This document shows positions 1 through 64,000 of a stretch of 64,000 nucleotides of DNA, in pieces (position 1 is the first letter of the stretch; every line of letters starts with the position of its first letter). Below the pieces are notes generated by a model, which was given only the letters and a program-made list of their open reading frames with translations, was not told where the DNA came from and did not search any database. The DNA is taken from positions 1 to 64,000 of the forward strand of contig JAJFKV010000007.1 in NCBI GenBank assembly GCA_021773055.1, written 5' to 3'. The stretch comes from Woeseiaceae bacterium. Lineage in GTDB: Bacteria; Pseudomonadota; Gammaproteobacteria; Steroidobacterales; Woeseiaceae. The position numbers were made by a program, and so were the translations under genes.

Positions 1-2
1 CC

Positions 3-671
3 AAGAACGCCCAGTCGATGGCGATGATTGGCTCGATAATAGCCGACACGAGTCCGTTGGTGATCGGTGCACCACCCGACATCATCGATCGCTATCTGGA
101 ACCGAGACTGGCGAAGTTCGAAGCTGAGAACTCTGGAATCATGATCGAGCGACGTCCCGTCACAATCTGGACGGAGGAAGCGATCGAGTCTGTGGATCTC
201 GGCATCACCCTGGCGCCACTGGCATTCACTGGCGCCTGGACAAATACAATCGCGTATGTGCGTCAGTCAATATTCGGGAGTACGGATTATGCATCGCGCC
301 ACGCTCCGGTAACGTCGCCGTTCGACCTGGAGGCGCACGAATGCATCGTTGAAAGTAGCGGTAGCGAACAAAATTCATGGCGATTCAAACGCGGCGATGC
401 GATAACCACGGTGACCGTCAACGCCAAACATGTGGTCTCGAGTTTGCTCGAGGCTCGAGAGGCAACTTTGGCGGGACTCGGCATCAGCCGCCTGCCACAA
501 TATTTGTGTGAGCCTTATCTCAGGTCTGGCCGAATCGTCGATCTCTTGCCAGATACCGAGTCAGCAGGCCGGGATGTCGTTGTCATCAGTCCGCGTCAGC
601 GACAGCGTAAAACGGGCGCCGCCGCATTACGCATGTATCTTGAATCGGCGTTCAGCAAGAAACTCATATAG
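3..671 (+). CDS. LysR-family transcriptional regulator, 5'-truncated by window edge
   Basis: The frame is open from the first complete codon, so the gene begins upstream and the N-terminal winged-helix DNA-binding domain is outside the window. What remains looks like the periplasmic-binding-protein-like effector domain of LysR regulators: an opening strand (LVIGAPPDIIDRYLEPRLAKF), a middle VDLGITLAP strand, and the C-terminal 'AGLGISRLPQYL...LRSGRIVDLLPD' signature that closes the second lobe. The ATG at 18 is internal and probably not the true start. It lies in the same direction as the TonB receptor downstream, which it could regulate, but the 325-nt gap and the missing DNA-binding half leave that open. 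The ligand cannot be inferred. Confidence 0.8.
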   Translation, partial: KNAQSMAMIGSIIADTSPLVIGAPPDIIDRYLEPRLAKFEAENSGIMIERRPVTIWTEEAIESVDLGITLAPLAFTGAWTNTIAYVRQSIFGSTDYASRHAPVTSPFDLEAHECIVESSGSEQNSWRFKRGDAITTVTVNAKHVVSSLLEAREATLAGLGISRLPQYLCEPYLRSGRIVDLLPDTESAGRDVVVISPRQRQRKTGAAALRMYLESAFSKKLI

Positions 672-996
672 TCATTACGGCAGCAACAGTAGTTTGCGCA
701 AAATTCTGTTGCTACCGACCAACACGCAGCGATTCTGCACTGTGACAAAAATGCTGTTGCATTAATTCCCCGGTAGCTTGCTTGGACATCCCCCAGCAAT
801 GACTGACGAAGAGTCGAGCACGGGGTGTTATTGCTACGCATCAAAAACGCCGATGCACTTACGCCGCGTAAACCTTTTTGAGTCATATTCACAACACTTT
901 TGTTCAGTGCTCAGATGCTTGCAAGTGCTCTGCGTCATCGCGTTAGCGATCAGGCGGGGCCAAGACATTGCAGCTTTTTTCACTGGAGAAATCAGA
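672..996. other. intergenic region upstream of TonB receptor
   Basis: This is 325 nt between the LysR stop and the chosen receptor start. It contains an interrupted inverted repeat at 678-717 (AGCAACAG at 682-689 pairs with CTGTTGCT at 706-713, extended by CGG/CCG) without a T-run, so it is a weak terminator candidate or an operator. The receptor reading frame stays open back to 778, but the translated stretch there is Cys/Arg-rich and unlike any receptor, so it is treated as untranslated leader. A purine-rich GGAGA at 985-989 serves the start at 997. No RNA gene was recognised. Confidence 0.5.
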
Positions 997-3687
997 ATGA
1001 GTAATAAGGGAAAAATACGGCCGGCCAGGGTGACAGCCTTGAGCACGGCGATAAAGAGTGCCTTGTGCCTCAGCCTCGTACCTGGGCTCGCTATAGCACA
1101 AAGTGACGCGGGTTCCGGAGCCGGACTGGAGGAGATCACGGTAACTGGTTCCAGAATTCCGCGCCTCGATCCGCAAATGGTAACACCGGTACAAATCTAC
1201 GATGCACAGTTCATCGAAAACTCTGGCGCGGGCAGCATTCAAGACTTTCTGTTCACCGCGAGTTTTGCTGGTCCCGCTCTATTCAGCGAGAACTCGACGT
1301 TGTCGCAGACGGCCGGTACGGCTAATTTTGACAGCCGTGGCTTCGGTGATGATTATGTGGTCATTCTGTTGAACGGTCGCCGCTTGCCAGCGGATCCGCT
1401 GGGTGGAGATAGTGCAACCAATCTGAATCTCATCCCGATCGGTTCCGTTGACCGAATTGAGTATTTGTCGACCGGTGCTTCGGCGATTTACGGCGCTGAT
1501 GCTGTGCAGGGTGTTATCAATGTCATCACCAAGCAGAATTATGAAGGTCTCGATGTGAGCATTCGTTACGACGACTCTCTCGATGGTGATGGTGCGCGTA
1601 CTGGGATAGCACTCACCGGCGGTGTCGTCAGTGACAAAGGTTTCGCCACGTTGTCGTTCGAATATCAGCAACAGGACGATGTCGACGCAGCCGGCCTGCC
1701 GGTGATTGGCTCGACTATATCCCCGGATGGCACCGATGGGCGCAGTCCGACCGGTTTGCCTGGCACGTATCTCGACTTTGGTCAGGACGCGACTTCTTAT
1801 CCGGTACAGGGCTGCCCTTCAACGAGCCTGCGGACTTCGACCTTTGGGCTCGGCGGGAACGAATGCGCATTCGACTTTGCGCCGCTGTATGACGCGATAC
1901 CGGCCATGCAACGCACAAACTTCCTGGCCAGTGGTGAGTACAAAACCTCCGATAGGGTTACTGTCTACGGCGAATTCCGCTTCAGCCGTAACGTCACCGA
2001 AGTTCGCAATGGCGCAGCGCCAGCATTCTTCAATATCACTGGCGCGCCGTTCCTGGCTGAGGTTGACGCGGCCCTTGGTTCCGACATGGCGAACTCGCCA
2101 TCGGTTTACATCCTGCGCCGATCAGTCGATGCCGGTCCACGCGCAACAGACAACACCAACACCGCGTTTTCGACGGTTATCGGTAGTCGTGTTGATTTCG
2201 GTGAGGGGCATGCACTCGACATTAGCCTGATGAATGTCGAGTCGGAGATGAACCGCGTTGGCGTCGGTGGACAGATATCGAGAAGTGCCCTGAGCGCGGC
2301 AGTTGTTGGCGGGATTCTGGATCCAAGGTTAACATTCGATCCGGCATTCTATGCGACTAATGGCCTGTCTCTCTCGACGCAGCGCCAGGCGATCGGTACC
2401 GAAAATACGGTGAATGCTCAGCTGACCGGTGAGATTGGTAGTAGCTCAATTGGATATGCAATCGGCGGTCAATTCAGAGACCAGTCCTTCGATGATCTCG
2501 CGGATGTCGCATCGAGCACCGGTGACGTTGCCGGTGGTGCGAGCTCGAACGGTGACGGCGAACGAGAGGCAGTGTCAGTCTTTGGCGAGCTTTCTTACAG
2601 CCCGACCGACAAAATTGAGTTGTCGTTGGCGGCTCGCTTCGACGATTACGAGTGGTCGGGTCTGGCCACGACGGGCGACGACAGCGCTACGACCTACATG
2701 GCCGGGATTTCTTTCCGCCCGGTCGATAACCTGCTGTTGCGCGGATCGTATGGCACCGGCTTCAAGGCGCCAACCCTCGGCGAACTGTTCCTTGGCCAAT
2801 CATTCGGCGTAACCTCTGCAGTTGATACGACGGTCTGCAACACTGTTACGCAAGACCCAACCTCGACGCCGGCCGCCATCACCAATGCGTGTCGTATTAT
2901 CGAAATTCGCTCAGTGTCCGGCGGCAACCCGCTGCTCCTGACTGAGTCTTCCGATAACTGGAGCGTTGGGTTGGTCTTCGAGCCAACCGACACATGGTCG
3001 ATCGCTCTCGACTACTACAACATCCAGGTCGAGGACAAAATTGGCTCGCTGACGACGCAGGAGATCCTGAACAATGAGGCGGATTTTCCGGATCTCGTAT
3101 CGCGCGTAAACGGAGCGCTGACCTGCAACAACGGCTGCGAGGTTCGTTCGAATAACCAGAACCTGTTTGAGGAAAATGGCTCTGGCATCGACCTCTCGAC
3201 GCGGGCGAGCTGGGAATTGGGTTCCGGTTCGGTCATAGCCGATGTGCGTGTGGCTTATCTGTTGGAGCACGAGCGACAATCCTCGGCTGTACAGCCGCTG
3301 TGTGATGACAAGGGCACGACGAGTGAACCGGAGTGGCGTACCAACGGCCAGCTCGGTTGGCAGGCGTCGGACTGGAACGCCACATTGACGTTCCGCTACC
3401 TCGGCGAGACGGAAGATTTGCCCGGTGGTCGCGACTCAGCCAATTTCAGCTGCAGCGTCAACCCGAGCGTGGCTGCTAAGCCGGTTGACGACTATTTAGA
3501 GTTTGGACTGCGTGGTAGCTACAACATCAATGACTCCACGGAGATTTCGGCGGGTATTATCAACCTGACAGATGAAAAACCGCCGGTCTCTGACGTTGCT
3601 GCTGGTGGTTGGCCATTTTTTGATCAGGCCTTGTATGACCCCAGGGGTACACGTTTCTATCTGAACCTGAGCCACAATTTCTTCTGA
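997..3687 (+). CDS. TonB-dependent outer-membrane receptor
   Basis: This 896-residue protein imports a large or scarce substrate across the outer membrane using TonB energy. The start at 997 is preferred because GGAGA lies 7 nt upstream and it gives a clean signal peptide (MSNKGK..., hydrophobic LCLSLVPGLAIAQ). After the signal comes a TonB-box-like 'EEITVTGSRIPR', then the plug domain with 'NGRRLPADP', 'IPIGSVDRIEYLSTGASAIYGADAVQGVINVITK', and a long beta-barrel ending in 'PRGTRFYLNLSHNFF' with the terminal aromatic typical of outer-membrane barrels. Substrate is unknown. The gene is closed by a strong hairpin terminator and followed by a TPR-sulfotransferase, a pairing seen again near 47.6-52.8 kb. 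Confidence 0.93.
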   Translation: MSNKGKIRPARVTALSTAIKSALCLSLVPGLAIAQSDAGSGAGLEEITVTGSRIPRLDPQMVTPVQIYDAQFIENSGAGSIQDFLFTASFAGPALFSENSTLSQTAGTANFDSRGFGDDYVVILLNGRRLPADPLGGDSATNLNLIPIGSVDRIEYLSTGASAIYGADAVQGVINVITKQNYEGLDVSIRYDDSLDGDGARTGIALTGGVVSDKGFATLSFEYQQQDDVDAAGLPVIGSTISPDGTDGRSPTGLPGTYLDFGQDATSYPVQGCPSTSLRTSTFGLGGNECAFDFAPLYDAIPAMQRTNFLASGEYKTSDRVTVYGEFRFSRNVTEVRNGAAPAFFNITGAPFLAEVDAALGSDMANSPSVYILRRSVDAGPRATDNTNTAFSTVIGSRVDFGEGHALDISLMNVESEMNRVGVGGQISRSALSAAVVGGILDPRLTFDPAFYATNGLSLSTQRQAIGTENTVNAQLTGEIGSSSIGYAIGGQFRDQSFDDLADVASSTGDVAGGASSNGDGEREAVSVFGELSYSPTDKIELSLAARFDDYEWSGLATTGDDSATTYMAGISFRPVDNLLLRGSYGTGFKAPTLGELFLGQSFGVTSAVDTTVCNTVTQDPTSTPAAITNACRIIEIRSVSGGNPLLLTESSDNWSVGLVFEPTDTWSIALDYYNIQVEDKIGSLTTQEILNNEADFPDLVSRVNGALTCNNGCEVRSNNQNLFEENGSGIDLSTRASWELGSGSVIADVRVAYLLEHERQSSAVQPLCDDKGTTSEPEWRTNGQLGWQASDWNATLTFRYLGETEDLPGGRDSANFSCSVNPSVAAKPVDDYLEFGLRGSYNINDSTEISAGIINLTDEKPPVSDVAAGGWPFFDQALYDPRGTRFYLNLSHNFF

Positions 3688-3721
3688 TAGAATCAAAAAG
3701 TATTCAGCATTGTTGAACCAG

Positions 3722-3755
3722 CGGCTAGTTGCGCAATGCAACTAGCCGTTTTTTT
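3722..3755 (+). terminator. Rho-independent terminator after TonB receptor
   Basis: A perfect 11-bp GC-containing stem (CGGCTAGTTGC at 3722-3732 with GCAACTAGCCG at 3738-3748) closes a 5-nt loop and is followed at once by seven T residues (3749-3755). It lies 34 nt after the receptor stop, so the receptor and the sulfotransferase downstream are probably separate transcription units. Confidence 0.92.
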
Positions 3756-3815
3756 GCTGTCTGAATTGGACGATGTTGCGCGGGCTGGTATTGCGAACTG
3801 TAAGGAACTACTGGA

Positions 3816-5483
3816 ATGGATACGTTTGCTGACACTCATACGGCTTTCGCAAAGGCCAAGAACCTGCATACCCAAGGTCGCCTTCTGGAGGCGGAGCAGG
3901 TTTACCGGTCGCTGGCGAAGGCCGGTACATACCGGCATGTTGCATTGGAGGCACTCGCCGATATGTACTTACAAGAGCAGCGCCTGGATGAAGTTTACGA
4001 TACGCTCAGGACGCTGACCGAGGAAGACCCGGATAGCCTGCATTACTGTGCGCGGCTCGCAAGTTATCTTGACTCCGTTGGACAAACCCAAGCGGCTATA
4101 GACGAGTATCTGCGACTGCTGCAGCGACAACCCGAGTTCCCGGTCGCACACTACAACCTCGCACAGATGCATACACGGATGAAACAATATGCTGACGCGT
4201 TGAGTGCCTACAAACAATCCGTCTTGCTGAAGATCGACCGGGTGGAGGAAGTCTACTCCAATATGGGTGTCCTGCTATCGGAAATGCAAGATGCAAACGG
4301 GGCCAGAGAAATGTATCAACGTGCCCTGGACATCGCACCGGACTACATTCCGGCCTTGTACAATCTAGCCGGTCATTTCGAAGAGGCGAACGAGAAGCAA
4401 CAGGCGATCAAATATTACGAGCGCATACTTTCCATCAACCCCAGACACTGGGATGCGCTGGCACGCCTCGCGTACCCGCGAAAAATCACGAGCGAACATC
4501 AAGAGCTCATCGTTAGACTCGAAAGTGCGGTCGAAGAAGCGAAAGAAGACTACCTGGCGCGTGAAGGATTGTACTTTGCCTTGGGCAAAGCACTCGATGA
4601 CCTCAAGCTGTATGACAAAGCAGCTGCCGCCTACGTAGCTGCCAACGAACTGGGTAAACGGCGCGCTGCACCGTACGACCGGGGAAGAACGGAGCAGGCA
4701 TTCGATCAGCTGATCGACTTGTTTGACTCTGACTGGGTTAATCAGGCCGCAACTGAGTCGACGTCTGCGCCCATTTTTATTTGCGGCATGCTTCGTTCCG
4801 GTTCCACGTTATTGGAGCAAATGCTTGCTGCGCATCCCGCGGTCACGGCCGGCGGGGAGATCGTCTTCCTGCCTTGGTTGATAGGGCGCGAGCTAGCGCC
4901 CTATCCGCAGGGTGCAAGGAATGCATCCTGCGAGCAATTGTGCCGTGTTCGTGATGAATACCTGTCGAGGGTGCGGGAGCTGTTTCCGCACCACGAAAAT
5001 ATCACCGATAAGCGGCCCGATAACTTTCTTCATCTGGGAATAATCAAGGCTCTGTTTCCGGCGGCGAAGATTATTCATACTCGACGGAACATGCTGGACA
5101 ATAGTCTGTCCTTGTATTTCCAGCAACTCGGCCGTGCCCTCAGTTACGCAACCGACCTCGATAGTGCTGCCCACTACTATCAACAGCAAGACCGCCTGAT
5201 GAAGCATTGGTGCTCTTGTTTCGGCACGGACATATTCGCTGTCGACTACGAGGAGCTGGTCGAGTCGCCGGAGCCCGTAATGCATCGTTTGATTGATTTT
5301 CTGGGGCTTGAGTGGGACGCCCGGGTACTCAAGTTTCAAGAGACGAGTGGCCTCGTGAAAACAGCCAGCTTATGGCAGGTCCGGGAGGAACTGCACTCGC
5401 GGTCCAGCGGGCGCTGGCGGAACTACGAAACACTCATTCACGGCATTCAAGGGAACCATCCATCACGAGACTCCGAATTGTAA
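3816..5483 (+). CDS. TPR-repeat sulfotransferase family protein
   Basis: This 555-residue two-domain protein has about seven tetratricopeptide repeats in the N-terminal ~280 residues (for example 'AIDEYLRLLQRQPEFPVAHYNLAQ', 'AREMYQRALDIAPDYIPALYNLA'), followed by a P-loop sulfotransferase domain. The PAPS 5'-phosphosulfate loop is 'IFICGMLRSGSTLLEQ' near residues 320-335. Downstream are 'DKRPDNFLHLG' and 'RRNMLDNSLSLYFQQL', which fit the 3'-phosphate-binding region, and a C-terminal 'VRRPI-like' segment (WQVREELHSRSSGRWRNYE) shared with the two paralogues in the window. The family transfers sulfate from PAPS to hydroxyls or amines; the acceptor here is unknown. It lies between a TonB receptor and a decayed peptide exporter, which hints at a peptide or small-molecule acceptor. 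This is inference. Confidence 0.88.
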   Translation: MDTFADTHTAFAKAKNLHTQGRLLEAEQVYRSLAKAGTYRHVALEALADMYLQEQRLDEVYDTLRTLTEEDPDSLHYCARLASYLDSVGQTQAAIDEYLRLLQRQPEFPVAHYNLAQMHTRMKQYADALSAYKQSVLLKIDRVEEVYSNMGVLLSEMQDANGAREMYQRALDIAPDYIPALYNLAGHFEEANEKQQAIKYYERILSINPRHWDALARLAYPRKITSEHQELIVRLESAVEEAKEDYLAREGLYFALGKALDDLKLYDKAAAAYVAANELGKRRAAPYDRGRTEQAFDQLIDLFDSDWVNQAATESTSAPIFICGMLRSGSTLLEQMLAAHPAVTAGGEIVFLPWLIGRELAPYPQGARNASCEQLCRVRDEYLSRVRELFPHHENITDKRPDNFLHLGIIKALFPAAKIIHTRRNMLDNSLSLYFQQLGRALSYATDLDSAAHYYQQQDRLMKHWCSCFGTDIFAVDYEELVESPEPVMHRLIDFLGLEWDARVLKFQETSGLVKTASLWQVREELHSRSSGRWRNYETLIHGIQGNHPSRDSEL

Positions 5484-5576
5484 GGCGCTTTCATTGGTCG
5501 CATATGCGGCAGCCATTTCTTTTCGTACTATACCTTTTCGCATTTTGAGTCGCGTACCGTTTGTTAGTCACAATCA

Positions 5577-6062
5577 ATGCGTGAACGGAAATCACACAGA
5601 AAACCTGTTCCGAAAGCAGGCGATCAAATCCTTATCGGAAAAAAACCGGGTTATCCGATCGGCGTGATCCCGCGCCCTTGGTTATGGGTGAATGGATTGC
5701 TGGCCATACTCTTCTTGTCGGCCGCACTGTTCATAGCTAACGCTGAGTATTCCCGAAAAGAGTCCGTACGTGGCTGGCTGGTATCCAGATCCGGTGTTGT
5801 CCGGGTTGCAAACATACAGCTGCCGTCGTCCGCGAAGTAAGGTCGTCGCCCGGTGACCATGTCGCTGTTGGCGAGCCACTCACTTACTTGTCGATGGACT
5901 CGACCTTATCTGACGGAAAGGACAAGAACCAGCAGGTCCTCTCACAACTGCGCAAGGAAGTACTCGAGGTCGATACACAACTGAAAGTGTCACAGCAACA
6001 ACAGGACATGGAAGACAAGGCACTGACGCGGCAGCTCGACGCCTTCGACAAAGGGGTCAGAG
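5577..6062 (+). pseudogene. HlyD-type membrane fusion protein remnant
   Basis: The first 88 codons (5577-5840) give a cytoplasmic tail, one transmembrane helix (WVNGLLAILFLSAALFIANA) and 'YSRKESVRGWLVSRSGVVRV', the typical start of the periplasmic adaptor of bacteriocin and peptide exporters. The frame then stops at 5838-5840. The family sequence continues in another frame from about 5822 with the lipoyl-like 'PGDHVAVGEPLTYLS' and a short coiled coil (QVLSQLRKEVLEVDTQLKVSQQQQ), which stops at 6073. The rest of the adaptor (second hairpin arm, beta-barrel, C-terminus) is absent: sequence homologous to a C39 ABC exporter starts directly. One frameshift plus a large deletion make this a pseudogene. 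The substrate of the former exporter is unknown. Confidence 0.75.
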
Positions 6063-7428
6063 CCCTGGTATGAGGTATCGCTGAAAGGCGCGACGCTCGC
6101 CAATATCTCCCGTTGCTGCACAATCCTGGGATTATCTGCGCGTGCCATTCGCTGCGATGTCAGGGAGCTGGAAAAACTGCGTATGCGGTGTATTCTGCAT
6201 CGGCTGCTGCAGTTACCAATGCGCTTTTTTCGAAGTCGCGAACTCGGCGACATACAGCATCGCGTGCAATCACTGGGGCGTATTCAGAGCTTCGTCGTGC
6301 AGCCGGTCCCTGCGCTGATACTCGACTCTTTGTTTGTGGTTCTTATTACTGGCCTGATGACCTTGTACGAGCCGCGGCTAACGCTACTCATGGTAATAGT
6401 TCTCGGGCTTTGGAGTATCTGGCGGTTACTCAATCTGTCGCTAAGCCTGCGACTATCAAGCGACATTACACAGGCAGAATCATCCGTTCAGACACACTTT
6501 TTGGAAACGCTGCGTGCAGTGCAATCGATCAAGGTCACAAACGGCGAATCGCAACGTGAATCGGAATGGCGCAATCTGTTCGCCGACGCCACGAATACCC
6601 GTATCCGCGTCAGCAATCTGCATGTCGTTGATGCCGCTATTCGACAGGTGTTGTTTCAGGGCGCCCGAATTGTGACGGTGTATTTGCTTGCTCTGCGAGG
6701 TCTCGACGGCCAGGTCAGTATTGGCAGGATGTCGGCATATGTTGCCTATCTCGGAATGTTCACCACTCGCGGCTGGGGATCGTTGACAGGATTCTTGAAT
6801 ACAAACTACTTGAGATACCTCTGAACAGGCGTGCTCCATTTGCATTCCCGAATCCGGCTTTACGGCAATAGCAGGCCCAGCCGGTGTCGGCAAGAGTACC
6901 TTGCTGCAATTAGTCGCCGGTCACGAGATTATCAGTGCGGGTGAACTCTTGATCAGTGGACGAGCCACGCATCACTGGCGCCTGGCGGTCGTGTTTCAGG
7001 GCGACAGCCTTCTAAAGGGATCGGTCGCAGAGAACATCGCACTATTCGATTCAGATTTCGACAGGGAGCGGATTCGCAGCGCAGCGACAGCCGCCTGCAT
7101 CGCCAGTGATATTGAGTCACTGCCCATGGGGTCCGAGACGCGTATAGGTGACCTCGGCTCATCTTTATCACGCGGACAGGTGCAAAGAATTCTGCTGGCT
7201 CGTGCTTTTTACCGGCGGCCAGCACTCTTATTACTGGATGAGGCCACCAGCGGTCTTGATCACGACCTGGAAAAAGAGGTGATCACTGCACTGTGTGAGC
7301 TGCCACCGACCAAGCTTGTCGTTACTCACAGCGATCTCATGCTGCAGGCGGCTGATACGGTGCTGTGGTTGCATGAGGGAAGGCTGTTATTATCTCGACC
7401 TGATCTCAATGTGTGGGGCTCAAAATGA
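6063..7428 (+). pseudogene. C39-peptidase ABC exporter (CvaB/RaxB type), decayed
   Basis: Reading from about 6066, 'YEVSLKGATLANISRCCTILGLSARAIR...LRMRCILH' matches the middle of a C39 double-glycine peptidase domain, but the catalytic Cys part and the catalytic His region are missing. It runs straight into a transmembrane-domain piece (LPMRFFRSRELGDIQHRVQSLGRIQ) with two or more membrane helices, and stops at 6822-6824. The nucleotide-binding domain resumes in another frame with Walker A GPAGVGKST (about 6871-6900), signature SLSRGQVQR, Walker B LLLLDEATSGLD and H-loop VVTHS, to the stop at 7428. A piece after Walker A is also short. Internal deletions and a frameshift show loss of function. 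Such exporters cleave double-glycine leaders and secrete bacteriocins or other peptides. Confidence 0.8.
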
Positions 7429-10400
7429 ACTCGAAGAAATTCCTCGTTGCCGCGATCCTGTTGCTGCCAAGCGTTTTTGCCGTCGCGGAAGAAGAAGAGT
7501 CGGAAGGCTGGGACGTCAATTCCATTCCCGGAGAGTCTCGTGACATCACGATAGATACCCGCTCCGGTACCTGGATGAGCGTCGACGTAAGTCCGGATGG
7601 TCAGTCCATAGTGTTTGATCTCCTGGGCGACATCTACGTCATGCCCATCAATGGTGGCGATGCCAGGGCCGTTAACAGTGGTCACGCCTGGGCGATGCAG
7701 CCGCGATTTTCGCCGGACGGATCTGAGATTGCATTCACCAGTGATGCCGGAGGTGGCGACAACATCTGGATCATGAATGTGGATGGCAGCGATGCCCGGC
7801 AACTGACGAAAGAAGACTTTCGCCTCTTGAACAATCCTTCCTGGTCACCGGACGGCGACTACATCGCCGCCAAGAAACACTTCACGACGTCACGTTCGGC
7901 CGGTACCGGAGAAATCTGGTTATACCATCGTAATGGCGGTGGTGGTGTTGCCGTTGTCGAGCGTCCGAATGAGGCCCACCAAAAAGCGCTGGGAGAAACA
8001 GCGTTCTCGCCTGATGGCCGATACATTTATTACTCGCTGGATCAGACTCCGGGTGGCAGCTTCGAGTACGCACAGGACTCCAACGGTGAAGTCATGGCGA
8101 TTCGACGCTTTGATTTACAAACCGGCGAGAGCGAAGGCTATGTGAGTGGCGCTGGCGGCGCCGTTCGGCCAACGCCGTCGCCTGACGGTAAATACCTGGC
8201 ATTCGTGCGACGCATTCGCAACGAAAGCGCTTTGTTTCTGAAAGACCTCGATAGTGGTGCAGAGTATCCGCTCTACGAAGGACTGGACAGAGACTTGCAG
8301 GAAGTTTGGGGGACGCACGGCGCGTACCCGGGCATGGACTGGACACCGGATTCAAAGAGCGTCGTCTTTTGGGCCGGCGGCGGCATCAGGCGTGTTGATA
8401 TCGCCAGCAAGCAAGCGAGCAACATCGAGTTTCATGTCAAGGATACCCGCAGCGTGTACGACCCTCCGAGACCGGAAGTTGAAGTCGCGCCTGAGAGCTT
8501 CGCGACGACGATGGTGCGCAACGTTGAGGTATCGCCCGACGGCTCAAAGGTTGTTTTCGAAAGTGCAGGTCACCTTTACGTCAAGGCGCTGCCCAGCGGC
8601 GATGCGAAACGATTGACGCGTGATGCATCTGACCATTTCGAATACGACCCAAGTTGGTCCCGCGATGGTCGATATATTGCCTTCATTACCTGGGACGACG
8701 AAGAGCTGGCGCACGTCCACACCGTCAAAGCATCGGGTGGTAAAAGCAAGCGCGTGACAGAGCAGCCGGGTCATTACCATGGCCCGCGCTATGCCCCGGA
8801 CGGTAAGTCAATCGTCTTCTGGGCCAACGGTGGCGGGTTTCTGACATCACCGGACTGGTCTATGCAAACAGGAGTTTTCGTCGTTGCAGCAAGTGGCGGA
8901 AAAGCGCGTCTCGTGGCCGACAGCGGTAGCAATCCACATTTTGGTGCTCGCGACGACCGGCTCTATGTGACACAAAATGGCGAGGGCGGGCGATCGCTGG
9001 TCAGTATCGATCTAAATGGCGAAAAAGCTCGCACGCATGCTGTCGGCGAACACTTAGTCCGTTATGAAGTCGCCCCGGACGACAAGCACTTCGCGTTTCG
9101 CCAGAACTATCACGTTTATGCGTTGCCATTGCCTCCCGGCGGGAAGCCGCTGTCACTATCAACCAGTGTCTCAAGTATCAACATGACACAGGCCAGTGGA
9201 GATGGTGGCAATTACCCGAATTGGGTGAATGGCGGGTCGACGCTTGCCTGGACATTGGGTGCCACGCTTTACGATGCAGATGTCGATGGCCTATTCGCCC
9301 TGGCGGACACTGAGAACGAGGAAGATGGTGAGGGCGGTTACGAAGCGCCTACCGACGGTGTTTCATTGTCCATGCAACTGCGCGCCGATGTACCTGCATC
9401 GGTGGTTGCTCTAACCGGTGCACGAGTCGTAACAATGGCTGGTGAAGACGGCGGGGTGATTGAAGACGGCGTGATTGTCGTTGACGGCAATCGCATCAGC
9501 GCAGTCGGCGCATCTGCCGATGTGAGCATTCCGGCCAACGCGCAGCGGGTCGACGTTGCGGGCAAAACTATTATTCCTGGAATGATCGATGCACACGCCC
9601 ACGGCTCGTCAGGCGTCGGCATGATTCCGGAGCAGAACTGGATGGCGTACGCGACGTTGGCATTTGGTGTCACGACGATTCATGACCCGTCGAATGATGC
9701 GACGGAGATCTTCGCAGCAGCGGAGATGCAACGTACCGGAGCGATACTTGCACCACGAATATTCTCGACCGGCGACATCGTTTACGGTGCGCGCTCAACT
9801 TACCTTGCGGACATCAATTCGCTGGATGACGCTCGCAGGCACGTGCGACGGCTTAAGGCGCAAGGCGCTGGCAGCATCAAGAACTACAATCAGCCGCGTC
9901 GTGAACAACGCCAGCAGGTTACGACAGCAGCCCGCGAAGAAGGCATGCTGGTGGTTTCCGAGGGCGGCTCACAGTTCCACATGGATTTGTCCATGGTCGC
10001 CGACGGCAACAGTGCGATTGAGCACAATCTGCCGCAATCAATGTTGTATGACGATGTGTTGCAGTTCTGGAGTCAAACCAAGGTTGCCTACACGCCGACA
10101 CTGGGCGTGACCTACGGCGGACTCGGCGGTGAAGACTACTGGTATCAGCAGTCAAACGTCTGGGAGCACCCCATTCTGTCGCACTATGTGCCGCCGCACA
10201 TCCTGCAGCCGCGCACAGTGCGACGCGTAATGGCGCCCGAGTCGGATTACTACCATTCCGTCAGTGCCAGGACGGCCAAGCTAATGGCAGACAGAGGTGT
10301 GATGGTCAGCATTGGTGCGCACGGTCAGCGTGAAGGTCTGGCAGCACACTGGGAAATGTGGGGCTTCGCGCAGGGCGGCATGTCCGTCATCGACGTACTT

Positions 10401-10631
10401 AAAACAGCAACCAGTACGCCGGCAAAAGCGCTTGGTTTCGATGGCGATATCGGTTCAATCGAGGTCGGCAAGCTTGCCGATCTGGTTGTCCTCGACGCGA
10501 ATATTCTCGATGATATTTTTAAATCTGACCAGGTCAATATGGTGATGCTGAACGGCCGACTTTACGACGCCGCAACCTTAAACGAAAAAATCACCGGTAG
10601 CCGAACTACAAATCCGTTCTACTGGCAGTGA
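7425..10631 (+). CDS. secreted beta-propeller amidohydrolase
   Basis: This 1068-residue protein has a signal peptide (MNSKKFLVAAILLLPSVFAVA). It continues with TolB/WD40-type propeller repeats over about residues 30-620 (repeated 'SPDGxxIxF' cores such as VSPDGQSIVF, FSPDGSEIAF, WSPDGDYIA) and a C-terminal amidohydrolase barrel from about residue 650. The barrel has the metal-binding 'PGMIDAHAHG' near residue 720, a 'KNYNQP' segment in the carboxylated-lysine position, later histidines (IEHNLPQ, SIGAHGQ) and the closing 'GSIEVGKLADLVVLD'. Related proteins are described as periplasmic amidohydrolases or peptidase-like enzymes; substrate unknown. The start at 7425 overlaps the stop of the decayed exporter (ATGA), suggesting it was once translationally coupled to it. 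The following esterase overlaps its stop. Confidence 0.9.
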   Translation: MNSKKFLVAAILLLPSVFAVAEEEESEGWDVNSIPGESRDITIDTRSGTWMSVDVSPDGQSIVFDLLGDIYVMPINGGDARAVNSGHAWAMQPRFSPDGSEIAFTSDAGGGDNIWIMNVDGSDARQLTKEDFRLLNNPSWSPDGDYIAAKKHFTTSRSAGTGEIWLYHRNGGGGVAVVERPNEAHQKALGETAFSPDGRYIYYSLDQTPGGSFEYAQDSNGEVMAIRRFDLQTGESEGYVSGAGGAVRPTPSPDGKYLAFVRRIRNESALFLKDLDSGAEYPLYEGLDRDLQEVWGTHGAYPGMDWTPDSKSVVFWAGGGIRRVDIASKQASNIEFHVKDTRSVYDPPRPEVEVAPESFATTMVRNVEVSPDGSKVVFESAGHLYVKALPSGDAKRLTRDASDHFEYDPSWSRDGRYIAFITWDDEELAHVHTVKASGGKSKRVTEQPGHYHGPRYAPDGKSIVFWANGGGFLTSPDWSMQTGVFVVAASGGKARLVADSGSNPHFGARDDRLYVTQNGEGGRSLVSIDLNGEKARTHAVGEHLVRYEVAPDDKHFAFRQNYHVYALPLPPGGKPLSLSTSVSSINMTQASGDGGNYPNWVNGGSTLAWTLGATLYDADVDGLFALADTENEEDGEGGYEAPTDGVSLSMQLRADVPASVVALTGARVVTMAGEDGGVIEDGVIVVDGNRISAVGASADVSIPANAQRVDVAGKTIIPGMIDAHAHGSSGVGMIPEQNWMAYATLAFGVTTIHDPSNDATEIFAAAEMQRTGAILAPRIFSTGDIVYGARSTYLADINSLDDARRHVRRLKAQGAGSIKNYNQPRREQRQQVTTAAREEGMLVVSEGGSQFHMDLSMVADGNSAIEHNLPQSMLYDDVLQFWSQTKVAYTPTLGVTYGGLGGEDYWYQQSNVWEHPILSHYVPPHILQPRTVRRVMAPESDYYHSVSARTAKLMADRGVMVSIGAHGQREGLAAHWEMWGFAQGGMSVIDVLKTATSTPAKALGFDGDIGSIEVGKLADLVVLDANILDDIFKSDQVNMVMLNGRLYDAATLNEKITGSRTTNPFYWQ

Positions 10632-11713
10632 CTCGAATTCTCGGCATCCTGCTTGCGGTGTTAGTAGTCGCAGCATGCTCTTCGGAGGTAACCGGGCCTG
10701 AACCCACTATGGCCCGGCATGCGCTTGTGCACGATGGCTTGGAGCGAGAGTATTTCGTTTATTTGCCATCGAGCTACGATGGTGAACAGGATCATCCGGT
10801 CGCCATTTTCATGCATGGCTACGGTGGTACCGCAACCGGTACCGAGGCTGAGGTTACTCAGGGACTGAACGCTTACGCGGAAAAATTTGCTTATGTAATG
10901 GTGTATCCGCAAGGCACCTGGTTCATGGCCGGTGACTCGCCGGATACCCGGTGGGAAGTGACCAGCTGGAATCACATTACCGACGGTTTTGACAAAGGGC
11001 CCGACGGTCCGATCTGTAGCGATGACGCGACGCAGTATCCCTGTCCGCCTGAGTGCGGCACCTGCGGTAAGTGCGGCTGGACGTCCTGCAATGATGACGT
11101 TGGTTTCCTGAAAGCACTCGTTGCCAGGGTGGCGGCAGACCTCAACATCGATGAGCAGAGTTTCTTCGTAAGCGGGTTTAGCAATGGCGCGATGATGGCG
11201 AATAGAATCGGCTGCGAGGCATCCGAATTGTTTGCTGCCGTCGCATTAATCGGCGGGCGCGTTGAGCCGGGCTTCGAGTGCACGCCGGCAACTCGGTTAC
11301 CGCTCCTGCAAATGAATGGCGGACAGGATGAAACAGTTCCTCATGACGGCCGCGCAAGTGCGAGTGGCTACTACTTCGCGAGCACAACATCCGTAACGGA
11401 GCACTGGATTGACGGTGAGTCTTGCTCCGTTGAAAGGCGTGACTGGACGTCCCCGACAATCGCAGGAATCGAGGTGCAGTGCACGGTCGCTTGCGGTGAG
11501 ACAGACTATGCTTCGACAGATTGTGTCTGGCCGGAGGGCAATCACCGCTGGCCCGGTACACTCGGTTTTCGCGGCAGCAACGGGTATTGCGTAACAGAGC
11601 GGCAGGCAGCGAGCATGCCGGAACAGACCTTGTGCATCGCGCCGGACCCGCAGGAAAAATTCTGGGGTTCTCAACTAATGTTTGAATTCTTCGACAAGCA
11701 TCGAGGTAGCTGA
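10628..11713 (+). CDS. LpqC/PHB-depolymerase-type esterase lipoprotein
   Basis: This 361-residue alpha/beta-hydrolase has a lipoprotein signal ending in the lipobox LVVAAC. The oxyanion-region motif 'AIFMHGYGGTA' and nucleophile elbow 'GFSNGAMM' are clear, with Asp in 'NGGQDETVPHDG' and His in 'GNHRWPG' as the likely triad. A Cys-rich insert (CSDDATQYPCPPECGTCGKCGWTSC) near residues 135-160 probably forms disulfides or a metal knuckle and fits a periplasmic location. The GTG start overlaps the stop of the amidohydrolase, so both exported hydrolases are likely co-transcribed. Family members hydrolyse feruloyl, acetyl or polyester bonds; the substrate is not decided here. Confidence 0.85.
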   Translation: MTRILGILLAVLVVAACSSEVTGPEPTMARHALVHDGLEREYFVYLPSSYDGEQDHPVAIFMHGYGGTATGTEAEVTQGLNAYAEKFAYVMVYPQGTWFMAGDSPDTRWEVTSWNHITDGFDKGPDGPICSDDATQYPCPPECGTCGKCGWTSCNDDVGFLKALVARVAADLNIDEQSFFVSGFSNGAMMANRIGCEASELFAAVALIGGRVEPGFECTPATRLPLLQMNGGQDETVPHDGRASASGYYFASTTSVTEHWIDGESCSVERRDWTSPTIAGIEVQCTVACGETDYASTDCVWPEGNHRWPGTLGFRGSNGYCVTERQAASMPEQTLCIAPDPQEKFWGSQLMFEFFDKHRGS

Positions 11714-14400
11714 TGGGTATCATATTCGCATTCATAGGCGCCGCAATTGGCATGTGGGTAATGTCCGATAGTCGAACGAACTTCGGCTTCTTTGCCGGAA
11801 TGTTGATCGGCTGGTTGTTGCAGCGTTTGCTCAGCACACAGACGACCGTCAGGAAGTTGGCCGATCGCGTGGACAATCTTGAGCAGCGCAACGCAGCCAA
11901 TGCGAAGCCTCTGGATCCCCCGCGACGAGTTTCGGTCTACGAGCCCAGCCCGATAGCGGTCGAGCCCGAGCCCGAGTCACGGCCAAAGGTCGTACCGGCC
12001 GCCATGCCCAGACCTGTTGTTCACGAGCAGGTACCTGCGGCGAAACCCGAGCCGGGCATAGGTGAGCACACGATCGAAGTCGCCAAGCGCTGGCTGACGA
12101 CAGGCAACGTGCCGGTCAAACTTGGCGTAATCGTTTCCTTCTTCGGCGTGGCTTTCCTGCTGAAGTACGCTGTCGAGAATGAGATGTTTACCATACCGAT
12201 GAGTCTGCGTTATCTGGCCGTCGCCGGATTCGCAACTTTCCTGCTGGCGTTCGGCTGGCGCAAGCGCGAAGACAATCGTGTATTTGCCCTGAGTATTCAG
12301 GGCGGTGGTATCGGTATCCTGTTCCTGACAGTATTTGCCGCGCTGCGCCTGCATGAACTGTTGTCACCAACGGTGGCTTTCGGTCTCCTTATCCTGATTA
12401 CGGCCGCAGCGGGTACGCTTGCGATCAGGCAAGAGTCGAGGGCGTTCGCAATATTGGGAACGACGGGTGGTTTTCTTGCGCCCTTGCTGGTGTCAACGGG
12501 CAGTGGTAATCACGTTGCGCTGTTCGGGTACTACCTGGTACTGAACTGTGCCATCCTGGGCGTCGCCTGGTACCGGCCTTGGCGCGAACTCAATATCATT
12601 GGCTTCGTTTTTACTTTCGGCGTCGGCACGATCTGGGGTTATCAGTATTACGTGCCGGCACTTTTCGCGACGACAGAACCGTTTCTCATCCTCTATTTTC
12701 TGTTCTACACGATTATCGCTGTGTTATTCGCGTTTCGACAGGCGCCACAGCTACGGGGCTACGTCGACGGAACGCTGTTGTTTGGCACCCCAACGTTTGC
12801 GTTCGCCCTGCAAACGCAGCTCCTGAACAACACTGAATATGGACTCGCGATTAGTGCGGCAGTAGTGGCCGTTTTCTATGCCGCAATGGCGTTGTGGTTG
12901 CGGCGTACACAAGAGAAAAATTTCGAATTACTAACGCAAGCGTTTATCGCATTGGCTGTCGCGTTTGCCACGATCGCGGTTCCGCTTGCACTGGATGACC
13001 GCTGGACTGCGATCGCATGGGCTATGGAAGGTGCTGCACTCGTCTGGATCGGTGTACGTCAGACGACGACTCTGGCCAAGCTGACCGGAACTGCGCTCGC
13101 CTTTGCAGGCGGTGCCGAGTTCGTGAGCTACGGTTGGGTGGACAATCTTGGTATTCCGGTACTGAATGGCAATTTCATGGGCGGCGCCCTGATCGCATTG
13201 TCATCGTTGTATTCGTCACGCATGTTGCACACAGATCAACGTGGCCGCGACTGGCAAAAACTCGCAGCCATTGGTCTGATGGCCTGGGGGCTCGTGTGGT
13301 GGTTTGGTTCAGGCTCAGCAGAAATCCTTGATCGTGTCCGGGGCGCCAGGCAACTGCACGCATTGTTATTATTCGGCTCCCTGAGTTTGGCAGCTATCGC
13401 GTATGCCGGAAAGCGCTTCAGCTGGATCGTATACAGTCGTGTCTCACTTGCCTTGTTGCCAGCTTTATTCGTCGGCGCGCTCGGATACCTTCTCGAGCAC
13501 GATCATTTTTTCAAGGGGCTGGGTGTACTCGGCTGGCTGGTCGCAATGGCTGCCCATGTCTGGGTACTTTATTGCTGCCAGGGCGAGAAGAGTCGGGCGG
13601 AAACGATTGCGCATGGCTGGGGAGTATTGTTTTTTGTCGGCGTAATCGTGCTTGAGGTCGCATGGCAGCTTGAGCGATTCATTGCCAACGATGTCTGGTC
13701 CGCCAGTGCGGCTCTCCTGGTCATCGCACTTGCCGCATTTGCGTTGCTTTATGAATGGCAGAATCGCCAGGACAATCGGCGTTGGCCATTTTCCAGCCAC
13801 TCTGACGCGTACTTCGTCACCGGTTTGCTTCTGGCAGCGAGCTTTACGGCGCTGATTATCGCGGCATGCATAAACGATCCGGGCGATCCCGCGCCGTTAC
13901 CGTACATACCGCTTCTGAATCCGTTCGATATTCTGTCGGTCATTGCGGTGGTGTTGACATGGTACGGATTGAAACTCGAGCAGAGCAGCGAGACCTGGCG
14001 ATTCGGCGGAGGCTCGCGCATACCGCAACTCGCGCTCGGTGCCACAGCTTTGCTTTTGTCAACCATCGCGGTCGTGCGCATCGTGCATCACACAACCGGC
14101 ATAGCCTGGTATCCCAAGGCGCTGATGAACTCTGTCGGTGTACAAAGTACCTTGTCGATTTACTGGGCGATACTGGGTCTGGGCGGAATGGTGCTCGGCG
14201 CGAAACGAGTAAACCGCAGTGTCTGGATGGTCGGCGCAGGGCTGATGGCGATTGTGGTCTTGAAACTCTTTGTTATCGATCTCGGCAATACGGGAACGGT
14301 CGCTCGAATTGTTACATTCCTCGGCGTTGGAGTAATGTTGCTCATCGTGGGTTATTTCTCGCCTGTGCCACCTAAACAGCCGGATGCAGCAACCGGGTAA
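11713..14400 (+). CDS. DUF2339 polytopic membrane protein
   Basis: This 895-residue protein has an N-terminal membrane segment, a short coiled coil (TTVRKLADRVDNLEQRN), a Pro/Glu-rich linker to about residue 110, and then more than twenty hydrophobic helices to the C-terminus, as in the DUF2339 family. Typical family sequences include 'VKLGVIVSFFGVAFLLKYAVEN', 'GGGIGILFLTVFAALRLH' and 'IWGYQYY'. The biochemical role of the family is not established; a cell-envelope function is usually assumed. The start shares one base with the stop of the upstream esterase, so it is likely in the same operon. Confidence 0.85.
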   Translation: MGIIFAFIGAAIGMWVMSDSRTNFGFFAGMLIGWLLQRLLSTQTTVRKLADRVDNLEQRNAANAKPLDPPRRVSVYEPSPIAVEPEPESRPKVVPAAMPRPVVHEQVPAAKPEPGIGEHTIEVAKRWLTTGNVPVKLGVIVSFFGVAFLLKYAVENEMFTIPMSLRYLAVAGFATFLLAFGWRKREDNRVFALSIQGGGIGILFLTVFAALRLHELLSPTVAFGLLILITAAAGTLAIRQESRAFAILGTTGGFLAPLLVSTGSGNHVALFGYYLVLNCAILGVAWYRPWRELNIIGFVFTFGVGTIWGYQYYVPALFATTEPFLILYFLFYTIIAVLFAFRQAPQLRGYVDGTLLFGTPTFAFALQTQLLNNTEYGLAISAAVVAVFYAAMALWLRRTQEKNFELLTQAFIALAVAFATIAVPLALDDRWTAIAWAMEGAALVWIGVRQTTTLAKLTGTALAFAGGAEFVSYGWVDNLGIPVLNGNFMGGALIALSSLYSSRMLHTDQRGRDWQKLAAIGLMAWGLVWWFGSGSAEILDRVRGARQLHALLLFGSLSLAAIAYAGKRFSWIVYSRVSLALLPALFVGALGYLLEHDHFFKGLGVLGWLVAMAAHVWVLYCCQGEKSRAETIAHGWGVLFFVGVIVLEVAWQLERFIANDVWSASAALLVIALAAFALLYEWQNRQDNRRWPFSSHSDAYFVTGLLLAASFTALIIAACINDPGDPAPLPYIPLLNPFDILSVIAVVLTWYGLKLEQSSETWRFGGGSRIPQLALGATALLLSTIAVVRIVHHTTGIAWYPKALMNSVGVQSTLSIYWAILGLGGMVLGAKRVNRSVWMVGAGLMAIVVLKLFVIDLGNTGTVARIVTFLGVGVMLLIVGYFSPVPPKQPDAATG

Positions 14401-14409
14401 TCGAACCAC

Positions 14410-15336
14410 ATGGATACCGAAGCGCTCGATAGTCTAAGAATCGTTCTCGATCCACTCGGCCAGGTGGGTGTCGCTCTGGCCCTGATGTTGGTCATGTTCG
14501 GTGTCGCACTGGGGTTGCGCGTACAGGATTTTAAGATCCTCGCTGCGGAGCCGTCCTTATATATAGGCGGTGTTGTTGCCCAGATCGTGTTCTTGCCACT
14601 GGTCACATACGGTTTGATTCACCTGATTACACCGCCGCCATCCATCGCGCTGGGGATGATTGTTGTCGCCTGTTGTCCTGGCGGTTCGGTCTCGAACTTG
14701 TTGACGTATTTGTCGCGTGGCGATGTCGCTGTGTCCGTCGCGCTAACGGCAACATCCAGTATGCTTGCGGCGCTTCTCACGCCTGCGTTAACGTTGTTCT
14801 GGGCGCGGGCGTATCAGCCAACCGCTGAACTGCTGGTCTCTCTGGACGTAAATCCCTTGCTGTTCGTTGGCCAGACGACCTTGTTGCTGGCGATACCGCT
14901 GGCGGCGGGCATGATCGTCGCGGCGCGAGCCCCTGATGTTGCCGAGCGAATTCGAAAAAGAACCACGGTCGCAGGAGCGGCAGTGCTCGGTGCCACGATA
15001 ATCTACGGTATTGCCTATTTCTATCCGGTGCTCTGGCCGGCTGTTGGTTTGCTGGCCAGTATCACGATAACGCACAATACTGCCGCCTTTCTGACCGGCG
15101 CCATTGTAGGCCGGGTGTTGACGAGGGAGTCGTCGATACGCCGGGCACTGACATTCGAGGTTGGCATTCAGAACTCCGGGCTTGCTCTCATTATCCTGCT
15201 GTCACAGCTACAGGGAGTTGGTGGTGCGGCTGCCATCGCCGCCGTCTGGGGTGTCTGGCACTTGATTGCTGGCGGTTCGCTGGCGATTTTTTACAATTAC
15301 TTCGACAGAAAAAGGCTAGCCGTTGTCATCGACTGA
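14410..15336 (+). CDS. bile acid:sodium symporter (BASS) family transporter
   Basis: This 308-residue inner-membrane protein has nine to ten hydrophobic helices. Family features are the N-terminal 'LALMLVMFGVALGLRVQDF', the crossover-region 'ALGMIVVACCPGGSVSNLLTYLSRGDVAVSVALTATSSMLA' and the C-terminal 'EVGIQNSGLALIILLS', which form the sodium and substrate sites. Bacterial BASS proteins carry organic acids such as pantoate, keto acids or sulfonated compounds; the substrate here is unknown. It follows the DUF2339 gene by 9 nt and overlaps the next gene by 14 nt. Confidence 0.9.
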   Translation: MDTEALDSLRIVLDPLGQVGVALALMLVMFGVALGLRVQDFKILAAEPSLYIGGVVAQIVFLPLVTYGLIHLITPPPSIALGMIVVACCPGGSVSNLLTYLSRGDVAVSVALTATSSMLAALLTPALTLFWARAYQPTAELLVSLDVNPLLFVGQTTLLLAIPLAAGMIVAARAPDVAERIRKRTTVAGAAVLGATIIYGIAYFYPVLWPAVGLLASITITHNTAAFLTGAIVGRVLTRESSIRRALTFEVGIQNSGLALIILLSQLQGVGGAAAIAAVWGVWHLIAGGSLAIFYNYFDRKRLAVVID

Positions 15337-15799
15337 AATAGATCCGACTGAGTATCGACGCGCCATGGGTTGCTTCGCGACGGGTGTGGCCGTCGTTACA
15401 GCGCTGGATAAGAACGGCACTCGAGCCGGAATAACGATCAACAGCTTTAATTCGGTTTCATTGCAGCCGCCACTGGTACTTTGGAGTATCGCCAACGAGG
15501 CGCAGAGCTTCGAGACGTTCGCGACGGCAGAGCATTTCGCAGTCAATGTTCTCGCAATGCATCAACGGGATATCTGTGAGCAATTCGCGGTACGGGGGGG
15601 CGACAAATTCAAAGGGCTGGAATGTAGCGAAGGTATTGCGGGGATCCCGATCTTGCCGGAGTATTCCGCGGTATTCGAGTGCGCGGCCGAGCATCGTTAT
15701 GACGGTGGTGACCACGTCATCCTGGTTGGTCGGGTTTTAGGATTCGATGATCGCAAATCTGATCCGCTCATATTCTACCGCGGACATTATCTCGAGTAG
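15323..15799 (+). CDS. flavin reductase-like FMN-binding protein
   Basis: This 158-residue protein has the split-barrel flavin reductase fold: 'RAMGCFATGVAVVTALDKNGTRAGITINSFNSVSLQPPLVLWSI' is the classic N-terminal signature, followed by 'FAVNVLAMHQRDICEQFA' and the C-terminal 'LIFYRGHYLE'. It would reduce FMN or FAD with NAD(P)H for a two-component monooxygenase, or act alone. The TTG start lies inside the end of the BASS gene. No flavin-dependent monooxygenase partner sits next to it. It is not of the ferredoxin-reductase type that serves Rieske oxygenases, so a link with the Rieske gene 3 kb away is not assumed. Confidence 0.87.
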   Translation: MSSTEIDPTEYRRAMGCFATGVAVVTALDKNGTRAGITINSFNSVSLQPPLVLWSIANEAQSFETFATAEHFAVNVLAMHQRDICEQFAVRGGDKFKGLECSEGIAGIPILPEYSAVFECAAEHRYDGGDHVILVGRVLGFDDRKSDPLIFYRGHYLE

Positions 15800-15810
15800 A
15801 TGTGCCGCGC

Positions 15811-16401
15811 TCAGTCGTGTTTGTGTTTTACGCCGAATGCGACAACGTGAATCAGGGAGCCGGAGACAAATGCCTGCAGCATAGCCAGGGTCTTTGCCTC
15901 TCCCAGTTCGATAATGGAATCGCCAACGAAATAGCCGCCTGCCGTAGTCAGGCTGATTAGCGCAAACGAGCTGACGGCGATGACTTTGCCGAAACTAGGC
16001 CGAATTGCCCACCACAAGGCCATACCAACCGGCAATCTGTGCAATATGATTGCATATGCGAGGCCGGTACCACTCTGCGGTAAAAGCGCGATACCGTCGA
16101 CGGTGGCATGTATCAATAATCCGACGGCTGCGATTGCGACGATGACGAGGTGCGCCGCGTCCGTAGCCTCTCTGAACAGACGTTCCAGAAGCATCGGAAA
16201 GATGATTCCGAGTACGATGAGAACGACTGCCAGTGTACCGCCTTGCCTGATCGCTTCCGGGATAATGTGAACAGCAATAATTATCGCGATGGTAATCACG
16301 ATCAGAGCATCGAGAACGCGTCGTGCCAGGTGGTTTTTCCGGGCCACTGCGTAGATCAATGGACCGAGCAGCAGCGCAGTGATGCTTAGGATCAACGTCA
16401 T
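15811..16401 (-). CDS. ZIP-like integral membrane protein
   Basis: This 196-residue protein is nearly all hydrophobic with about six to seven helices. Short polar motifs inside helices resemble ZIP metal transporters: 'HATVDGIAL' and 'ILHRLPVGMALW' sit where ZIP helices 4 and 5 carry HNxxDG and HExPxG, and 'SGSLIHVVAF' adds a further His. It ends in HKHD. It is shorter than most ZIP proteins and lacks a His-rich loop, so metal transport is a family-level inference. It is divergent from the FixH/peroxidase pair, with 38 nt between starts. Confidence 0.6.
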   Translation of the reverse strand: MTLILSITALLLGPLIYAVARKNHLARRVLDALIVITIAIIIAVHIIPEAIRQGGTLAVVLIVLGIIFPMLLERLFREATDAAHLVIVAIAAVGLLIHATVDGIALLPQSGTGLAYAIILHRLPVGMALWWAIRPSFGKVIAVSSFALISLTTAGGYFVGDSIIELGEAKTLAMLQAFVSGSLIHVVAFGVKHKHD

Positions 16402-16439
16402 GGTTTCGGTGTACTGAGGAGTGTGGTTAGAATAGGCTC

Positions 16440-17399
16440 ATGATTGTGCACCGTATCGTCCGTATTTGCCTGTATTTCTGTCTGACGGGCCTCTTTCTGC
16501 AACAAAACGTATTTGCGCATGGCGGTGTTGTGGAAGACGGTGATCTGTGCGTCATCAAGGTCAACTACCTGCGGGCGCACTTCAAGATCTACCAGCCACG
16601 CACAAGTGGTCATGAGCAGTATTGCGAAGACCTGCCCGACGCCTCGGAAAGCGTTTTCGTGATGGAGTATCAGCACGATTCTCTGTCACAAATGTCGGTC
16701 GACTTTCGTATCATTCGTGACGTTACCGGCAAGGGCCGGTTTGCCAGAATAGAAGACGTTGACGGCATCGCAGACATTGATAGTGCGACGGTCTTCTATC
16801 GACCGCCCATCATCGAACCAGACGTTTACACGATCAACTACGAGTTTCTCGAAGAGGGCGACTTCATAGGCATTGTGTCGGCAGAGCACCCGGAATCAGG
16901 CAAGCGCTATGCGGCTGTCTTTCCGTTCGAAGTCGGTTTCACGGGACCCGGTTACTGGCCGTTCTTCATCGGTTTGCTCGTATTGATTCAGTTTCAGTTT
17001 CTGCTGACGAGCGGTCGACTCAAACGCTGGTTCACAAGTGGTTCGGCAAGCATAGTTATCTGCCTGCTATTGCTTTCCCCGGCGACGTTTGCAGAAGACC
17101 TGGTTGTTACTTATACGACGCCGGATGGGAGTCCCGTCATCAATAAGATGCACAGCTGGATCTTGCACATAGAAACGTCGGCAGGGCTGGGGCTTGAAGG
17201 CGCAATTATTGCTGTCGATGGCGGTATGCCGGAGCACGATCATGGTTTGCCGACCAAGCCACGGGTCACTACGGAGTTGGGCGGTGGGGATTACAAGCTG
17301 GACGGTATGCGGTTTCACATGAATGGTTACTGGGAAATCGTTGTGAACATTACAAGCGATAGCGGTACCACCCAAATTACAATTCCCATGCAATTGTGA
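16440..17399 (+). CDS. exported protein with FixH/YtkA-like C-terminal domain
   Basis: This 319-residue protein has a signal peptide ending near FAHG, a soluble periplasmic domain of about 150 residues with two cysteines (CVIKVNY and YCEDLPD), and a membrane helix (YWPFFIGLLVLIQFQFLL). A second hydrophobic segment with a signal-like end (SIVICLLLLSPATFAED) follows. The final ~100-residue beta-sandwich contains 'HSWILHIE', 'MPEHDHGLPTKP' and 'RFHMNGYWEIVV'. The HSW...MPxHxHGLPT pattern is typical of FixH/YtkA-like domains and could bind copper. The internal signal-like stretch suggests two ancestral exported proteins fused together. It overlaps the start of the di-heme peroxidase (GTGA), so the two probably act together. 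Exact function unknown. Confidence 0.6.
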   Translation: MIVHRIVRICLYFCLTGLFLQQNVFAHGGVVEDGDLCVIKVNYLRAHFKIYQPRTSGHEQYCEDLPDASESVFVMEYQHDSLSQMSVDFRIIRDVTGKGRFARIEDVDGIADIDSATVFYRPPIIEPDVYTINYEFLEEGDFIGIVSAEHPESGKRYAAVFPFEVGFTGPGYWPFFIGLLVLIQFQFLLTSGRLKRWFTSGSASIVICLLLLSPATFAEDLVVTYTTPDGSPVINKMHSWILHIETSAGLGLEGAIIAVDGGMPEHDHGLPTKPRVTTELGGGDYKLDGMRFHMNGYWEIVVNITSDSGTTQITIPMQL

Positions 17400-18589
17400 A
17401 ATCGACCATATTCAAATTTACGATTTTAATCGCCGCGTTCGGTATTACCATCACAGCGTGTCAGCGGTGGTCAGCAGCACCTCCGGAATGGACGTCCGCA
17501 GAAATCACGCTACTGCAAACCTTGTGGCTTTCGTCGCTGCCAGAGCTGTCCCCGGATGCCAGCAATGCCGTAGCAGATAATCCACGGGCGGCGAGCTTTG
17601 GCCGGCAGCTATTCTTCGATACACGATTGAGCGCTAACGGTGCTATCTCATGTGCGACCTGCCACCAGCAGGAACGTCGCTTCACCGACGGCCTGCAAAA
17701 GGCACAGGCGATCGGCACGACCGCTCGCCACACGCCGAGCATTGCTGGTTCGGCCTACAGCCCCTGGCAATTTTGGGATGGTCGGCGAGATAGCCAGTGG
17801 TCGCAGGCACTTGCACCGCTGGAGGACAAGAACGAGCACGCAACAAACAGAGCTCAAGTGGTAAGCCTTATTACTCAAGACGGTACGTATCGCAGCCAAT
17901 ACGAGTCATTGTTCGGTCCCTTGCCTGACGAAAAGGAGCCTGACCCGTTTTTGTTGAATGTGGCATTTGCGAATATCGGTAAGTCCATCGCCGCATTCGA
18001 ACGCACCATCATGCCCACGGCATCGCGATTTGATGAATATGTACAAGCGCTGGTTGACGCGGATGCCGAACAACAGAGAAAACTATTCAGTGATGATGAA
18101 GTGTGGGGTTTGCGACTGTTCATCGGCGAAGCGAACTGCATGCAATGCCACAACGGCCCGCTGTTCACCAATCACGAGTTTCATAATACGGGTGTCATCA
18201 GTTTTCCCGGCGATGTTCCCGACAAGGCCCGTGTATCCGGCGTGCAGGAGGTGCTGGCGAATGAGTTCAATTGCAAAGGTCCTTATAGTGACGACCCGGA
18301 ATTGCGTTGTGATGAGCTGGATTTTGCTCGCACCGGGCCTGACCTGATCGGTGCCTTCAAAACGCCGTCCCTACGAAATCTCGAAAACACCGCACCGTTC
18401 ATGCACAAAGGTCAGCTTGCGACGATTGCGGACGTGCTGCAACACTACAACGAGGCACCAGACTCGATGATCGGACATAACGAAGCGAAGCCGCTGGGAC
18501 TTGGTAGTCGAGAGTTAAGTCAGCTCGAATCGTTCCTCGGCACGCTGGCGGCACCTGTCACAGGCTGCGACTCCCACGCGACCCGGTAG
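17396..18589 (+). CDS. di-heme cytochrome c peroxidase/MauG-family lipoprotein
   Basis: This 397-residue periplasmic lipoprotein has a lipobox (ITITAC at about residue 22) and two covalent heme sites, CATCH near residue 85 and CMQCH near residue 250. 'NGAISCATCHQQERRFTDG', 'ARHTPSIAGSAY', 'QFWDGR' and 'FKTPSLRNLENTAPFMHKGQLATIADVLQHYN' are hallmark segments of the CCP/MauG/MbnH superfamily. Members either reduce peroxide or oxidise a partner protein. The GTG start overlaps the stop of the FixH/YtkA-like gene, pointing to that protein as a possible partner or metal chaperone. Whether it is a peroxidase or a protein-modifying oxidase cannot be decided by eye. Confidence 0.9.
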   Translation: MKSTIFKFTILIAAFGITITACQRWSAAPPEWTSAEITLLQTLWLSSLPELSPDASNAVADNPRAASFGRQLFFDTRLSANGAISCATCHQQERRFTDGLQKAQAIGTTARHTPSIAGSAYSPWQFWDGRRDSQWSQALAPLEDKNEHATNRAQVVSLITQDGTYRSQYESLFGPLPDEKEPDPFLLNVAFANIGKSIAAFERTIMPTASRFDEYVQALVDADAEQQRKLFSDDEVWGLRLFIGEANCMQCHNGPLFTNHEFHNTGVISFPGDVPDKARVSGVQEVLANEFNCKGPYSDDPELRCDELDFARTGPDLIGAFKTPSLRNLENTAPFMHKGQLATIADVLQHYNEAPDSMIGHNEAKPLGLGSRELSQLESFLGTLAAPVTGCDSHATR

Positions 18590-18678
18590 ACGTCGGTCGC
18601 CCATGTCTCGTCAACTCATTACGTTGTGATATCGTAATAAGACTTGCTTGAACGCGTTTCATATTGTGAGATAAAAAA

Positions 18679-19899
18679 ATGAGTGCCGTCATGAAAAATG
18701 ACCAGCGGTCCATCGAAGAACTCATTGCGAGTCAGAAACCAGGTCATTCTCTTGACCAGAGGTTTTACACCGACCCCGCGATCTATGAGCTTGAAGTTGA
18801 GAAGATCGTCAATCGCAACTGGATACTCGCGGGCCATGTATCGCAGTTGGCGGAGCCGGGTGATTTCACGGTCCTTGATGTAGGCAAAGAGTCCGCGATT
18901 ATTGTTCGCGGTAAAGATGGCAGTCTCAATGGCTTCGCAAATGTCTGTCGTCATCGCGGCTCTCTTGTCTGTCTTGAGCGGCAAGGTCATACCGACAAAC
19001 TCGTGTGTCCGTACCACGGCTGGATGTATGACATCGATGGCAATTTGATTGCCGCTCGAAACATGCACGAAGACTTCGACAAGACAGCCCACGGTTTGAA
19101 GCCCGTATCAGTCGGCGAAATCCATGGCCTGATTCTGGTGTGTTTCGACGACAATCCGCCATCGCTGGCAGGTGCAATTCGTGACCTCGAAGAACCTATG
19201 GGAATGTACGATTTCGAGAACCTCAAAGTCGTTGCACAAAAGAGCTATGCGATTCCCGCGAACTGGAAGCTGATGATCGAGAATTATCAGGAGTGCTACC
19301 ACTGCGCCACGTCTCACCCCGAGTACGCATTGATGCATACGATGATGCTCGACGATGAAAAGCGCGAGCGCGCGTCTACGCACATGTACGAAAATATGGA
19401 AGCCTGCGGCATCAAAGATATTTGCATCGATCACGTCGATAGTGCGGCAAGACCCGGCGAGATCGGATACGGCTTTGCGCGAACGGCGATGTTTAGCAAG
19501 TACAAGACAGGCAGTAAAGACGGCCAGCCGGTAGCACCACTCCTGGGTAGTATCACTGGCTATGACGGTGGCCAGGCGGATTTATCATTTGGGCCGTTCT
19601 CGTTCCTGCTCGCATACAACGACCATGTTGTTTGCTACGTATTTACGCCTGTCGACCATAACAATTCCAATTGCGAGATCTACTGGTTGGTTCGCAGTGA
19701 TGCGAAAGAAGGCAAGGATTACGATGTGGACGCCTTGACGTGGTTATGGGATATCACCACGCAGGCCGACAAAGAGATTATCGTCAATAATTCTAAAGGT
19801 GTGCATTCCAAGTATTACGAGCCGGGGCCGTTTTCCGGAATGGAAGATCTCGAGCAGATCTATATCGAGTGGATCCTGGCCGAGTTGCAAAGGTCCTAA
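18679..19899 (+). CDS. Rieske non-heme iron oxygenase, quaternary-amine type
   Basis: This 406-residue oxygenase alpha subunit has Rieske ligands C90-x-H92 and C110-x2-H113 (CRHRG...CPYHGW). The catalytic iron site is in 'ENYQECYHCATSHPEY' with H208 and H213, and D364 (TQADKEI) is a candidate for the carboxylate. The bridging position normally held by Asp is Glu (E205), as described for carnitine monooxygenase CntA and typical of the GbcA/CntA/stachydrine-demethylase group acting on quaternary amines. It is therefore predicted to hydroxylate an N-methyl or adjacent carbon of a betaine-like substrate. No dedicated ferredoxin reductase lies nearby. It converges on the importer operon with a 4-nt stop overlap and lies close to a BetI-like regulator. 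Confidence 0.85.
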   Translation: MSAVMKNDQRSIEELIASQKPGHSLDQRFYTDPAIYELEVEKIVNRNWILAGHVSQLAEPGDFTVLDVGKESAIIVRGKDGSLNGFANVCRHRGSLVCLERQGHTDKLVCPYHGWMYDIDGNLIAARNMHEDFDKTAHGLKPVSVGEIHGLILVCFDDNPPSLAGAIRDLEEPMGMYDFENLKVVAQKSYAIPANWKLMIENYQECYHCATSHPEYALMHTMMLDDEKRERASTHMYENMEACGIKDICIDHVDSAARPGEIGYGFARTAMFSKYKTGSKDGQPVAPLLGSITGYDGGQADLSFGPFSFLLAYNDHVVCYVFTPVDHNNSNCEIYWLVRSDAKEGKDYDVDALTWLWDITTQADKEIIVNNSKGVHSKYYEPGPFSGMEDLEQIYIEWILAELQRS

Positions 19900-20699
19900 G
19901 GCTGCTTGGCCGACCGACGTATCACCAGCCAGGCGATGGCAACCCCAACGCTGACAACACCGATAATCAAAGATGCCAGTGCGTTGATATCAGGTGACAC
20001 ACCGAGCTTAACTTTCGAAAAGATATACATCGGCAGTGTTGTGCTACCGGGCCCGGATACGAAACTCGCGATAACAAGATCGTCGAGCGACAAGGTGAAC
20101 GATAGTAACCAGCCAGCCATCATTGCCGGCGCGATCAGCGGCAATGTGATGTCAAAGACAACCCGTAGCGGTCGGCCACCGAGATCCATTGCCGCCTCTT
20201 CAAGAGACTCATCCATTGCGAGCAGCCGTGATTGCACGATGACAGCGACGTAAGCCATTGAGAATGTTGTATGTGCGATCATTATAGTGGAGAAACCACG
20301 TTGCCCCGGCCAACCGGTCAGTTGCTGCAGTGTTACGAACATCAGTAACAGTGATAGCCCGGTGATAACCTCGGGCATGACCATCGGTGATGAGATCATT
20401 CCCGAAAACAGCGTGCGGCCCTTGAAACGACCGAATCGCGCCAACACGAAGCCGGCCATTGTTCCCAGGATTGTGGCTAGTGTCGCCGACGTGACAGCGA
20501 TTCGGACACTTAGAAATAAAGCATCGAGAACTTGCTCATTCCTGAAGAGTTCGCCATACCAGCGCGTCGAAAACCCACCCCACAATGTCGCCAGACTGGA
20601 GTCGTTGAACGAGTAGAAAACGACCGAGATCAACGGTATGTACAAAAACGCATAGCCAAAACACAGGACCGACAAGATGAATCGCGATTGTGTCTTCAT
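19896..20699 (-). CDS. ABC importer permease, PotC type
   Basis: This 267-residue inner-membrane permease has six helices. The EAA loop 'LEEAAMDLGGRPLRVVFDITLPLIAPAMMAGWLLSFTLSLDDLVIASFVSGPGSTTLPMYIF' is characteristic of PotC/PotI, and the N-terminus 'YAFLYIPLISVVFYSFNDS' also fits. It is the last gene of the importer operon, and its ATG overlaps the stop of the PotB-type gene. The family takes up polyamines and, in many bacteria, other cationic or quaternary amines. Specificity here is unknown, but the context favours an N-methylated amine. Confidence 0.93.
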   Translation of the reverse strand: MKTQSRFILSVLCFGYAFLYIPLISVVFYSFNDSSLATLWGGFSTRWYGELFRNEQVLDALFLSVRIAVTSATLATILGTMAGFVLARFGRFKGRTLFSGMISSPMVMPEVITGLSLLLMFVTLQQLTGWPGQRGFSTIMIAHTTFSMAYVAVIVQSRLLAMDESLEEAAMDLGGRPLRVVFDITLPLIAPAMMAGWLLSFTLSLDDLVIASFVSGPGSTTLPMYIFSKVKLGVSPDINALASLIIGVVSVGVAIAWLVIRRSAKQP

Positions 20700-21592
20700 G
20701 CCGCGTGCTCCTGATCGCTAGCCTGTGCTCGCTGCAGTAAGACGATAGGAACAACCAGCAACAACAACAAGACAGTCGCTACCGCGGTTGCTAACGGCCA
20801 GTCCCTATTTAGAAAGAACTCATCAAACAGGACGCGTCCGATAAACAGCGAATCGGGTCCGCCGAGCAAGTACGGAATCACATATTCGCCCATTGCCGGA
20901 ATAAAGACGAGTAAACAGCCGGCGATGGTTCCAGCTTTCGCGAGTGGCCACGTTATATCCCAAAATGCTCGAGTGCGTGAGGCACCGAGATCCTGCGCTG
21001 CTTCAACGAGATCCATGTCCATGCGTTCAAGTGATGCGTACAGCGGCAAAATCATAAAAGGTAGATAGGAATACACGAGCCCGACTGCCGTGGCGAAGTC
21101 GGTATACATGATTTGCAGGGGCTGCTCGATGAGACCAACCCAAATTAGTAAATTATTGATGACTCCATGGTTATTCATAAGTCCCATCCACGCATAAACG
21201 CGGAGCAAAAATGAAATCCAAAAAGGCAGGATGATCAGAAGTAACAAGAGATTGCGTGTTGCCGCGGAAGACCGGGCGATGCCATAGGCAATCGGAAAGC
21301 CCAGCAAAAGACAGAGAACCGTTGTGATCGTCGCCATAACGACGGATCGAATATAGGTTATCGCGTAAAGCTTATCCGATAGCAGGAAGCCATAATTGCC
21401 CAATGACATGGCCGGACTGCCATCGCTGTCAAAAGACGGCGAATAGGGTGGTTGCGCCAGAATAGGGTCACCAAGGCTGATCTTGAGAATGATTGCAAAC
21501 GGCGCGAGGAAAAAAACCAGTAGCCACAAATACGGGGCCGCGATAGCGAAGCGTTTCCACAGTTCGTCATTCTTGTGGATATCGTAACTCAT
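20696..21592 (-). CDS. ABC importer permease, PotB type
   Basis: This 298-residue permease pairs with the PotC-type subunit. 'YLWLLVFFLAPFAIILKISLGD', 'LIILPFWISFLLRVYAWMGLM' and the EAA loop 'MDLVEAAQDLGASRTRAFWDITWPLAKAGTIAGCLLVFIPAMGEYVIP' are typical of PotB/PotH. The start at 21592 is chosen because the ATG overlaps the TAA stop of the ATPase gene (TAATG). A longer frame upstream lies within the ATPase gene. Confidence 0.93.
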   Translation of the reverse strand: MSYDIHKNDELWKRFAIAAPYLWLLVFFLAPFAIILKISLGDPILAQPPYSPSFDSDGSPAMSLGNYGFLLSDKLYAITYIRSVVMATITTVLCLLLGFPIAYGIARSSAATRNLLLLLIILPFWISFLLRVYAWMGLMNNHGVINNLLIWVGLIEQPLQIMYTDFATAVGLVYSYLPFMILPLYASLERMDMDLVEAAQDLGASRTRAFWDITWPLAKAGTIAGCLLVFIPAMGEYVIPYLLGGPDSLFIGRVLFDEFFLNRDWPLATAVATVLLLLLVVPIVLLQRAQASDQEHAA

Positions 21593-22683
21593 TAGTCGAG
21601 CAAGACCACGGCGCTTTGCGGCTTCCACGAAATCCATACCTTGTCTTCCCACTCGAGAAAGCGCGTGATGGAGCGGCGTCTGTTCTGGGAGCTGACTTGT
21701 ACGATTTTGCCGCTGGCCAGTCGGATTCGGTACAGCGAACGGTTCCCAAGGTAGCCAAGATCATCGACGACACCCTCAATGCACACGTCGTCTGAATCGC
21801 CTGATTTCTCCTTGCCTATGAAAATTTTCTCAGGACGAACGGCTACTTCAATTTGTTGACCAACATCGACAAGTTGCCGGCCCAACGCTGTCAGGGTTTC
21901 GCCCGCTTCATCGGCGTAGACGCTGATCCTGTCTTTGTCGACGACAGTCACAACGCCTTCAAAGGTATTGATCGTACCAATGAAATTCGCCACAAATCGA
22001 TTGTGCGGGAACTCATAAATTTCCTTCGGCGTACCTACGTGCTGAAATCGGCCGTGGTCCATGACGGCGATGCGGTCAGAGAGAGTCATGGCCTCTTCCT
22101 GATCGTGCGTGACAACGACGAACGTGATGCCAAGTTCCTCCTGAATATTGATGAGCTCGAACTGGGTTTGCTCGCGAAGTTTCTTGTCGAGTGCGGCCAG
22201 CGGTTCGTCGAGAAGCAGAACCTTAGGTCGCTTGATCAATGCTCTGGCAAGCGCGACTCGCTGGCGTTGGCCGCCTGACAGCTGGTCAGGCTTGCGATCT
22301 TTGAGCTCGGAAAGTTGTACGAGCTGCAACATCTCATCGACGCGTTTGTTGATTTCCTTTTTGGCGATGTGGTCTTTGCGAAGACCGTAGGAAATATTTC
22401 TGGAAACGCTCATGTGAGGAAAAATCGCGTAAGACTGAAACATCATATTTACGGGCCGGTCATACGGCGCCTGGCATGTTACATCCACGCCGTCAATTTC
22501 GATGCTTCCAGACGTTGGCATCTCAAAGCCGGCAAGCATTCGCAACAAAGTCGTCTTGCCGCAGCCCGAGCCGCCGAGAATAGAAAACAACTCACCCTGA
22601 GCGATTTCAAGATCGACATTATTAACCGCGACAAAATCACCGAAGTGTTTGCTGATGCCTTTGATGTGAATAAAATTCTTCAC
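21592..22683 (-). CDS. ABC importer ATPase, PotA type
   Basis: This 363-residue ATPase has Walker A GGSGCGKTT at residues 37-45, Q-loop 'MMFQSYAIFPHMSV', signature 'QLSGGQRQRVALARAL', Walker B 'VLLLDEPLAALD' and H-loop 'VVTHDQEEAM'. A C-terminal TOBE-like regulatory domain includes 'VAVRPEKIFIGKE'. It energises the PotB/PotC-type permease. The GTG start at 22683 overlaps the stop of the binding-protein gene (GTGA); the longer frame upstream is shadow sequence inside that gene. Confidence 0.93.
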   Translation of the reverse strand: MKNFIHIKGISKHFGDFVAVNNVDLEIAQGELFSILGGSGCGKTTLLRMLAGFEMPTSGSIEIDGVDVTCQAPYDRPVNMMFQSYAIFPHMSVSRNISYGLRKDHIAKKEINKRVDEMLQLVQLSELKDRKPDQLSGGQRQRVALARALIKRPKVLLLDEPLAALDKKLREQTQFELINIQEELGITFVVVTHDQEEAMTLSDRIAVMDHGRFQHVGTPKEIYEFPHNRFVANFIGTINTFEGVVTVVDKDRISVYADEAGETLTALGRQLVDVGQQIEVAVRPEKIFIGKEKSGDSDDVCIEGVVDDLGYLGNRSLYRIRLASGKIVQVSSQNRRRSITRFLEWEDKVWISWKPQSAVVLLD

Positions 22684-23789
22684 AGGCCACTCTTCACGCG
22701 CGCGAGAGTTCGCGTTCGCATTCGTTCTTGTGCCGGGTCGGCCAGGTAGACCGCAAACATGCGGTCCCAAATTTCATCGTCGGGGTAGATTGCCGGATCA
22801 TTGAGTTTATCCTCGGGGAGAAACTCCCATGACGCCGCATTCGCGTTGGCGTAATCAACCTGGATAGCGATATCCGCAGCTATGTCCGCACGCAGCAGGA
22901 AATTCATGAATTTGTAAGCATTTTTGACGTGCGACGCATCAGTGGGAATGTAAATGCCGTCGACCCAGAGTGAAGCCCCTTCTATCGGTACCGTATATCG
23001 CATGTCTATTTCAATTCCGGCCTCTTGCGCGCGGCGCGCAGCCGTTGAGTAGTCACCGGACCAGCTCATGGAAACGCAAAGTTCTTTGTTGGGCATGTCT
23101 GAGATGAACTTATCATTGCTGAAATAACGCACATAAGGCCGGACCTTTGCCAGGAGTTCCTGAACCTTCGCCATGCTCTCCTCATCAATGGCGTTTGGGT
23201 CCAGCTCAAGATAAGCGAGAGCCATTGGAATGATGCTGGTCGTCCCGTCCAGAAAACTTACGCCGCAGTCTGCGAGCTTCGATATGATCGCCGGGTCGAA
23301 CAATACTGCGGCGGTGTCCATCGATTGATCGGGCAGTCTCTCGCGGACCATCTCGGCGTTCCAGCTAAAGCCCGTGGAGCCCCAGTGGTAGGGAATATTG
23401 TAGCCTCTGACCGTTTCATAGACGTCTATTCTTTTCATGGTTGCCGGGTCGAGGTTCTTCACGTTCGGCAGCAAGCTCATATCGAGTTTTTGGTAGACAC
23501 CGGTTTCGACCAGCCGGGCTGACAGAACATTAGCGTGCACTACGACGTCATAACCGCTATTGCCCGTGAGTAGTTTTACGTCAACCGTAGCCGATGCGGC
23601 ATAGGTGTCGTAATTGACCTTGATGCCCGTCTCCGATTCGAATCGCTCTATTGTGTCGGTCCCAATGTAATCCGCCCAGTTATAGACGTTAAGGACGTTT
23701 TCGGAGTCCGCGTCGGTCGTCGAATCACCGCCACAGGCAGCTAGCAATAACAGCAACGTGCTTGCGATGACGCTATTCGGTTTTGTCAC
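22680..23789 (-). CDS. periplasmic substrate-binding lipoprotein, PotD/PotF type
   Basis: This 369-residue solute-binding lipoprotein (lipobox LLLAAC) captures the substrate for the PotABC-type importer. Family landmarks are 'LNVYNWADYIGTDTIERFESETGIKVNYDTY', 'GYDVVVHA', 'IPYHWGSTGFSWN' and 'VSMSWSGDYSTAA'. The WADY and WSGD residues line the amine site in PotD/PotF, so a cationic ligand is expected. The GTG start overlaps the stop of the acyl-CoA dehydrogenase gene, making the transporter co-translated with a catabolic enzyme. This argues against a general polyamine importer. Confidence 0.92.
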   Translation of the reverse strand: MTKPNSVIASTLLLLLAACGGDSTTDADSENVLNVYNWADYIGTDTIERFESETGIKVNYDTYAASATVDVKLLTGNSGYDVVVHANVLSARLVETGVYQKLDMSLLPNVKNLDPATMKRIDVYETVRGYNIPYHWGSTGFSWNAEMVRERLPDQSMDTAAVLFDPAIISKLADCGVSFLDGTTSIIPMALAYLELDPNAIDEESMAKVQELLAKVRPYVRYFSNDKFISDMPNKELCVSMSWSGDYSTAARRAQEAGIEIDMRYTVPIEGASLWVDGIYIPTDASHVKNAYKFMNFLLRADIAADIAIQVDYANANAASWEFLPEDKLNDPAIYPDDEIWDRMFAVYLADPAQERMRTRTLARVKSGL

Positions 23790-24946
23790 ATGTTGTCCAG
23801 ACCGCGCTTCAGGAGCGATCGAGCGATTATAAGCCGTTGAATCTCACTTGTACCTTCCCAAATGCGATCTACACGTAATTCTCTGAAAAACCGTTCCGCG
23901 ACGTTCTCGCGCATATAGCCACGACCACCAAAAATTTGCACGGCACGATCGGCGACTCGATTCGCCATTTCGGAAACATACAGTTTCACTATGGAGCAGC
24001 GTACATGCTGAGCCTTTAGATCGTCACCGCGGTCCCATGACCGCGCTGCGTCATAAGTCATCAGTTGCGATGCGTAGAGTTCCGTAGCGCTATCCGCCAG
24101 CATGACCTGGATGATTTGTTTTTCGCTGAGCGGCGCGCCGTCAACAATACGTTCATTCGCAAACGCCATGGCCTCTTCAATGAGCCGCGCCGCCGCGCCG
24201 CAACTGCGCGCGCCGATCATGAGTCGCTCGTGACGAAACCAGCTGCGCGTGTAAGACATGCCATCGCCCGACTGGCCGACGCGTTGTGCCGCCGAAACCC
24301 GGACGTTAGTGAACTGGTAGGTCGGATGGTGCGCGGCGTAGCTGTGGCTGAACTTCGGGGTTGCGACGATCTCGATTCCCGATGTGCCCTTGTCAATAAG
24401 AAACAACGCATCTTCATCCTCGTCGGGAATGCGTCCCTGAAACCAGAAAAAGTCAGCCAGGTTAGCGCTGGTGACGTACCATTTTTCACCATTCAGGATG
24501 TAATCATCGCCGTCCCGGACCGCAGTCGCTTCGAGCATTGCAAGGTTGGACCCGGGACCGGATTCGGTAATCGCGTAACAGTCCTTTTTCTCGCCCCGCA
24601 TCATCGGCAAAATGTAGTTATCAATTTGCTCCTGTGAGCAAGCATCGAACATCCATTGCTGGGGTTCGGAGAAGCACCAGGACAACGCATTGGTGGTGCG
24701 TCCCAGCTGCTCCCAGATAGCGACCTGTGATTCCATGGACAATTCGCGACCGCCGTGGTCTTTCGGAACATCAATTTCAGAAAAGCCAAGCTCGATCGCA
24801 CGCTGCTTGTTTCGCCGCGTGATCTCATCGGGCAAAACACCGTCATTCAGTTCCGCCTCAACTTCATGCGGCTGCAGATATTCGTCGGCATACTCCCGAG
24901 CGATCGCCTGCCATTGCCGGGCGTCTGTGCTGATTTCGATTTTCAA
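23786..24946 (-). CDS. acyl-CoA dehydrogenase family flavoenzyme
   Basis: This is an FAD-dependent dehydrogenase of about 386 residues with 'CYAITESGPGSNLAML', 'NGEKWYVTSANLADFFWFQG', 'AVQIFGGRGYMRE' and the catalytic-Glu region 'RVDRIWEGTSEIQRLIIARSLLKRG'. It would introduce a double bond into a CoA thioester, or oxidise a related amine or acid. The TTG at 24946, 8 nt after the regulator's stop, is the suggested start; the open frame extends to 25006 inside the regulator gene, so the start is uncertain. It sits between the regulator and the importer, and an ADP-forming acyl-CoA synthetase lies on the divergent arm. Together these suggest a CoA-bound intermediate, as in gamma-butyrobetaine or carnitine breakdown. 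This is inference. Confidence 0.9.
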   Translation of the reverse strand: MKIEISTDARQWQAIAREYADEYLQPHEVEAELNDGVLPDEITRRNKQRAIELGFSEIDVPKDHGGRELSMESQVAIWEQLGRTTNALSWCFSEPQQWMFDACSQEQIDNYILPMMRGEKKDCYAITESGPGSNLAMLEATAVRDGDDYILNGEKWYVTSANLADFFWFQGRIPDEDEDALFLIDKGTSGIEIVATPKFSHSYAAHHPTYQFTNVRVSAAQRVGQSGDGMSYTRSWFRHERLMIGARSCGAAARLIEEAMAFANERIVDGAPLSEKQIIQVMLADSATELYASQLMTYDAARSWDRGDDLKAQHVRCSIVKLYVSEMANRVADRAVQIFGGRGYMRENVAERFFRELRVDRIWEGTSEIQRLIIARSLLKRGLDNM

Positions 24947-24953
24947 TGTTTTC

Positions 24954-25583
24954 TCACAGGGGAAAGTGTTGCGGAAAAATGCTGCACAGATATTCGTCGA
25001 CAGCATTGGCGGCGCTTAGCCGGTCAAATCGTTTCGGGCTGATCAGGTAGGAGAGCCACATACCATTGGTCACGGATGTCAGAACCGTCGCGACAGCCGC
25101 GCCGCTCACATTCTTGTATCGACCTGCTGTAATAATTTCGTCACACAAGGACCGCACGACGTCGTCGTAATACTCGTCGGACGCTTCACAAATTTCGCGA
25201 TAGCGGGGCCGCGATTTAACTTCTCCCCAAAATGCGAACCAGACAGCCAGTTTGCGGCGATCGAGGATGGACGGGCGCAGGTCGAGCTCCATCAGCGCAT
25301 GTAGCTTGGCTGCGGCGCCCGGGCCGGACCTGTCGAGTACGTGGTTAAACTGGGTTTTATAATCGTCAGCGATATAACGCAAGGTCTCATTTAGGAGATT
25401 TTCCTTGCTCTCGAAGTGCAGGTTGACAATACCCTGAGATAAGCCGGCTTCTTTGGCTACATCGCCCAGTGTGGTACTGCCCATACCTTTGCGGGCGATG
25501 CATTTCATCGTTGCGTTGATCAACTGCTGTTTGCGTTGCTCGCGCGTCGCGGTACGACGGGATTTTTTCGCTATGGCCGACAT
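24954..25583 (-). CDS. TetR-family regulator, BetI-like
   Basis: This 209-residue repressor has an N-terminal helix-turn-helix ('GSTTLGDVAKEAGLSQGIVNLHFESKENLL'). The whole-length pattern resembles BetI: 'QLINATMKCIARKGM' in helix 1, 'GIVNLHFESKENLLNETLRYI', and 'RKLAVWFAFWGEVKSRPRYREICEASDEYYDDVV' in the ligand domain. BetI represses choline/betaine genes and responds to choline-type ligands, which supports a quaternary-amine substrate for the island. The start at 25583 (MSAIAKKS) is preferred over the longer frame, whose extension would run through the palindrome between the two divergent operons. It is the first gene of the minus arm and probably autoregulates. Confidence 0.87.
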   Translation of the reverse strand: MSAIAKKSRRTATREQRKQQLINATMKCIARKGMGSTTLGDVAKEAGLSQGIVNLHFESKENLLNETLRYIADDYKTQFNHVLDRSGPGAAAKLHALMELDLRPSILDRRKLAVWFAFWGEVKSRPRYREICEASDEYYDDVVRSLCDEIITAGRYKNVSGAAVATVLTSVTNGMWLSYLISPKRFDRLSAANAVDEYLCSIFPQHFPL

Positions 25584-25603
25584 CAATGAATCATGCCATA
25601 ATC

Positions 25604-25621
25604 TGAATGAATACTCATTCA
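25604..25621. promoter_or_regulatory. 18-bp palindrome, putative operator of the BetI-like regulator
   Basis: TGAATGAATACTCATTCA is symmetric at 16 of its 18 positions; only the inner A/C pair breaks symmetry. It lies in the 68-nt gap between the divergent regulator (start 25583) and aminotransferase (start 25652) genes, where it could cover both promoters. Length and AT-rich half-sites fit TetR-family operators. Confidence 0.6.
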
Positions 25622-25651
25622 TTTTTCTTGTGTCCAGACTCGGAGAGTCGC

Positions 25652-26980
25652 ATGCGCAGCCTGTCTCGTTCTAACGCGCACTTCAAGAACGCCTCGTCCC
25701 GGCTGCCGCTCGGTGTGGCATCGAACTTCCGTTACTGGGGTGATGACAAGACGATTTATGTCGATCGCGGTAAGGGGGGGCGGGTGTGGGATATCGACGG
25801 TAATGAATACATCGATTACCGCCTTGGCTACGGCCCTGTAATTCTCGGCTACGGGGATGATCGCGTCGATGCAGCGGCCAGGGAAGGAATGAATGTTGGC
25901 GGCGTATTCGCGCTCGCGACCGAAAAGGAATACGAGGTCGCCGAGCGGATTTGCAATATGGTGCCTGCTGCTGAGCTGGTGCGTTTTTCGAACTCGGGCA
26001 CAGAAGCTGTTATGGCGGCATTGCGAATCGCCCGTGGATTTACGGGCAAGGATTGCCACGTCGTGATGGAAGGTGGTTACCACGGTCTATTTACCGAGCT
26101 CATGTGGGAAACAGACGTCGAGGACTGGCGCCCGGGTGAGCCTGAACCGGCAATTGTCCCGTTTGGTGATGGAATTCCGGCGGCGACAAGACAGTTGTTC
26201 CATTCGGTGCCAATGAATGATGCTAATGCACTGGAGGACCTGCTCAGGCAGAAACACGATCAGATTGCCGCCTTCCTGATTGAACCGATCATGGGCAATT
26301 GCTGCGGCATCAGGGCAGATGATCAGTACATGAAAGACGTTCGACAAATCTGCGATCGTTACGATGTTCTTCTTGTTATTGATGAGGTGAAGACCGGTTT
26401 CAGAGTTGCGAAGGGCGGAGTGCAGGAGCTCTACAACGTCAAAGCGGATCTTTGCACTTTCGCCAAAGCCATCGCTAATGGCTACCCGCTTTCGGTTGTA
26501 GCAGGTCGCGAGGAAATCATGCGTAAAGTCGGCGACGGTATCGCCCATGGTGGCACATTTACTGCACATTCAGTATCGCTCGCGGCCGCAGCCAGGACGC
26601 TCGAGATTCTGGATGAAACATCGGCGCTTGCAGACATCGAAAGTTACGGTCGCGAACTGCAGGCCGGACTCGGCAGCATTTTGCGAGGTCGCGACATCGC
26701 ACACAGTTTCACCGGACATCCGGCTCTGATGGGTTTGTTTTTTTCGGAGACGGCTCCGAGTAGTTATCGTGAGTGGAGACACTCAAACTATGATTTTTAC
26801 GACGCGCTTGCACCGGAGCTTCATGAACTCGGAATTCTCATCGAACCGGACTCCCGAGAACCCTGGTTCCTATGCGAGTCTCACAATGTGGAATGCCTGT
26901 CCGAAACGCTGGACAATTTCGAACAGGCGGTAGACATTACGTTACAAAAAATGCCCGCTGGAGGGCCGAAACACCCATGA
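25652..26980 (+). CDS. class-III PLP aminotransferase/aminomutase
   Basis: This 442-residue fold-type I PLP enzyme resembles the glutamate-1-semialdehyde aminomutase branch: 'GRVWDIDGNEYIDYRLGYGPVILGY', 'VRFSNSGTEAVMAALRIARGFTGKD', 'LLVIDEVKTGFR', and the PLP lysine in 'CTFAKAIANGYPLSVVAGR'. It is probably not heme biosynthesis: it is the first gene of a catabolic operon with a BetI-like operator. It likely transaminates an omega- or alpha-amino intermediate. The start at 25652 follows GGAGAG by 7 nt; an upstream ATG at 25607 overlaps the palindrome and is less likely. Its stop overlaps the next ATG. Confidence 0.9.
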   Translation: MRSLSRSNAHFKNASSRLPLGVASNFRYWGDDKTIYVDRGKGGRVWDIDGNEYIDYRLGYGPVILGYGDDRVDAAAREGMNVGGVFALATEKEYEVAERICNMVPAAELVRFSNSGTEAVMAALRIARGFTGKDCHVVMEGGYHGLFTELMWETDVEDWRPGEPEPAIVPFGDGIPAATRQLFHSVPMNDANALEDLLRQKHDQIAAFLIEPIMGNCCGIRADDQYMKDVRQICDRYDVLLVIDEVKTGFRVAKGGVQELYNVKADLCTFAKAIANGYPLSVVAGREEIMRKVGDGIAHGGTFTAHSVSLAAAARTLEILDETSALADIESYGRELQAGLGSILRGRDIAHSFTGHPALMGLFFSETAPSSYREWRHSNYDFYDALAPELHELGILIEPDSREPWFLCESHNVECLSETLDNFEQAVDITLQKMPAGGPKHP

Positions 26981-28593
26981 AAACTTATGACGCAATTGTC
27001 GTTGGTGCCGGACACAATGGCCTGACGAACGCAGCATTTCTGGCGAAAGCCGGGCTGGACGTAGTGTGCGTTGAGAAAAACGATTATATCGGTGGCGCCA
27101 CCGTGAGTCGTAACCTCTACAAAGACTGGTGGTACTCAAACTGTTCCTACGTTTGCAGCTTGTTGCGACCGGAGATTTATCGATCGCTCGAATTGCACAA
27201 ACACGGTCTGCAGGTCACGCCTTATGGCGGTTCTGTGACGTACATGGAAAACGGGGACTACTACGGTTCCTACCACGACCCCGAGGCGGCATACCGGGAA
27301 GACGCGCGCTTCTCCCGAAAAGATGCCGACGCGCACAAGAACTACTCCGCGGACACAATGCGGCAATGCCGGTTGATACGTGACTTCCTGCTCAGAACTG
27401 CGCCTGACCCAACGTCCTTTAAACCAAGGGACCTGATGGAACTCGTCCGCATCGGCGGCAAAATCAATGAGATGGGTGAGGATCGTATTGGTGAGACCAT
27501 TCGTTTCTGGACAATGAGTGTTGCCGAGTATCTTGACGAATATTTCGAAACCGACGTCATTAAGACGGCGTTATCCGCGAGCGGCATCATCGGTACAGCA
27601 TTGGGAATTCACTCACCGGGTACTGCTTACGTACTGCTGCATCACTATATGGGTGATGTCGACGGCAATGTTGGCTCCTGGGGTTTTGCTCGCGGTGGTA
27701 CCGGTGCGGTTGCCAATGCAATCGCCGGAGCGTTCCAGGCAGAGGGTGGCGAAATTAGAACCGAGGCCGGTGTTGACAAATTCATCGTCAAAAATGGCAA
27801 AGCTGTCGGTGTTGCTCTGGACAACGGTGACGAAATTCATGCAAACGTCGTAGTGTCGGCGATGGACGTGAAACGGACCTTCCTGACCTGCATGGACAAG
27901 AGCGATCTTCCGGAGAAATTCCACAAACGCGTCGAGAATTTCAAGATTCGTGGTTCATCGGGCAAGATCAACATCGCGCTCGACGGATTGCCGACATTCC
28001 CGGCATTGCCGAAAGACAGCCCGCTGTATCTCGCCGATATGCATTTCACCGACTCGATGGAGCGCATGGAGCGTGCCTATGACGACTGGAAAGATGGCAC
28101 CTGGTCAAAGGATCCCTATATCGATCTGACGATTCCGACGACAAACGACCCAACAATGGCGCCGCCAGGCAAGCACTTCATGAGTTGCTTCGTTCAGTAC
28201 TGCCCACGCCAGATCAACGGGCGAGACTGGACACAGAAAGATAAGGATGGCTTCCAGAAGTCGGTCTTTGACCAGATTTCGAACTACAGCCCCGACTTCG
28301 AGGACTTGGTGCTGCACGCAGAAGTTCGGACACCGCAGGACATCGAGAATGAAATCGGGATAACCGAAGGCAACATCTTCCATGGCGAATTGACCATGGA
28401 CCAGTTGATGTTCAACCGGCCGGTTCCGGGGTATGCACAGTACCGTAGTCCGATCGACGGTTTGTATATGTGTGGATCAAGCAATCACCCGGGCGGTGGC
28501 ATTATGGGTGCACCTGGGGCAAATGCGGCACGGGAGATCCTTGGCGATCTTAAACGTCCGAACACCGTACCGGAGAACTTTGGCGATGACTAA
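26977..28593 (+). CDS. PYROXD2/CrtI-like FAD oxidoreductase (first tandem copy)
   Basis: This 538-residue flavoprotein has an N-terminal dinucleotide-binding motif 'DAIVVGAGHNGLTNAAFLAKAGLDVVCVEK' and the conserved 'DYIGGATVSR'. It also has 'PGTAYVLLHHYMGDVDG', 'WGFARGGTGAVANAIAGAFQAEGGEI' and C-terminal 'GLYMCGSSNHPGGGIMGAPGANAAREIL', which are typical of phytoene-desaturase-like proteins of the PYROXD2 type. It probably oxidises an amine or unsaturated acid. The start is fixed by overlap with the aminotransferase stop (ATGA) and by the Rossmann motif beginning at residue 4. The next gene is a paralogue; the two may form a heteromer or act on successive intermediates. Confidence 0.88.
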   Translation: MKTYDAIVVGAGHNGLTNAAFLAKAGLDVVCVEKNDYIGGATVSRNLYKDWWYSNCSYVCSLLRPEIYRSLELHKHGLQVTPYGGSVTYMENGDYYGSYHDPEAAYREDARFSRKDADAHKNYSADTMRQCRLIRDFLLRTAPDPTSFKPRDLMELVRIGGKINEMGEDRIGETIRFWTMSVAEYLDEYFETDVIKTALSASGIIGTALGIHSPGTAYVLLHHYMGDVDGNVGSWGFARGGTGAVANAIAGAFQAEGGEIRTEAGVDKFIVKNGKAVGVALDNGDEIHANVVVSAMDVKRTFLTCMDKSDLPEKFHKRVENFKIRGSSGKINIALDGLPTFPALPKDSPLYLADMHFTDSMERMERAYDDWKDGTWSKDPYIDLTIPTTNDPTMAPPGKHFMSCFVQYCPRQINGRDWTQKDKDGFQKSVFDQISNYSPDFEDLVLHAEVRTPQDIENEIGITEGNIFHGELTMDQLMFNRPVPGYAQYRSPIDGLYMCGSSNHPGGGIMGAPGANAAREILGDLKRPNTVPENFGDD

Positions 28594-30142
28594 GAATATG
28601 GGCAATGAATACGATGCAATCGTGGTGGGCGCCGGCCACAATGGCCTGGTGTGTTCTGCGTTGCTGGCCAAAGCTGGCAAGCGGGTGCTGGTGCTTGAGG
28701 CCAACGAACAGGTTGGAGGTGCGTCTGTTACGCGCGAGTTCACTGAGGGTTACTCGGTGTCAGCCTGCGCTCATCTTTTGTATCAACTGCAAGCGGAGGT
28801 TCGCAAAGAACTGAAGATTGCCACACGAATGGCCTCCGAAGACATGACGACGATTGCTCTCGGTGAAGACGGTAATCACCTGCGCCTGAAGCCTGACAGT
28901 GTGGAAGGCGTTTCTGACGAAGACGCCGAACAGTATAGAGATTTCAGGAAACGCATGGCGCGCTTCTCGGATCTGCTTCGCAAATACTTCAACAAGACGC
29001 CACCACGATTGGGCAGCAACGATTTTAAGGACCTCATGACCCTGGGCCAGCTCGGTCTGGACGTACGCATGCTTGGCAAGGCTGAGATGGAAGCGCTTCT
29101 GCGACTAATTTTCATGAACATCCACGATGAGGTCACGGAGCGTTTTGAAAGTCCGTTGCTAAAAGGGGCGATTAGCCTGGATGCGGTCCTGGGAACGCAC
29201 CTCGGTCCTCGGTCGCCAAATACAATGATGACCTACCTGTACCGCATGGCTGGTGATCATGGTCGGACCGGTGTTCCGTCCGGCGGCATGGGCAGCGTCA
29301 GCAATGAGCTGGCACACGCGGCGCGAACTGCCGGCGCGACGATTCGCACCAGCATGCCCGTCAAACGCATCATTATTGAGAACGGTCGGGCGACCGGTGT
29401 GGAGACGGAATCCGGTGAGCGGTTTGACAGCCTGATGGTCGTATCGAACGCTGATCCGAAGACGACGCTAATGAAACTCATTGGTGCGAAACATGCGGAA
29501 ACCGGATTTGCACGTCGGATTTCTCATCTGCGCGCCAAAGGAAATGCTGCAAAACTGCACCTCGCATTGGACGGACTGCCCACAATTGACGGCCTGTCCA
29601 GGAAGGACTACGCAGAGCGACTCGTCATTGCGCCCGATGAGCACTATGTGGAGCGGGCGTTTAATCCGGCGAAGTATGGCGAGAGCTCGCCGAATCCGGT
29701 TATCGAAATCACCTTCCCGAGTTTCAAAGACGAAACGCTGGCGCCGACCGGCAAACACGTCATGTCAGCGGTCGTGCAATACGCACCGTACGCGTTGAAG
29801 GGTGGATGGAACGACGCGGCAAAAACCGCTTTCATGAAAGCGATCCTCGATACTCTGTCGAAATATATGCCAGACATTGAGCAGCGCATAACAGCCAGCG
29901 AATTGCTTACGCCAGCCGATCTCGAGACTGAGTTCCACATGACAGGTGGACACTGGCATCACGCCGAACTGACGCTGGATCAGTTCCTGTTTGTGCGGCC
30001 CGTGAATGGAGCAGCGCAGTATAAAATGCCGATTGACGGCGTGTATTTGTGTGGTGCGGGAGCGCACCCGGGTGGTGGCGTCAGTGGTGCGGCGGGCCGC
30101 AACGCGGCGCGGGCCATCCTGAGTCGGGAGAAAGCAGCATGA
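28586..30142 (+). CDS. PYROXD2/CrtI-like FAD oxidoreductase (second tandem copy)
   Basis: This 518-residue paralogue of the preceding gene has 'DAIVVGAGHNGLVCSALLAKAGKRVLVLEANEQVGGASVTR', 'GTHLGPRSPNTMMTYLYRMAGDHGRTGVPSGGMGSVSNELAHAA' and 'GVYLCGAGAHPGGGVSGAAGRNAARAIL'. The ATG at 28586 overlaps the previous stop by 8 nt. The two copies are clearly diverged in the middle, so this is not a recent duplication. Substrate unknown; the operon context suggests an N-containing intermediate. Confidence 0.88.
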   Translation: MTKNMGNEYDAIVVGAGHNGLVCSALLAKAGKRVLVLEANEQVGGASVTREFTEGYSVSACAHLLYQLQAEVRKELKIATRMASEDMTTIALGEDGNHLRLKPDSVEGVSDEDAEQYRDFRKRMARFSDLLRKYFNKTPPRLGSNDFKDLMTLGQLGLDVRMLGKAEMEALLRLIFMNIHDEVTERFESPLLKGAISLDAVLGTHLGPRSPNTMMTYLYRMAGDHGRTGVPSGGMGSVSNELAHAARTAGATIRTSMPVKRIIIENGRATGVETESGERFDSLMVVSNADPKTTLMKLIGAKHAETGFARRISHLRAKGNAAKLHLALDGLPTIDGLSRKDYAERLVIAPDEHYVERAFNPAKYGESSPNPVIEITFPSFKDETLAPTGKHVMSAVVQYAPYALKGGWNDAAKTAFMKAILDTLSKYMPDIEQRITASELLTPADLETEFHMTGGHWHHAELTLDQFLFVRPVNGAAQYKMPIDGVYLCGAGAHPGGGVSGAAGRNAARAILSREKAA

Positions 30143-31353
30143 CTATCGTTCAAGGACCCGTGCGAGAGGCGGTCCCTCAGGGGCCATTGAAGACACCGTT
30201 CTACCCGCGTGTTGAGAAGCTCGACACCGTCAATCAGTGGCATGAGTGGAAGGGATACTCCAGTCCTGACGCGTTGTACTGTGGGGATCTGGAATATTTC
30301 GCGATTCGGAATGGTACGGGAGTGTTCGATCTCTCGCCGATGACGAAATACCGGATAACCGGCCCCGATGCGCTGGATTACCTCAACCGCCTGGTGACGA
30401 GGGACATGGCGAAGGTTAAGCGCGGGCGCGTTGCCTATGCCGTTTGGTGTGACGATCAGGGTCAGGTTATCGACGATGGCACGATCTTCCACCTGCAAGA
30501 AGGCGAATATCGTCTTTGTTGTCAGGAGCGCCATTTCGCCTGGTTTCAGGCGGCGACGATTGGATTCGACGTTAGCGTTGTGCACGAGACCGAGGAAATC
30601 GCCGGTCTTGCGGTACAGGGACCAACCTCCTACAGCGTATTAAGGACGATGGGTGTTGAGGGTCTTGAAGAACTCAAGCCATTTGGATTGATCCATGTCG
30701 ATTTTCAAGGCTCGGAGATGATGGTCTCACGAACCGGATTCACAGCGGACCTCGGCTACGAGTTATGGATCGATCCAGGCAAAGCGCTGCAGTTATGGGA
30801 TGCACTGTTCGAGGCGGGCAAGGACTACAAAATTCGGGCGATAGGGACACATGCACTGGAACTCGCGCGTATTGAAGCGGGCTACCTCGCACCGTACGCC
30901 GAATTCCTGCCGTGCGACGAAACCATTCGAACAGGACGTTCCCGTTCGCCACTTGAGCTCGGTCTGGAGTGGCTCGTGGACTTCAAAAAGCCAAACTTCA
31001 ATGGCCGTCGCGCATTGGCTGAAGAAAAACGCAATGGATCGACGTGGCGTTTGGTGAAGCTCGATATCGAGGGTAATAAAATCGCAGACAGCTCGTACAT
31101 TTTCTCGAACCCGAAAGCAAAAGGCGATTCAATAGGATTTGTCACATCGGCCGCATGGTCGCCGGTTTGCAAACAGAATATTGCTCTAGGTACTGTGCTC
31201 GTGCCGCATGGCAAGCCTGGTGACACTGTTTGGGTCGAGGTTTACTACCAGCGTGAAATGCACTGGAATCGCGCCATGGCGAAAGCTACGGTTGTCGATA
31301 AACCGTTCTGGTTCCCGCCGCGGCGAGGAGCAACTCCGCCGGGTCCGTACTAG
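30139..31353 (+). CDS. GcvT-like aminomethyltransferase/demethylase
   Basis: This 404-residue stand-alone member of the glycine-cleavage T family has 'AIRNGTGVFDLSPMTKYRITGPDALDYLNRLVTRD', 'AYAVWCDDQGQVIDDGTIFHL', 'GLAVQGPTSYSVL', 'RTGFTADLGYELWIDPGKALQLWDAL' and C-terminal 'IGFVTSAAWSPVCKQNIALGTV', all typical of T-protein and dimethylglycine dehydrogenase C-terminal domains that pass a one-carbon unit to tetrahydrofolate. No GcvH or GcvP is nearby, so it is probably a catabolic demethylase. The ATG overlaps the stop of the flavoprotein gene; partnering with that flavoprotein is a reasonable guess (flavin oxidation of N-methyl followed by transfer to folate). Confidence 0.88.
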   Translation: MTIVQGPVREAVPQGPLKTPFYPRVEKLDTVNQWHEWKGYSSPDALYCGDLEYFAIRNGTGVFDLSPMTKYRITGPDALDYLNRLVTRDMAKVKRGRVAYAVWCDDQGQVIDDGTIFHLQEGEYRLCCQERHFAWFQAATIGFDVSVVHETEEIAGLAVQGPTSYSVLRTMGVEGLEELKPFGLIHVDFQGSEMMVSRTGFTADLGYELWIDPGKALQLWDALFEAGKDYKIRAIGTHALELARIEAGYLAPYAEFLPCDETIRTGRSRSPLELGLEWLVDFKKPNFNGRRALAEEKRNGSTWRLVKLDIEGNKIADSSYIFSNPKAKGDSIGFVTSAAWSPVCKQNIALGTVLVPHGKPGDTVWVEVYYQREMHWNRAMAKATVVDKPFWFPPRRGATPPGPY

Positions 31354-31362
31354 CGGATATGC

Positions 31363-33474
31363 GTGGTGAATAGACACCGGTTGGATCCGTTATTACGACC
31401 AAAATCGGTCGCAGTAGTGGGTGCGTCGAAGCGTGCCGATTCCATCGGCGAATGGGTGCTCAAGAACCTGAGCATTGGCGGTTACAAGGGTCACGTTTAC
31501 CCGGTTAATCCCCGCCACAGCAATATTCAGGGCCACCCCTGCTACAAGTCATTGTCCGAGCTGCCGGAAGTTCCGGAGCTTGTGGTTTTCGGTGTCGGCG
31601 ATCATCGCCTGGAGGCTGCGCTGGATGAGGCTATTTCTGCTGGCATTCCTGCCGCGGTCATCCAGTCGACGCTGGCACTGGACGATGACGCCGACCCGCC
31701 ACTGAAAGAACGGCTAAGACAAAAAATCGTCGCAGCCGGAATGCTCGTGTGCGGAGCCAACGGCATGGGTTATTACAATGTCCGTGACCACGTCTGGACC
31801 TGCGGGTTCGACAGCGCAGCACACGACGCGCCCGGCAACGTTGCGCTGATCAGCCACTCGGGTTCCGGAATGTCTGGCATCATCGATTGTGAAGAGCGTT
31901 TACAGATCAACCTCGCGGTATCGACCGGTAATGAACTCAGCACGACGATGGACGAGTATCTCGATTTCGCACTGGAATTGCCCGAGACCCGGGTTGTCGG
32001 GTTGTTCATCGAAACAGCACGCAATCCGGCAGGGTTCCGGGCTGCCCTGAAAAAAGCTGCGCAGCGCCGCATACCTGTCGTTGCATTGAAGTTGGGGCGT
32101 AGCGAAGAATCGGCGCAGCTCGCGGTTTCTCACTCCGGCGCTATGGCGGGTGATGATGCGACTTACGAGGCGTTGTTCGATCGCTATGGTGTGCAGCGCG
32201 CTAGTGATCAGGACGAACTCACAACGATGCTCATCATGTTTGCCGCACTGCACCCGGTCGGCGCTGGCGGCCTGGTGTCGTTGCACGATTCGGGCGGCGA
32301 GCGAGCTTTGCTCGTCGATCTCGCGGCCGACGCGAAGGTGCCGCTGACGCGGTTGTCTGAGAGCACCGTAAAGAAACTAGAAGAAGTTCTCGATCCGGAA
32401 TTGCCCGCCGTAAATCCGCTGGATGCCTGGAGCCGGGGCGGGCCGGATGCATCGTCGCAAATGGCACGTAGTTTGACATTGATGATGCAGGACAGAGCAG
32501 CGGCACTCGGTGCTGTCGTTCACGATCGGGCGCCCTTCGGAAAGATCTATCCAAGCTATCTCACATACATGCAACGTGCCCGCGCGGAGTCCGGCAAACC
32601 GGTCGCACTCGTATCCGCGACGCAGGGAAGCGGTTGCGATGAAGCAGTCGTTACCAGTACCCGGGCGGGATTCCCGGTTCTGGACGGCGTTAGTCAGTTC
32701 CTGAAAGGCGCGAACGCGCTGTTTGCTTATCGTGACTTTCTGTTACGCGCTCAATCCGAGTGGATGGTACCCGATGAAGCAGTCGTGACGTCCTGGCGGA
32801 GCCGATTACGTACCGGCGAGACGCTGGGCGAGCACGCTGCGCTGCAAATGCTCAGCGATTTTGGTGTGCAAACGTCATCACCCAAAGAAGCAGCCGACGA
32901 AGATACCGTTCTGGAGGCCGCGCAACAGTGTGCTTATCCGGTTGTTCTAAAATCGGCCCGGCCCGGTTTGCTGCATAAGTCGGATCAAGGGGGTGTTATC
33001 GTCGGCATCATCGATGCAGACCAGTTGCGGCAAATGTATGCGTTGATGCGGGGGCGTCTTGGCGACGATGTCCTGGTATCGAAAGTGGTGGATACCGGTG
33101 TCGAGATGTTTCTTGGACTGAAACGTGACCCGCAATTCGGTCCTGTTGTACTGCTCGGTTTTGGTGGTGTCCTGGCAGAAACGATCGACGACTTACAGTT
33201 TGCGTTGCCGCCGTTCGACGCAGAACATGCCCGTCGTTGCATCGACAGGATGAAATTACGACCACTCCTCGACGGAGTTCGTGGCGCACCCGCCGTCGAC
33301 GTCGATGCGTTTTGCACGATGGCTGAGCAGTTTTCTGTGATGGCGCACGCGTTACGTGATGTCGTTACGGAGATCGACGTTAATCCGGTCATTGTCAACG
33401 AAGGTGGTGCAGTAGCCGTCGACGCGTTGCTTGTCGGGCGCGATCGCAGACAGGAGCAGCGTGCAGAAACTTGA
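31363..33474 (+). CDS. ADP-forming acyl-CoA synthetase (acetyl-CoA synthetase-like)
   Basis: This 703-residue fused enzyme has an N-terminal CoA-binding domain ('RPKSVAVVGASKRADSIGEWVLKNL', 'GYKGHVYPVNP'), a succinyl-CoA-synthetase-like flavodoxin domain ('NVALISHSGSGMSG' and 'AQLAVSHSGAMAGDD', a probable phospho-His segment) and a C-terminal ATP-grasp domain ('YPVVLKSARPGLLHKSDQGGVIVGI', 'EIDVNPVIVNEGG'). It interconverts an organic acid plus CoA and ATP with the acyl-CoA, ADP and phosphate. In this operon it would activate the carbon skeleton left after amine removal for the acyl-CoA dehydrogenase on the opposite arm. The GTG start at 31363 could also be the next GTG. Confidence 0.9.
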   Translation: MVNRHRLDPLLRPKSVAVVGASKRADSIGEWVLKNLSIGGYKGHVYPVNPRHSNIQGHPCYKSLSELPEVPELVVFGVGDHRLEAALDEAISAGIPAAVIQSTLALDDDADPPLKERLRQKIVAAGMLVCGANGMGYYNVRDHVWTCGFDSAAHDAPGNVALISHSGSGMSGIIDCEERLQINLAVSTGNELSTTMDEYLDFALELPETRVVGLFIETARNPAGFRAALKKAAQRRIPVVALKLGRSEESAQLAVSHSGAMAGDDATYEALFDRYGVQRASDQDELTTMLIMFAALHPVGAGGLVSLHDSGGERALLVDLAADAKVPLTRLSESTVKKLEEVLDPELPAVNPLDAWSRGGPDASSQMARSLTLMMQDRAAALGAVVHDRAPFGKIYPSYLTYMQRARAESGKPVALVSATQGSGCDEAVVTSTRAGFPVLDGVSQFLKGANALFAYRDFLLRAQSEWMVPDEAVVTSWRSRLRTGETLGEHAALQMLSDFGVQTSSPKEAADEDTVLEAAQQCAYPVVLKSARPGLLHKSDQGGVIVGIIDADQLRQMYALMRGRLGDDVLVSKVVDTGVEMFLGLKRDPQFGPVVLLGFGGVLAETIDDLQFALPPFDAEHARRCIDRMKLRPLLDGVRGAPAVDVDAFCTMAEQFSVMAHALRDVVTEIDVNPVIVNEGGAVAVDALLVGRDRRQEQRAET

Positions 33475-34309
33475 TATATATCAATCGCTCTGGGGGATGG
33501 AGCTGCGCAAGCCCGGGCTGCCGGAGCGAAGCAAGGAAGAGGCTTTCAGGATGATCGCCGATGCCGGCTTCGATGGCGCGTGCATGGACCCGTCGGTGGC
33601 AGAAATTCCTGAGTGTCGCGAATACGCGCACTTGTTCGCGGCGCACAAACTTGCTTGCATGGTGAACGCATTTCCTTACAGTCCGGATGACATGGCACCG
33701 ATACTGGACTTTGCGACGGAAATGGATTCCCGCCTGGTGAATGTTATTAGCGGTGTGATGCCCATCAAACCCGAGGATGCCGTTTCCGATGTGTGTCGCT
33801 GGATTGGCGAGGCAGGTGATCGCGACATGCCACTGTTATTCGAGACACATCGTGACGGACTACTGAACGACCTGTACTTCACTCTACAGTTGATGGACCT
33901 TGTGCCCGAAATGCGTTTGTGCGCCGACCTTTCGCATTTTGTAGTGGATCGTGAACTGCGCTCACCCATTCCGCCGCGCGACCAGGCCTACATCAGCTCA
34001 GTGCTGAACCGCTCGGACTGTTTTCAGGGCCGTATTGCGAATCGCGAACAGGTACAGATCCAGATCAATTTTCCACAGCACCAGGAATGGGTGGAGATAT
34101 TCAAAGGCTGGTGGAAAGAAGGCATGCGCGAATGGCGCAAACGCAGTGATGATGATGCGACCCTCATTTTTCTGTGCGAACTTGGACCACCACCGTATGC
34201 GATAACGGATGGAAATCAGAACGAGTTATCTGATCGGTGGCAAGAGTCTTTACAAATCCGGGACTGGGCACGCACTATCTGGACGGAGCTTGAGAGCGAG
34301 AACGAATAA
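33461..34309 (+). CDS. TIM-barrel protein, sugar phosphate isomerase/AP-endonuclease-2-like
   Basis: This 282-residue protein resembles xylose-isomerase-like TIM barrels: 'AFRMIADAGFDGACMDPS', 'PLLFETHRDGLLND' (metal-ligand Glu), 'MRLCADLSHFVVDRE' (Asp and His) and 'LIFLCELGPPPYA' (Glu). The reaction is unknown; relatives isomerise or cleave small hydroxy acids and sugars. The GTG at 33461 is selected because AGGAG lies 4 nt upstream and the protein begins 'QKLDIYQSLWG'; the longer frame overlaps the synthetase gene. It shares one base with the MOSC start (TAATG). Confidence 0.72.
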   Translation: MQKLDIYQSLWGMELRKPGLPERSKEEAFRMIADAGFDGACMDPSVAEIPECREYAHLFAAHKLACMVNAFPYSPDDMAPILDFATEMDSRLVNVISGVMPIKPEDAVSDVCRWIGEAGDRDMPLLFETHRDGLLNDLYFTLQLMDLVPEMRLCADLSHFVVDRELRSPIPPRDQAYISSVLNRSDCFQGRIANREQVQIQINFPQHQEWVEIFKGWWKEGMREWRKRSDDDATLIFLCELGPPPYAITDGNQNELSDRWQESLQIRDWARTIWTELESENE

Positions 34310-34893
34310 TGAAAACCATAACAGCAACTGTTGTTTCAGTGCACTCTGGCGGTAGCGAGCAACTCGCCAAGGAAGAGCAGGCGTCGATTATTGTTGAGCT
34401 TGATGGTGTCGTTGGTGACCGTCATCGCTCGTACTCGCGCGAGGCCTGGGCTGGTGACAAACAAGCAAAAGGAACGGTGCGACGCAATGAACGGCAATGG
34501 TCAGCTGTATCTGCCGAAGAATTGCTTGAAATTCGGGGGGCGATGGATCTCGTAGAGCCGCTGACGGCAACTGCACTTGGTGCGAACCTGTGTCTTGAGG
34601 GTGTCGCCGAGTTATCGCGATTGCCGAAGGGCAGTATTTTGCGCTTTCCGACGGGCGCTGAGCTCATGGTTGCCGAGTACAATCCACCGTGTCTGGATAT
34701 GGGCACGAAACTCGCTGAGACACTGACAACGCGCTCCGGAGCGCCGCTGGAAAACACATCATTTTCCAAGGCGTCGAAATCGTTACGAGGCGTCGTCGGT
34801 GTGGTCGAAGTGGCCGGGATCATCAATCCCGGCGATGAGGTCGAAATTATTCCGTATGAGCACCCGTCGTGGCTTGCTCGCTCTGCCGATTAA
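34309..34893 (+). CDS. MOSC-domain protein
   Basis: This 194-residue protein shows the MOSC beta-barrel pattern: 'VELDGVVGDRHRS', 'NERQWSAVSAEELLEIRGAMD', 'ATALGANLCLEGV', 'SILRFPTGAELMVAEYNPPCLDMG', with Cys in 'NPPC' as the candidate molybdenum-cofactor or sulfur ligand. MOSC proteins carry sulfur or bind Moco, as in YiiM and mARC enzymes. It is unusual in an amine-catabolic operon; mARC-type reduction of N-hydroxylated compounds is one possible link, speculative. Its 3' end overlaps the convergent amidohydrolase gene by 47 nt. Confidence 0.78.
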   Translation: MKTITATVVSVHSGGSEQLAKEEQASIIVELDGVVGDRHRSYSREAWAGDKQAKGTVRRNERQWSAVSAEELLEIRGAMDLVEPLTATALGANLCLEGVAELSRLPKGSILRFPTGAELMVAEYNPPCLDMGTKLAETLTTRSGAPLENTSFSKASKSLRGVVGVVEVAGIINPGDEVEIIPYEHPSWLARSAD

Positions 34894-36193
34894 CAATCGT
34901 TCCACCCTTGATTACAACTCGGATATCCTGCAGCTCAGCAATATCGTCAAGCGGATTACCGCGTACGGCGATCAAGTCAGCGTAACGCCCGACCTCGATA
35001 GCGCCAACATCGCCAGCAACACCCATGTGATCTGCAGCCGCTGAGGTAGCGGACTGGATCGCCTTCATTGGCGCCATGCCGTGCTTCACCATTTCTGCAA
35101 ATTGCCGAGTGCCCATGTCGTGGGGGAGCACACCGAGATCGGTCCCGAACAGCAACGTCACGCCGGCGTCGAGCGATTTTCGAAATACCTCACGTTGTGC
35201 CTCTGTCGTTTCTTCGTTCTTCCGCATGAACTCCTCGGCGTAGCCGTGAGCCTCGCCAATCTCTTCAGTGTAGGTGCCGTTGTAAACGTCCATTGTGAAC
35301 GCGACATCGTGCTCCAGCGCCAGAGCGACTGATTCGTCGTCACCCAGAGAGGCATGTTCTATCGAACTGACACCAGCCAGGATTGCGTCCTTGATTGACT
35401 CCGCACTGTGCGCATGCGCGGTCACTTTAATTCCAGCAGCATCGGCGACTTCGACTACGGCCTTAATCTCCTCAAAAGTCATTTCCGGGGCGCCCGGAAT
35501 GCCGCCGTGTCCGAACACGGCGCCCGAGGCGATGACCTTGATGAAATCCGCGCCACCGGCAACGAATTCCTGGGTCCGGGCCCGGAATTCGTCAGGTCCG
35601 CGAGCAACTCCCATGCGGTAGTAGTCCGGAATCTCACTGTCGTCAATTCCGGGGATGTACATATCGCCGCCACCGTGCGGAATAGTCAGGTACGGGCCGG
35701 CTATCCGTATCCGGGGGCCTTCGACCTTGCCGGCTTCGATCTGATCCCTGAGATCCCGGGCAACCCATGCCTTGTAAGTACCGACGTTACGGACCGTGGT
35801 GAAGCCGGCTTTCAGGACAATGCCGGCAAGCTCTTCGGCGAGCTGTTGAGTGTCTTCCGGGGTGCGCCTGAGGTATATCGTATAGTCGTCGGCGTCTTCT
35901 GGCCGTCCGTCCAGGTGTACGTGCATATCGATCAATCCGGGCAGGCAGGTGTGCTCGCTCAGGTCCAGGATTTCGGCATCCGCCATTGACGGATCATTGC
36001 CGGCAAGAATTTCGCTGATGCGCTCCTGTCGAACAACAATAAGCTGGTCACGAGTAGGCTCATCCGACAACCCATTGATCATCACGCCACACCGAACAAT
36101 AAGGTCGACGTCATCGGCGTTTACTGTCTCGGTTTTCTGGCCGCAAGCGGTCGCAAGCAATAACAGGATAATTGGTACAACAAATCGATTCAC
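34847..36193 (-). CDS. amidohydrolase family lipoprotein
   Basis: This 448-residue metal-dependent hydrolase has a lipoprotein signal (lipobox LATAC). Metal and active-site motifs are 'LPGLIDMHVHLDG', 'GADFIKVIASGAV' (lysine), 'KVTAHAHS', 'SIEHASLGDD' and 'LLFGTDLGVLPHDMG', as in the imidazolonepropionase/Xaa-Pro-dipeptidase-like branch. It closes with 'GAIEVGRYADLIAV'. It probably hydrolyses amide or peptide bonds in the periplasm. GTG at 36193 is chosen because GGAG lies 6 nt upstream; the open frame begins with TTG at 36205. It is monocistronic and convergent with the MOSC gene. Confidence 0.87.
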   Translation of the reverse strand: MNRFVVPIILLLLATACGQKTETVNADDVDLIVRCGVMINGLSDEPTRDQLIVVRQERISEILAGNDPSMADAEILDLSEHTCLPGLIDMHVHLDGRPEDADDYTIYLRRTPEDTQQLAEELAGIVLKAGFTTVRNVGTYKAWVARDLRDQIEAGKVEGPRIRIAGPYLTIPHGGGDMYIPGIDDSEIPDYYRMGVARGPDEFRARTQEFVAGGADFIKVIASGAVFGHGGIPGAPEMTFEEIKAVVEVADAAGIKVTAHAHSAESIKDAILAGVSSIEHASLGDDESVALALEHDVAFTMDVYNGTYTEEIGEAHGYAEEFMRKNEETTEAQREVFRKSLDAGVTLLFGTDLGVLPHDMGTRQFAEMVKHGMAPMKAIQSATSAAADHMGVAGDVGAIEVGRYADLIAVRGNPLDDIAELQDIRVVIKGGTIVNRQSEQATTGAHTE

Positions 36194-36237
36194 CGGTGGC
36201 TCCAATTAGTTAAGCAAACAATAGTAAGCTGGCGAAC

Positions 36238-37167
36238 ATGTTGCCACAGGATTCAAAATTTATCCGGCTCCTAAAGCGTGCCCAGCCACTGCTGCTTGAT
36301 GGCGGCCTGGCAACTCAGCTTGAGGCACAGGGCTGTGATATTGGTAACGAACTCTGGTCAGCCTCCTTACTAAGTACGGATCCCGAATCCATTGTCATCG
36401 CACACCATGCCTATCTTGCGGCTGGCGCGGAGTGTCTCGCGACAGCCAGCTATCAGGCGAGTCGCGAAGGCTATGCAAAACAGGGTTTGTCGGCCGATGA
36501 AGCAGATGCATTGATGCTGTTATCTGTGATGCTCGCGAAGCGCGCGCGTGACGAAGCGGGGTCACAAGCCGCGATCGCTGCGAGCCTCGGGCCCTACGGT
36601 GCGATGTTACACGATGGTTCTGAGTACACGGGTAACTACGGCGTGACAGCAGATGTACTCAGAGACTTTCATCACACGAGATTACAGCTGTTTGATGCGG
36701 CGGGGACAGACGTGCTCGCATTGGAGACGATTCCCTCGTTACAGGAGGCGCTTATCTTGTCCGAGCTGCTCGGTGAGTGTGAAACGCCGTCCTGGATCAG
36801 CTTTTCGTGTCGAGATGAAAAGCACATTTGTGATGGCACACCGATAGCGAAAGTCGCGGGACTATTCGAAGGACATCCAACTGTTGCTGCCGTGGGTATT
36901 AACTGCACGCCGCCACAATACGCAGCGGCGCTGGTTCGTGAGTTGTGTACGGTGTTGCCGGGCAATTCTGTAATGGCATATCCAAATTCTGGCGAGACTT
37001 ATAACGTCTCTGACAAAAGTTGGTCGGGCACTGTCACGCCTGGTGATTGTGCGACCGCGGCCGTTGAGTGGATCGAGGCTGGTGCAACAATCGTTGGCGG
37101 CTGCTGTCGCATGGGTCCGGAGCACATTAGTGCCATGGCATCGCTTGTCAGCGAGGCTTATCGATAA
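36238..37167 (+). CDS. homocysteine S-methyltransferase family protein
   Basis: This 309-residue zinc-dependent methyltransferase barrel has 'LLDGGLATQLEAQG', 'CLATASYQASREGY', 'GINCTPPQY' (first Zn Cys) and 'ATIVGGCCRMGPEHI' (paired Zn Cys near the C-terminus). It transfers a methyl group from S-methylmethionine, S-adenosylmethionine or a betaine to homocysteine, giving methionine. Next to a BetI-regulated amine island, a betaine-type donor is attractive but unproven. The intergenic region to the divergent amidohydrolase is only 44 nt. Its 3' end overlaps the convergent HAD gene by 20 nt. Confidence 0.9.
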   Translation: MLPQDSKFIRLLKRAQPLLLDGGLATQLEAQGCDIGNELWSASLLSTDPESIVIAHHAYLAAGAECLATASYQASREGYAKQGLSADEADALMLLSVMLAKRARDEAGSQAAIAASLGPYGAMLHDGSEYTGNYGVTADVLRDFHHTRLQLFDAAGTDVLALETIPSLQEALILSELLGECETPSWISFSCRDEKHICDGTPIAKVAGLFEGHPTVAAVGINCTPPQYAAALVRELCTVLPGNSVMAYPNSGETYNVSDKSWSGTVTPGDCATAAVEWIEAGATIVGGCCRMGPEHISAMASLVSEAYR

Positions 37168-37792
37168 TAATGTCTGGCAAGTCTCCTGGTGCAGCAGCGA
37201 TCGCCGTTGCGCCTGCCGCATTCAGTTCTTCAGTCGATCCGTATCCGTAGGAAACTCCGATCGGTCGGATCCCGTTCGCGATAGCGCCGATAAGATCGTG
37301 CTTGCGGTCTCCGATCATCATGCGAGTTGCCGCGACGGGGTTTTTGTCGATCGCATACTTCAGCAACTCGGATTTGTTGGCGCGCGTACCATCAAGCTCG
37401 CAGCCGTAAACGTCTTTGAAGAAATGTCCCATGCCAAAGTGATTGACGATTTTCTTTGCGGCGACGTGCGGCTTGCTGGTTGCAACAAACAGCGTGCACC
37501 CTGAACCAGCGACTGCCGCCAGTGCATCATGAATCCCGTCGTAAGCTACGTTCTCACGCCAGCCGATCTCGTTAAAACGTTCGCGATAAAGGTCGACAGC
37601 TTTGAGTGTCAGTTCATTACCAACCAGTTCGGGAAACGTTTCGTACAGCGGTGGGCCGATACATGAATGAAGGAATTCGTCCGAGGGTTCCGGGAAGCCA
37701 AGTTTTTCGACTGCATAGAGAATGCATTTGGTGATGCCCTCGAATGGATCAGTCAATGTACCGTCTAGGTCGAAGTAGACATGAGTTGGCAC
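37148..37792 (-). CDS. HAD hydrolase, phosphoglycolate phosphatase-like
   Basis: This 214-residue HAD-superfamily phosphatase has motif I 'VYFDLDGTLTDPFEG', motif II 'TLFVATSKPHVAA' and motifs III/IV 'MIGDRKHDLIGAIANGIRPIGVSYGYGS'. The alpha-helical cap is of the C1 type found in phosphoglycolate phosphatases. Phosphoglycolate is a plausible but not proven substrate. It shares a base with the upstream SWIM gene stop and ends the minus-strand group starting near 39759. Confidence 0.85.
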   Translation of the reverse strand: MPTHVYFDLDGTLTDPFEGITKCILYAVEKLGFPEPSDEFLHSCIGPPLYETFPELVGNELTLKAVDLYRERFNEIGWRENVAYDGIHDALAAVAGSGCTLFVATSKPHVAAKKIVNHFGMGHFFKDVYGCELDGTRANKSELLKYAIDKNPVAATRMMIGDRKHDLIGAIANGIRPIGVSYGYGSTEELNAAGATAIAAAPGDLPDIIIDKPR

Positions 37793-38124
37793 TAGCTGTT
37801 CATCGCCCTGGCAAGTTTCTTCTTGGCGGCAACCTTGGCTTCTTTTGTTGCATCCGGAGCAGCCTCAATGTCACGCATCGCCTGTAATGCGGACTCGACG
37901 TCGGTCCCAGGCAGCCATCCAACAACAGCGCTTACTTTTCCCTTATCGTCGTCCAAGACCGCGGCCGCATCACCGTCCAGAACAGCGACACGATGTTTGC
38001 ACGAATTGCCAAAACTTCCGGCCGGACAAGTACAGAGTGCGGTAAGGCTTGCGCCATCTTTTATGAACGTAAGCTCGTAGGGATCGGAGGACGATCCTTT
38101 AACCTGCAGGGTGAGTTCTTCCAT
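37792..38124 (-). CDS. small SWIM zinc-finger protein
   Basis: This 110-residue protein has the SWIM-type metal motif CxCxnCxH in 'CTCPAGSFGNSCKHRVAVL' near residues 31-48, followed by an acidic stretch and a Lys/Ala-rich tail (EAKVAAKKKLARAM). SWIM domains bind zinc and contact DNA or protein. Here the domain stands alone, while most SWIM proteins are larger. It is close-coupled to the HAD phosphatase gene. Role unknown. Confidence 0.7.
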   Translation of the reverse strand: MEELTLQVKGSSSDPYELTFIKDGASLTALCTCPAGSFGNSCKHRVAVLDGDAAAVLDDDKGKVSAVVGWLPGTDVESALQAMRDIEAAPDATKEAKVAAKKKLARAMNS

Positions 38125-38153
38125 CGGGTAGCTCCTGAGTCTCGGTGCCTATG

Positions 38154-39017
38154 CTAGCTCGCACTCGGCCCATAAGCATCCCCATTCGCGATCTGTGCCC
38201 ACTGACGCACATGAGGAGGGCTGTCGTCGAGCCAGCGCGCCTCGCCATTTTCTATTACCAGGATCTCTTCCCATTTGGCGCCAACCGGGCCGCGGCCGGC
38301 ATGCGGCTCGACCAGCCAGAGACCGTCATGGGCCTCATGGTCGGAGGTGTCGAGGGAATTCCACAAAGGACTGTGTCGCCCCCAGCCACTTTTCGCCATG
38401 CGATCCTTGAGTCGAAACCAGCTCAGCGACACCGCATCGAAGCCTTGTAGTCGCAGTTGAAACGGCAGATTCGGTGTCTTGATCGCCCGGTGGCCCAGGA
38501 CCTCGCCAGGGTGTTTACTGTGAACCGGTTGATACCCGGCGTTTGCCATGGTCTCCAGCACCCGGTCGGCAATGAGTTTGAAACTGTCATGATTGTTGAT
38601 AGCAGAGGGCACACTGTCACGGTATTGCGCCAGGTGCTGCATCATCGCGCGGTGGTCGTCGTTGTCGCCGAAGCAATAGCTGTAGGACGTATCCACGAGA
38701 TAACCCTTGAACAGCGGCGCTGCATCGAGGATCACGCTGTCACCGGGTTCGAGTATTTTTGCTTTCGGAAAGAAATGCCGCACCGTCCACTCGCCCGGCA
38801 AGGCAGTGCGCTCGCCGAACAAAACAACGGGCAAGTGAAAAAATGAACCAGCCCCGGCGGCGCGGTAGCGCTTCACCAACGCGTGGGCGACTTCCTTTTC
38901 CGTTTCACCACCGGTAAGACCGGCCGCAGTTTCTTCCAGAATCGAAAACGACATGCGTTGTAAATCACGAAAATGAGAGAGTGCAGTCTTCGAGAAATTG
39001 TGCGTTTTTACGATCAT
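38154..39017 (-). CDS. M24 (aminopeptidase P/creatinase-fold) family protein
   Basis: This 287-residue pita-bread-fold protein has a full candidate metal set: Asp in 'SVILDAAPLFKGYLVDTSYS' (two), His in 'HPGEVLGHRA', Glu in 'LWLVEPHAG' and Glu in 'KWEEILVIEN'. It lacks the N-terminal creatinase-like domain of aminopeptidase P. It could be a peptidase or, like creatinase, a C-N hydrolase. The ATG overlaps the stop of the gamma-glutamylcyclotransferase-like gene. Confidence 0.8.
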   Translation of the reverse strand: MIVKTHNFSKTALSHFRDLQRMSFSILEETAAGLTGGETEKEVAHALVKRYRAAGAGSFFHLPVVLFGERTALPGEWTVRHFFPKAKILEPGDSVILDAAPLFKGYLVDTSYSYCFGDNDDHRAMMQHLAQYRDSVPSAINNHDSFKLIADRVLETMANAGYQPVHSKHPGEVLGHRAIKTPNLPFQLRLQGFDAVSLSWFRLKDRMAKSGWGRHSPLWNSLDTSDHEAHDGLWLVEPHAGRGPVGAKWEEILVIENGEARWLDDSPPHVRQWAQIANGDAYGPSAS

Positions 39018-39523
39018 GCCAATTCGTCAACTGTCTTCCACATTGCAATGCTCCGCTCAGGGTCCGGGTCACTGCATGCTTGCTTCGAATCGATGAGCTG
39101 CAAATAGGCATCGGGAAAACCGTGCAATCGCGCGCCGGCCAGCACCAGTTCCTGGTACCAGTCATACGGCAATAGAGAGTCATCAATGTATGACTTCTCG
39201 GCAATGTATGAGACGCAGTTTCCAACATTCGGAATGTCCAAAACGATTTCGGAGTAACCGACGCCTTCGATCCGGTCGAGTGTCAGCCTGTCCTCGGTGC
39301 TGATTTCAAAAATTGCGCAGTGAACCCCGTCGCCCCCGGCAAGAATGCTGCACTTCGCCGATTTGTCGTCGCCGCGCTTGTGAAAATACAAGGCCCAGTC
39401 TGGCAGGAGCGCGGTCGTTATCAGTCGTGCTGATGATATTCGCTCGAGCAATCGACGCGGATGCAGGTTGGAACCGTATGCCGCGTACAGTATTGGATTA
39501 TTCGGCGATTTCGGAAAACTCAA
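39014..39523 (-). CDS. gamma-glutamylcyclotransferase-like protein
   Basis: This 169-residue protein begins 'YAAYGSNLHPRRLLERI', the substrate-binding YGSN(L) signature of the GGCT/AIG2 fold. 'GGDGVHCAIFEISTEDRLTLDRIEGVGYSEIV' carries the Glu (DRIEG) used as general acid/base in the family. It would release 5-oxoproline from gamma-glutamyl amines or peptides. It overlaps the genes on both sides by 4 nt, so it belongs to an operon with the glycine-zipper and M24 genes. Confidence 0.85.
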   Translation of the reverse strand: MSFPKSPNNPILYAAYGSNLHPRRLLERISSARLITTALLPDWALYFHKRGDDKSAKCSILAGGDGVHCAIFEISTEDRLTLDRIEGVGYSEIVLDIPNVGNCVSYIAEKSYIDDSLLPYDWYQELVLAGARLHGFPDAYLQLIDSKQACSDPDPERSIAMWKTVDELA

Positions 39524-39759
39524 TCCGCGTTGTCTTCCGGTTTCTTGTTTCGTTGTAGCCCGGCCCCGACTGCAGCACCAATCGCGATGCCGATTGCAAT
39601 GCCTGCTCCAACGTTGTTCATCGCGGTACCAAGTGCAACGCCAACAGCTACACCGATCGCGATGCCCACACCAACCATGTTTTGGTCCGAGCTCTTCTTA
39701 TTTTTTTCTACGTTGGATACCATAATGTCGTCGAAGTCTGTGAATGTCGTTTTGGCCAA
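39520..39759 (-). CDS. small glycine-zipper membrane protein
   Basis: This 79-residue protein has a charged N-terminus and two closely similar Gly/Ala/Val/Ile helices ('GVGIAIGVAVGVALGTA' and 'GAGIAIGIAIGAAVGAG') separated by MNN, with a basic-acidic tail (NKKPEDNAD). GxxxG spacing suggests a tightly packed helical hairpin in a membrane. The TTG start is favoured by AAGGTGG seven nt upstream; an ATG at 39723 is an alternative. Function unknown. Confidence 0.6.
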   Translation of the reverse strand: MAKTTFTDFDDIMVSNVEKNKKSSDQNMVGVGIAIGVAVGVALGTAMNNVGAGIAIGIAIGAAVGAGLQRNKKPEDNAD

Positions 39760-39806
39760 CTATTGCCCACCTTACGGCGTGACCCTCCTTCGGCGCAAGC
39801 TTCCTT

Positions 39807-40472
39807 TCAGCAGTTGAATCCGGGCATAAAATAACGATGTGGTCCGCTGTAGGATTTAGCGGCTTCGAAATCAGAAATAATACTGGTCCTCAGGATTAAC
39901 ATTACGCTGCGTACGTTCGGTTGTAGCTGCAGTTCTCTAAGGGATCGGTTAGGCCCGAAAATTCGAGCCGCATAAACACGAAATGGACGCGTCGCCAGAT
40001 CGGCCATCCCCTTTGCTTCCTTTGCTGGCATGTACTTTGCCATCTTGGCAAAACACTTTTGCTCCGACGTAATCATGAACGTGAGCCTTTCTTCAAAGCT
40101 ACCCCGAATCGCGAACAGGTCCGCCATGCCGCCCCCGATGGACATGATGGTGCCATTGTCTCCCTGCGGTGCCTTCATGTGTACGTCGATCACCTCAATA
40201 CTGAAGTCGTTGCGCAAATCGTGGAGTTCACGGTAGGAAAGCCCGGTGCTGAAGAAAACTGTGGCCGGTCGAACCTCGTCGGGGGCCTGCGTTGCGGCCT
40301 CAACTAGCTCGTCAAAATGCCGCCTCAGTACCTTGTCCCGCTTTTCGGGGTCTCTGGATAAGGCGGGGGATATCGCCTCGCCAGCCATTTTTTCGTCGCT
40401 GGCCGGTTCCGAAAACCCTTGCAGCGGAATGAGGGCCAGGAGTAGAAGGAACAGTATCGGACTTTTATTCAT
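39807..40472 (-). CDS. exported protein of unknown function
   Basis: This 221-residue protein has a clear signal peptide (MNKSPILFLLLLALIPLQGFS). The mature part is mixed alpha/beta with basic segments ('RDPEKRDKVLRRHFDELVEAA') and no motif recognised. 'LSYRELHDLRNDFSIEVIDVHMKAP' and 'IMSIGGGMADLFAIRG' could form a small compact domain. It overlaps the upstream 145-codon gene by 8 nt; both are exported and probably act together. Confidence 0.65.
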   Translation of the reverse strand: MNKSPILFLLLLALIPLQGFSEPASDEKMAGEAISPALSRDPEKRDKVLRRHFDELVEAATQAPDEVRPATVFFSTGLSYRELHDLRNDFSIEVIDVHMKAPQGDNGTIMSIGGGMADLFAIRGSFEERLTFMITSEQKCFAKMAKYMPAKEAKGMADLATRPFRVYAARIFGPNRSLRELQLQPNVRSVMLILRTSIISDFEAAKSYSGPHRYFMPGFNC

Positions 40473-40872
40473 TGTTGAGTATCTCGTAGAGCACCTGGGT
40501 ACACGGCCTTCGTCGTATCTTCAACGCTTCCGTATCGAGCGCCAGAAGTATCAGGGATTCTTCTTTACCACGTGTCCTGCCGCCAATGCCTTTCAGGATG
40601 ATCTCCTCGGAAAGGGCCTGTTCGCGGGCTTGTGCCTGGGCTGCCAGTACCCAGCAAGCCGCAAACGCTTCAATAGCATCGAAGAGAATAGACTCCTTCT
40701 CTTCGCTGGAGAGGCCCCGATCGTCCAGTGTTTTTTGGTAATGCTCGATGCCACTCGCGTAAAACTTTTCAATCAGTCCTAATTTCGCCGCCTCGAGCAT
40801 ATCGCTTTCACTCTGGGGCCAGGCAAGGGTGGGAAGAAACGCCGTGAACAGAATAAAGTAAATAGTTTTCAT
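40465..40872 (-). CDS. small exported protein of unknown function
   Basis: This 135-residue protein starts MKTIYFILFTAFLPTLAWPQ, a signal peptide, then a mostly helical domain with one Cys pair (CWVL and RRPCTQ). The start at 40872 is chosen because it begins the signal peptide; the frame is open to 40902. No family recognised. It is the first gene of a two-gene unit and divergent from the esterase at 40998. Confidence 0.6.
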   Translation of the reverse strand: MKTIYFILFTAFLPTLAWPQSESDMLEAAKLGLIEKFYASGIEHYQKTLDDRGLSSEEKESILFDAIEAFAACWVLAAQAQAREQALSEEIILKGIGGRTRGKEESLILLALDTEALKIRRRPCTQVLYEILNNE

Positions 40873-40997
40873 GACACGCTCGATTGCGATCAGAATGATC
40901 ATTGGACATAGAAATTATGGCGAAGTCGTGGTCAAAAGCTGGCAAAATTGGGCGTCGATCCCCGGAACCATTTCGATACGCATCGTTCAAATCACGA

Positions 40998-41753
40998 ATG
41001 AAATATGTCTGCATATTGTTGTTACTGTCCACGGGCACGGCTGTTGCTGCCGGCAACCTCAGCTCCAACATCAGGATATCCAGCGATGTGCTGGGCTACG
41101 AGCTTCAATATCGTGTCTACGTTCCCGAGGGTGTTGAAGCGGCAGAAGACCTGCCTGTTCTTTTCATCACGGACGGACCGGGATACATTCATCGAGGCAA
41201 TGTACCAAAGGTGCTGGATAGCCTCTTGGATTCCGGCGCAATGAATCCGGTTATCGCCGTGTTCGTTGATTCGCGTGACCCGGACAATCTGGAAATCAAT
41301 CGCCGCAATCAGGAATTCTTCTGCAATGCGGATTACCTTAGGTTTTACGTTGACGAGCTCATTCCGGCTATTGAGCATGCCTATCCGGTTGGTCACGGAC
41401 GTCAGGCAAGAACGATTCTCGGCGTGTCCTTTGGCGGACTCAACGCAGCATGCTTCGGACTGCTGGGATACGAAACATTTTCGGGAATCGGCATGCACTC
41501 ACCGGCTAATCACCCGGTCAAGAATCTACTTCCCGCCTACGAGCAGGCGCCCAAACTACCCTTACGAGTTTTCCTTAGCACGGGTTCGCCCAACGACAAC
41601 GCGGCCGCCAATCGCAAGTTCCGAAGGTTGTTGAAGGATAAGGGATACGACATGAAATTTATTCAGAAAACCGGGGGCCATAACTGGGACAACTGGAGGC
41701 CGCTAATCGACGATGTCTTGCTGTATTTCTATGGGCGTTCGGCCCCGGAATAA
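40998..41753 (+). CDS. exported esterase, enterochelin-esterase-like fold
   Basis: This 251-residue alpha/beta hydrolase has a signal peptide (MKYVCILLLLSTGTAVAA). 'DLPVLFITDGPGYIHRG', nucleophile elbow 'LGVSFGGLNAACFGLL', and a C-terminal 'KTGGHNWDNWRPLIDDVLLYF' with the likely catalytic His fit the esterase D/Fes-like family. Substrate unknown. The frame is open upstream to 40902, but the residues before 40998 are basic and unlike a signal sequence. Confidence 0.8.
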   Translation: MKYVCILLLLSTGTAVAAGNLSSNIRISSDVLGYELQYRVYVPEGVEAAEDLPVLFITDGPGYIHRGNVPKVLDSLLDSGAMNPVIAVFVDSRDPDNLEINRRNQEFFCNADYLRFYVDELIPAIEHAYPVGHGRQARTILGVSFGGLNAACFGLLGYETFSGIGMHSPANHPVKNLLPAYEQAPKLPLRVFLSTGSPNDNAAANRKFRRLLKDKGYDMKFIQKTGGHNWDNWRPLIDDVLLYFYGRSAPE

Positions 41754-41807
41754 TGTTGTATCGATTCGGTGGGACCAGAATTACAATGAGTCCACCAACC
41801 GGGTAAC

Positions 41808-43442
41808 TCAAGTTTCCGGAACATCGTCCTTACACAAATCAACTTCGGCGGACAAACGATCCCACAATCCCTTCGCCAGAAAAGAAAGCCCGCCAGATGC
41901 AACTGCAGCACCGGTTGCTGTCACAGAACCTGCCGCGTCAACATTGACACTCGGCTCGCTAAGTGTTCCGCCAAGCTTCAGGAACGAATTGGCGACGCCG
42001 CCAATACTCAGTCCGAAGCCCTCACGTGTCTTGGTTCGCATAGACAAGTCGATTGTCTCGTCACCCAGATCAATCGTGCCACTGCTCAATATCACGAGTG
42101 AGTCCATCTGTGCCGCGAGCTCATCCACCGTGGCAATGCCATCCGTGATGTCGAGCCTGTAGATGCCACACTCCAAAGTCGCGTATTCAGGCGATTCGGC
42201 GAGCGGATTCAGGCTCGATGTAATCGATGAAATGATATCGGAGAACAAAACGCCCGCGGCCTGAAGGTTGACCTCGCCGACCGCGTGTCGACCGGAAAAT
42301 TGTCCGTTGGATGAGGCCATAATCTGGTGTAGTGAACTTCCCGTTCCGCTGATCTCGAGGTTTGCATCGAGCGGCGGGAGTTTGGCGGGGTCCTGACCTT
42401 CCGCTGCCATGCTCGCTACACGAAGTTGTTCGACCTCGGAGCGCAACGTCATTGCGTAATTGTCGCCCACGGGTTCAAGCGACAGAGCGATGGTGACACT
42501 ACCGTCACCAAGCTTGAGCTGTAAAGGGTTAAGGTTTAGCTTGCCGTTTTCGAGCGACAAATCAAAGTGAACATCACGAAAACTGTCGCCATCGATGAGT
42601 ACATTTTCAGCGGATACGACCGCGCTTAAATCGAGGCCGTCAAGGCCCGCCATCTGCAACGGTGAATCGTCGAATAAGCGTGCCGGTTCATGCTCTGGTG
42701 TTGGGTCGGGTTCTGCTTCATCATTGTTCGCGGTTTGAATCTTGAGCTCGGGGACCGTCAACAGCAGGTCAATCCTGGGCGTAGCCTGTGAAAAATCGCT
42801 GGAGATTTCGCCCGACAAGGCGGCGTTGCCGGTGAGCGTCCCGTCAGCAAATGCCGCGTCGGCGGCTGTGTCAAAAGCGTATGTCGACGCATCCAGCAAG
42901 CGGAGCATCAACTGTGGGACGTGTCCTGCCCAGGCCGGTTCGCCATTGATAGCAGAAACGAGCTCCACACCATCAATTTTTACTTCATGAAGAATAAAGG
43001 CAGTAGCCGCTTCGTCCTGCTCAACGGCCGGCGTCGCGACATCCTGAGGCGCCGGTGTCCAGTTCGCCGTTCCGTCGTCCAATTGATCCAATCCGATCTT
43101 CACGTCAGCAAGCTCGACCACCGTGATCTCGATGGGGCCGGATACCAGCGACCACGCGTCCACAACGATACGAACCCTGCCGACATCCGCCAATGGCTCT
43201 GAATCAGGCCAGGCGGCATTGCGAACAGCCAGGTTCACCACCGTGAGCTCAAGTTCTCGGCCGAGATCGAGTTGTAGCGGCTCACTGGCAGCGATTTCGA
43301 AACCGACCGCATCCGACAGCGCTGTTTGAATGCGATCCTGGTGGAAGCGAATACCACCTAGCTGCACATACAACAGCAGGCCAACGACAATCGCGACCAA
43401 TGCCAGCACAGTGCGCAATAAAATGCGTAACAGGTTCTTCAT
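41808..43442 (-). CDS. AsmA-family protein
   Basis: This 544-residue protein is anchored by one N-terminal helix (LLRTVLALVAIVVGLLLYVQL). It continues as an AsmA-like beta-rich domain ('EIAASEPLQLDLGRELELTVVNLAVRNAAWPD') and ends in the conserved AsmA C-terminal region ('LDANLEISGTGSSLHQIMASSNGQFSG', 'YRLDITDGIATVDELAAQMDSLVILSSGTIDLGDETIDLSMRTK'). AsmA-like proteins form periplasmic bridges that help lipid movement or outer-membrane assembly. An acidic linker (DEAEPDPTPEHEPA) splits the two halves. Confidence 0.87.
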   Translation of the reverse strand: MKNLLRILLRTVLALVAIVVGLLLYVQLGGIRFHQDRIQTALSDAVGFEIAASEPLQLDLGRELELTVVNLAVRNAAWPDSEPLADVGRVRIVVDAWSLVSGPIEITVVELADVKIGLDQLDDGTANWTPAPQDVATPAVEQDEAATAFILHEVKIDGVELVSAINGEPAWAGHVPQLMLRLLDASTYAFDTAADAAFADGTLTGNAALSGEISSDFSQATPRIDLLLTVPELKIQTANNDEAEPDPTPEHEPARLFDDSPLQMAGLDGLDLSAVVSAENVLIDGDSFRDVHFDLSLENGKLNLNPLQLKLGDGSVTIALSLEPVGDNYAMTLRSEVEQLRVASMAAEGQDPAKLPPLDANLEISGTGSSLHQIMASSNGQFSGRHAVGEVNLQAAGVLFSDIISSITSSLNPLAESPEYATLECGIYRLDITDGIATVDELAAQMDSLVILSSGTIDLGDETIDLSMRTKTREGFGLSIGGVANSFLKLGGTLSEPSVNVDAAGSVTATGAAVASGGLSFLAKGLWDRLSAEVDLCKDDVPET

Positions 43443-43492
43443 AGATCCGATTTTGCCACAAGGTGGACGATCATCAGCTGATTTTCGTTATT

Positions 43493-44893
43493 TCACGGGG
43501 CTTCACGAATCGGCGGGCCACTCTGTGTCGTTTCTTGCTGTTCCGGTATCGGCCCTAAGGCGGCCAAAAGAGGACCGAGATGCGCTTCGTATCGTTTCCA
43601 GCGAGAGACGGCAGAACGGTTAATAGGCCTCCGCACCTGCCAGCGGCTGGCAGTTGCGACGGCGCCGGAAGCCTTGTGAGGCTCAATGCAGGCCGGGTGC
43701 CAATCCAGGCCGCAAAAGTCGAGTATCTCGCGTACAACCGTCTCGGGCTCAGTCACCAGGGATTCGTAGCTGACGCTGAGCAAGTTCGACGGGATTACAG
43801 ATCGCCAGTGTCGCATCAACTGTTCGTAGCACCGATAAAACGACCCAACATCTTGAAGGTCAAAACTGTACTCCTGACCGTTGCGAAAGTTCTGGAAGTA
43901 ACAGGACAAACAGGTATCCCGTGGATCTCGTCGCACCTCCAAAATTCGAGCATGCGGGAACATGCCAGCGATGAGCCCCAGGTAGCGAAAATCCGTCGGG
44001 TTCTTATTGCTTACTCTATCGGCGGTCGGACCCAGGCTAGTTAGCCTTCGCAAGTACCGAGCGGCACACTCCTTGAGTACATTCGAGTCTATCCCGTCCA
44101 GGCACTCGGGGAACGGACGCCGAGCCGAGTCGTGCTGGGAAAGCGCTTGCACGATTTCCCATATGTCGTGCAGTTCGCCACCGGCAACCACCGAAGGGTG
44201 GGACGCAAGAATCTGTTCCACAAGCGATGTGCCTGAGCGCGGCATGCCGATGATAAAGACAGGTAGACGGCTCGAATTGCCTCCGTCGACATGGCTGCGG
44301 AGCCACCGTGGCGTAAGAGTAGTCATGATGCTTTTAAAGTTCTGCCGCGTCGTGCCGATGTCGAACCTTGCTTTGCGGGCATCATTTGCATTGCGGTAAT
44401 GGGCGAAAGCCAGTTCGGTCTGGCCTATGTCGTCATAGTATTTCCCCGCTGCGAAGTGCAGAAAGCTCCGATCTGTATCAGAATTCTCAGCTTCCTTGAG
44501 GCAGAGTTCGACCCCCTCGACAAACGGATCGCCAGGCTCGAATCTGATAATTCGGGATAGGTTGAAATAGGCTTCTGCGTAGCTCGGAGCCAGACGGATC
44601 ACCTCACGATAGTGCCTGATCGCTTGTTCAAAACGACCTAAACGACCATGAATTACAGCGATGTGCTGGTGAATGGCAGGGTTTTCTGGATTGAGGTCCA
44701 GGGCCTTTGACACAAGCTGAAACGCTCGATCGTGGTCCTTCCGGGTAATTGCGATCATACCGAGTACGTGCCACGCATCGGCACACTGCGGCGCCTTGCT
44801 AAGAATCATTTCGTGGATCGCCCTCGCCTCATCGAGGCGCCCTTGTCGATACAAGAGCATGCCCTGCTGCAATTCTGTTGCGATATTGCTCAT
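43493..44893 (-). CDS. TPR-repeat sulfotransferase family protein (second copy)
   Basis: This 466-residue protein has three to four TPRs in the first ~170 residues ('AFQLVSKALDLNPENPAIHQHIAVIHG', 'AIRHYREVIRLAPSYAEAYFNL') and a sulfotransferase domain with P-loop 'PVFIIGMPRSGTSLVEQ' at residues 211-227. It also has 'SNKNPTDFRYLGLIAGMFPHARILEVRRDPRDTCLSCYFQNF' and C-terminal 'ASRWQVRRPINRSAVSRWKRYE'. The domain plan matches the copies at 3816 and 47631, but with fewer repeats. Acceptor unknown. No TonB receptor lies directly beside this copy. Confidence 0.87.
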   Translation of the reverse strand: MSNIATELQQGMLLYRQGRLDEARAIHEMILSKAPQCADAWHVLGMIAITRKDHDRAFQLVSKALDLNPENPAIHQHIAVIHGRLGRFEQAIRHYREVIRLAPSYAEAYFNLSRIIRFEPGDPFVEGVELCLKEAENSDTDRSFLHFAAGKYYDDIGQTELAFAHYRNANDARKARFDIGTTRQNFKSIMTTLTPRWLRSHVDGGNSSRLPVFIIGMPRSGTSLVEQILASHPSVVAGGELHDIWEIVQALSQHDSARRPFPECLDGIDSNVLKECAARYLRRLTSLGPTADRVSNKNPTDFRYLGLIAGMFPHARILEVRRDPRDTCLSCYFQNFRNGQEYSFDLQDVGSFYRCYEQLMRHWRSVIPSNLLSVSYESLVTEPETVVREILDFCGLDWHPACIEPHKASGAVATASRWQVRRPINRSAVSRWKRYEAHLGPLLAALGPIPEQQETTQSGPPIREAP

Positions 44894-44996
44894 TTCAGCG
44901 TTACCTAACTAGTCTTGCTCTATCGGACTGAACCGGTCAAGCAATCAGTGAGCGGTTTGCAAGTGCAGCGCATTGCCAGGCTGCGCCGTACCATGG

Positions 44997-45632
44997 TCAA
45001 ACATCATCGGATGCTTCACGCTTGCTAAGCCGACCGTCCAGCACAATTAGCGCTACCCACCAAACGATCGTCGCCGGCCCCATATCGATACTTCCAGCAG
45101 CGGCTGGCGGTGTCGGGAAGAACCACAGGTTAAGAACAAGCAAACTGGTCGCGGCCACTATGCCGTAGGCCCCGATCAGGCGTTCAAATCCTTTGCCCCG
45201 AACCAGCGCCGATGAGACGAAGATGATGCCGAGGGAATAGAAGATGTCAAAGGCGACATCCGCACCCAACTGAACCTGATTAGTGAGTGCGAAGGACGCC
45301 TTTAGCGATGCCTGTGCCTCAGGCGCGGCGTTTGCATCGAGCAGCTGCTGGTATTCCGCAAATATGGCCTGCTGCATGGTAAGCATCAGGGTTAAGACAG
45401 CGAAGGCGATGACAAGGAAAGTCGTCCCCAGGCGAAGTGTGGATGTGTCGAAGACACGCGTGAGGTTCTCGCTAAGCGCCAGTGTTCCAAACACTGCCAC
45501 CGGCCCGATCGCAAACGCAAGCACCAGACTGAGACGCTCCGACAGCATGATCCAGCCAAAGGCGAAGTTCAAATATGCCAGGAGAATCGATAGACCAATG
45601 ACGCTGCCAAGAATTGAAACGAGTTTTCGCAT
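44997..45632 (-). CDS. integral membrane protein of unknown function
   Basis: This 211-residue protein has six hydrophobic helices, with a soluble loop in the middle ('AEYQQLLDANAAPEAQASLKASFALTNQVQLGADVAFD'). The start at 45632 (MRKLVSILG) has AAGGA upstream with proper spacing; an open frame extends to 45665. No family recognised. It is preceded by a small gene on the same strand. Confidence 0.65.
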   Translation of the reverse strand: MRKLVSILGSVIGLSILLAYLNFAFGWIMLSERLSLVLAFAIGPVAVFGTLALSENLTRVFDTSTLRLGTTFLVIAFAVLTLMLTMQQAIFAEYQQLLDANAAPEAQASLKASFALTNQVQLGADVAFDIFYSLGIIFVSSALVRGKGFERLIGAYGIVAATSLLVLNLWFFPTPPAAAGSIDMGPATIVWWVALIVLDGRLSKREASDDV

Positions 45633-45677
45633 ACCGTAGTTCCTTTTCAGGGTTGTGGTTCGCAAGTGCAGGCAATG

Positions 45678-45914
45678 TCAGGTGGTGTCCAGGGAATTGC
45701 TAATTTTCCGCGCTTGTGACTCTGCCCGAGACAGCAAGTCTTCTTCGTCATGCCCGGTGATAGAGACAGTACGCCCCCAGCGGTCGGTGCCTGAAACCTT
45801 CCACGCACCAGCCGATGTTTCGTCGAGCCTAAAAAACCAGTCCGGCGCCGTACCGCGGATTGGATACGTGACGAGCAGCTCGTCATCAGACTTACGTGCG
45901 ATTTCCTGCGACAA
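45678..45914 (-). CDS. small hypothetical protein
   Basis: This 78-residue acidic protein ('KSDDELLVTYPIRGTAPDWFFRLDETSAGAWKVSGTDRWGRTVSITGHDEEDLLSRAESQ') has an even composition with beta-strand periodicity, which suggests a real gene. The start is TTG at 45914 and could lie further upstream. No motif or family recognised. Confidence 0.45.
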   Translation of the reverse strand: MSQEIARKSDDELLVTYPIRGTAPDWFFRLDETSAGAWKVSGTDRWGRTVSITGHDEEDLLSRAESQARKISNSLDTT

Positions 45915-45989
45915 TTGTTCGCGCCACCTAACGTTAATTCGTCTACAAATACTGAGTATAGACTTTATGGGTTGTCCAGATTAATGAAC

Positions 45990-47582
45990 TTACCGAGCTC
46001 GCAAAATCGCCTTTGCTGCGTTGTAACCGGGCGCGCCGGTCACGCCACCACCGGGATGTGTGCCGGCGCCGCAAAGATACAAGCCATCAACTGGTGTTTT
46101 GTACTGCGACCATTTCGGTAACGGACGCATGAAGAACATCTGCTCCAGCGAAATATCGCCATGAAAAATGTTGCCTTCAGTGATGCCGAATTGCGCTTCC
46201 AGGTCGGGCGGTGTGATGACGCGTCTCGCGACAACTGAGGCGGGAACATTCGGTGCAAATCGGCTGATAAGTTCTGTGACCCTATTGCCCAGAGGCTCGC
46301 GCTGCGTATCCCAGTTCCCGTCGCGAAGTTCATAGGGGAGGTATTGCACGAAGCAGGTCAGCATGTGGCGCCCTTCGGGCGCGAGGGTGTCATCGACATT
46401 AGATGCCAACACGCAATCGACCCATAAGCGCTCTGGAATATCGCCGCGCTGGCAGGCGTTGTAATTGTCTTCCGCCTCCCGCAGCGATGGAATCAACGTG
46501 AACAGCGAGCGCTGCGGCTTGGACCTGTCCACTGGCATGCCGTTGACCTGTGGCTCTTCCGACAAAACAAAATTCACTTTGCCGGCCGGACCATTCATTC
46601 GAATGTTTGCAATATCGCGGCGAAACTCGGCGCTAAGCTCATTGCTTTCGACAAGGCCGAGGAAAGTCCGTTTCGGGTCCGCATTGGATACAACAACTTT
46701 CGCGTCAATCACATCGCCGCCATCAAGCGTTACTCCTGTGGCAGTACCATTCGCTACATTGACTTGCGTTACGGATGCGCCGGTTCGAATCTCAACACCT
46801 AAATCTTCGCACGCCGATTTCATCGCCTGAGTAATAGCACCCATGCCACCGATGACATGGCCCTGCCAGGCCTGTTGTTCGGAGTCGCCACCGCTCAGCA
46901 AATGAAACAGCAATCCCATGGCCGTACCCGGTTGATACGGGCCACCGTGTTTTCCGTACAGGCTGTTCGACAGGATGAGGCGTTTCAATTTATCAGATTC
47001 GAAACGCTGATCGAGAAACTCGCCGAGCGAGCCGGTGAGGAATCGAAGCAAGCCGCTTACCTCGTCACTCTTTATTCCACCGAAGCGCCTGTATAAACGC
47101 CATGCCTGAGAAATTTTGTCTAAACCTTTTGCGTTCAGATCCGGCGGCGATTCAAGAAAAAACGGCTGCAGGTACGCTGCGAGTTTCTTGAGTTCTTCTT
47201 CGGTTTCGAAAAAGGTATGGATGTCATGCGGCGCCACCCGCGACAGCTCCGCCCGCATCCTGTCTTCGTCCGACCACCAGCCGACGACATCCCCGTCATC
47301 GAACGCGGCCTGCACGCCCGGATCACAAGCGACCATTTTTAGCCCATAGGAGCCCAGCTTCAGGTCTTTGATGATGGTGGGTCGTAACATGCTCGCAATG
47401 TAGGAGGCGGTCGATACCCGGCAACCAGGCGCAAGCTCCGGGTCCACTTCTTCGGTTACCGCACAACCACCGACGATGTCGCGGCGCTCGAGCATCAGCA
47501 CATTGCGTCCCGCCCTGGCGAGGTACGCAGCAGTCGTCAGGCCGTTGTGGCCAGCACCGATGATGATCACGTCGTATTGCAT
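45990..47582 (-). CDS. PYROXD2/CrtI-like FAD oxidoreductase (third copy)
   Basis: This 530-residue flavoprotein has 'MQYDVIIIGAGHNGLTTAAYLARAGRNVLMLERR' at its N-terminus, 'GGCAVTEEVDPELAPGCRVSTASYI', 'GTAMGLLFHLLSGGD' and C-terminal 'GLYLCGAGTHPGGGVTGAPGYNAAKAIL'. It is a paralogue of the tandem pair in the amine island but outside it, and oriented away from the TPR-sulfotransferase at 47631 with 48 nt between starts. The start at 47582 gives the dinucleotide-binding motif at residue 3. Substrate unknown. Confidence 0.87.
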   Translation of the reverse strand: MQYDVIIIGAGHNGLTTAAYLARAGRNVLMLERRDIVGGCAVTEEVDPELAPGCRVSTASYIASMLRPTIIKDLKLGSYGLKMVACDPGVQAAFDDGDVVGWWSDEDRMRAELSRVAPHDIHTFFETEEELKKLAAYLQPFFLESPPDLNAKGLDKISQAWRLYRRFGGIKSDEVSGLLRFLTGSLGEFLDQRFESDKLKRLILSNSLYGKHGGPYQPGTAMGLLFHLLSGGDSEQQAWQGHVIGGMGAITQAMKSACEDLGVEIRTGASVTQVNVANGTATGVTLDGGDVIDAKVVVSNADPKRTFLGLVESNELSAEFRRDIANIRMNGPAGKVNFVLSEEPQVNGMPVDRSKPQRSLFTLIPSLREAEDNYNACQRGDIPERLWVDCVLASNVDDTLAPEGRHMLTCFVQYLPYELRDGNWDTQREPLGNRVTELISRFAPNVPASVVARRVITPPDLEAQFGITEGNIFHGDISLEQMFFMRPLPKWSQYKTPVDGLYLCGAGTHPGGGVTGAPGYNAAKAILRAR

Positions 47583-47630
47583 GTTGGCGAGCGTCGCGGT
47601 TGAATAGCCGTAGCATAGGGTTACCGCGGA

Positions 47631-49670
47631 ATGACAACAACTAGAATGCACAACGAAGAATCTCAAACAGATAGTCCCAAAGCCTCATTCGACAGGGCAA
47701 ATACGTTCTTGCGGGCGGGCGATGCCCCGATGGCTGAGAGAATTTGTCGCCAGGCACTCAACGAGCACCCCCGCGATTCAAACCTGTTGTGCTTGCTGGG
47801 AGCAGCGTTAATTCGCCAGCGAAGACCGGAAGAGGCGGAACATACGCTGTCGCGTGCTGTACGAATTTTCCCGGACTTCTCGCGGGCACATGAGGGCTTG
47901 GCAGAAGCGCTGATCATGCAGGGCCGATTGTCGGATGCACTCACATCGCTTGAAAGGGCGGAGGAGCTCGAGCCAGGGAGTGCGTCAATTCGCATGAAGA
48001 AGGGCAAGGTCCTGATCGGCATGGGCAGGGATGACGACGCATCTCGCGAGCTCGAAGAATCCTTCAAGCTCGCGCCTCATCGTGAAGATCTTGTTCGTGG
48101 TCTCGGATTGCAACGTATGGGTAATGTTCGCGAGGCAGAGAAGATCTACCGCGATGTATTGCTGAGAGACCCCACCAACGTCGATGCGCTACGTTTACTG
48201 GCGAGTGTTGCCATGCGAGCGAATCAGTGGGGTGACGCAGAGGCGTTGCTGGAACGGGCTCTCGAAATATCCCCCGACTTTCACCAGGGCTGGAACGATC
48301 TCGGGCTGGCGCGACAGGAACAGGACAAGACAGAGGCTGCTATCGAGGCATTCCAGCGCGTTATCCGGCTTGAGCCGCACCGGCCGACCGGGTATGTGTC
48401 GGTTGGTACCGTGTACGCCATGATTGGCAAGCACGACGAATCGCTGGACATGTTCAAGAAAGCATTGCAACAAGATCCTTCCAATTTTGGCGCGCTATCC
48501 GGGATCGGTCACGTCCTGAAGACAATTGGCCAGCAAGATGAAGCAATCGCGAGCTATCGGGAATGCATCAAGCAGAATCCGGATCATGGCGAAACGTGGT
48601 GGAGCATGGCGAACCTGAAGACGTTTCGTTTCGATGACGGAGATATCGACAACATGCTGGGGCGCGTCGCCCGTGAATCATTGATCGAAGAGCAGCGCAC
48701 CAATTTCCACTTTGCATTGGGCAAGGCATTCGAGGACAAAGAGGATTTCGACAGTGCCTTCGAGCAATACAGTCTCGGCAACGGCAATCGTCGTCAACGT
48801 GAGTCCTACGATCCTGTGCAGACGGCAGACCTGCATGACCGGTTTATCGAGACGTTCACGAAAGAATTTCTGGTTGAGCGTATCGGCAGTGGATGCCAAA
48901 GCAACGCACCTATTCTTATCGTCGGTTTGCCGCGCTCGGGCTCAACATTGATCGAACAGATTCTTGCAAGTCACCCGGACGTCGAGGGCACGCACGAGTT
49001 ACCCGATCTCGGGCGAGTGGCCCGCTCTGTCGGTACACAGCGCGACGACCGCAAGTCGTATCCACAAGTCATGCCGCTGTTGGATGCCGAGGAATTGTCA
49101 GCGCTTGGAGAGGAATACCTGCATCGAACTGAGCGGCACCGTGTGGGCGGCAAGCCGCGATTCACGGACAAACTGCCAAACAATTTCGTGCATGTCGGTT
49201 TCTTAAGCCTAACGTTGCCCAATGCAAAAATCATCAACGCTAAACGGCACCCGCTTGATAGCTGTCTCGGCAGCTTCAAGCAATTATTCGCTCGTGGTCA
49301 GCCATTTACTTACGATCAGTTTGAGCTGGCGGAGTTTTACCTTGAGTACCAGCGTGTAATGGATCATTGGCACGAGGTGCTGCCAGGCAAGGTTCTCGAT
49401 GTGCAATACGAGAACGTCGTCGATGATCTCGAGACCGAGGTGCGCCGCATCCTCGAATACTGTGAGCTACCCTGGGACGATGCCTGTTTGCGGTTTTATG
49501 AAAACGAGCGTGCAGTCAAGACGGCGAGTTCCGAACAGGTGCGTAAACCAATCTACTCGACCTCCAAACATTTATGGCGCCGCTACGAGCGACATCTCGG
49601 CCCGATGATCGAGATTCTGGAACCTTTGCTCCGTGAGTTGCCCGAAGGCTGGCAGCCGAGTCAGTACTAA
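47631..49670 (+). CDS. TPR-repeat sulfotransferase family protein (third copy)
   Basis: This 679-residue protein is the largest of the three copies, with about nine to ten TPRs over the first ~390 residues ('AERICRQALNEHPRDSNLLCLLGAALI', 'ALLERALEISPDFHQGWNDLGLARQ', 'AIASYRECIKQNPDHGETWWSMA') and a P-loop 'PILIVGLPRSGSTLIEQILASHP' near residue 425. Downstream are 'FTDKLPNNFVHVGFLSLTLPNAKIINAKRHPLDSCLGSFKQLF' and 'SSEQVRKPIYSTSKHLWRRYERHLGP'. It meets the AspH hydroxylase tail to tail (4-nt overlap), with a TonB receptor beyond. The hydroxylase could create hydroxyl acceptors for sulfation. This is speculative. Confidence 0.88.
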   Translation: MTTTRMHNEESQTDSPKASFDRANTFLRAGDAPMAERICRQALNEHPRDSNLLCLLGAALIRQRRPEEAEHTLSRAVRIFPDFSRAHEGLAEALIMQGRLSDALTSLERAEELEPGSASIRMKKGKVLIGMGRDDDASRELEESFKLAPHREDLVRGLGLQRMGNVREAEKIYRDVLLRDPTNVDALRLLASVAMRANQWGDAEALLERALEISPDFHQGWNDLGLARQEQDKTEAAIEAFQRVIRLEPHRPTGYVSVGTVYAMIGKHDESLDMFKKALQQDPSNFGALSGIGHVLKTIGQQDEAIASYRECIKQNPDHGETWWSMANLKTFRFDDGDIDNMLGRVARESLIEEQRTNFHFALGKAFEDKEDFDSAFEQYSLGNGNRRQRESYDPVQTADLHDRFIETFTKEFLVERIGSGCQSNAPILIVGLPRSGSTLIEQILASHPDVEGTHELPDLGRVARSVGTQRDDRKSYPQVMPLLDAEELSALGEEYLHRTERHRVGGKPRFTDKLPNNFVHVGFLSLTLPNAKIINAKRHPLDSCLGSFKQLFARGQPFTYDQFELAEFYLEYQRVMDHWHEVLPGKVLDVQYENVVDDLETEVRRILEYCELPWDDACLRFYENERAVKTASSEQVRKPIYSTSKHLWRRYERHLGPMIEILEPLLRELPEGWQPSQY

Positions 49671-50230
49671 GAGGCACGGCCGGCAATTTGTCCAGGTGGC
49701 ATGTAATCAAAAATGAACGTAACGCGGTCTTCTTTGCCGCTGTTGATTACGCTGTGTGTTTTTTGATTATTGATTTCGTAGGCTTTGCCCACCTCAAAGC
49801 GAAATGGTTTGCCATCTATCGTGAAGCGGACGCGATTGTTGGTCGTTATCGGAATATGAATACGGTGGCTGTGTTGAAACGAGGCATGGCTGTCAAAGTG
49901 CGGGTTGATGCGGCCGCCGGACAGTAATTTGGCGGCCATCGCTCGAATGATGGTCCCACCGGGTGGATAAAATCGTCCAATCAGGTTGTGCATGACCGGT
50001 ATGGCTTCTTTAGCCAGCAAATCCCAGCCAGCCTCTTTCGTGATTTGCATGTCTTCCATCGCTCCGTCGCAGAAAACGAGGACAACGGATTGTGTCTGCC
50101 GATGCACTTCGTAGTCGTTCTGTCGATTGATATTCATTCGCCAAGCGTCTTCGCTAAGACCAAGAACAGCGTCGATCAGCGCCTGTGAGTCCACATCGCC
50201 GAGATTTTTGAGGGGTTCTTCAATATTCAT
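49667..50230 (-). CDS. AspH-type 2-oxoglutarate/Fe(II) hydroxylase
   Basis: This 187-residue protein has the aspartyl/asparaginyl beta-hydroxylase core: 'GRINPHFDSHASFQHSHRIHIPI' (His-x-Asp iron ligands, then an Arg/His), 'PFRFEVGKAYEINNQKTHSVINSG' (distal His) and 'DRVTFIFDYMPPG' (Arg for 2-oxoglutarate). Soluble bacterial members hydroxylate peptide-linked or free Asp/Asn or lipids. It is divergent from the TonB receptor and converges on the TPR-sulfotransferase. Substrate unknown. Confidence 0.88.
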   Translation of the reverse strand: MNIEEPLKNLGDVDSQALIDAVLGLSEDAWRMNINRQNDYEVHRQTQSVVLVFCDGAMEDMQITKEAGWDLLAKEAIPVMHNLIGRFYPPGGTIIRAMAAKLLSGGRINPHFDSHASFQHSHRIHIPITTNNRVRFTIDGKPFRFEVGKAYEINNQKTHSVINSGKEDRVTFIFDYMPPGQIAGRAS

Positions 50231-50385
50231 AGGGGCAAAAACATAGCAAAAACAACGAACGTTGCATAATTACCATTTCTACCGTGAAGCTGACCCGATC
50301 AATCGGGCTGATTTGTTGTATCAGGGCAAATTTTGATAGTAGACTCGGGGAGTTAGCAAAAATAATAGCGACGGGGGTGGCAAAG

Positions 50386-52845
50386 ATGGCGCATGTTTCT
50401 ACGACTGATGGGGTTCCTGTAAAGAGTGCTCTGGCGATTGCCGTATCAATGGCCGTTGCCGGCCACTCAGACGATGCCCGAGCACAGGAGGATGACTCAG
50501 CTAGTTCCGGTGGCCTTGAAGAAATCACCGTTACGGCAAGAAAACAAGCAGAAAGTCTGCAGGACGTTGCCGGCAGTATCCAGGCATTGACAGGCGCCGA
50601 TCTCAAACGCCAGGGTCTCCTAAATCTCGAAGACACCGTGCGCATGCTGCCGAGTGTTAGTAGCGTTGGCGGCACATCCGGCGCCCAGAAAATCATTTTC
50701 CGCGGAGTGTCGGATAACCCAGGCGCCTTCATCGCCGCATCGTCGGCCGGACTGTACATCGACGAGCAGCCACTCACTCAGTTTTCTGTCAATCCCGAAC
50801 CACGCATGATCGATATTCAGCGCGTCGAAGCATTGGCAGGCCCCCAGGGCACTTTGTATGGCGACAGCTCGCAATCGGGTACGCTTAGAATAATTACCAA
50901 CAAGCCCGATCCCACGGCTTTTGCAGCGAATGCTGACTTCATGGTCAGGGCGGGCGATAAATCGGATTTGAGCCACGAAGTTAGTGCCTGGATCAACTTG
51001 CCGTTGATCGAAGACAAGTTCGCATTGCGCCTTGTGGGATTTTCCGCGACGGACGGCGGCTTCATCGACAATGTCCTGGGTGTTTCACCAATGCGCGGTG
51101 GTAGGACTAACGCAAATGTGGTGGAAGACGACGTAAATTTCGCAGACCATATCGGCGGGCGGATTGCTGCCAAGTGGTTCGTCAACGAAGAGTGGTCAGT
51201 GATGGGGAGCGCGATGCTGCAAACCTCGGAAGCGAACAGCCACAATGATTTTGATCCGAGTGTCGGCGACCTGAAAACGGTCAAGTTCTTTAACGACACA
51301 CGTGATGACGACTGGTCGCAGTTTGCGCTAACCATCGAAGGTGGCTTCGGCAACGGTTTCGAATTCACCTCTGTCACGAGTTACTTCGATCGCGATCTCA
51401 ACTACGTATTCGATCGCACGACCTACTCAGCCTATTTCAACTACAACTTCTGTCCAAGCTACGCCACCTACTGCTGGTCGGGTGTTGCTGGTGCCGGGCT
51501 TGATGTCGACCCGAACACCGGCTACCTCACGTTCTATTCAACGGTACCCAACGACCAGGACGCGATCGGCTTTAACACCCAGGACCAGCATGACGACCGA
51601 TTTACGCAGGAATTCAGACTGTCAAAAACGGGTGATAACTATCGCTGGGTGCTGGGCGCGTTCTATGAAGAAAAGACCGAGTATTGGGAATATCGAGCAA
51701 AGACGCCGGAGTTTCTGGAGTCGCTGTCCTATGCCTACTGGACCTATCTTTATGCGCCGTCGGGCGTGGATCCGTCCTGGTGGTTGTCAGTCGATGACAC
51801 CGATTGGGAGCAATGGGCGGTATTCGGTAATTTCAGTTACGACCTGACGGACGATTTAACTGTCGAGGTCGGTGCACGATTCTTCGATCAGGAAATGAAT
51901 CGCACTTACTTTGTCGATAAACCATTTATCGTTCACGCAGGTTTCCCGGATGTCACGAATCCCACCGGCGGCAACGATGACGTCGTGCCGAAGATTACAG
52001 TGGAATACAATCTTGACGATGACAAAATGGTCTACGCCCTGTATTCCGAAGGGTTCCGGGCCGGTGGTGCGAACCGAAATCGTACACCGTTTACCGTTTT
52101 CCCGCAGGCCTACGACCCGGATCTTCTGAAGAACTTCGAGGTCGGTGCGAAGACCCGCTGGCTGGATGGTAGATTGCAAATTAATGCGACTGCCTATTTT
52201 GGTCAATGGGAGAACTACCAAATCGAAGCCATCGATCCAAGCAACCGACCTTGTCAGACAGGTGAGATCGCAGATGTCGATTTTTGTAACCAGCCGTTCC
52301 AGGTCATGGTCGCGAACGTGGGTGATGCCGAGCAGGTCGGCTTGGAGTTTGATTTACGTGCGGCACCGAATGACAACCTTGATCTCGGGCTGGGCATCGG
52401 TTGGGTCGAAGCCGAAACAACCGAGGCATTTGAGGTCACAGTCCCGGTGCCGGCCGGCACACAATTACCGAACGTGCCGGAGCTCAAGATCAGCAGCTTT
52501 GTCCAATACAACTGGTCTGTTCTTGGTGGCGAAAACATGTACCTGCGAGGCCAGTACACCTGGCAGGACGAATCCAAGAATCAGCTGGAGGAAATCGCGG
52601 CGGGAGCGCCGCTGGATATTACCGGTCCACCACTTTTCAAACAGCCCTCATACGGCATAATGGACCTGAAGCTGGGGCTTGTTTCTGACACTTGGACTCT
52701 GGAGGGCTTCGTAAGCAATGTCTTCGACGAGCGTGCGACCTTGTATGACAACCCGCTTTTCTTCGACTTCTTTTTCGGTCGCAGCAGGGTAAACACAAAC
52801 AGGCCGCGCGAATTCGGCTTACGCTTCTCGTATAACTGGGACTAA
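50386..52845 (+). CDS. TonB-dependent outer-membrane receptor (second)
   Basis: This 819-residue receptor has a TonB-box-like 'LEEITVTARKQAESLQDVAGSIQALTGADL'. The plug has 'LPSVSSVGG', 'IIFRGVSDNPGAF', 'IDEQPLTQFSVNPEPRMIDIQRVEALAGPQGTLYGDSSQSGTLRIITNKP', and the barrel ends 'RPREFGLRFSYNWD'. The start at 50386 has a G-rich GGGGGTGG upstream and yields a short exported N-terminus (VKSALAIAVSMAVAGHSDDARAQ); a 34-residue longer form is possible. Plug style resembles FecA-like and carbohydrate/xenobiotic receptors of marine proteobacteria, but the ligand is unknown. Confidence 0.93.
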   Translation: MAHVSTTDGVPVKSALAIAVSMAVAGHSDDARAQEDDSASSGGLEEITVTARKQAESLQDVAGSIQALTGADLKRQGLLNLEDTVRMLPSVSSVGGTSGAQKIIFRGVSDNPGAFIAASSAGLYIDEQPLTQFSVNPEPRMIDIQRVEALAGPQGTLYGDSSQSGTLRIITNKPDPTAFAANADFMVRAGDKSDLSHEVSAWINLPLIEDKFALRLVGFSATDGGFIDNVLGVSPMRGGRTNANVVEDDVNFADHIGGRIAAKWFVNEEWSVMGSAMLQTSEANSHNDFDPSVGDLKTVKFFNDTRDDDWSQFALTIEGGFGNGFEFTSVTSYFDRDLNYVFDRTTYSAYFNYNFCPSYATYCWSGVAGAGLDVDPNTGYLTFYSTVPNDQDAIGFNTQDQHDDRFTQEFRLSKTGDNYRWVLGAFYEEKTEYWEYRAKTPEFLESLSYAYWTYLYAPSGVDPSWWLSVDDTDWEQWAVFGNFSYDLTDDLTVEVGARFFDQEMNRTYFVDKPFIVHAGFPDVTNPTGGNDDVVPKITVEYNLDDDKMVYALYSEGFRAGGANRNRTPFTVFPQAYDPDLLKNFEVGAKTRWLDGRLQINATAYFGQWENYQIEAIDPSNRPCQTGEIADVDFCNQPFQVMVANVGDAEQVGLEFDLRAAPNDNLDLGLGIGWVEAETTEAFEVTVPVPAGTQLPNVPELKISSFVQYNWSVLGGENMYLRGQYTWQDESKNQLEEIAAGAPLDITGPPLFKQPSYGIMDLKLGLVSDTWTLEGFVSNVFDERATLYDNPLFFDFFFGRSRVNTNRPREFGLRFSYNWD

Positions 52846-54287
52846 ACGTCTACGGGCACAAGAAAGCCGCGGCTGACAAACATGCGAAGAATCGCCAACA
52901 GGTCAGACCTAAGTGCGCCCATGTCTGCGTCGGTTGTCGCACCGAATTGGTCAATACATTCCTGCACCGATTGCTGGCCATTAAAAAGGTTTAAGAAAGC
53001 AGCAACGGCGCCGTCAATTTCGGCGTCCACCGCGAGGGCATTATTTAGTTTCAAATAGACGCCTGTGATATTGCCATCGGTTTCCAGACGCTCCGCGCCC
53101 ACGCCGTCAGCCAGACTCAGTGTCGCTTGCAGTAATGAATCATCATCGCAGGCCTCAAGAAAATCGACTGCGGCAATGCTATCGGCGATGACATCTCCCG
53201 CTTCGCTCACGACGTCAGTTGTCAGGTTTTGTATGTGCAGCCAGTTCTGTCCGTCGCGTCGCCGCAGGGTGAGCATCCCGGGGTGCACTGCGCGCACATC
53301 GCGTGCTTCGAAATAGGCCAACCAGGTGTCGGGTTGACCAGTATTGACGGCATCGCCAGAGATATCGCTGCTTCTCTGTTGCACATAGCTGGCCGGTAAC
53401 AACGGTGGTGTGTGCAAAATCCATGCATCGCAATTCCGTACCCAGCCGGTGATGCGTTCCTGCCAGGATTGCCCGGTGATTTCCACCCACTCACAGAGCA
53501 TTTGCAGGTGTCCGCCGAGTTTCAAATAGCGAGGCGCCTCGCCAACCAGCACCTGGCAGAAGCTGTCGAGTTCCATGGTGTTATCGCGGTAGACAAATGA
53601 TTCGGACGGACTGATGACAAATGGCGGATTGGTAACGATCAGGTCGAACTTACGTTCTGCCACCGGCTCAAACAGACTGCCTTCGAGACATTCAACGTTG
53701 TCGATGCCATTGAGCATCGCGTTGAAGCGGGTGTACCAGATCGCGCTGGGGCTGATATCCGTGGCAACGACAGTTATGCTGTGGCGAGCAGCAAACAGTG
53801 CATGAATGCCGCAACCACAGCCAAGATCCAGCGCGCTTTTCACTGGATCTCGCATCGTTAACAAACGCAGGAAATTTGCAGAGTGCGTGCTGGCCGGTAA
53901 TACGAATTCTGAGGCCTGCTCTGTGCCCAGCATATGGAATGCATCGGAGGCGAACAGAAGATCTTCGACCGGGACGATGACGATACTGCCGTTTACGATG
54001 TCGCCGCTCGTTTCGAACAGCCCGGCCTGATCACAAAACTCAAGAACAGGCGCTGGAATAAATTCCTCAATGCTAACCTTGTCTACTGGCGCGCCGAGCA
54101 GGAACAAGCGAATAAGCACGTTGGCCGTGCTTATTTCGCTCGAGTCGTCGAACATTTGCTGCTCTTCGCCAGCGGCCGGCGGACGTGCGCGTCCCATGCG
54201 CTGCGATAGTGTCGCACTGTCATAACCGTGCGCATCCAAAAAGGCACGAAATTCTCGTACGTCTGAAATCTCGGGGGTCTGCTTCAT
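52842..54287 (-). CDS. class-I SAM methyltransferase with NPPF motif
   Basis: This 481-residue protein has an N-terminal ~140-residue helical region with a winged-helix feel. It is followed by a Rossmann methyltransferase: motif I 'ALDLGCGCGIHALFAARHSITVVATDIS' and motif IV 'DLIVTNPPFVISPSESF'. The NPPF tetrapeptide marks enzymes that methylate planar amide or amino nitrogens (PrmC, RsmC, adenine methyltransferases). A long C-terminal region (about 180 residues) is not recognised. The target could be rRNA, DNA or a protein glutamine. It ends with a 4-nt tail-to-tail overlap with the TonB receptor. Confidence 0.82.
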   Translation of the reverse strand: MKQTPEISDVREFRAFLDAHGYDSATLSQRMGRARPPAAGEEQQMFDDSSEISTANVLIRLFLLGAPVDKVSIEEFIPAPVLEFCDQAGLFETSGDIVNGSIVIVPVEDLLFASDAFHMLGTEQASEFVLPASTHSANFLRLLTMRDPVKSALDLGCGCGIHALFAARHSITVVATDISPSAIWYTRFNAMLNGIDNVECLEGSLFEPVAERKFDLIVTNPPFVISPSESFVYRDNTMELDSFCQVLVGEAPRYLKLGGHLQMLCEWVEITGQSWQERITGWVRNCDAWILHTPPLLPASYVQQRSSDISGDAVNTGQPDTWLAYFEARDVRAVHPGMLTLRRRDGQNWLHIQNLTTDVVSEAGDVIADSIAAVDFLEACDDDSLLQATLSLADGVGAERLETDGNITGVYLKLNNALAVDAEIDGAVAAFLNLFNGQQSVQECIDQFGATTDADMGALRSDLLAILRMFVSRGFLVPVDV

Positions 54288-54328
54288 ATGTGTCGTAGTC
54301 TAACCGAGCTTTGCCTGCCACTGGTATC

Positions 54329-55219
54329 ATGACGCACATGCAAACACTCCGCGACGCGATGCAGCACAAGGAATTCGTCATTACGGCCGAGCTGCCGCTG
54401 CACCCGACATCGCAAGTGGCAGACATAGAAGGATCGGCGGCGACGCTGTCGCCCTTTGTCGATGCTATTCAACTTGTTGACGATCGCAGCGCTGTTGGCC
54501 ACATGTCATCGCTGGCGGCAGCGGCGATCGTTCTGCGTTGCGATGCCGACGCGGTGTTTCATCTGACGGGCCGGGATCGAAACCGGGTGGCGTTACAGGC
54601 CGAACTCCTGGGGGCCGCCGCCCTTGGCGTTAGCTCGGTTGTTGTCAGACATGGGGAAAAACTGTCAAAACAGGATTTAATCCGCGGCAAGGGTGTGTTT
54701 GATACCAAGGAAGCACGTTTGATAGAGATGGCGCGGCGCGTTGGCGAGGAGTCGGGCCTGGTATCGGCGCCCGGGTTTCAGATTGCTACCTATATCACGG
54801 TCTTCAGTTTCAGCGAGGACTGGCAGGCGACACGTATTTCTGAATCAATCGACGCCGGGACCCGGGTTCTTTACACACAGCCTTGCCTGAATATTCCCTT
54901 ACTCGAGCGTTACATGGACAAAATCGTGCGGCAAAAGATACTGCATCGTGCCGCTCTAATGGTCGATGTGCCACTCTTGGATTCGCCGGACCTCGCGCGT
55001 AACTACAAGAAGCAAGATCCCGAAGCGCTGATTCCGGATGCGACGGTCGCAAGAATTGCCGAAGCCAGCGACCCCCTTGCTGAGGGAATCGCGATCTGTG
55101 CTGAAATGCTCAAGTGTTTGCGAACGATCCCGGGAGTTTCCGGCGCGAATATTCGCCACAATGGTGATACCGCGAATGTAGTAGCAGCAATTACTGCCGC
55201 CGAGTCTGAAGCGACCTAA
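54329..55219 (+). CDS. methylenetetrahydrofolate reductase (MetF) family protein
   Basis: This 296-residue flavin-binding TIM barrel is diverged but recognisable: 'FVITAELPLHPTSQVADIEGSAATLSPFVDAIQLVDDRSAVGHMSSLAAAAIVLRC', 'VFHLTGRDRNRVALQAELLGAAALGVSSVVV', 'VFSFSEDWQATRISESIDAGTRVLYTQPCLNIPLLERYMD'. It would reduce methylene-tetrahydrofolate to the methyl form or run in reverse for C1 dissimilation. The usual start strand 'SFEFFPPK' is replaced by 'TAELPLHP'. It could supply methyl groups to methionine synthesis or process C1 units from the GcvT-like step. The start could also be 54311 or 54338. Confidence 0.8.
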   Translation: MTHMQTLRDAMQHKEFVITAELPLHPTSQVADIEGSAATLSPFVDAIQLVDDRSAVGHMSSLAAAAIVLRCDADAVFHLTGRDRNRVALQAELLGAAALGVSSVVVRHGEKLSKQDLIRGKGVFDTKEARLIEMARRVGEESGLVSAPGFQIATYITVFSFSEDWQATRISESIDAGTRVLYTQPCLNIPLLERYMDKIVRQKILHRAALMVDVPLLDSPDLARNYKKQDPEALIPDATVARIAEASDPLAEGIAICAEMLKCLRTIPGVSGANIRHNGDTANVVAAITAAESEAT

Positions 55220-56184
55220 GCGCCGCCCGGGACCGCATATGGCCACACTTCCAGGCCGTGAATCGCATTGCGGATGTCCATCGAGAAGTTGACTGAAAAG
55301 ACCGTGGCGCCGCTCTTGAGGTCGAAAACGCTTACGGTCGATGGCGACGAGCCGACGGCAACAAGACGTTCGTTGATGACACACAGCCCTCGGCCAAACC
55401 CTTGCCGGGCGATCTTTGAATCATCGACAGCAGCGAACTCGAGTTCACGCTCCGCGTAGGTGGGAAACGCAAATCGGCGCTCTTCGCCATCCCGCGTTGC
55501 GAAGCGCAGATAGTTGGCAGCGGTGTCGTTGAACAGTACTCCGTCCCGAATCAAACGCGCATTGTGTATGCCTTCCGGCAGTTGTACCTGTTCCATCAAC
55601 GTGCCGCCGGGTGCGAGGCTGATAATGCCCTTGCTGCGCAGACCCGCGAAGGACAAACCGTCGTCATCACAATGGATATTATTGATGTGTAGTCGATTCT
55701 TCGCGCTCGGCCCCGTATTCGATTTTGGATCAAAACGGTGCGCGTGCCAGACGCCGTTGATCTTCGCGATATGCATGCCCCACGAAAAGTCCTGTTCGTT
55801 GAGGTCAAACGCAAGAATGCTGTCGAACCCCGTGCTGGTCAGGTACAACTTGTCTTTGTGGACGCAAATTTCGTGGCAATGTTTGAGGTAGGCGTTTCGA
55901 AACGAGCGTTGCTGCACGAATTGCTGGTCGTAAACGAACAGCTCGTCACTGGCGGCGATATAGAGTTCACCATCGTGGAATGTGACGCCTCTCAGGCCAC
56001 GGTCCCAGCCACGTCCGGACCAGTCGATGTCGGCCGTATCCCAATCGAGCATTTGCTGCACGGTTTGCGACGCCGGATCGACGATATAAACGCCGCCGTG
56101 ACTCTGGCCCTGTTCACTGCCGCGCACAACCGAGGTCGCGATCAGTGGCGGGATGTCGGATACTGACTGAATGGGATGATTCAT
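55216..56184 (-). CDS. beta-propeller-like protein of unknown function (DUF4915/TIGR03032-like)
   Basis: This 322-residue protein consists of repeated beta-strand units with Trp/Gly/Asp turns ('RGVTFHDGELYIAASDELFVYDQQF', 'CHEICVHKDKLYLTSTGFDSILAFDLNE', 'HINNIHCDDDGLSFAGLRSKGIISL'), suggesting a six-bladed propeller. Conserved His residues (KHCHEICV, WHAHRFDP, RLHINNIH, GIHNARLI) could bind metal. The start at 56184 (MNHPIQS) fits the compact domain; the longer frame adds low-complexity sequence. It resembles DUF4915-type proteins, but that match is from memory and unsure. It is convergent with the MetF gene (4-nt overlap) and divergent from the DAO gene. Confidence 0.55.
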   Translation of the reverse strand: MNHPIQSVSDIPPLIATSVVRGSEQGQSHGGVYIVDPASQTVQQMLDWDTADIDWSGRGWDRGLRGVTFHDGELYIAASDELFVYDQQFVQQRSFRNAYLKHCHEICVHKDKLYLTSTGFDSILAFDLNEQDFSWGMHIAKINGVWHAHRFDPKSNTGPSAKNRLHINNIHCDDDGLSFAGLRSKGIISLAPGGTLMEQVQLPEGIHNARLIRDGVLFNDTAANYLRFATRDGEERRFAFPTYAERELEFAAVDDSKIARQGFGRGLCVINERLVAVGSSPSTVSVFDLKSGATVFSVNFSMDIRNAIHGLEVWPYAVPGGA

Positions 56185-56227
56185 CGGGTCGGTACGGTAT
56201 AGGATTCGAAATGCAGGGGCAACAACA

Positions 56228-57580
56228 ATGACAAACGCTAACGATACCGTCAGCTCGGTCTGGAACAAACCGCTTGAGCCGCCTGCAAAGATTCCGGAAA
56301 GTGCCGATGTCGTCATCATCGGTGGCGGCATCGTTGGTGTCTCGACGGCATGGTTTCTTGCCCGGCAGGGCATCGCTGTCGTGCTTTGCGAGAAGGGACA
56401 TATTGCTGGCGAGCAATCGGGCAGGAACTGGGGCTGGGTTCGCGTTCAAGGTCGTGATACCCGGGAAATTCCAATGATGCTTGAGAGCCTGCGAATTTGG
56501 GAGAGCCTCAAAGAAGAGACCGGTGAGGACGTCGGGTTCACGCGTGGCGGTTGCTTTTTCACGGCCAATTCGAGCAAAGAGCTGCAGTCATTCGAGGACT
56601 GGGTAGATGTTGCCCGAGACTACGAGATCGACACGCGCCTTATTAATGCCACGGAATTGCAAAAATACATCCATGGCGCAGCGATAGATTGGGCCGGTGC
56701 GATGGTCACGATGAACGACGGACGTGCGGAACCGCACAAAGCGACTCCCGCTATTGCTCGCGCGGCTGCTCAGAGTGGCGCGACCGTGCTGCCCGGGTGT
56801 GCCGTACGCGGCATTGAAACTTCCGGTGGGGCGGTCTCTGCGGTCGTTACCGAACATGGCACGATTCGCACTTCGACCGTCTTGTGCGCGGCGGGCGCCT
56901 GGACCTCAATGTTTTGTCGTTCGCTTGGCATTAACGTGCCGCAATTACGGGTGCGTGGCACGGTTGCACGCACGGCGGCTTGCGAGAGTGTCCTGGACGG
57001 CAATGTTTTTGATGCCCGACTGGGAATCCGTCGCCGCGAAGATGGCGGCTACACAGTCGCGCACGGCTCCGTACTGGAGCATCCGGTTACGCCATCGTCG
57101 TTCAAATACTTTTTCAAGTTCCTGCCAGCGTTGTTGCAGGAGTTCAAAGTCGTGCGTTTGTCATTCGGGCGCGAGTTTGTCGACGAGTGGACGACACCCA
57201 GGGTGTGGGACCTGGACAGGCTCTCACCCTTTGAGGAGGTTCGCGTTCTCGATCCAGAGCCAACGCCCGCAGTTCTTAAGGGCATTCGGCGCAACCTGGA
57301 TAAAATGTTTCCGCAGCTTGTAAATACGCCGATTGTGGAAAGTTGGGCGGGCGTAATCGAGTCGTCACCCGATGTCGTGCCCATCATCGACTCTGTCGAT
57401 AGCGTGAAGGGCTTTCATGTCGCAACCGGGTTCAGTGGTCACGGTTTCGGCATTGGTCCAGGTGCGGGCAAGGCAATCGCCGGCATGCTGACCGGTACAG
57501 ATACCGGTATTGATCTCGCGCCGTTGCGCTTGAGCCGATTCTTTGACGGCAGCCCCATTCGGCCACAGTCAGCCATATGA
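56228..57580 (+). CDS. DAO-family FAD oxidoreductase (DadA/sarcosine-oxidase-like)
   Basis: This 450-residue amine oxidoreductase has the dinucleotide motif 'ADVVIIGGGIVGVSTAWFLARQGIAVVLCEK', 'GEQSGRNWGWVRVQGRD' (flavin-contact region seen in D-amino-acid dehydrogenases and sarcosine oxidase beta), and C-terminal 'WAGVIESSPDVVPIIDSVDSVKGFHVATGFSGHGFGIGPGAGKAIAGMLTG'. It likely oxidises a secondary or N-methyl amine. Its stop overlaps the next ATG (ATGA), so it forms a pair with a second DAO-family enzyme. Confidence 0.88.
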   Translation: MTNANDTVSSVWNKPLEPPAKIPESADVVIIGGGIVGVSTAWFLARQGIAVVLCEKGHIAGEQSGRNWGWVRVQGRDTREIPMMLESLRIWESLKEETGEDVGFTRGGCFFTANSSKELQSFEDWVDVARDYEIDTRLINATELQKYIHGAAIDWAGAMVTMNDGRAEPHKATPAIARAAAQSGATVLPGCAVRGIETSGGAVSAVVTEHGTIRTSTVLCAAGAWTSMFCRSLGINVPQLRVRGTVARTAACESVLDGNVFDARLGIRRREDGGYTVAHGSVLEHPVTPSSFKYFFKFLPALLQEFKVVRLSFGREFVDEWTTPRVWDLDRLSPFEEVRVLDPEPTPAVLKGIRRNLDKMFPQLVNTPIVESWAGVIESSPDVVPIIDSVDSVKGFHVATGFSGHGFGIGPGAGKAIAGMLTGTDTGIDLAPLRLSRFFDGSPIRPQSAI

Positions 57581-58860
57581 GTGAGATGACCGGTTATCCA
57601 GACAGCTTCTACGCGGCGACGGCGGTCGGTGTGCGCGATTACCCGGTACTTGATGGCGAACGCCAGGCGGACGTTTGCGTTATCGGGGGTGGTTTTACAG
57701 GATTGTCGGCGGCGTTGAATCTCGCTGAGAGGGGTCTCGACGTAGTCTTGCTTGAGGCTGAGCGTGTTGGATTCGGTGCGTCCGGTCGTTGCGGCGGACT
57801 GGTTGGTAGTGGCCAGCGACAGGAGGTTCTTGACGCTGAGAAGATGTTCGGCCTCGAGCGCTCGCAAGAACTTTGGGGTTTCGCGGAGGCGGCGAAACAG
57901 GAAATTCGCGAGCGTGTCGAAAAACACGATATCGCTTGTGACCTGCACCGCGGTCAATTGGTGGGCGTACACAAGAAACGCTACCTCGGTTGGGCGCGCG
58001 AAACGGTCGATGTGTTGGCGGAGCGCTATGACTATCCATTTTGTGCCGCGTTGGACAGAGAGGAGACCCATGCTCGCGTTGCGACGAGTACATTCCTCGG
58101 GGGTCTATATGATCCTGAAGCGCTGACAATGCACCCGCTCAATTACTCGCTGGGACTCGCACGCGCCGCCGCCGAAGCCGGTGTACGAATCTACGAAAAC
58201 TCACGGGTCAGCAGGTATTCGCACACTGATCCGGCGATAGTCGAAGCCGGCGGCGGCTCTGTTACAGCTGCATTCGTGGTGCTTGCCTGCAACGGATACC
58301 TGGGTGATCTTGAGCCGCGCGTGGCGGGCAAGATCATGCCGATTAATAATTTCATGATTGCGACTGAACCGCTCGGCGAGGCGCGGGCTAATGAGCTCAT
58401 CAATGGCCGATTCGGAGTTCACGACACCCGCTTCGTGGTGAACTATTTTAGAATGTCAGATGACCATCGTCTGTTGTTCGGCGGTGGCGAGAATTACAGG
58501 GCCGGTTTCCCGGCGGACATAAAGGGATTCGTCCGACCGTATATGCTTAAATTGTTTCCTCAATTACGGGATGTTGCCATCGAGTATGGCTGGGGCGGAA
58601 CTTTGTCGGTCACCGCAAATCGTCTGCCCCATGTCGGCAGGCTGCAACCGAATGTGTTTTACGGCCAGGGATATTCAGGGCACGGCATTTCCATTGCGAG
58701 CTTCGCCGGGAAGGTGATCGCTGAGGCGATCACGGGAACTGCGGGGCGATTTGATGTATTTGCGAATCTACCAACCCACACGTTCCCGGGTGGAACGTTG
58801 CTTCGCTATCCAGGCATGGTTCTGGCTATGTTGTACTACACCATTAAGGATCGGATATAA
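57577..58860 (+). CDS. DAO-family FAD oxidoreductase, PuuB-like
   Basis: This 427-residue enzyme resembles gamma-glutamylputrescine oxidoreductase PuuB: 'DSFYAATAVGVRDYPVLDGERQADVCVIGGGFTGLSAALNLAERGLDVVLLEAERVGFGASGRCGGLVGSGQRQ', then 'YRMSDDHRLLFGGGENY'-type and 'WGGTLSVTANRLPHVGRLQPNVFYGQGYSGHGISIASFAGKVIAEAITG'. It would oxidise an amine to aldehyde with oxygen or a quinone. No glutamylpolyamine synthetase (PuuA) is nearby, so polyamine catabolism is only one option. It is part of a four-gene operon-like row, 56228-60441. Confidence 0.9.
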   Translation: MSEMTGYPDSFYAATAVGVRDYPVLDGERQADVCVIGGGFTGLSAALNLAERGLDVVLLEAERVGFGASGRCGGLVGSGQRQEVLDAEKMFGLERSQELWGFAEAAKQEIRERVEKHDIACDLHRGQLVGVHKKRYLGWARETVDVLAERYDYPFCAALDREETHARVATSTFLGGLYDPEALTMHPLNYSLGLARAAAEAGVRIYENSRVSRYSHTDPAIVEAGGGSVTAAFVVLACNGYLGDLEPRVAGKIMPINNFMIATEPLGEARANELINGRFGVHDTRFVVNYFRMSDDHRLLFGGGENYRAGFPADIKGFVRPYMLKLFPQLRDVAIEYGWGGTLSVTANRLPHVGRLQPNVFYGQGYSGHGISIASFAGKVIAEAITGTAGRFDVFANLPTHTFPGGTLLRYPGMVLAMLYYTIKDRI

Positions 58861-58861
58861 C

Positions 58862-59620
58862 ATGAAAAAAACGATAACGGCGTTGTTGATGTTGTTTGTG
58901 ATGGCTCCGCTGGCATCGGCTGATGATGGCCCGCGTACAGGTTTCTTTCGCAAGGCGCTTACGCCGCTGGAGTTGCTGGGAGAAGAGGGGGCAGAAGTCG
59001 TTTCTTCGCAATTTCCACCGAACAAAAAGCTGACGTGGCAATTGTCTGTGCCCAAAAACTACGATCCGATGAAACCCGCGGGCGTCATTGTGTTTATTGG
59101 TTTCGCAGAATGGGGTGCCGGCAAGAAAGTATGGACCAGCGTTCTTGAGGATCACAACATTATCTGGATAGGACTTATTAACGGCGGCGACAAAAAGCCT
59201 GTCAACGAACGCATGTTGCGGGCGATTCTTGCTCAGGCGGTGTTGGAACGCGACTACAAGATCGACACTGAGCGCTACTATCTCTTCGGCTACTCGGGTG
59301 GCGCAAATGTGGCGGCGATGCTCGCCACGTCCAAGCCAGAGGTGTTCAAGGGTGCTCTGTTTTACGGCGACGCGCTGTCGTGGGGAGGCAATGTGCCGTC
59401 CAAGATCGACCTGATAAGCCAAAACCGATACATGTTCATGTGCGGATCCAAAGACAAGGACCGTCGCAAAATGCTGAAAATTGCGAATATCTATAGAAAG
59501 GCGGGCGTGGTTAATACAGAGGTGGTTACCGTCGCGAACGTCAACCGACAAATGCCGGGCACCAGCTATTTCGAACAAGCTGTAGAGTTTCTGGATACAA
59601 GGTCAGATGGGAAGCAATGA
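58862..59620 (+). CDS. exported alpha/beta-hydrolase-like protein
   Basis: This 252-residue protein has a signal peptide (MKKTITALLMLFVMAPLASA). 'KPAGVIVFIGFAEWGAG' and the elbow-like 'YYLFGYSGGANVAAMLATSKPEVFKGALFYGDA' indicate an alpha/beta-hydrolase fold with Ser in GYSGG. A clear catalytic His near the C-terminus is not obvious. It starts one base after the PuuB-like stop. Function unknown. Confidence 0.65.
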   Translation: MKKTITALLMLFVMAPLASADDGPRTGFFRKALTPLELLGEEGAEVVSSQFPPNKKLTWQLSVPKNYDPMKPAGVIVFIGFAEWGAGKKVWTSVLEDHNIIWIGLINGGDKKPVNERMLRAILAQAVLERDYKIDTERYYLFGYSGGANVAAMLATSKPEVFKGALFYGDALSWGGNVPSKIDLISQNRYMFMCGSKDKDRRKMLKIANIYRKAGVVNTEVVTVANVNRQMPGTSYFEQAVEFLDTRSDGKQ

Positions 59621-60441
59621 CCGCAATCGCCATTAAGAATGCCGTCGTGACCGGCGGCGGACATGGCATTGGCCGTGCGCTGTGTCGCCGCCTCGCGGCT
59701 GATGGTGTGGGCGTTGTCGTCGCCGACATTGAGGGCGACGCTGCAGAGACCGTCGCTGAAGAAATCGGCGGCATTGCCAGGCAACTTGATGTGTCTGATG
59801 AAAAAGCGATCATATCGCTGGTGGACGACACCGAAAGCGATGTTGGCCCGATCGACTTATTTGTCTCCAATGCCGGAGTTGGTTTTGGCGACGGTGAAAG
59901 CGGCGCGATTTCGACAGAGGGTGGCATGAACCCGATCGATGATCGCTGGAGCATTAGCTGGAAAGTGAACGTTATGGCGCAGGTGTATGCCGCTCGCGCC
60001 GTTATTCCGAAAATGATCGAGCGCGGCGGTGGTCATATTATCAATGTCGCGTCGGCTGCCGGCTTGCTGAGCCAGATTGGTGATTCGGCCTATTCAGCGA
60101 CCAAGCATGCCTCTGTCGGCTTTACCGAAGCGCTTGCGATTGACTACGGCGATGCGGGAATCAAGGTCTCTGTCGTTTGTCCGCAGGCCGTAGCTACTCG
60201 GCTGATCGGTATGGAAGACGATTCCGGTGCGACCGAGGGTGGATTTAACGGCAACGCGATCGACGGCATCATGCAGGCCGGGGAGGTCGCCGATATCATC
60301 ATCGATCAGGCGCTCGAAGGTCGCTTCATGATTCTGACCCATCCACAGGTTACGAATTACATGCAGCGAAAGAGCGGTGACTACGATCGCTGGGTCGGCG
60401 GCATGCGCAAGTTCAGGCGCTCCCTTTCTTCCGGGAACTAG
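59617..60441 (+). CDS. short-chain dehydrogenase/reductase
   Basis: This 274-residue classical SDR has a cofactor motif 'VVTGGGHGIGRALCRRLA', an Asp after strand 2 ('VVVADIEGD', favouring NAD), 'LFVSNAGVG' and the catalytic 'NVASAAGLLSQIGDSAYSATKHAS' with Tyr and Lys in YSATK. It reduces a carbonyl or oxidises an alcohol; substrate unknown. The ATG overlaps the hydrolase-like gene stop. It converges on the regulator gene with a 4-nt overlap (CTAG). Confidence 0.9.
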   Translation: MTAIAIKNAVVTGGGHGIGRALCRRLAADGVGVVVADIEGDAAETVAEEIGGIARQLDVSDEKAIISLVDDTESDVGPIDLFVSNAGVGFGDGESGAISTEGGMNPIDDRWSISWKVNVMAQVYAARAVIPKMIERGGGHIINVASAAGLLSQIGDSAYSATKHASVGFTEALAIDYGDAGIKVSVVCPQAVATRLIGMEDDSGATEGGFNGNAIDGIMQAGEVADIIIDQALEGRFMILTHPQVTNYMQRKSGDYDRWVGGMRKFRRSLSSGN

Positions 60442-61991
60442 CCGGCGAGAATCGAGTCACGAATTTTGTCAATTTCCGGCTTGAGTTTGGGAGTCTGCTT
60501 GCCAAGACAATGTTTATCGCGTGGGCAGTTAGAGCTGCGTTGGCAAATAATCGTCGCAACATTTTCGCTGCCATCCGCGATCCAGCCGATATTCAGGATC
60601 TTCGAGATGCTTTCAAGCTGTTGCCGAGCCTCGAGCGGAATGGCTGCGGAGCCACCACCCCGATTGCAGCTGGTTTCGATCATATCGATCGTTCTCATGG
60701 CATCGATATTCTGCGCGCTAAGTGCCGGAGCCAGATCGACGCCGGCACACAGGACATGCGGATTTCCGGCGGCGTCCTTGCTGCGAATAGACTGACAGCA
60801 ATACAGGCGTTTGTCGTCGCCACTGCGCAGGACCGATATCTGTGAGGTGGGTTTGCTCGAGGTGGTGTTGAGCATTCTGAATACCGCCCAGTGCTGACAG
60901 GGGTCCGATACCAGCGTCATGTTGCCCCACGGCAATGGGATCCCATTACCGCGGTACACCGCACGCAGGTTTCCGGGTGGATAAGCATCGAAGTAGTGCC
61001 AGTGTGGATATGGCGAGACACTGGACATGCGGCGCATGACGAGCGTGTTGGTCAGGTCGATTCTGTCGCCGGAGTCGATAGCGTAAGACTGCTTCGCAAG
61101 AAATTGCCTGAACGGTGTTTTCGGAGCGAGCAGCGCAGACGCGAAATAGCTGCACTCGAAATCCCGCCAGGCGAACAGCACGTCCTTTGCATCAACATTC
61201 ATCGAATCGGTATCGTCGCGGCGTCCACTCACGCGGCCACCTGATACCTGAGGCGGCCGGGCGCCGTCACCGTCATGTAGAATTTTATGCGCGATGTGAT
61301 TTGCGAGGTCGTATTTTAGGCGGGCAGGATTCTTCTCCAGAGAGCGGTTGAGGTAGACCTTGTTGGGGGCGTCAAAAAATGAGCGCACCAGCATTTTCAG
61401 CGGCGCATCGGTATCACCTTTGTCCTTGAACGAATTCTTGTCGAACCATTCAATCTTGAGGTCGAGGTTTTTCGCAATGGCGAAGACATCTTCAACGGCC
61501 AAAGGGAACTGCTTTTTACCGACACTTTCTGCCGCTCGTTCGATATCCGGAAAGCGGTTTTGGCTGGCTTCCTGGTGTGCGCGAATCAACAGGTGCGCGA
61601 ACTGTCGCCCGGTGGTGCCGGTCTGCGCGAGCAGTTCCGGGATAGCCAGCTGCAGCAGGCTTTCTGAGAACAGAAAGCCTGGTTCCAGCGGCATACCGCG
61701 TACGGCGGCGCTGGGCGCCGTATCAATGGCCTCTACGTCCAGTGATTCGTCGAAAAACCAGCTCGGGTCCTTTTGGAATATCTCCGCGATGACTTGTAGC
61801 AATCGCTCGGATGGTACGCGCTTGCCGTTCTCTATCATCGACAAATAGGACACCGATGGCCCTGCTTCGGTGTCAATCTGAATGCAGCGGACCGACAAAT
61901 CCTCGAGCGTGAGGCGGTTGCGTTTCCGCAGACTCTTGATCTTGGTACCAAGAAAGTGGGCTTTACGTTTGAGTCCGTGCTGCAGTGCCAT
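60438..61991 (-). CDS. XRE/IrrE-type regulator (ScfR/RamB-like)
   Basis: This 517-residue regulator has an N-terminal XRE helix-turn-helix ('LGTKIKSLRKRNRLTLEDLSVRC...SVSYLSMIENGKRVPSERLLQVIAEIF'), a central IrrE/ImmA-like domain ('RLKYDLANHIAHKILHDGDG') and a Cys-rich C-terminal domain (pairs in 'LYCCQS', 'HVLCAGV', 'ETSCNRGGG', 'CQRSSNCPRDKHC'). The protease motif HEXXH is altered to NHIAH, so proteolysis is unlikely. The layout matches RamB-type regulators, which control acetate and glyoxylate genes. Its divergence from isocitrate lyase supports the same job here. The repeats upstream are probably its binding sites. Confidence 0.85.
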   Translation of the reverse strand: MALQHGLKRKAHFLGTKIKSLRKRNRLTLEDLSVRCIQIDTEAGPSVSYLSMIENGKRVPSERLLQVIAEIFQKDPSWFFDESLDVEAIDTAPSAAVRGMPLEPGFLFSESLLQLAIPELLAQTGTTGRQFAHLLIRAHQEASQNRFPDIERAAESVGKKQFPLAVEDVFAIAKNLDLKIEWFDKNSFKDKGDTDAPLKMLVRSFFDAPNKVYLNRSLEKNPARLKYDLANHIAHKILHDGDGARPPQVSGGRVSGRRDDTDSMNVDAKDVLFAWRDFECSYFASALLAPKTPFRQFLAKQSYAIDSGDRIDLTNTLVMRRMSSVSPYPHWHYFDAYPPGNLRAVYRGNGIPLPWGNMTLVSDPCQHWAVFRMLNTTSSKPTSQISVLRSGDDKRLYCCQSIRSKDAAGNPHVLCAGVDLAPALSAQNIDAMRTIDMIETSCNRGGGSAAIPLEARQQLESISKILNIGWIADGSENVATIICQRSSNCPRDKHCLGKQTPKLKPEIDKIRDSILAG

Positions 61992-62002
61992 GACGCTACC
62001 CT

Positions 62003-62039
62003 TGTGAAATTAACAGTGTGAAATTCTTTCTGTGAATTT
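62003..62039. repeat. three 14-bp-spaced direct repeats, putative operator array
   Basis: TGTGAAATT at 62003-62011, the same at 62017-62025, and TGTGAATTT at 62031-62039 begin exactly 14 bp apart. They lie 12 nt upstream of the regulator start (61991) and 80 nt upstream of isocitrate lyase (62119). A possible sigma-70 -10 box TAGTAT for isocitrate lyase lies at 62056-62061. The third repeat would then be near the -35 region. Confidence 0.65.
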
Positions 62040-62118
62040 TTAACGCTCCCCAGCGTAGTATAGCCCACGAATTCACCACGCCCCACATTCTTGCGCACAA
62101 CGCAGATGGAGAGATGTC

Positions 62119-63399
62119 ATGTCACGCAAAGAGCAGATCGAGAAGCTGGAACACGAATGGGCAAACAGTTCGCGCTGGAAGGGTATTACTCGTACCTATA
62201 GCGCTGAGGATGTGATCAAGCTGCGCGGTACCGTCACCATCGAGCACACGCTGGCGCGTCTTGGCAGTGAGAAATTCTGGCGACTCATAAATCAGGAAGA
62301 CCCGGTTTGTGGGCTGGGCGCGCTGACTGGCAACCAGGCGATTCAGGAAGTTCAGGCAGGCCTCAAGGCTATTTATTGCTCGGGTTGGCAGGTGGCCGGC
62401 GACGGCAATAGCGCAGGAGAGATGTACCCCGACCAGAGCCTCTACCCGGTTGACTCGGTGCCGAAAATGGTTGAGCGCATCAACAATGCGTTTATCCGCA
62501 CTGACGAAATTCATGCATTAAATGGCGATGACAGCATTGACTGGTTTCCGCCAATTATCGCTGATGCAGAAGCAGGCTTTGGCGGCAACCTGAATGCCTT
62601 CGAACTCATGAAGAACATGATCAAAGCGGGAGCTGCAGGCGTTCACTTCGAGGATCAGCTCTCATCAGCCAAGAAGTGCGGTCATATGGGCGGCAAAGTA
62701 CTGGTGCCGACGTCCGAAGCAGTTGCGAAGCTCAATGCTGCCCGTCTTGCTGCGGACGTTTGTGGTGTGCCGACGATTTTACTGGCGCGTACCGACGCGG
62801 ACGCCGCAAATCTGATCACCTCTGATTCTGATGAGCGCGATCATGCCTTTATCACCGGCGAGCGTACGCCGGAAGGCTTCTATCGTACGATGCCGGGCAT
62901 TGATCAGGCGATCGCACGTGGTTTGGCTTATGCGCCCTATGCAGACCTGCTCTGGTGTGAAACATCGAAGCCCGACCTCGAGCAGGCCAAACGCTACGCG
63001 GATGCGATTCACGCAGAATTCCCGGACCAGTTGCTTGCCTATAACTGCTCACCGTCCTTTAACTGGAAGGCCAATCTCGATGACGAGACCATGAAGACCT
63101 TCCGCGAGGAACTCGGCAAGATGGGCTATAAGTTCCAGTTCATCACCCTGGCGGGCTGGCATGCACTGAACTCCAGCATGTTCAATCTGAGTCGTGCGTA
63201 CAAGGAGGACGGCATGTATGCTTACTCCAAGCTGCAAGAGAAAGAATTCTCTGACGAGCAGCATGGTTTCCGCGCAGCGAAACACCAGTCGTTCGTTGGA
63301 GCCGGTTACTTCGACGCAGTTCAGAACACGATTATGGATGGCTTGTCATCGACGACAGCACTTGACGGTAGTACCGAAGAGGAGCAGTTCGTCGCTTGA
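62119..63399 (+). CDS. aceA: isocitrate lyase
   Basis: This 426-residue enzyme cleaves isocitrate to glyoxylate and succinate, the first step of the glyoxylate shunt. The catalytic loop '[24 protein letters not shown]' (KKCGHMGGK, active-site Cys) is intact, as are '[40 protein letters not shown]', '[24 protein letters not shown]', '[14 protein letters not shown]' and '[20 protein letters not shown]'. GGAGAG five nt before the ATG is a good ribosome-binding site. Length fits the short bacterial type. It is 22 nt from malate synthase G and divergent from its likely regulator. Confidence 0.95.
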
Positions 63400-63421
63400 C
63401 CAATTTGATACGGTAGATCGA

Positions 63422-64000
63422 ATGGCAATAGACGAACGAAGGACAATTGGTGAACTGAGTATTGCCGCGGTTTTTCACGATTTCGTGGAAAGCGAATTGC
63501 TGCCGGCGATAGGATTCGACCCCGCTACTTTTTGGAGTGGGGTTGAGTCTATTCTCACTGATTTAAGCCCGGTTAATCGCGAATTGCTGAATTTACGCGA
63601 TGACCTGCAGGCGAAGATCGATGCATGGCACTTATCGAGGCCCGGCAACGGCTGGGAACACGCCGAGTACGTAGCATTCCTGACCCAGATCGGATACCTG
63701 AAGCCATCCGACGTATTTCCCGAGATTGCGACCCAGAATGTCGATGCTGAAATCGCCGAGATCGCAGGGCCTCAACTCGTGGTGCCTGTGAGCAATGCGC
63801 GCTTCGCAATTAACGCTGCCAATGCCCGCTGGGGCAGTCTCTACGACGCCCTGTACGGAACTGACGTCATTGCCGATACGCCCGGACAGGAACGCGGGGG
63901 CGAGTACAAGCCGGCTCGCGGTGCGGCGGTTGTTCGCTACGCAACAGAATTTCTGGATAAGACATTGGCACTGGACGGCATCAGTCACTCAGATGTGAAT
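63422..64000 (+). CDS. glcB: malate synthase G, 3'-truncated by window edge
   Basis: The frame is open from the ATG at 63422 to the end of the window (193 codons), so it continues outside. The N-terminus 'AAVFHDFVESELLPAIGFDPATFWSGVESILTDLSPVNRELLNLRDDLQAKIDAWH' and 'VVPVSNARFAINAANARWGSLYDALYGTDVI' are characteristic of malate synthase G, which condenses glyoxylate with acetyl-CoA to malate. The catalytic Arg/Asp and Mg ligands lie beyond the window. It probably shares the isocitrate lyase transcript, only 22 nt separating them. Confidence 0.92.
   Translation, partial: MAIDERRTIGELSIAAVFHDFVESELLPAIGFDPATFWSGVESILTDLSPVNRELLNLRDDLQAKIDAWHLSRPGNGWEHAEYVAFLTQIGYLKPSDVFPEIATQNVDAEIAEIAGPQLVVPVSNARFAINAANARWGSLYDALYGTDVIADTPGQERGGEYKPARGAAVVRYATEFLDKTLALDGISHSDVN

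What the first reader, a model, noticed from the sequence alone, without database searches (positions are those of the whole stretch)
18679..37167. BetI-controlled bidirectional island, probable new pathway for a quaternary or N-methylated amine
Seen: a BetI-like TetR gene opens a minus-strand set (acyl-CoA dehydrogenase, complete PotABCD-type importer) and faces a plus-strand set (class-III aminotransferase, two PYROXD2-like flavoproteins, GcvT-like protein, ADP-forming acyl-CoA synthetase, TIM-barrel, MOSC). Most genes in each arm overlap by 1-8 nt. A quaternary-amine-type Rieske oxygenase converges on the importer, and a homocysteine S-methyltransferase follows. Known: BetI responds to choline-type ligands, GcvT-like domains pass C1 units to folate, and GbcA/CntA-type Rieske enzymes open quaternary amines. 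Inference: import, oxidative opening, folate-linked demethylation, transamination and CoA activation of one substrate. The combination does not match the standard choline-betaine, carnitine or polyamine operons I know.
Basis: partly seen in the sequence, partly recalled or inferred. Interest (0 to 1): 0.78.

Follow-up and report, generated by a model that had tools for sequence, protein, structure and literature searches.

The report
Methylated-amine degradation island in seafloor bacteria
A conserved block of genes in seafloor bacteria looks like a purpose-built route for importing a methyl-decorated amine, stripping off its methyl groups and burning the rest, with two enzymes resembling a human protein (PYROXD2) whose job is still unknown.

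Summary
The window is from a Woeseiaceae-type MAG. The set is conserved. Two PYROXD2/CrtI-type flavoproteins (FAD1, FAD2) and a GcvT-like protein form a core, usually with a Rieske oxygenase. An aminotransferase / acyl-CoA dehydrogenase / CoA-ligase block and a BetI-like TetR with PotFGHI-type importer join it as modules. Close cassettes occur in Alphaproteobacteria; in 21 loci beyond the near relatives a BetI-type TetR is present in 18 and a Pot-type ATPase in 15. A perfect palindrome between the two arms is the only exact copy in the genome; it occurs once in each of 18 of 60 related genomes (this one included), always at this locus as far as contigs allow, so the arms probably share one operator. 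Best mechanism: import of a cationic N-methylated amine, Rieske opening of the quaternary nitrogen, flavoprotein/GcvT demethylation to folate, then transamination and CoA-linked oxidation. A polyamine-, diamine- or methyl-lysine-type substrate is favoured over a simple betaine (PotF pocket; acetylpolyamine amidohydrolase and PuuC/PuuA-like genes in a minority of related loci). The substrate is inferred, not shown. My searches listed no described system with this set.

The parts
18679..19899 (+). Rieske-type oxygenase (quaternary-ammonium group), proposed first N-demethylation
   Evidence: Pfam Rieske + Ring_hydroxyl_A; best NCBIfam GbcA 316 bits, below cut-off 670; best PDB 4qup/3vca (264 bits); Rieske Cys/His, two iron His and bridging Glu205 in 27-28 of 28 sequences; third iron ligand not examined
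19896..20699 (-). PotI-like permease
   Evidence: NCBIfam PotI 354 bits, below cut-off 476
20696..21652 (-). PotH-like permease (start probably near 21592)
   Evidence: NCBIfam PotH 370 bits, below cut-off 489
21592..22683 (-). PotG/PotA-like ATPase
   Evidence: TIGR01187 potA subfamily 406 bits, above cut-off 355.6; start re-read from 22770
22680..23789 (-). PotF-like substrate-binding protein
   Evidence: 311 bits to SpuD 3ttl; pocket W37, D39, W244, D247, D278, Y314 kept, F276W, E185S
23786..24946 (-). acyl-CoA dehydrogenase (start near 24946)
   Evidence: Pfam; best PDB CarC 168 bits, C-terminal WEGT motif with Glu present
24954..25583 (-). BetI-like TetR repressor
   Evidence: TetR_N + TetR_C_6; BetI models 98.6 and 94.6 bits, below cut-offs 201.3 and 118
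25604..25621 (.). predicted operator TGAATGA-ATAC-TCATTCA
   Evidence: only exact TGAATGANNNNTCATTCA in the 3.97 Mb genome; in 18 of 60 relatives (own included), one site each
25652..26980 (+). class-III (HemL/GntE-like) aminotransferase, AT3
   Evidence: Aminotran_3 207 bits; GntE model 449 bits, below cut-off 525; PLP Lys287 (numbered from 25607) 36 of 36
26977..28593 (+). FAD1, PYROXD2/CrtI-type flavoprotein
   Evidence: AlphaFold pLDDT 87.6; closest solved fold carotenoid desaturase 4rep Z 33.2, with renalase (Z 24), putrescine oxidase (22) and MAO (21) lower
28586..30142 (+). FAD2, PYROXD2/CrtI-type flavoprotein
   Evidence: AlphaFold pLDDT 83.7; Foldseek 4rep first, then 3ka7, NicA2, and lower putrescine oxidase and MAO
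30139..31353 (+). GcvT-like folate-dependent C1 transferase
   Evidence: GCV_T 194 bits; best NCBIfam TMAO demethylase C-terminal part 242 bits; folate Asp113 in 115 of 116
31363..33474 (+). ADP-forming acyl-CoA ligase (ACD)
   Evidence: best PDB DddX 7cm9 248 bits; phospho-His257 and Trp356 in 39 of 39; Ser398 at the DddX Glu432 position by that pairwise alignment
33431..34309 (+). TIM-barrel protein, role unknown (start uncertain)
   Evidence: AP_endonuc_2 19.9 bits, below cut-off 31.1
34309..34893 (+). MOSC-domain protein
   Evidence: MOSC 43 bits; also beside paralogous cassettes in 4 of 17 loci
34847..36205 (-). amidohydrolase, loosely linked neighbour
   Evidence: NF051886 424 bits, below cut-off 500; in 15 of 86 loci
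36238..37167 (+). homocysteine S-methyltransferase, loosely linked neighbour
   Evidence: PRK09485 353 bits, above cut-off 215; in 15 of 86 loci

Best explanation
This is a dedicated catabolic unit for a cationic N-methylated (probably quaternary) amine of the polyamine, diamine or methyl-lysine type. A PotFGHI-type ABC importer takes the amine up. A Rieske oxygenase removes the first methyl from the quaternary nitrogen, releasing formaldehyde. Two PYROXD2-like flavoproteins (FAD1, FAD2) oxidise the remaining N-methyl groups, and the GcvT-like partner passes the C1 unit to tetrahydrofolate. The freed primary amine is transaminated (AT3), the aldehyde is oxidised by an aldehyde dehydrogenase encoded elsewhere in this genome (beside the cassette in some relatives), and the acid is activated by the ADP-forming CoA ligase and oxidised by the acyl-CoA dehydrogenase. 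A BetI-like TetR bound to one palindrome between the arms controls both. Shown by sequence: gene content, motifs, synteny, operator uniqueness. Inferred: every reaction, their order, and the substrate.
For: N-demethylation core: FAD1 and FAD2 accompany GcvT in 74 of 80 loci found with GcvT, and GcvT is present in 10 of 10 loci picked by FAD1 alone and in the 6 plasmid loci examined. Rieske is co-operonic in relatives and co-occurs with GcvT among 37 same-genus genomes (25 of 31 versus 1 of 6; Fisher 0.005; three of the 31 rest on partial matches). Quaternary-amine Rieske signature and GcvT folate Asp. FAD1 and FAD2 models match carotenoid desaturases first and amine oxidases next. Paralogous FAD-FAD-GcvT cassettes lie with DAO amine oxidases (10 of 17 loci) and formaldehyde-activating GFA (6 of 17) (L104 and L105 overlap and share one set, so 9 and 5 distinct). 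Human PYROXD2: one missense variant explains 50% of N6-methyllysine and 48% of N6,N6-dimethyllysine variance in plasma (PMC8109053, passages; methyl-lysine link replicated in PMC9730628, passages). Polyamine-type substrate: PotF pocket keeps D39, D247, D278 with a W37/W244/W276 box (residue roles from PMC8666671 passages). Acetylpolyamine amidohydrolase (375 bits to 9gkz) by the cassette in 7 of 80 loci. PuuC-like aldehyde dehydrogenase in 6 of 80. PuuA-like gene inside the L076 operon. Regulation: single operator.
Against: No ligand or product was measured. The acetylpolyamine amidohydrolase, ALDH and PuuA-like genes are in a minority of loci and absent from the window; this genome has only a distant APAH relative (27% identity) and its best ALDH match is 41%. 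The PuuC-like ALDHs (526-554 bits, cut-off 850) also score 468-509 against betaine-aldehyde dehydrogenase models, and the ALDH of L130 is closest to the latter. The PuuA-like protein scores slightly better against GlnA (202) than gamma-glutamylputrescine synthetase (196), and its PDB matches are led by glutamine synthetases. The window PotF is the only PotF-like binding protein found in this 89%-complete genome, so it could be the general polyamine importer. Loci such as L020, L027 and L072 have the core without importer, TetR or aminotransferase in the stretch held. Six of 31 same-genus genomes with the cassette lack a close Rieske, one of them (G026) rated 100% complete. I did not look for a Rieske reductase elsewhere in the genome; none of the island's genes is one. 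In Rhizobiaceae the binding protein and aminotransferase are of other subfamilies. The operator is not found upstream of Rieske in the window. At up to 2 mismatches the genome has 14 operator-like sites against 4 for the control pattern; the 13 inexact ones were not examined.
Confidence: 0.55

Rival explanations
1. The substrate is a betaine or carnitine-type zwitterion (gamma-butyrobetaine, 5-trimethylaminovalerate, beta-alanine betaine). CoA ligation and dehydrogenation act on the betaine acid, and demethylation gives the amino acid for AT3.
For: Rieske closest to Stc2/GbcA group. CoA ligase closest to DddX, which activates the betaine-like DMSP, with the DddX Trp391 equivalent in 39 of 39. 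ACAD scores 169 bits to CaiA. The enoyl-CoA hydratase in the fullest distant locus, L130, is closest to CaiD, 290 bits. BADH-type scores of the neighbouring ALDHs. Five of 31 PotF homologues, L130 among them, have Arg at position 87, which could hold a carboxylate.
Against: The binding protein is PotF-type and keeps the acidic amine-binding residues; among the 22 positions examined the window protein shows no new basic residue. CaiA (cut-off 540) and CaiD (cut-off 500) scores are below cut-off, and AcrC and FadE models score higher for ACAD. Acetylpolyamine amidohydrolase accompanies the cassette in 7 of 80 loci.
Confidence: 0.22
2. Ordinary polyamine uptake and catabolism; the flavoproteins oxidise unmethylated amines and the GcvT-like protein is incidental.
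For: PotFGHI-type importer, class-III aminotransferase, PuuC/PuuA/APAH-type neighbours; only PotF-like protein found in this genome.
Against: GcvT is present in all 10 loci picked by FAD1 alone and keeps its folate Asp in 115 of 116; a quaternary-type Rieske is linked; Glu185, reported at 96% or more in 250 PotF homologues (PMC8666671, passages), is D, S or T in all 31 homologues here; the genome has a separate locus with two GS-fold genes, Peptidase_C26, class-III aminotransferase and ureohydrolase.
Confidence: 0.1
3. A sulfonium compound (DMSP-like, or S-methylmethionine) is the substrate; the system is a DMSP-demethylation look-alike.
For: GcvT-like matches DmdA model 151 bits; ligase closest to DddX; MmuM-type homocysteine methyltransferase downstream; DMSP-lyase cupin in the Fuscovulum locus L099.
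Against: DmdA cut-off is 410; Ser at the DddX Glu432 position; homocysteine methyltransferase only loosely linked; quaternary-amine Rieske and Pot importer unexplained.
Confidence: 0.07
4. The two CrtI-like flavoproteins act on a lipid or carotenoid and the cluster is an accidental neighbourhood.
For: Best NCBIfam is CrtO; best solved fold carotenoid desaturase 4rep.
Against: CrtO scores 271 and 235 against a cut-off of 1000; the neighbourhood is conserved across classes.
Confidence: 0.04

Closest known systems
Stc2 (proline betaine demethylase) / GbcA / CntA Rieske oxygenases
   Same: Fold family, Rieske ligands, two iron His, bridging Glu in place of Asp (CntA Glu205 role and the Stc2 names of 4qup/3vca are recalled)
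   Different: 264 bits to 3vca/4qup; GbcA 316 bits versus cut-off 670; no reductase among the island's genes
Dimethylglycine/sarcosine oxidase-dehydrogenases and TMAO demethylase (N-demethylase joined to a GcvT domain)
   Same: N-demethylation logic with a GcvT-type folate site; 242 bits to the TMAO demethylase model, 150 bits to its structure 9q5a
   Different: Here the oxidase would be a pair of CrtI/PYROXD2-type proteins, not a DAO-fold protein, and GcvT is a separate chain
Human PYROXD2
   Different: Orthology could not be tested; no chain named PYROXD2 was among the 13 PDB sequence matches of FAD1 or the listed fold matches
PotFGHI putrescine importer and Puu/Spu polyamine catabolism
   Same: Importer type, TIGR01187 met; PuuC-like, PuuA-like and APAH neighbours in some relatives
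   Different: PotF distal Glu185 replaced; PotF, PotG, PotH and PotI equivalog cut-offs not met; demethylation genes added
BetI choline repressor
   Same: TetR_C_6 domain
   Different: Below both curated BetI cut-offs; its predicted operator matches the Bacillus FadR consensus as I recall it (recalled; paper not held)
DddX ATP-dependent DMSP lyase
   Same: ACD superfamily, phospho-His and Trp391 equivalents
   Different: General base Glu432 (PMC8163506, passages) is Ser in the window by pairwise alignment, so a ligase rather than a lyase is likely

Membership tests
Glycine betaine monooxygenase GbcA | NF058607 curated cut-off 670 bits | tested here: not met
   316.5 bits
Quaternary-ammonium Rieske oxygenase group | CxH/CxxH Rieske ligands, bridging Glu, HxxxxH iron ligands | tested here: met
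   27-28 of 28 sequences at each position; group rule recalled; carboxylate iron ligand not examined
BetI | TIGR03384 (201.3) or NF001978 (118) cut-off | tested here: not met
   98.6 and 94.6 bits
BetI | choline or betaine aldehyde as ligand | not testable with these tools
   needs binding assay
PotFGHI putrescine importer | polyamine ATPase subfamily TIGR01187 cut-off | tested here: met
   406 versus 355.6 bits
PotFGHI putrescine importer | PotF equivalog cut-off 636 and Glu185 | tested here: not met
   303.6 bits; Glu185 is Ser in the window and D/S/T in 31 of 31 homologues
TMAO demethylase | NF053776 cut-off 1100 and the N-terminal domain | tested here: not met
   242 bits, only profile positions 379-756 of 763 matched
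Glycine-cleavage T-protein | PRK00389 (300) or TIGR00528 (235.85) cut-off | tested here: not met
   219.6 and 172.8 bits
DddX DMSP lyase | Glu432 general base | tested here: not met
   aligned residue Ser398 in the window; Ser in 25 of 39 sequences, Glu not among the three commonest; alignment has a gap close by
CrtO carotenoid ketolase | NF045689 cut-off 1000 | tested here: not met
   271 (FAD1) and 235 bits (FAD2)
PYROXD2 | orthology to the human protein | not testable with these tools
   no eukaryote sequence collection; label recalled
Puu-type polyamine catabolism | gamma-glutamylation, PuuC and PuuD steps | tested here: inconclusive
   PuuC-like and PuuA-like proteins in relatives below cut-off; separate locus in own genome with two GS-fold genes, Peptidase_C26 and a ureohydrolase
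MmuM homocysteine S-methyltransferase | PRK09485 cut-off 215 | tested here: met
   352.6 bits for 36238-37167, but it is a loosely linked neighbour

The most novel reading that the evidence does not exclude
FAD1-FAD2-GcvT is an undescribed class of folate-coupled N-demethylase built from PYROXD2-type flavoproteins. In sediment Woeseiaceae it recycles N-methylated polyamines and methyl-lysines, for example the methylated long-chain polyamines and trimethyl-hydroxylysine of diatom biosilica. The same chemistry (methyl-lysine demethylation) would then be the missing function of human PYROXD2.
Probability: 0.2. Interest if true: 0.87.

Novelty: new variant of a known kind. Interest (0 to 1): 0.66.

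Why it matters
It predicts a complete, single-operator pathway with a testable substrate class in a bacterial family that is abundant in marine sediments (abundance recalled). It points to a new pairing of CrtI/PYROXD2-type flavoproteins with a GcvT-type C1 acceptor. Human PYROXD2 variants strongly track plasma methyl-lysines (passages of PMC8109053 and PMC9730628), and the PYROXD2 disease paper calls its precise function little known (start of abstract), so a bacterial operon with two such proteins next to a folate C1 acceptor makes that orphan function directly testable. Diatom silica holds methylated long-chain polyamines, some with quaternary nitrogen, and dimethyl-lysine and trimethyl-hydroxylysine (PMC3806462, passages), and such polyamines are reported from diatom-bearing sediments (PMC12206195, passages). 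No title or abstract start listed by my searches (and 20 of 24 papers) names genes that consume them.

Tried and rejected
Homarine catabolism as the known match: two searches listed no paper with a comparable gene set. Woeseiaceae plus betaine: 8 papers listed, none on this system by title or abstract start. PYROXD2 plus demethylase: one expression study. Trimethyllysine plus Rieske plus bacteria: 7 papers, mostly carnitine/TMAO reviews. A six-term search on the gene set: one lignin-degradation genome paper. In PMC8777681 on PYROXD2 disease the words lysine, amine and bacteri- do not occur (find). PMC12478193 (abstract and outline) describes a corrinoid route for glycine betaine, a different system. 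Glutaryl-CoA dehydrogenase as the role of ACAD: 125 bits against cut-off 470. Defence association of the TIM-barrel protein: none. tRNAs or Rfam families in the window: none. No sharp GC break (2-kb windows 0.51-0.58). A second operator in the window near Rieske: only the central site at 0 mismatches; 2 hits at up to 3 mismatches versus 2.9 expected by chance. The exact operator is absent from the plasmid loci L096-L101 and from L122-L131; L091 has it, L128 and L093 have other palindromes, and several others show none longer than shuffled sequence gives. The MmuM, amidohydrolase, MOSC and TIM genes as core: set aside because they recur in only 15, 15, 13 and 27 of 86 loci.

Full report
WHAT IS THERE. 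The window is contig G000:C57 of a 3.97 Mb, 89%-complete genome. Its near relatives are named Woeseiaceae or other gammaproteobacterial/proteobacterial MAGs. It missed the amidohydrolase at 34847-36205(-). The importer is PotFGHI-like: the ATPase passes the polyamine subfamily cut-off, while the four equivalog cut-offs are not met.

CONSERVATION AND MODULES. A pattern scan with the GcvT-like protein gave 86 relatives, of which the best 80 were kept as loci L016-L095; GcvT is in them by construction. FAD1 (same strand) and FAD2 at 45% identity or more accompany it in 74 of 80. Layouts seen: the window layout; a single-strand operon Rieske-ACAD-AT3-FAD1-FAD2-GcvT-ACD without importer or TetR in the stretch held (L056, L057, L062, L069, L073); a bare Rieske-FAD1-FAD2-GcvT core (L020, L027, L072 and others); and importer plus TetR plus core without the AT3/ACAD/ACD block (L017, L059). 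Among 43 loci with at least 5 kb upstream and 2.2 kb downstream, AT3, ACAD and ACD are nearly all-or-none (of 29 with ACAD, 28 have ACD and 28 have AT3). Among 60 relatives (own included), AT3 orthologues occur in 15, on the contig of the cassette or, in G007 and G023, on another contig at a break. Rieske occurs in 27 of 60, on the same contig as GcvT in 18 of those 27. Six of 31 same-genus genomes with the cassette lack a close Rieske, including G026, rated 100% complete, so the pairing is strong but not absolute. The negative within-locus association of Rieske with the importer comes from the 10-kb flank: where both exist, Rieske lies about 11.4 kb upstream of GcvT, as in the window and in G010, G014, G015 and G029.

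BEYOND THE NEAR RELATIVES. Seven plasmid records of Alphaproteobacteria carry FAD1 at 59-63% identity and GcvT at 44-48%. I examined six of the seven, leaving out one of two Shinella zoogloeoides records; two of the six carry no annotation, so their genes rest on my own comparison. In sampled genomes FAD1 at E <= 1e-150 occurs in 11 of 398 of the phylum (own included) and 5 of 369 of the class (own and one same-genus included). I then compared 21 loci with close FAD1: six plasmid loci, ten (other classes of the phylum, seven of them from one family and five of those from one genus), three from other families of the order, and L091 and L093 from unplaced MAGs. A BetI-type TetR is present in 18 of 21, a Pot-type ATPase in 15, a match to a class-III aminotransferase in 17, a Rieske in 9. 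In 17 paralogous FAD-FAD-GcvT cassettes of the order, TetR, Pot and Rieske are 0 of 17; DAO amine oxidases (10) and GFA (6) appear instead. Caveats: three of the 17 are contigs under 6 kb, L104 and L105 overlap and share one DAO/GFA set, and the two groups were not drawn blind. Genome G380 (another class; L130) holds ACAD, ACD, enoyl-CoA hydratase, ALDH, TetR, AT3, FAD1, FAD2, GcvT, two Rieske and PotFGHI in one stretch. In the FAD1 tree the paralogous cassettes branch inside the wider family, so the association does not define one simple clade.

REGULATION. The 68 nt between the TetR and AT3 starts hold TGAATGA-ATAC-TCATTCA (25604-25621). The palindrome is in the same intergenic region of the 32 loci compared, with a one-base variant in L082. 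The exact pattern is found once in this genome and once in each of 38 of the 144 loci held, one being a copy of the window site. A 15-base form occurs in 18 of 60 relatives (own included), one site per genome. In 17 of the 18 it lies beside AT3 or just upstream of the cassette on the same contig; in G024 the cassette is split and the site is on the Rieske contig at 7.1 kb from Rieske, close to the 6.9 kb of the window. The backwards control gave 2 hits in the 60. Against this, at up to 2 mismatches the own genome has 14 sites versus 4 for the control, and I did not examine the 13 inexact ones. The exact site does not occur before Rieske in the window or in the plasmid and other-class loci. One operator for both arms is thus well supported by inference for this family. 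The motif equals the Bacillus subtilis FadR consensus as I recall it, so an acyl-CoA inducer cannot be excluded.

MECHANISM BY PART. Rieske: centre ligands and two iron His in 27-28 of 28, bridging Glu205 in 28 of 28, nearest structures 4qup/3vca. FAD1 and FAD2: confident models that match carotenoid desaturase 4rep best, with renalase, putrescine oxidase, MAO and NicA2 lower; a shared fold does not show function. GcvT: folate Asp in 115 of 116. AT3: HemL/GntE-like with the PLP Lys. ACD: phospho-His and the DddX Trp391 equivalent in 39 of 39, Ser at the DddX Glu432 position in the window, hence probably a ligase; reviewers of the DddX paper held that this His and Trp are weak evidence of shared function (passages). 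ACAD: generic.

SUBSTRATE. PotF homologues (31 besides the window) keep W37, D39, W244, D247 in 31 of 31 and D278 and Y314 in 30 of 30 with a residue; F276 is Trp in 30 of 30; Glu185 is Asp 26, Ser 3, Thr 2, and Ser in the window; Ser87 is Arg in 5. PMC8666671 (passages) assigns S38/D39/D247 to the proximal amine, E185/D278 among others to the distal side, reports E185 at >=96% in 250 homologues and Trp at 276 in a third of them. So the pocket still looks amine-binding with an altered distal end. Acetylpolyamine amidohydrolase lies by the cassette in 7 of 80 loci; a PuuC-like ALDH in 6 of 80 (one partial) plus L118 and L120, though betaine-aldehyde dehydrogenase models score nearly as well; a GS-fold PuuA-like gene sits between hydratase and amidohydrolase in L076. 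The own genome has that GS gene's relative (64%) in a separate locus with a second GS, Peptidase_C26, class-III aminotransferase and ureohydrolase. This leans to N-methylated polyamines, diamines or lysine-derived amines. Against it: these genes are a minority, the window lacks them, its PotF is the only one found in the genome, and CaiD/BADH-like neighbours in L130 keep a betaine open.

PYROXD2 LINK. In plasma a missense PYROXD2 variant explains 50% of N6-methyllysine, 48% of N6,N6-dimethyllysine and 21% of N-methylpipecolate variance (PMC8109053 Table 3, passages); PMC9730628 replicates methyl-lysines (passages). The resemblance of FAD1/FAD2 to PYROXD2 is recalled, not tested.

VERDICT. A real, conserved, probably co-regulated catabolic unit assembled from known enzyme families in a combination that none of my searches listed (open-access papers only, and searches show 20 of 722 and 20 of 24). 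My estimates: demethylation chemistry about 0.8, polyamine/methyl-lysine class about 0.5, exact substrate open.

Noticed in passing
15811-18589: Zip-like, YtkA-like and MauG/MbnH-like di-haem genes upstream of Rieske; the same trio precedes Rieske or FAD1 in L018, L020 and L027, so it may be an ancestral neighbour.
   Followed up: partly
L105:1960-2811 (family also in L106, L111, L114, L116, L117): 283-aa protein family; the L105 member has no Pfam or NCBIfam match. It lies among DAO amine oxidase and, in some loci, formaldehyde-activating genes near the paralogous cassettes.
   Followed up: no
34309-34893; L102:6409-7050, L107, L113, L114: A MOSC-domain protein recurs beside two different kinds of FAD-FAD-GcvT cassette; possibly a reductase of N-oxides or hydroxylamines (guess).
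   Followed up: no
L099:24647-25498: DMSP-lyase-type cupin (PF16867, 65.8 bits) right after the PotFGHI genes in the Fuscovulum ytuae cassette.
   Followed up: no
L061:5189-5599, L069:9580-9990: 136-aa open frame between FAD2 and GcvT in two single-strand operons; the L061 copy has no Pfam match.
   Followed up: no
L124:14328-15446, family also in L125-L127: Conserved open frame near the cassette in four genomes of one genus; the L124 copy (372 aa) has no Pfam match.
   Followed up: no
L077:3275-4729: 484-aa frame without Pfam or NCBIfam match next to the TetR gene; may be a spurious frame.
   Followed up: no
G000, 13 sites at 1-2 mismatches: Operator-like sites elsewhere in the genome, more than the control pattern gives; a wider regulon is not excluded.
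   Followed up: no
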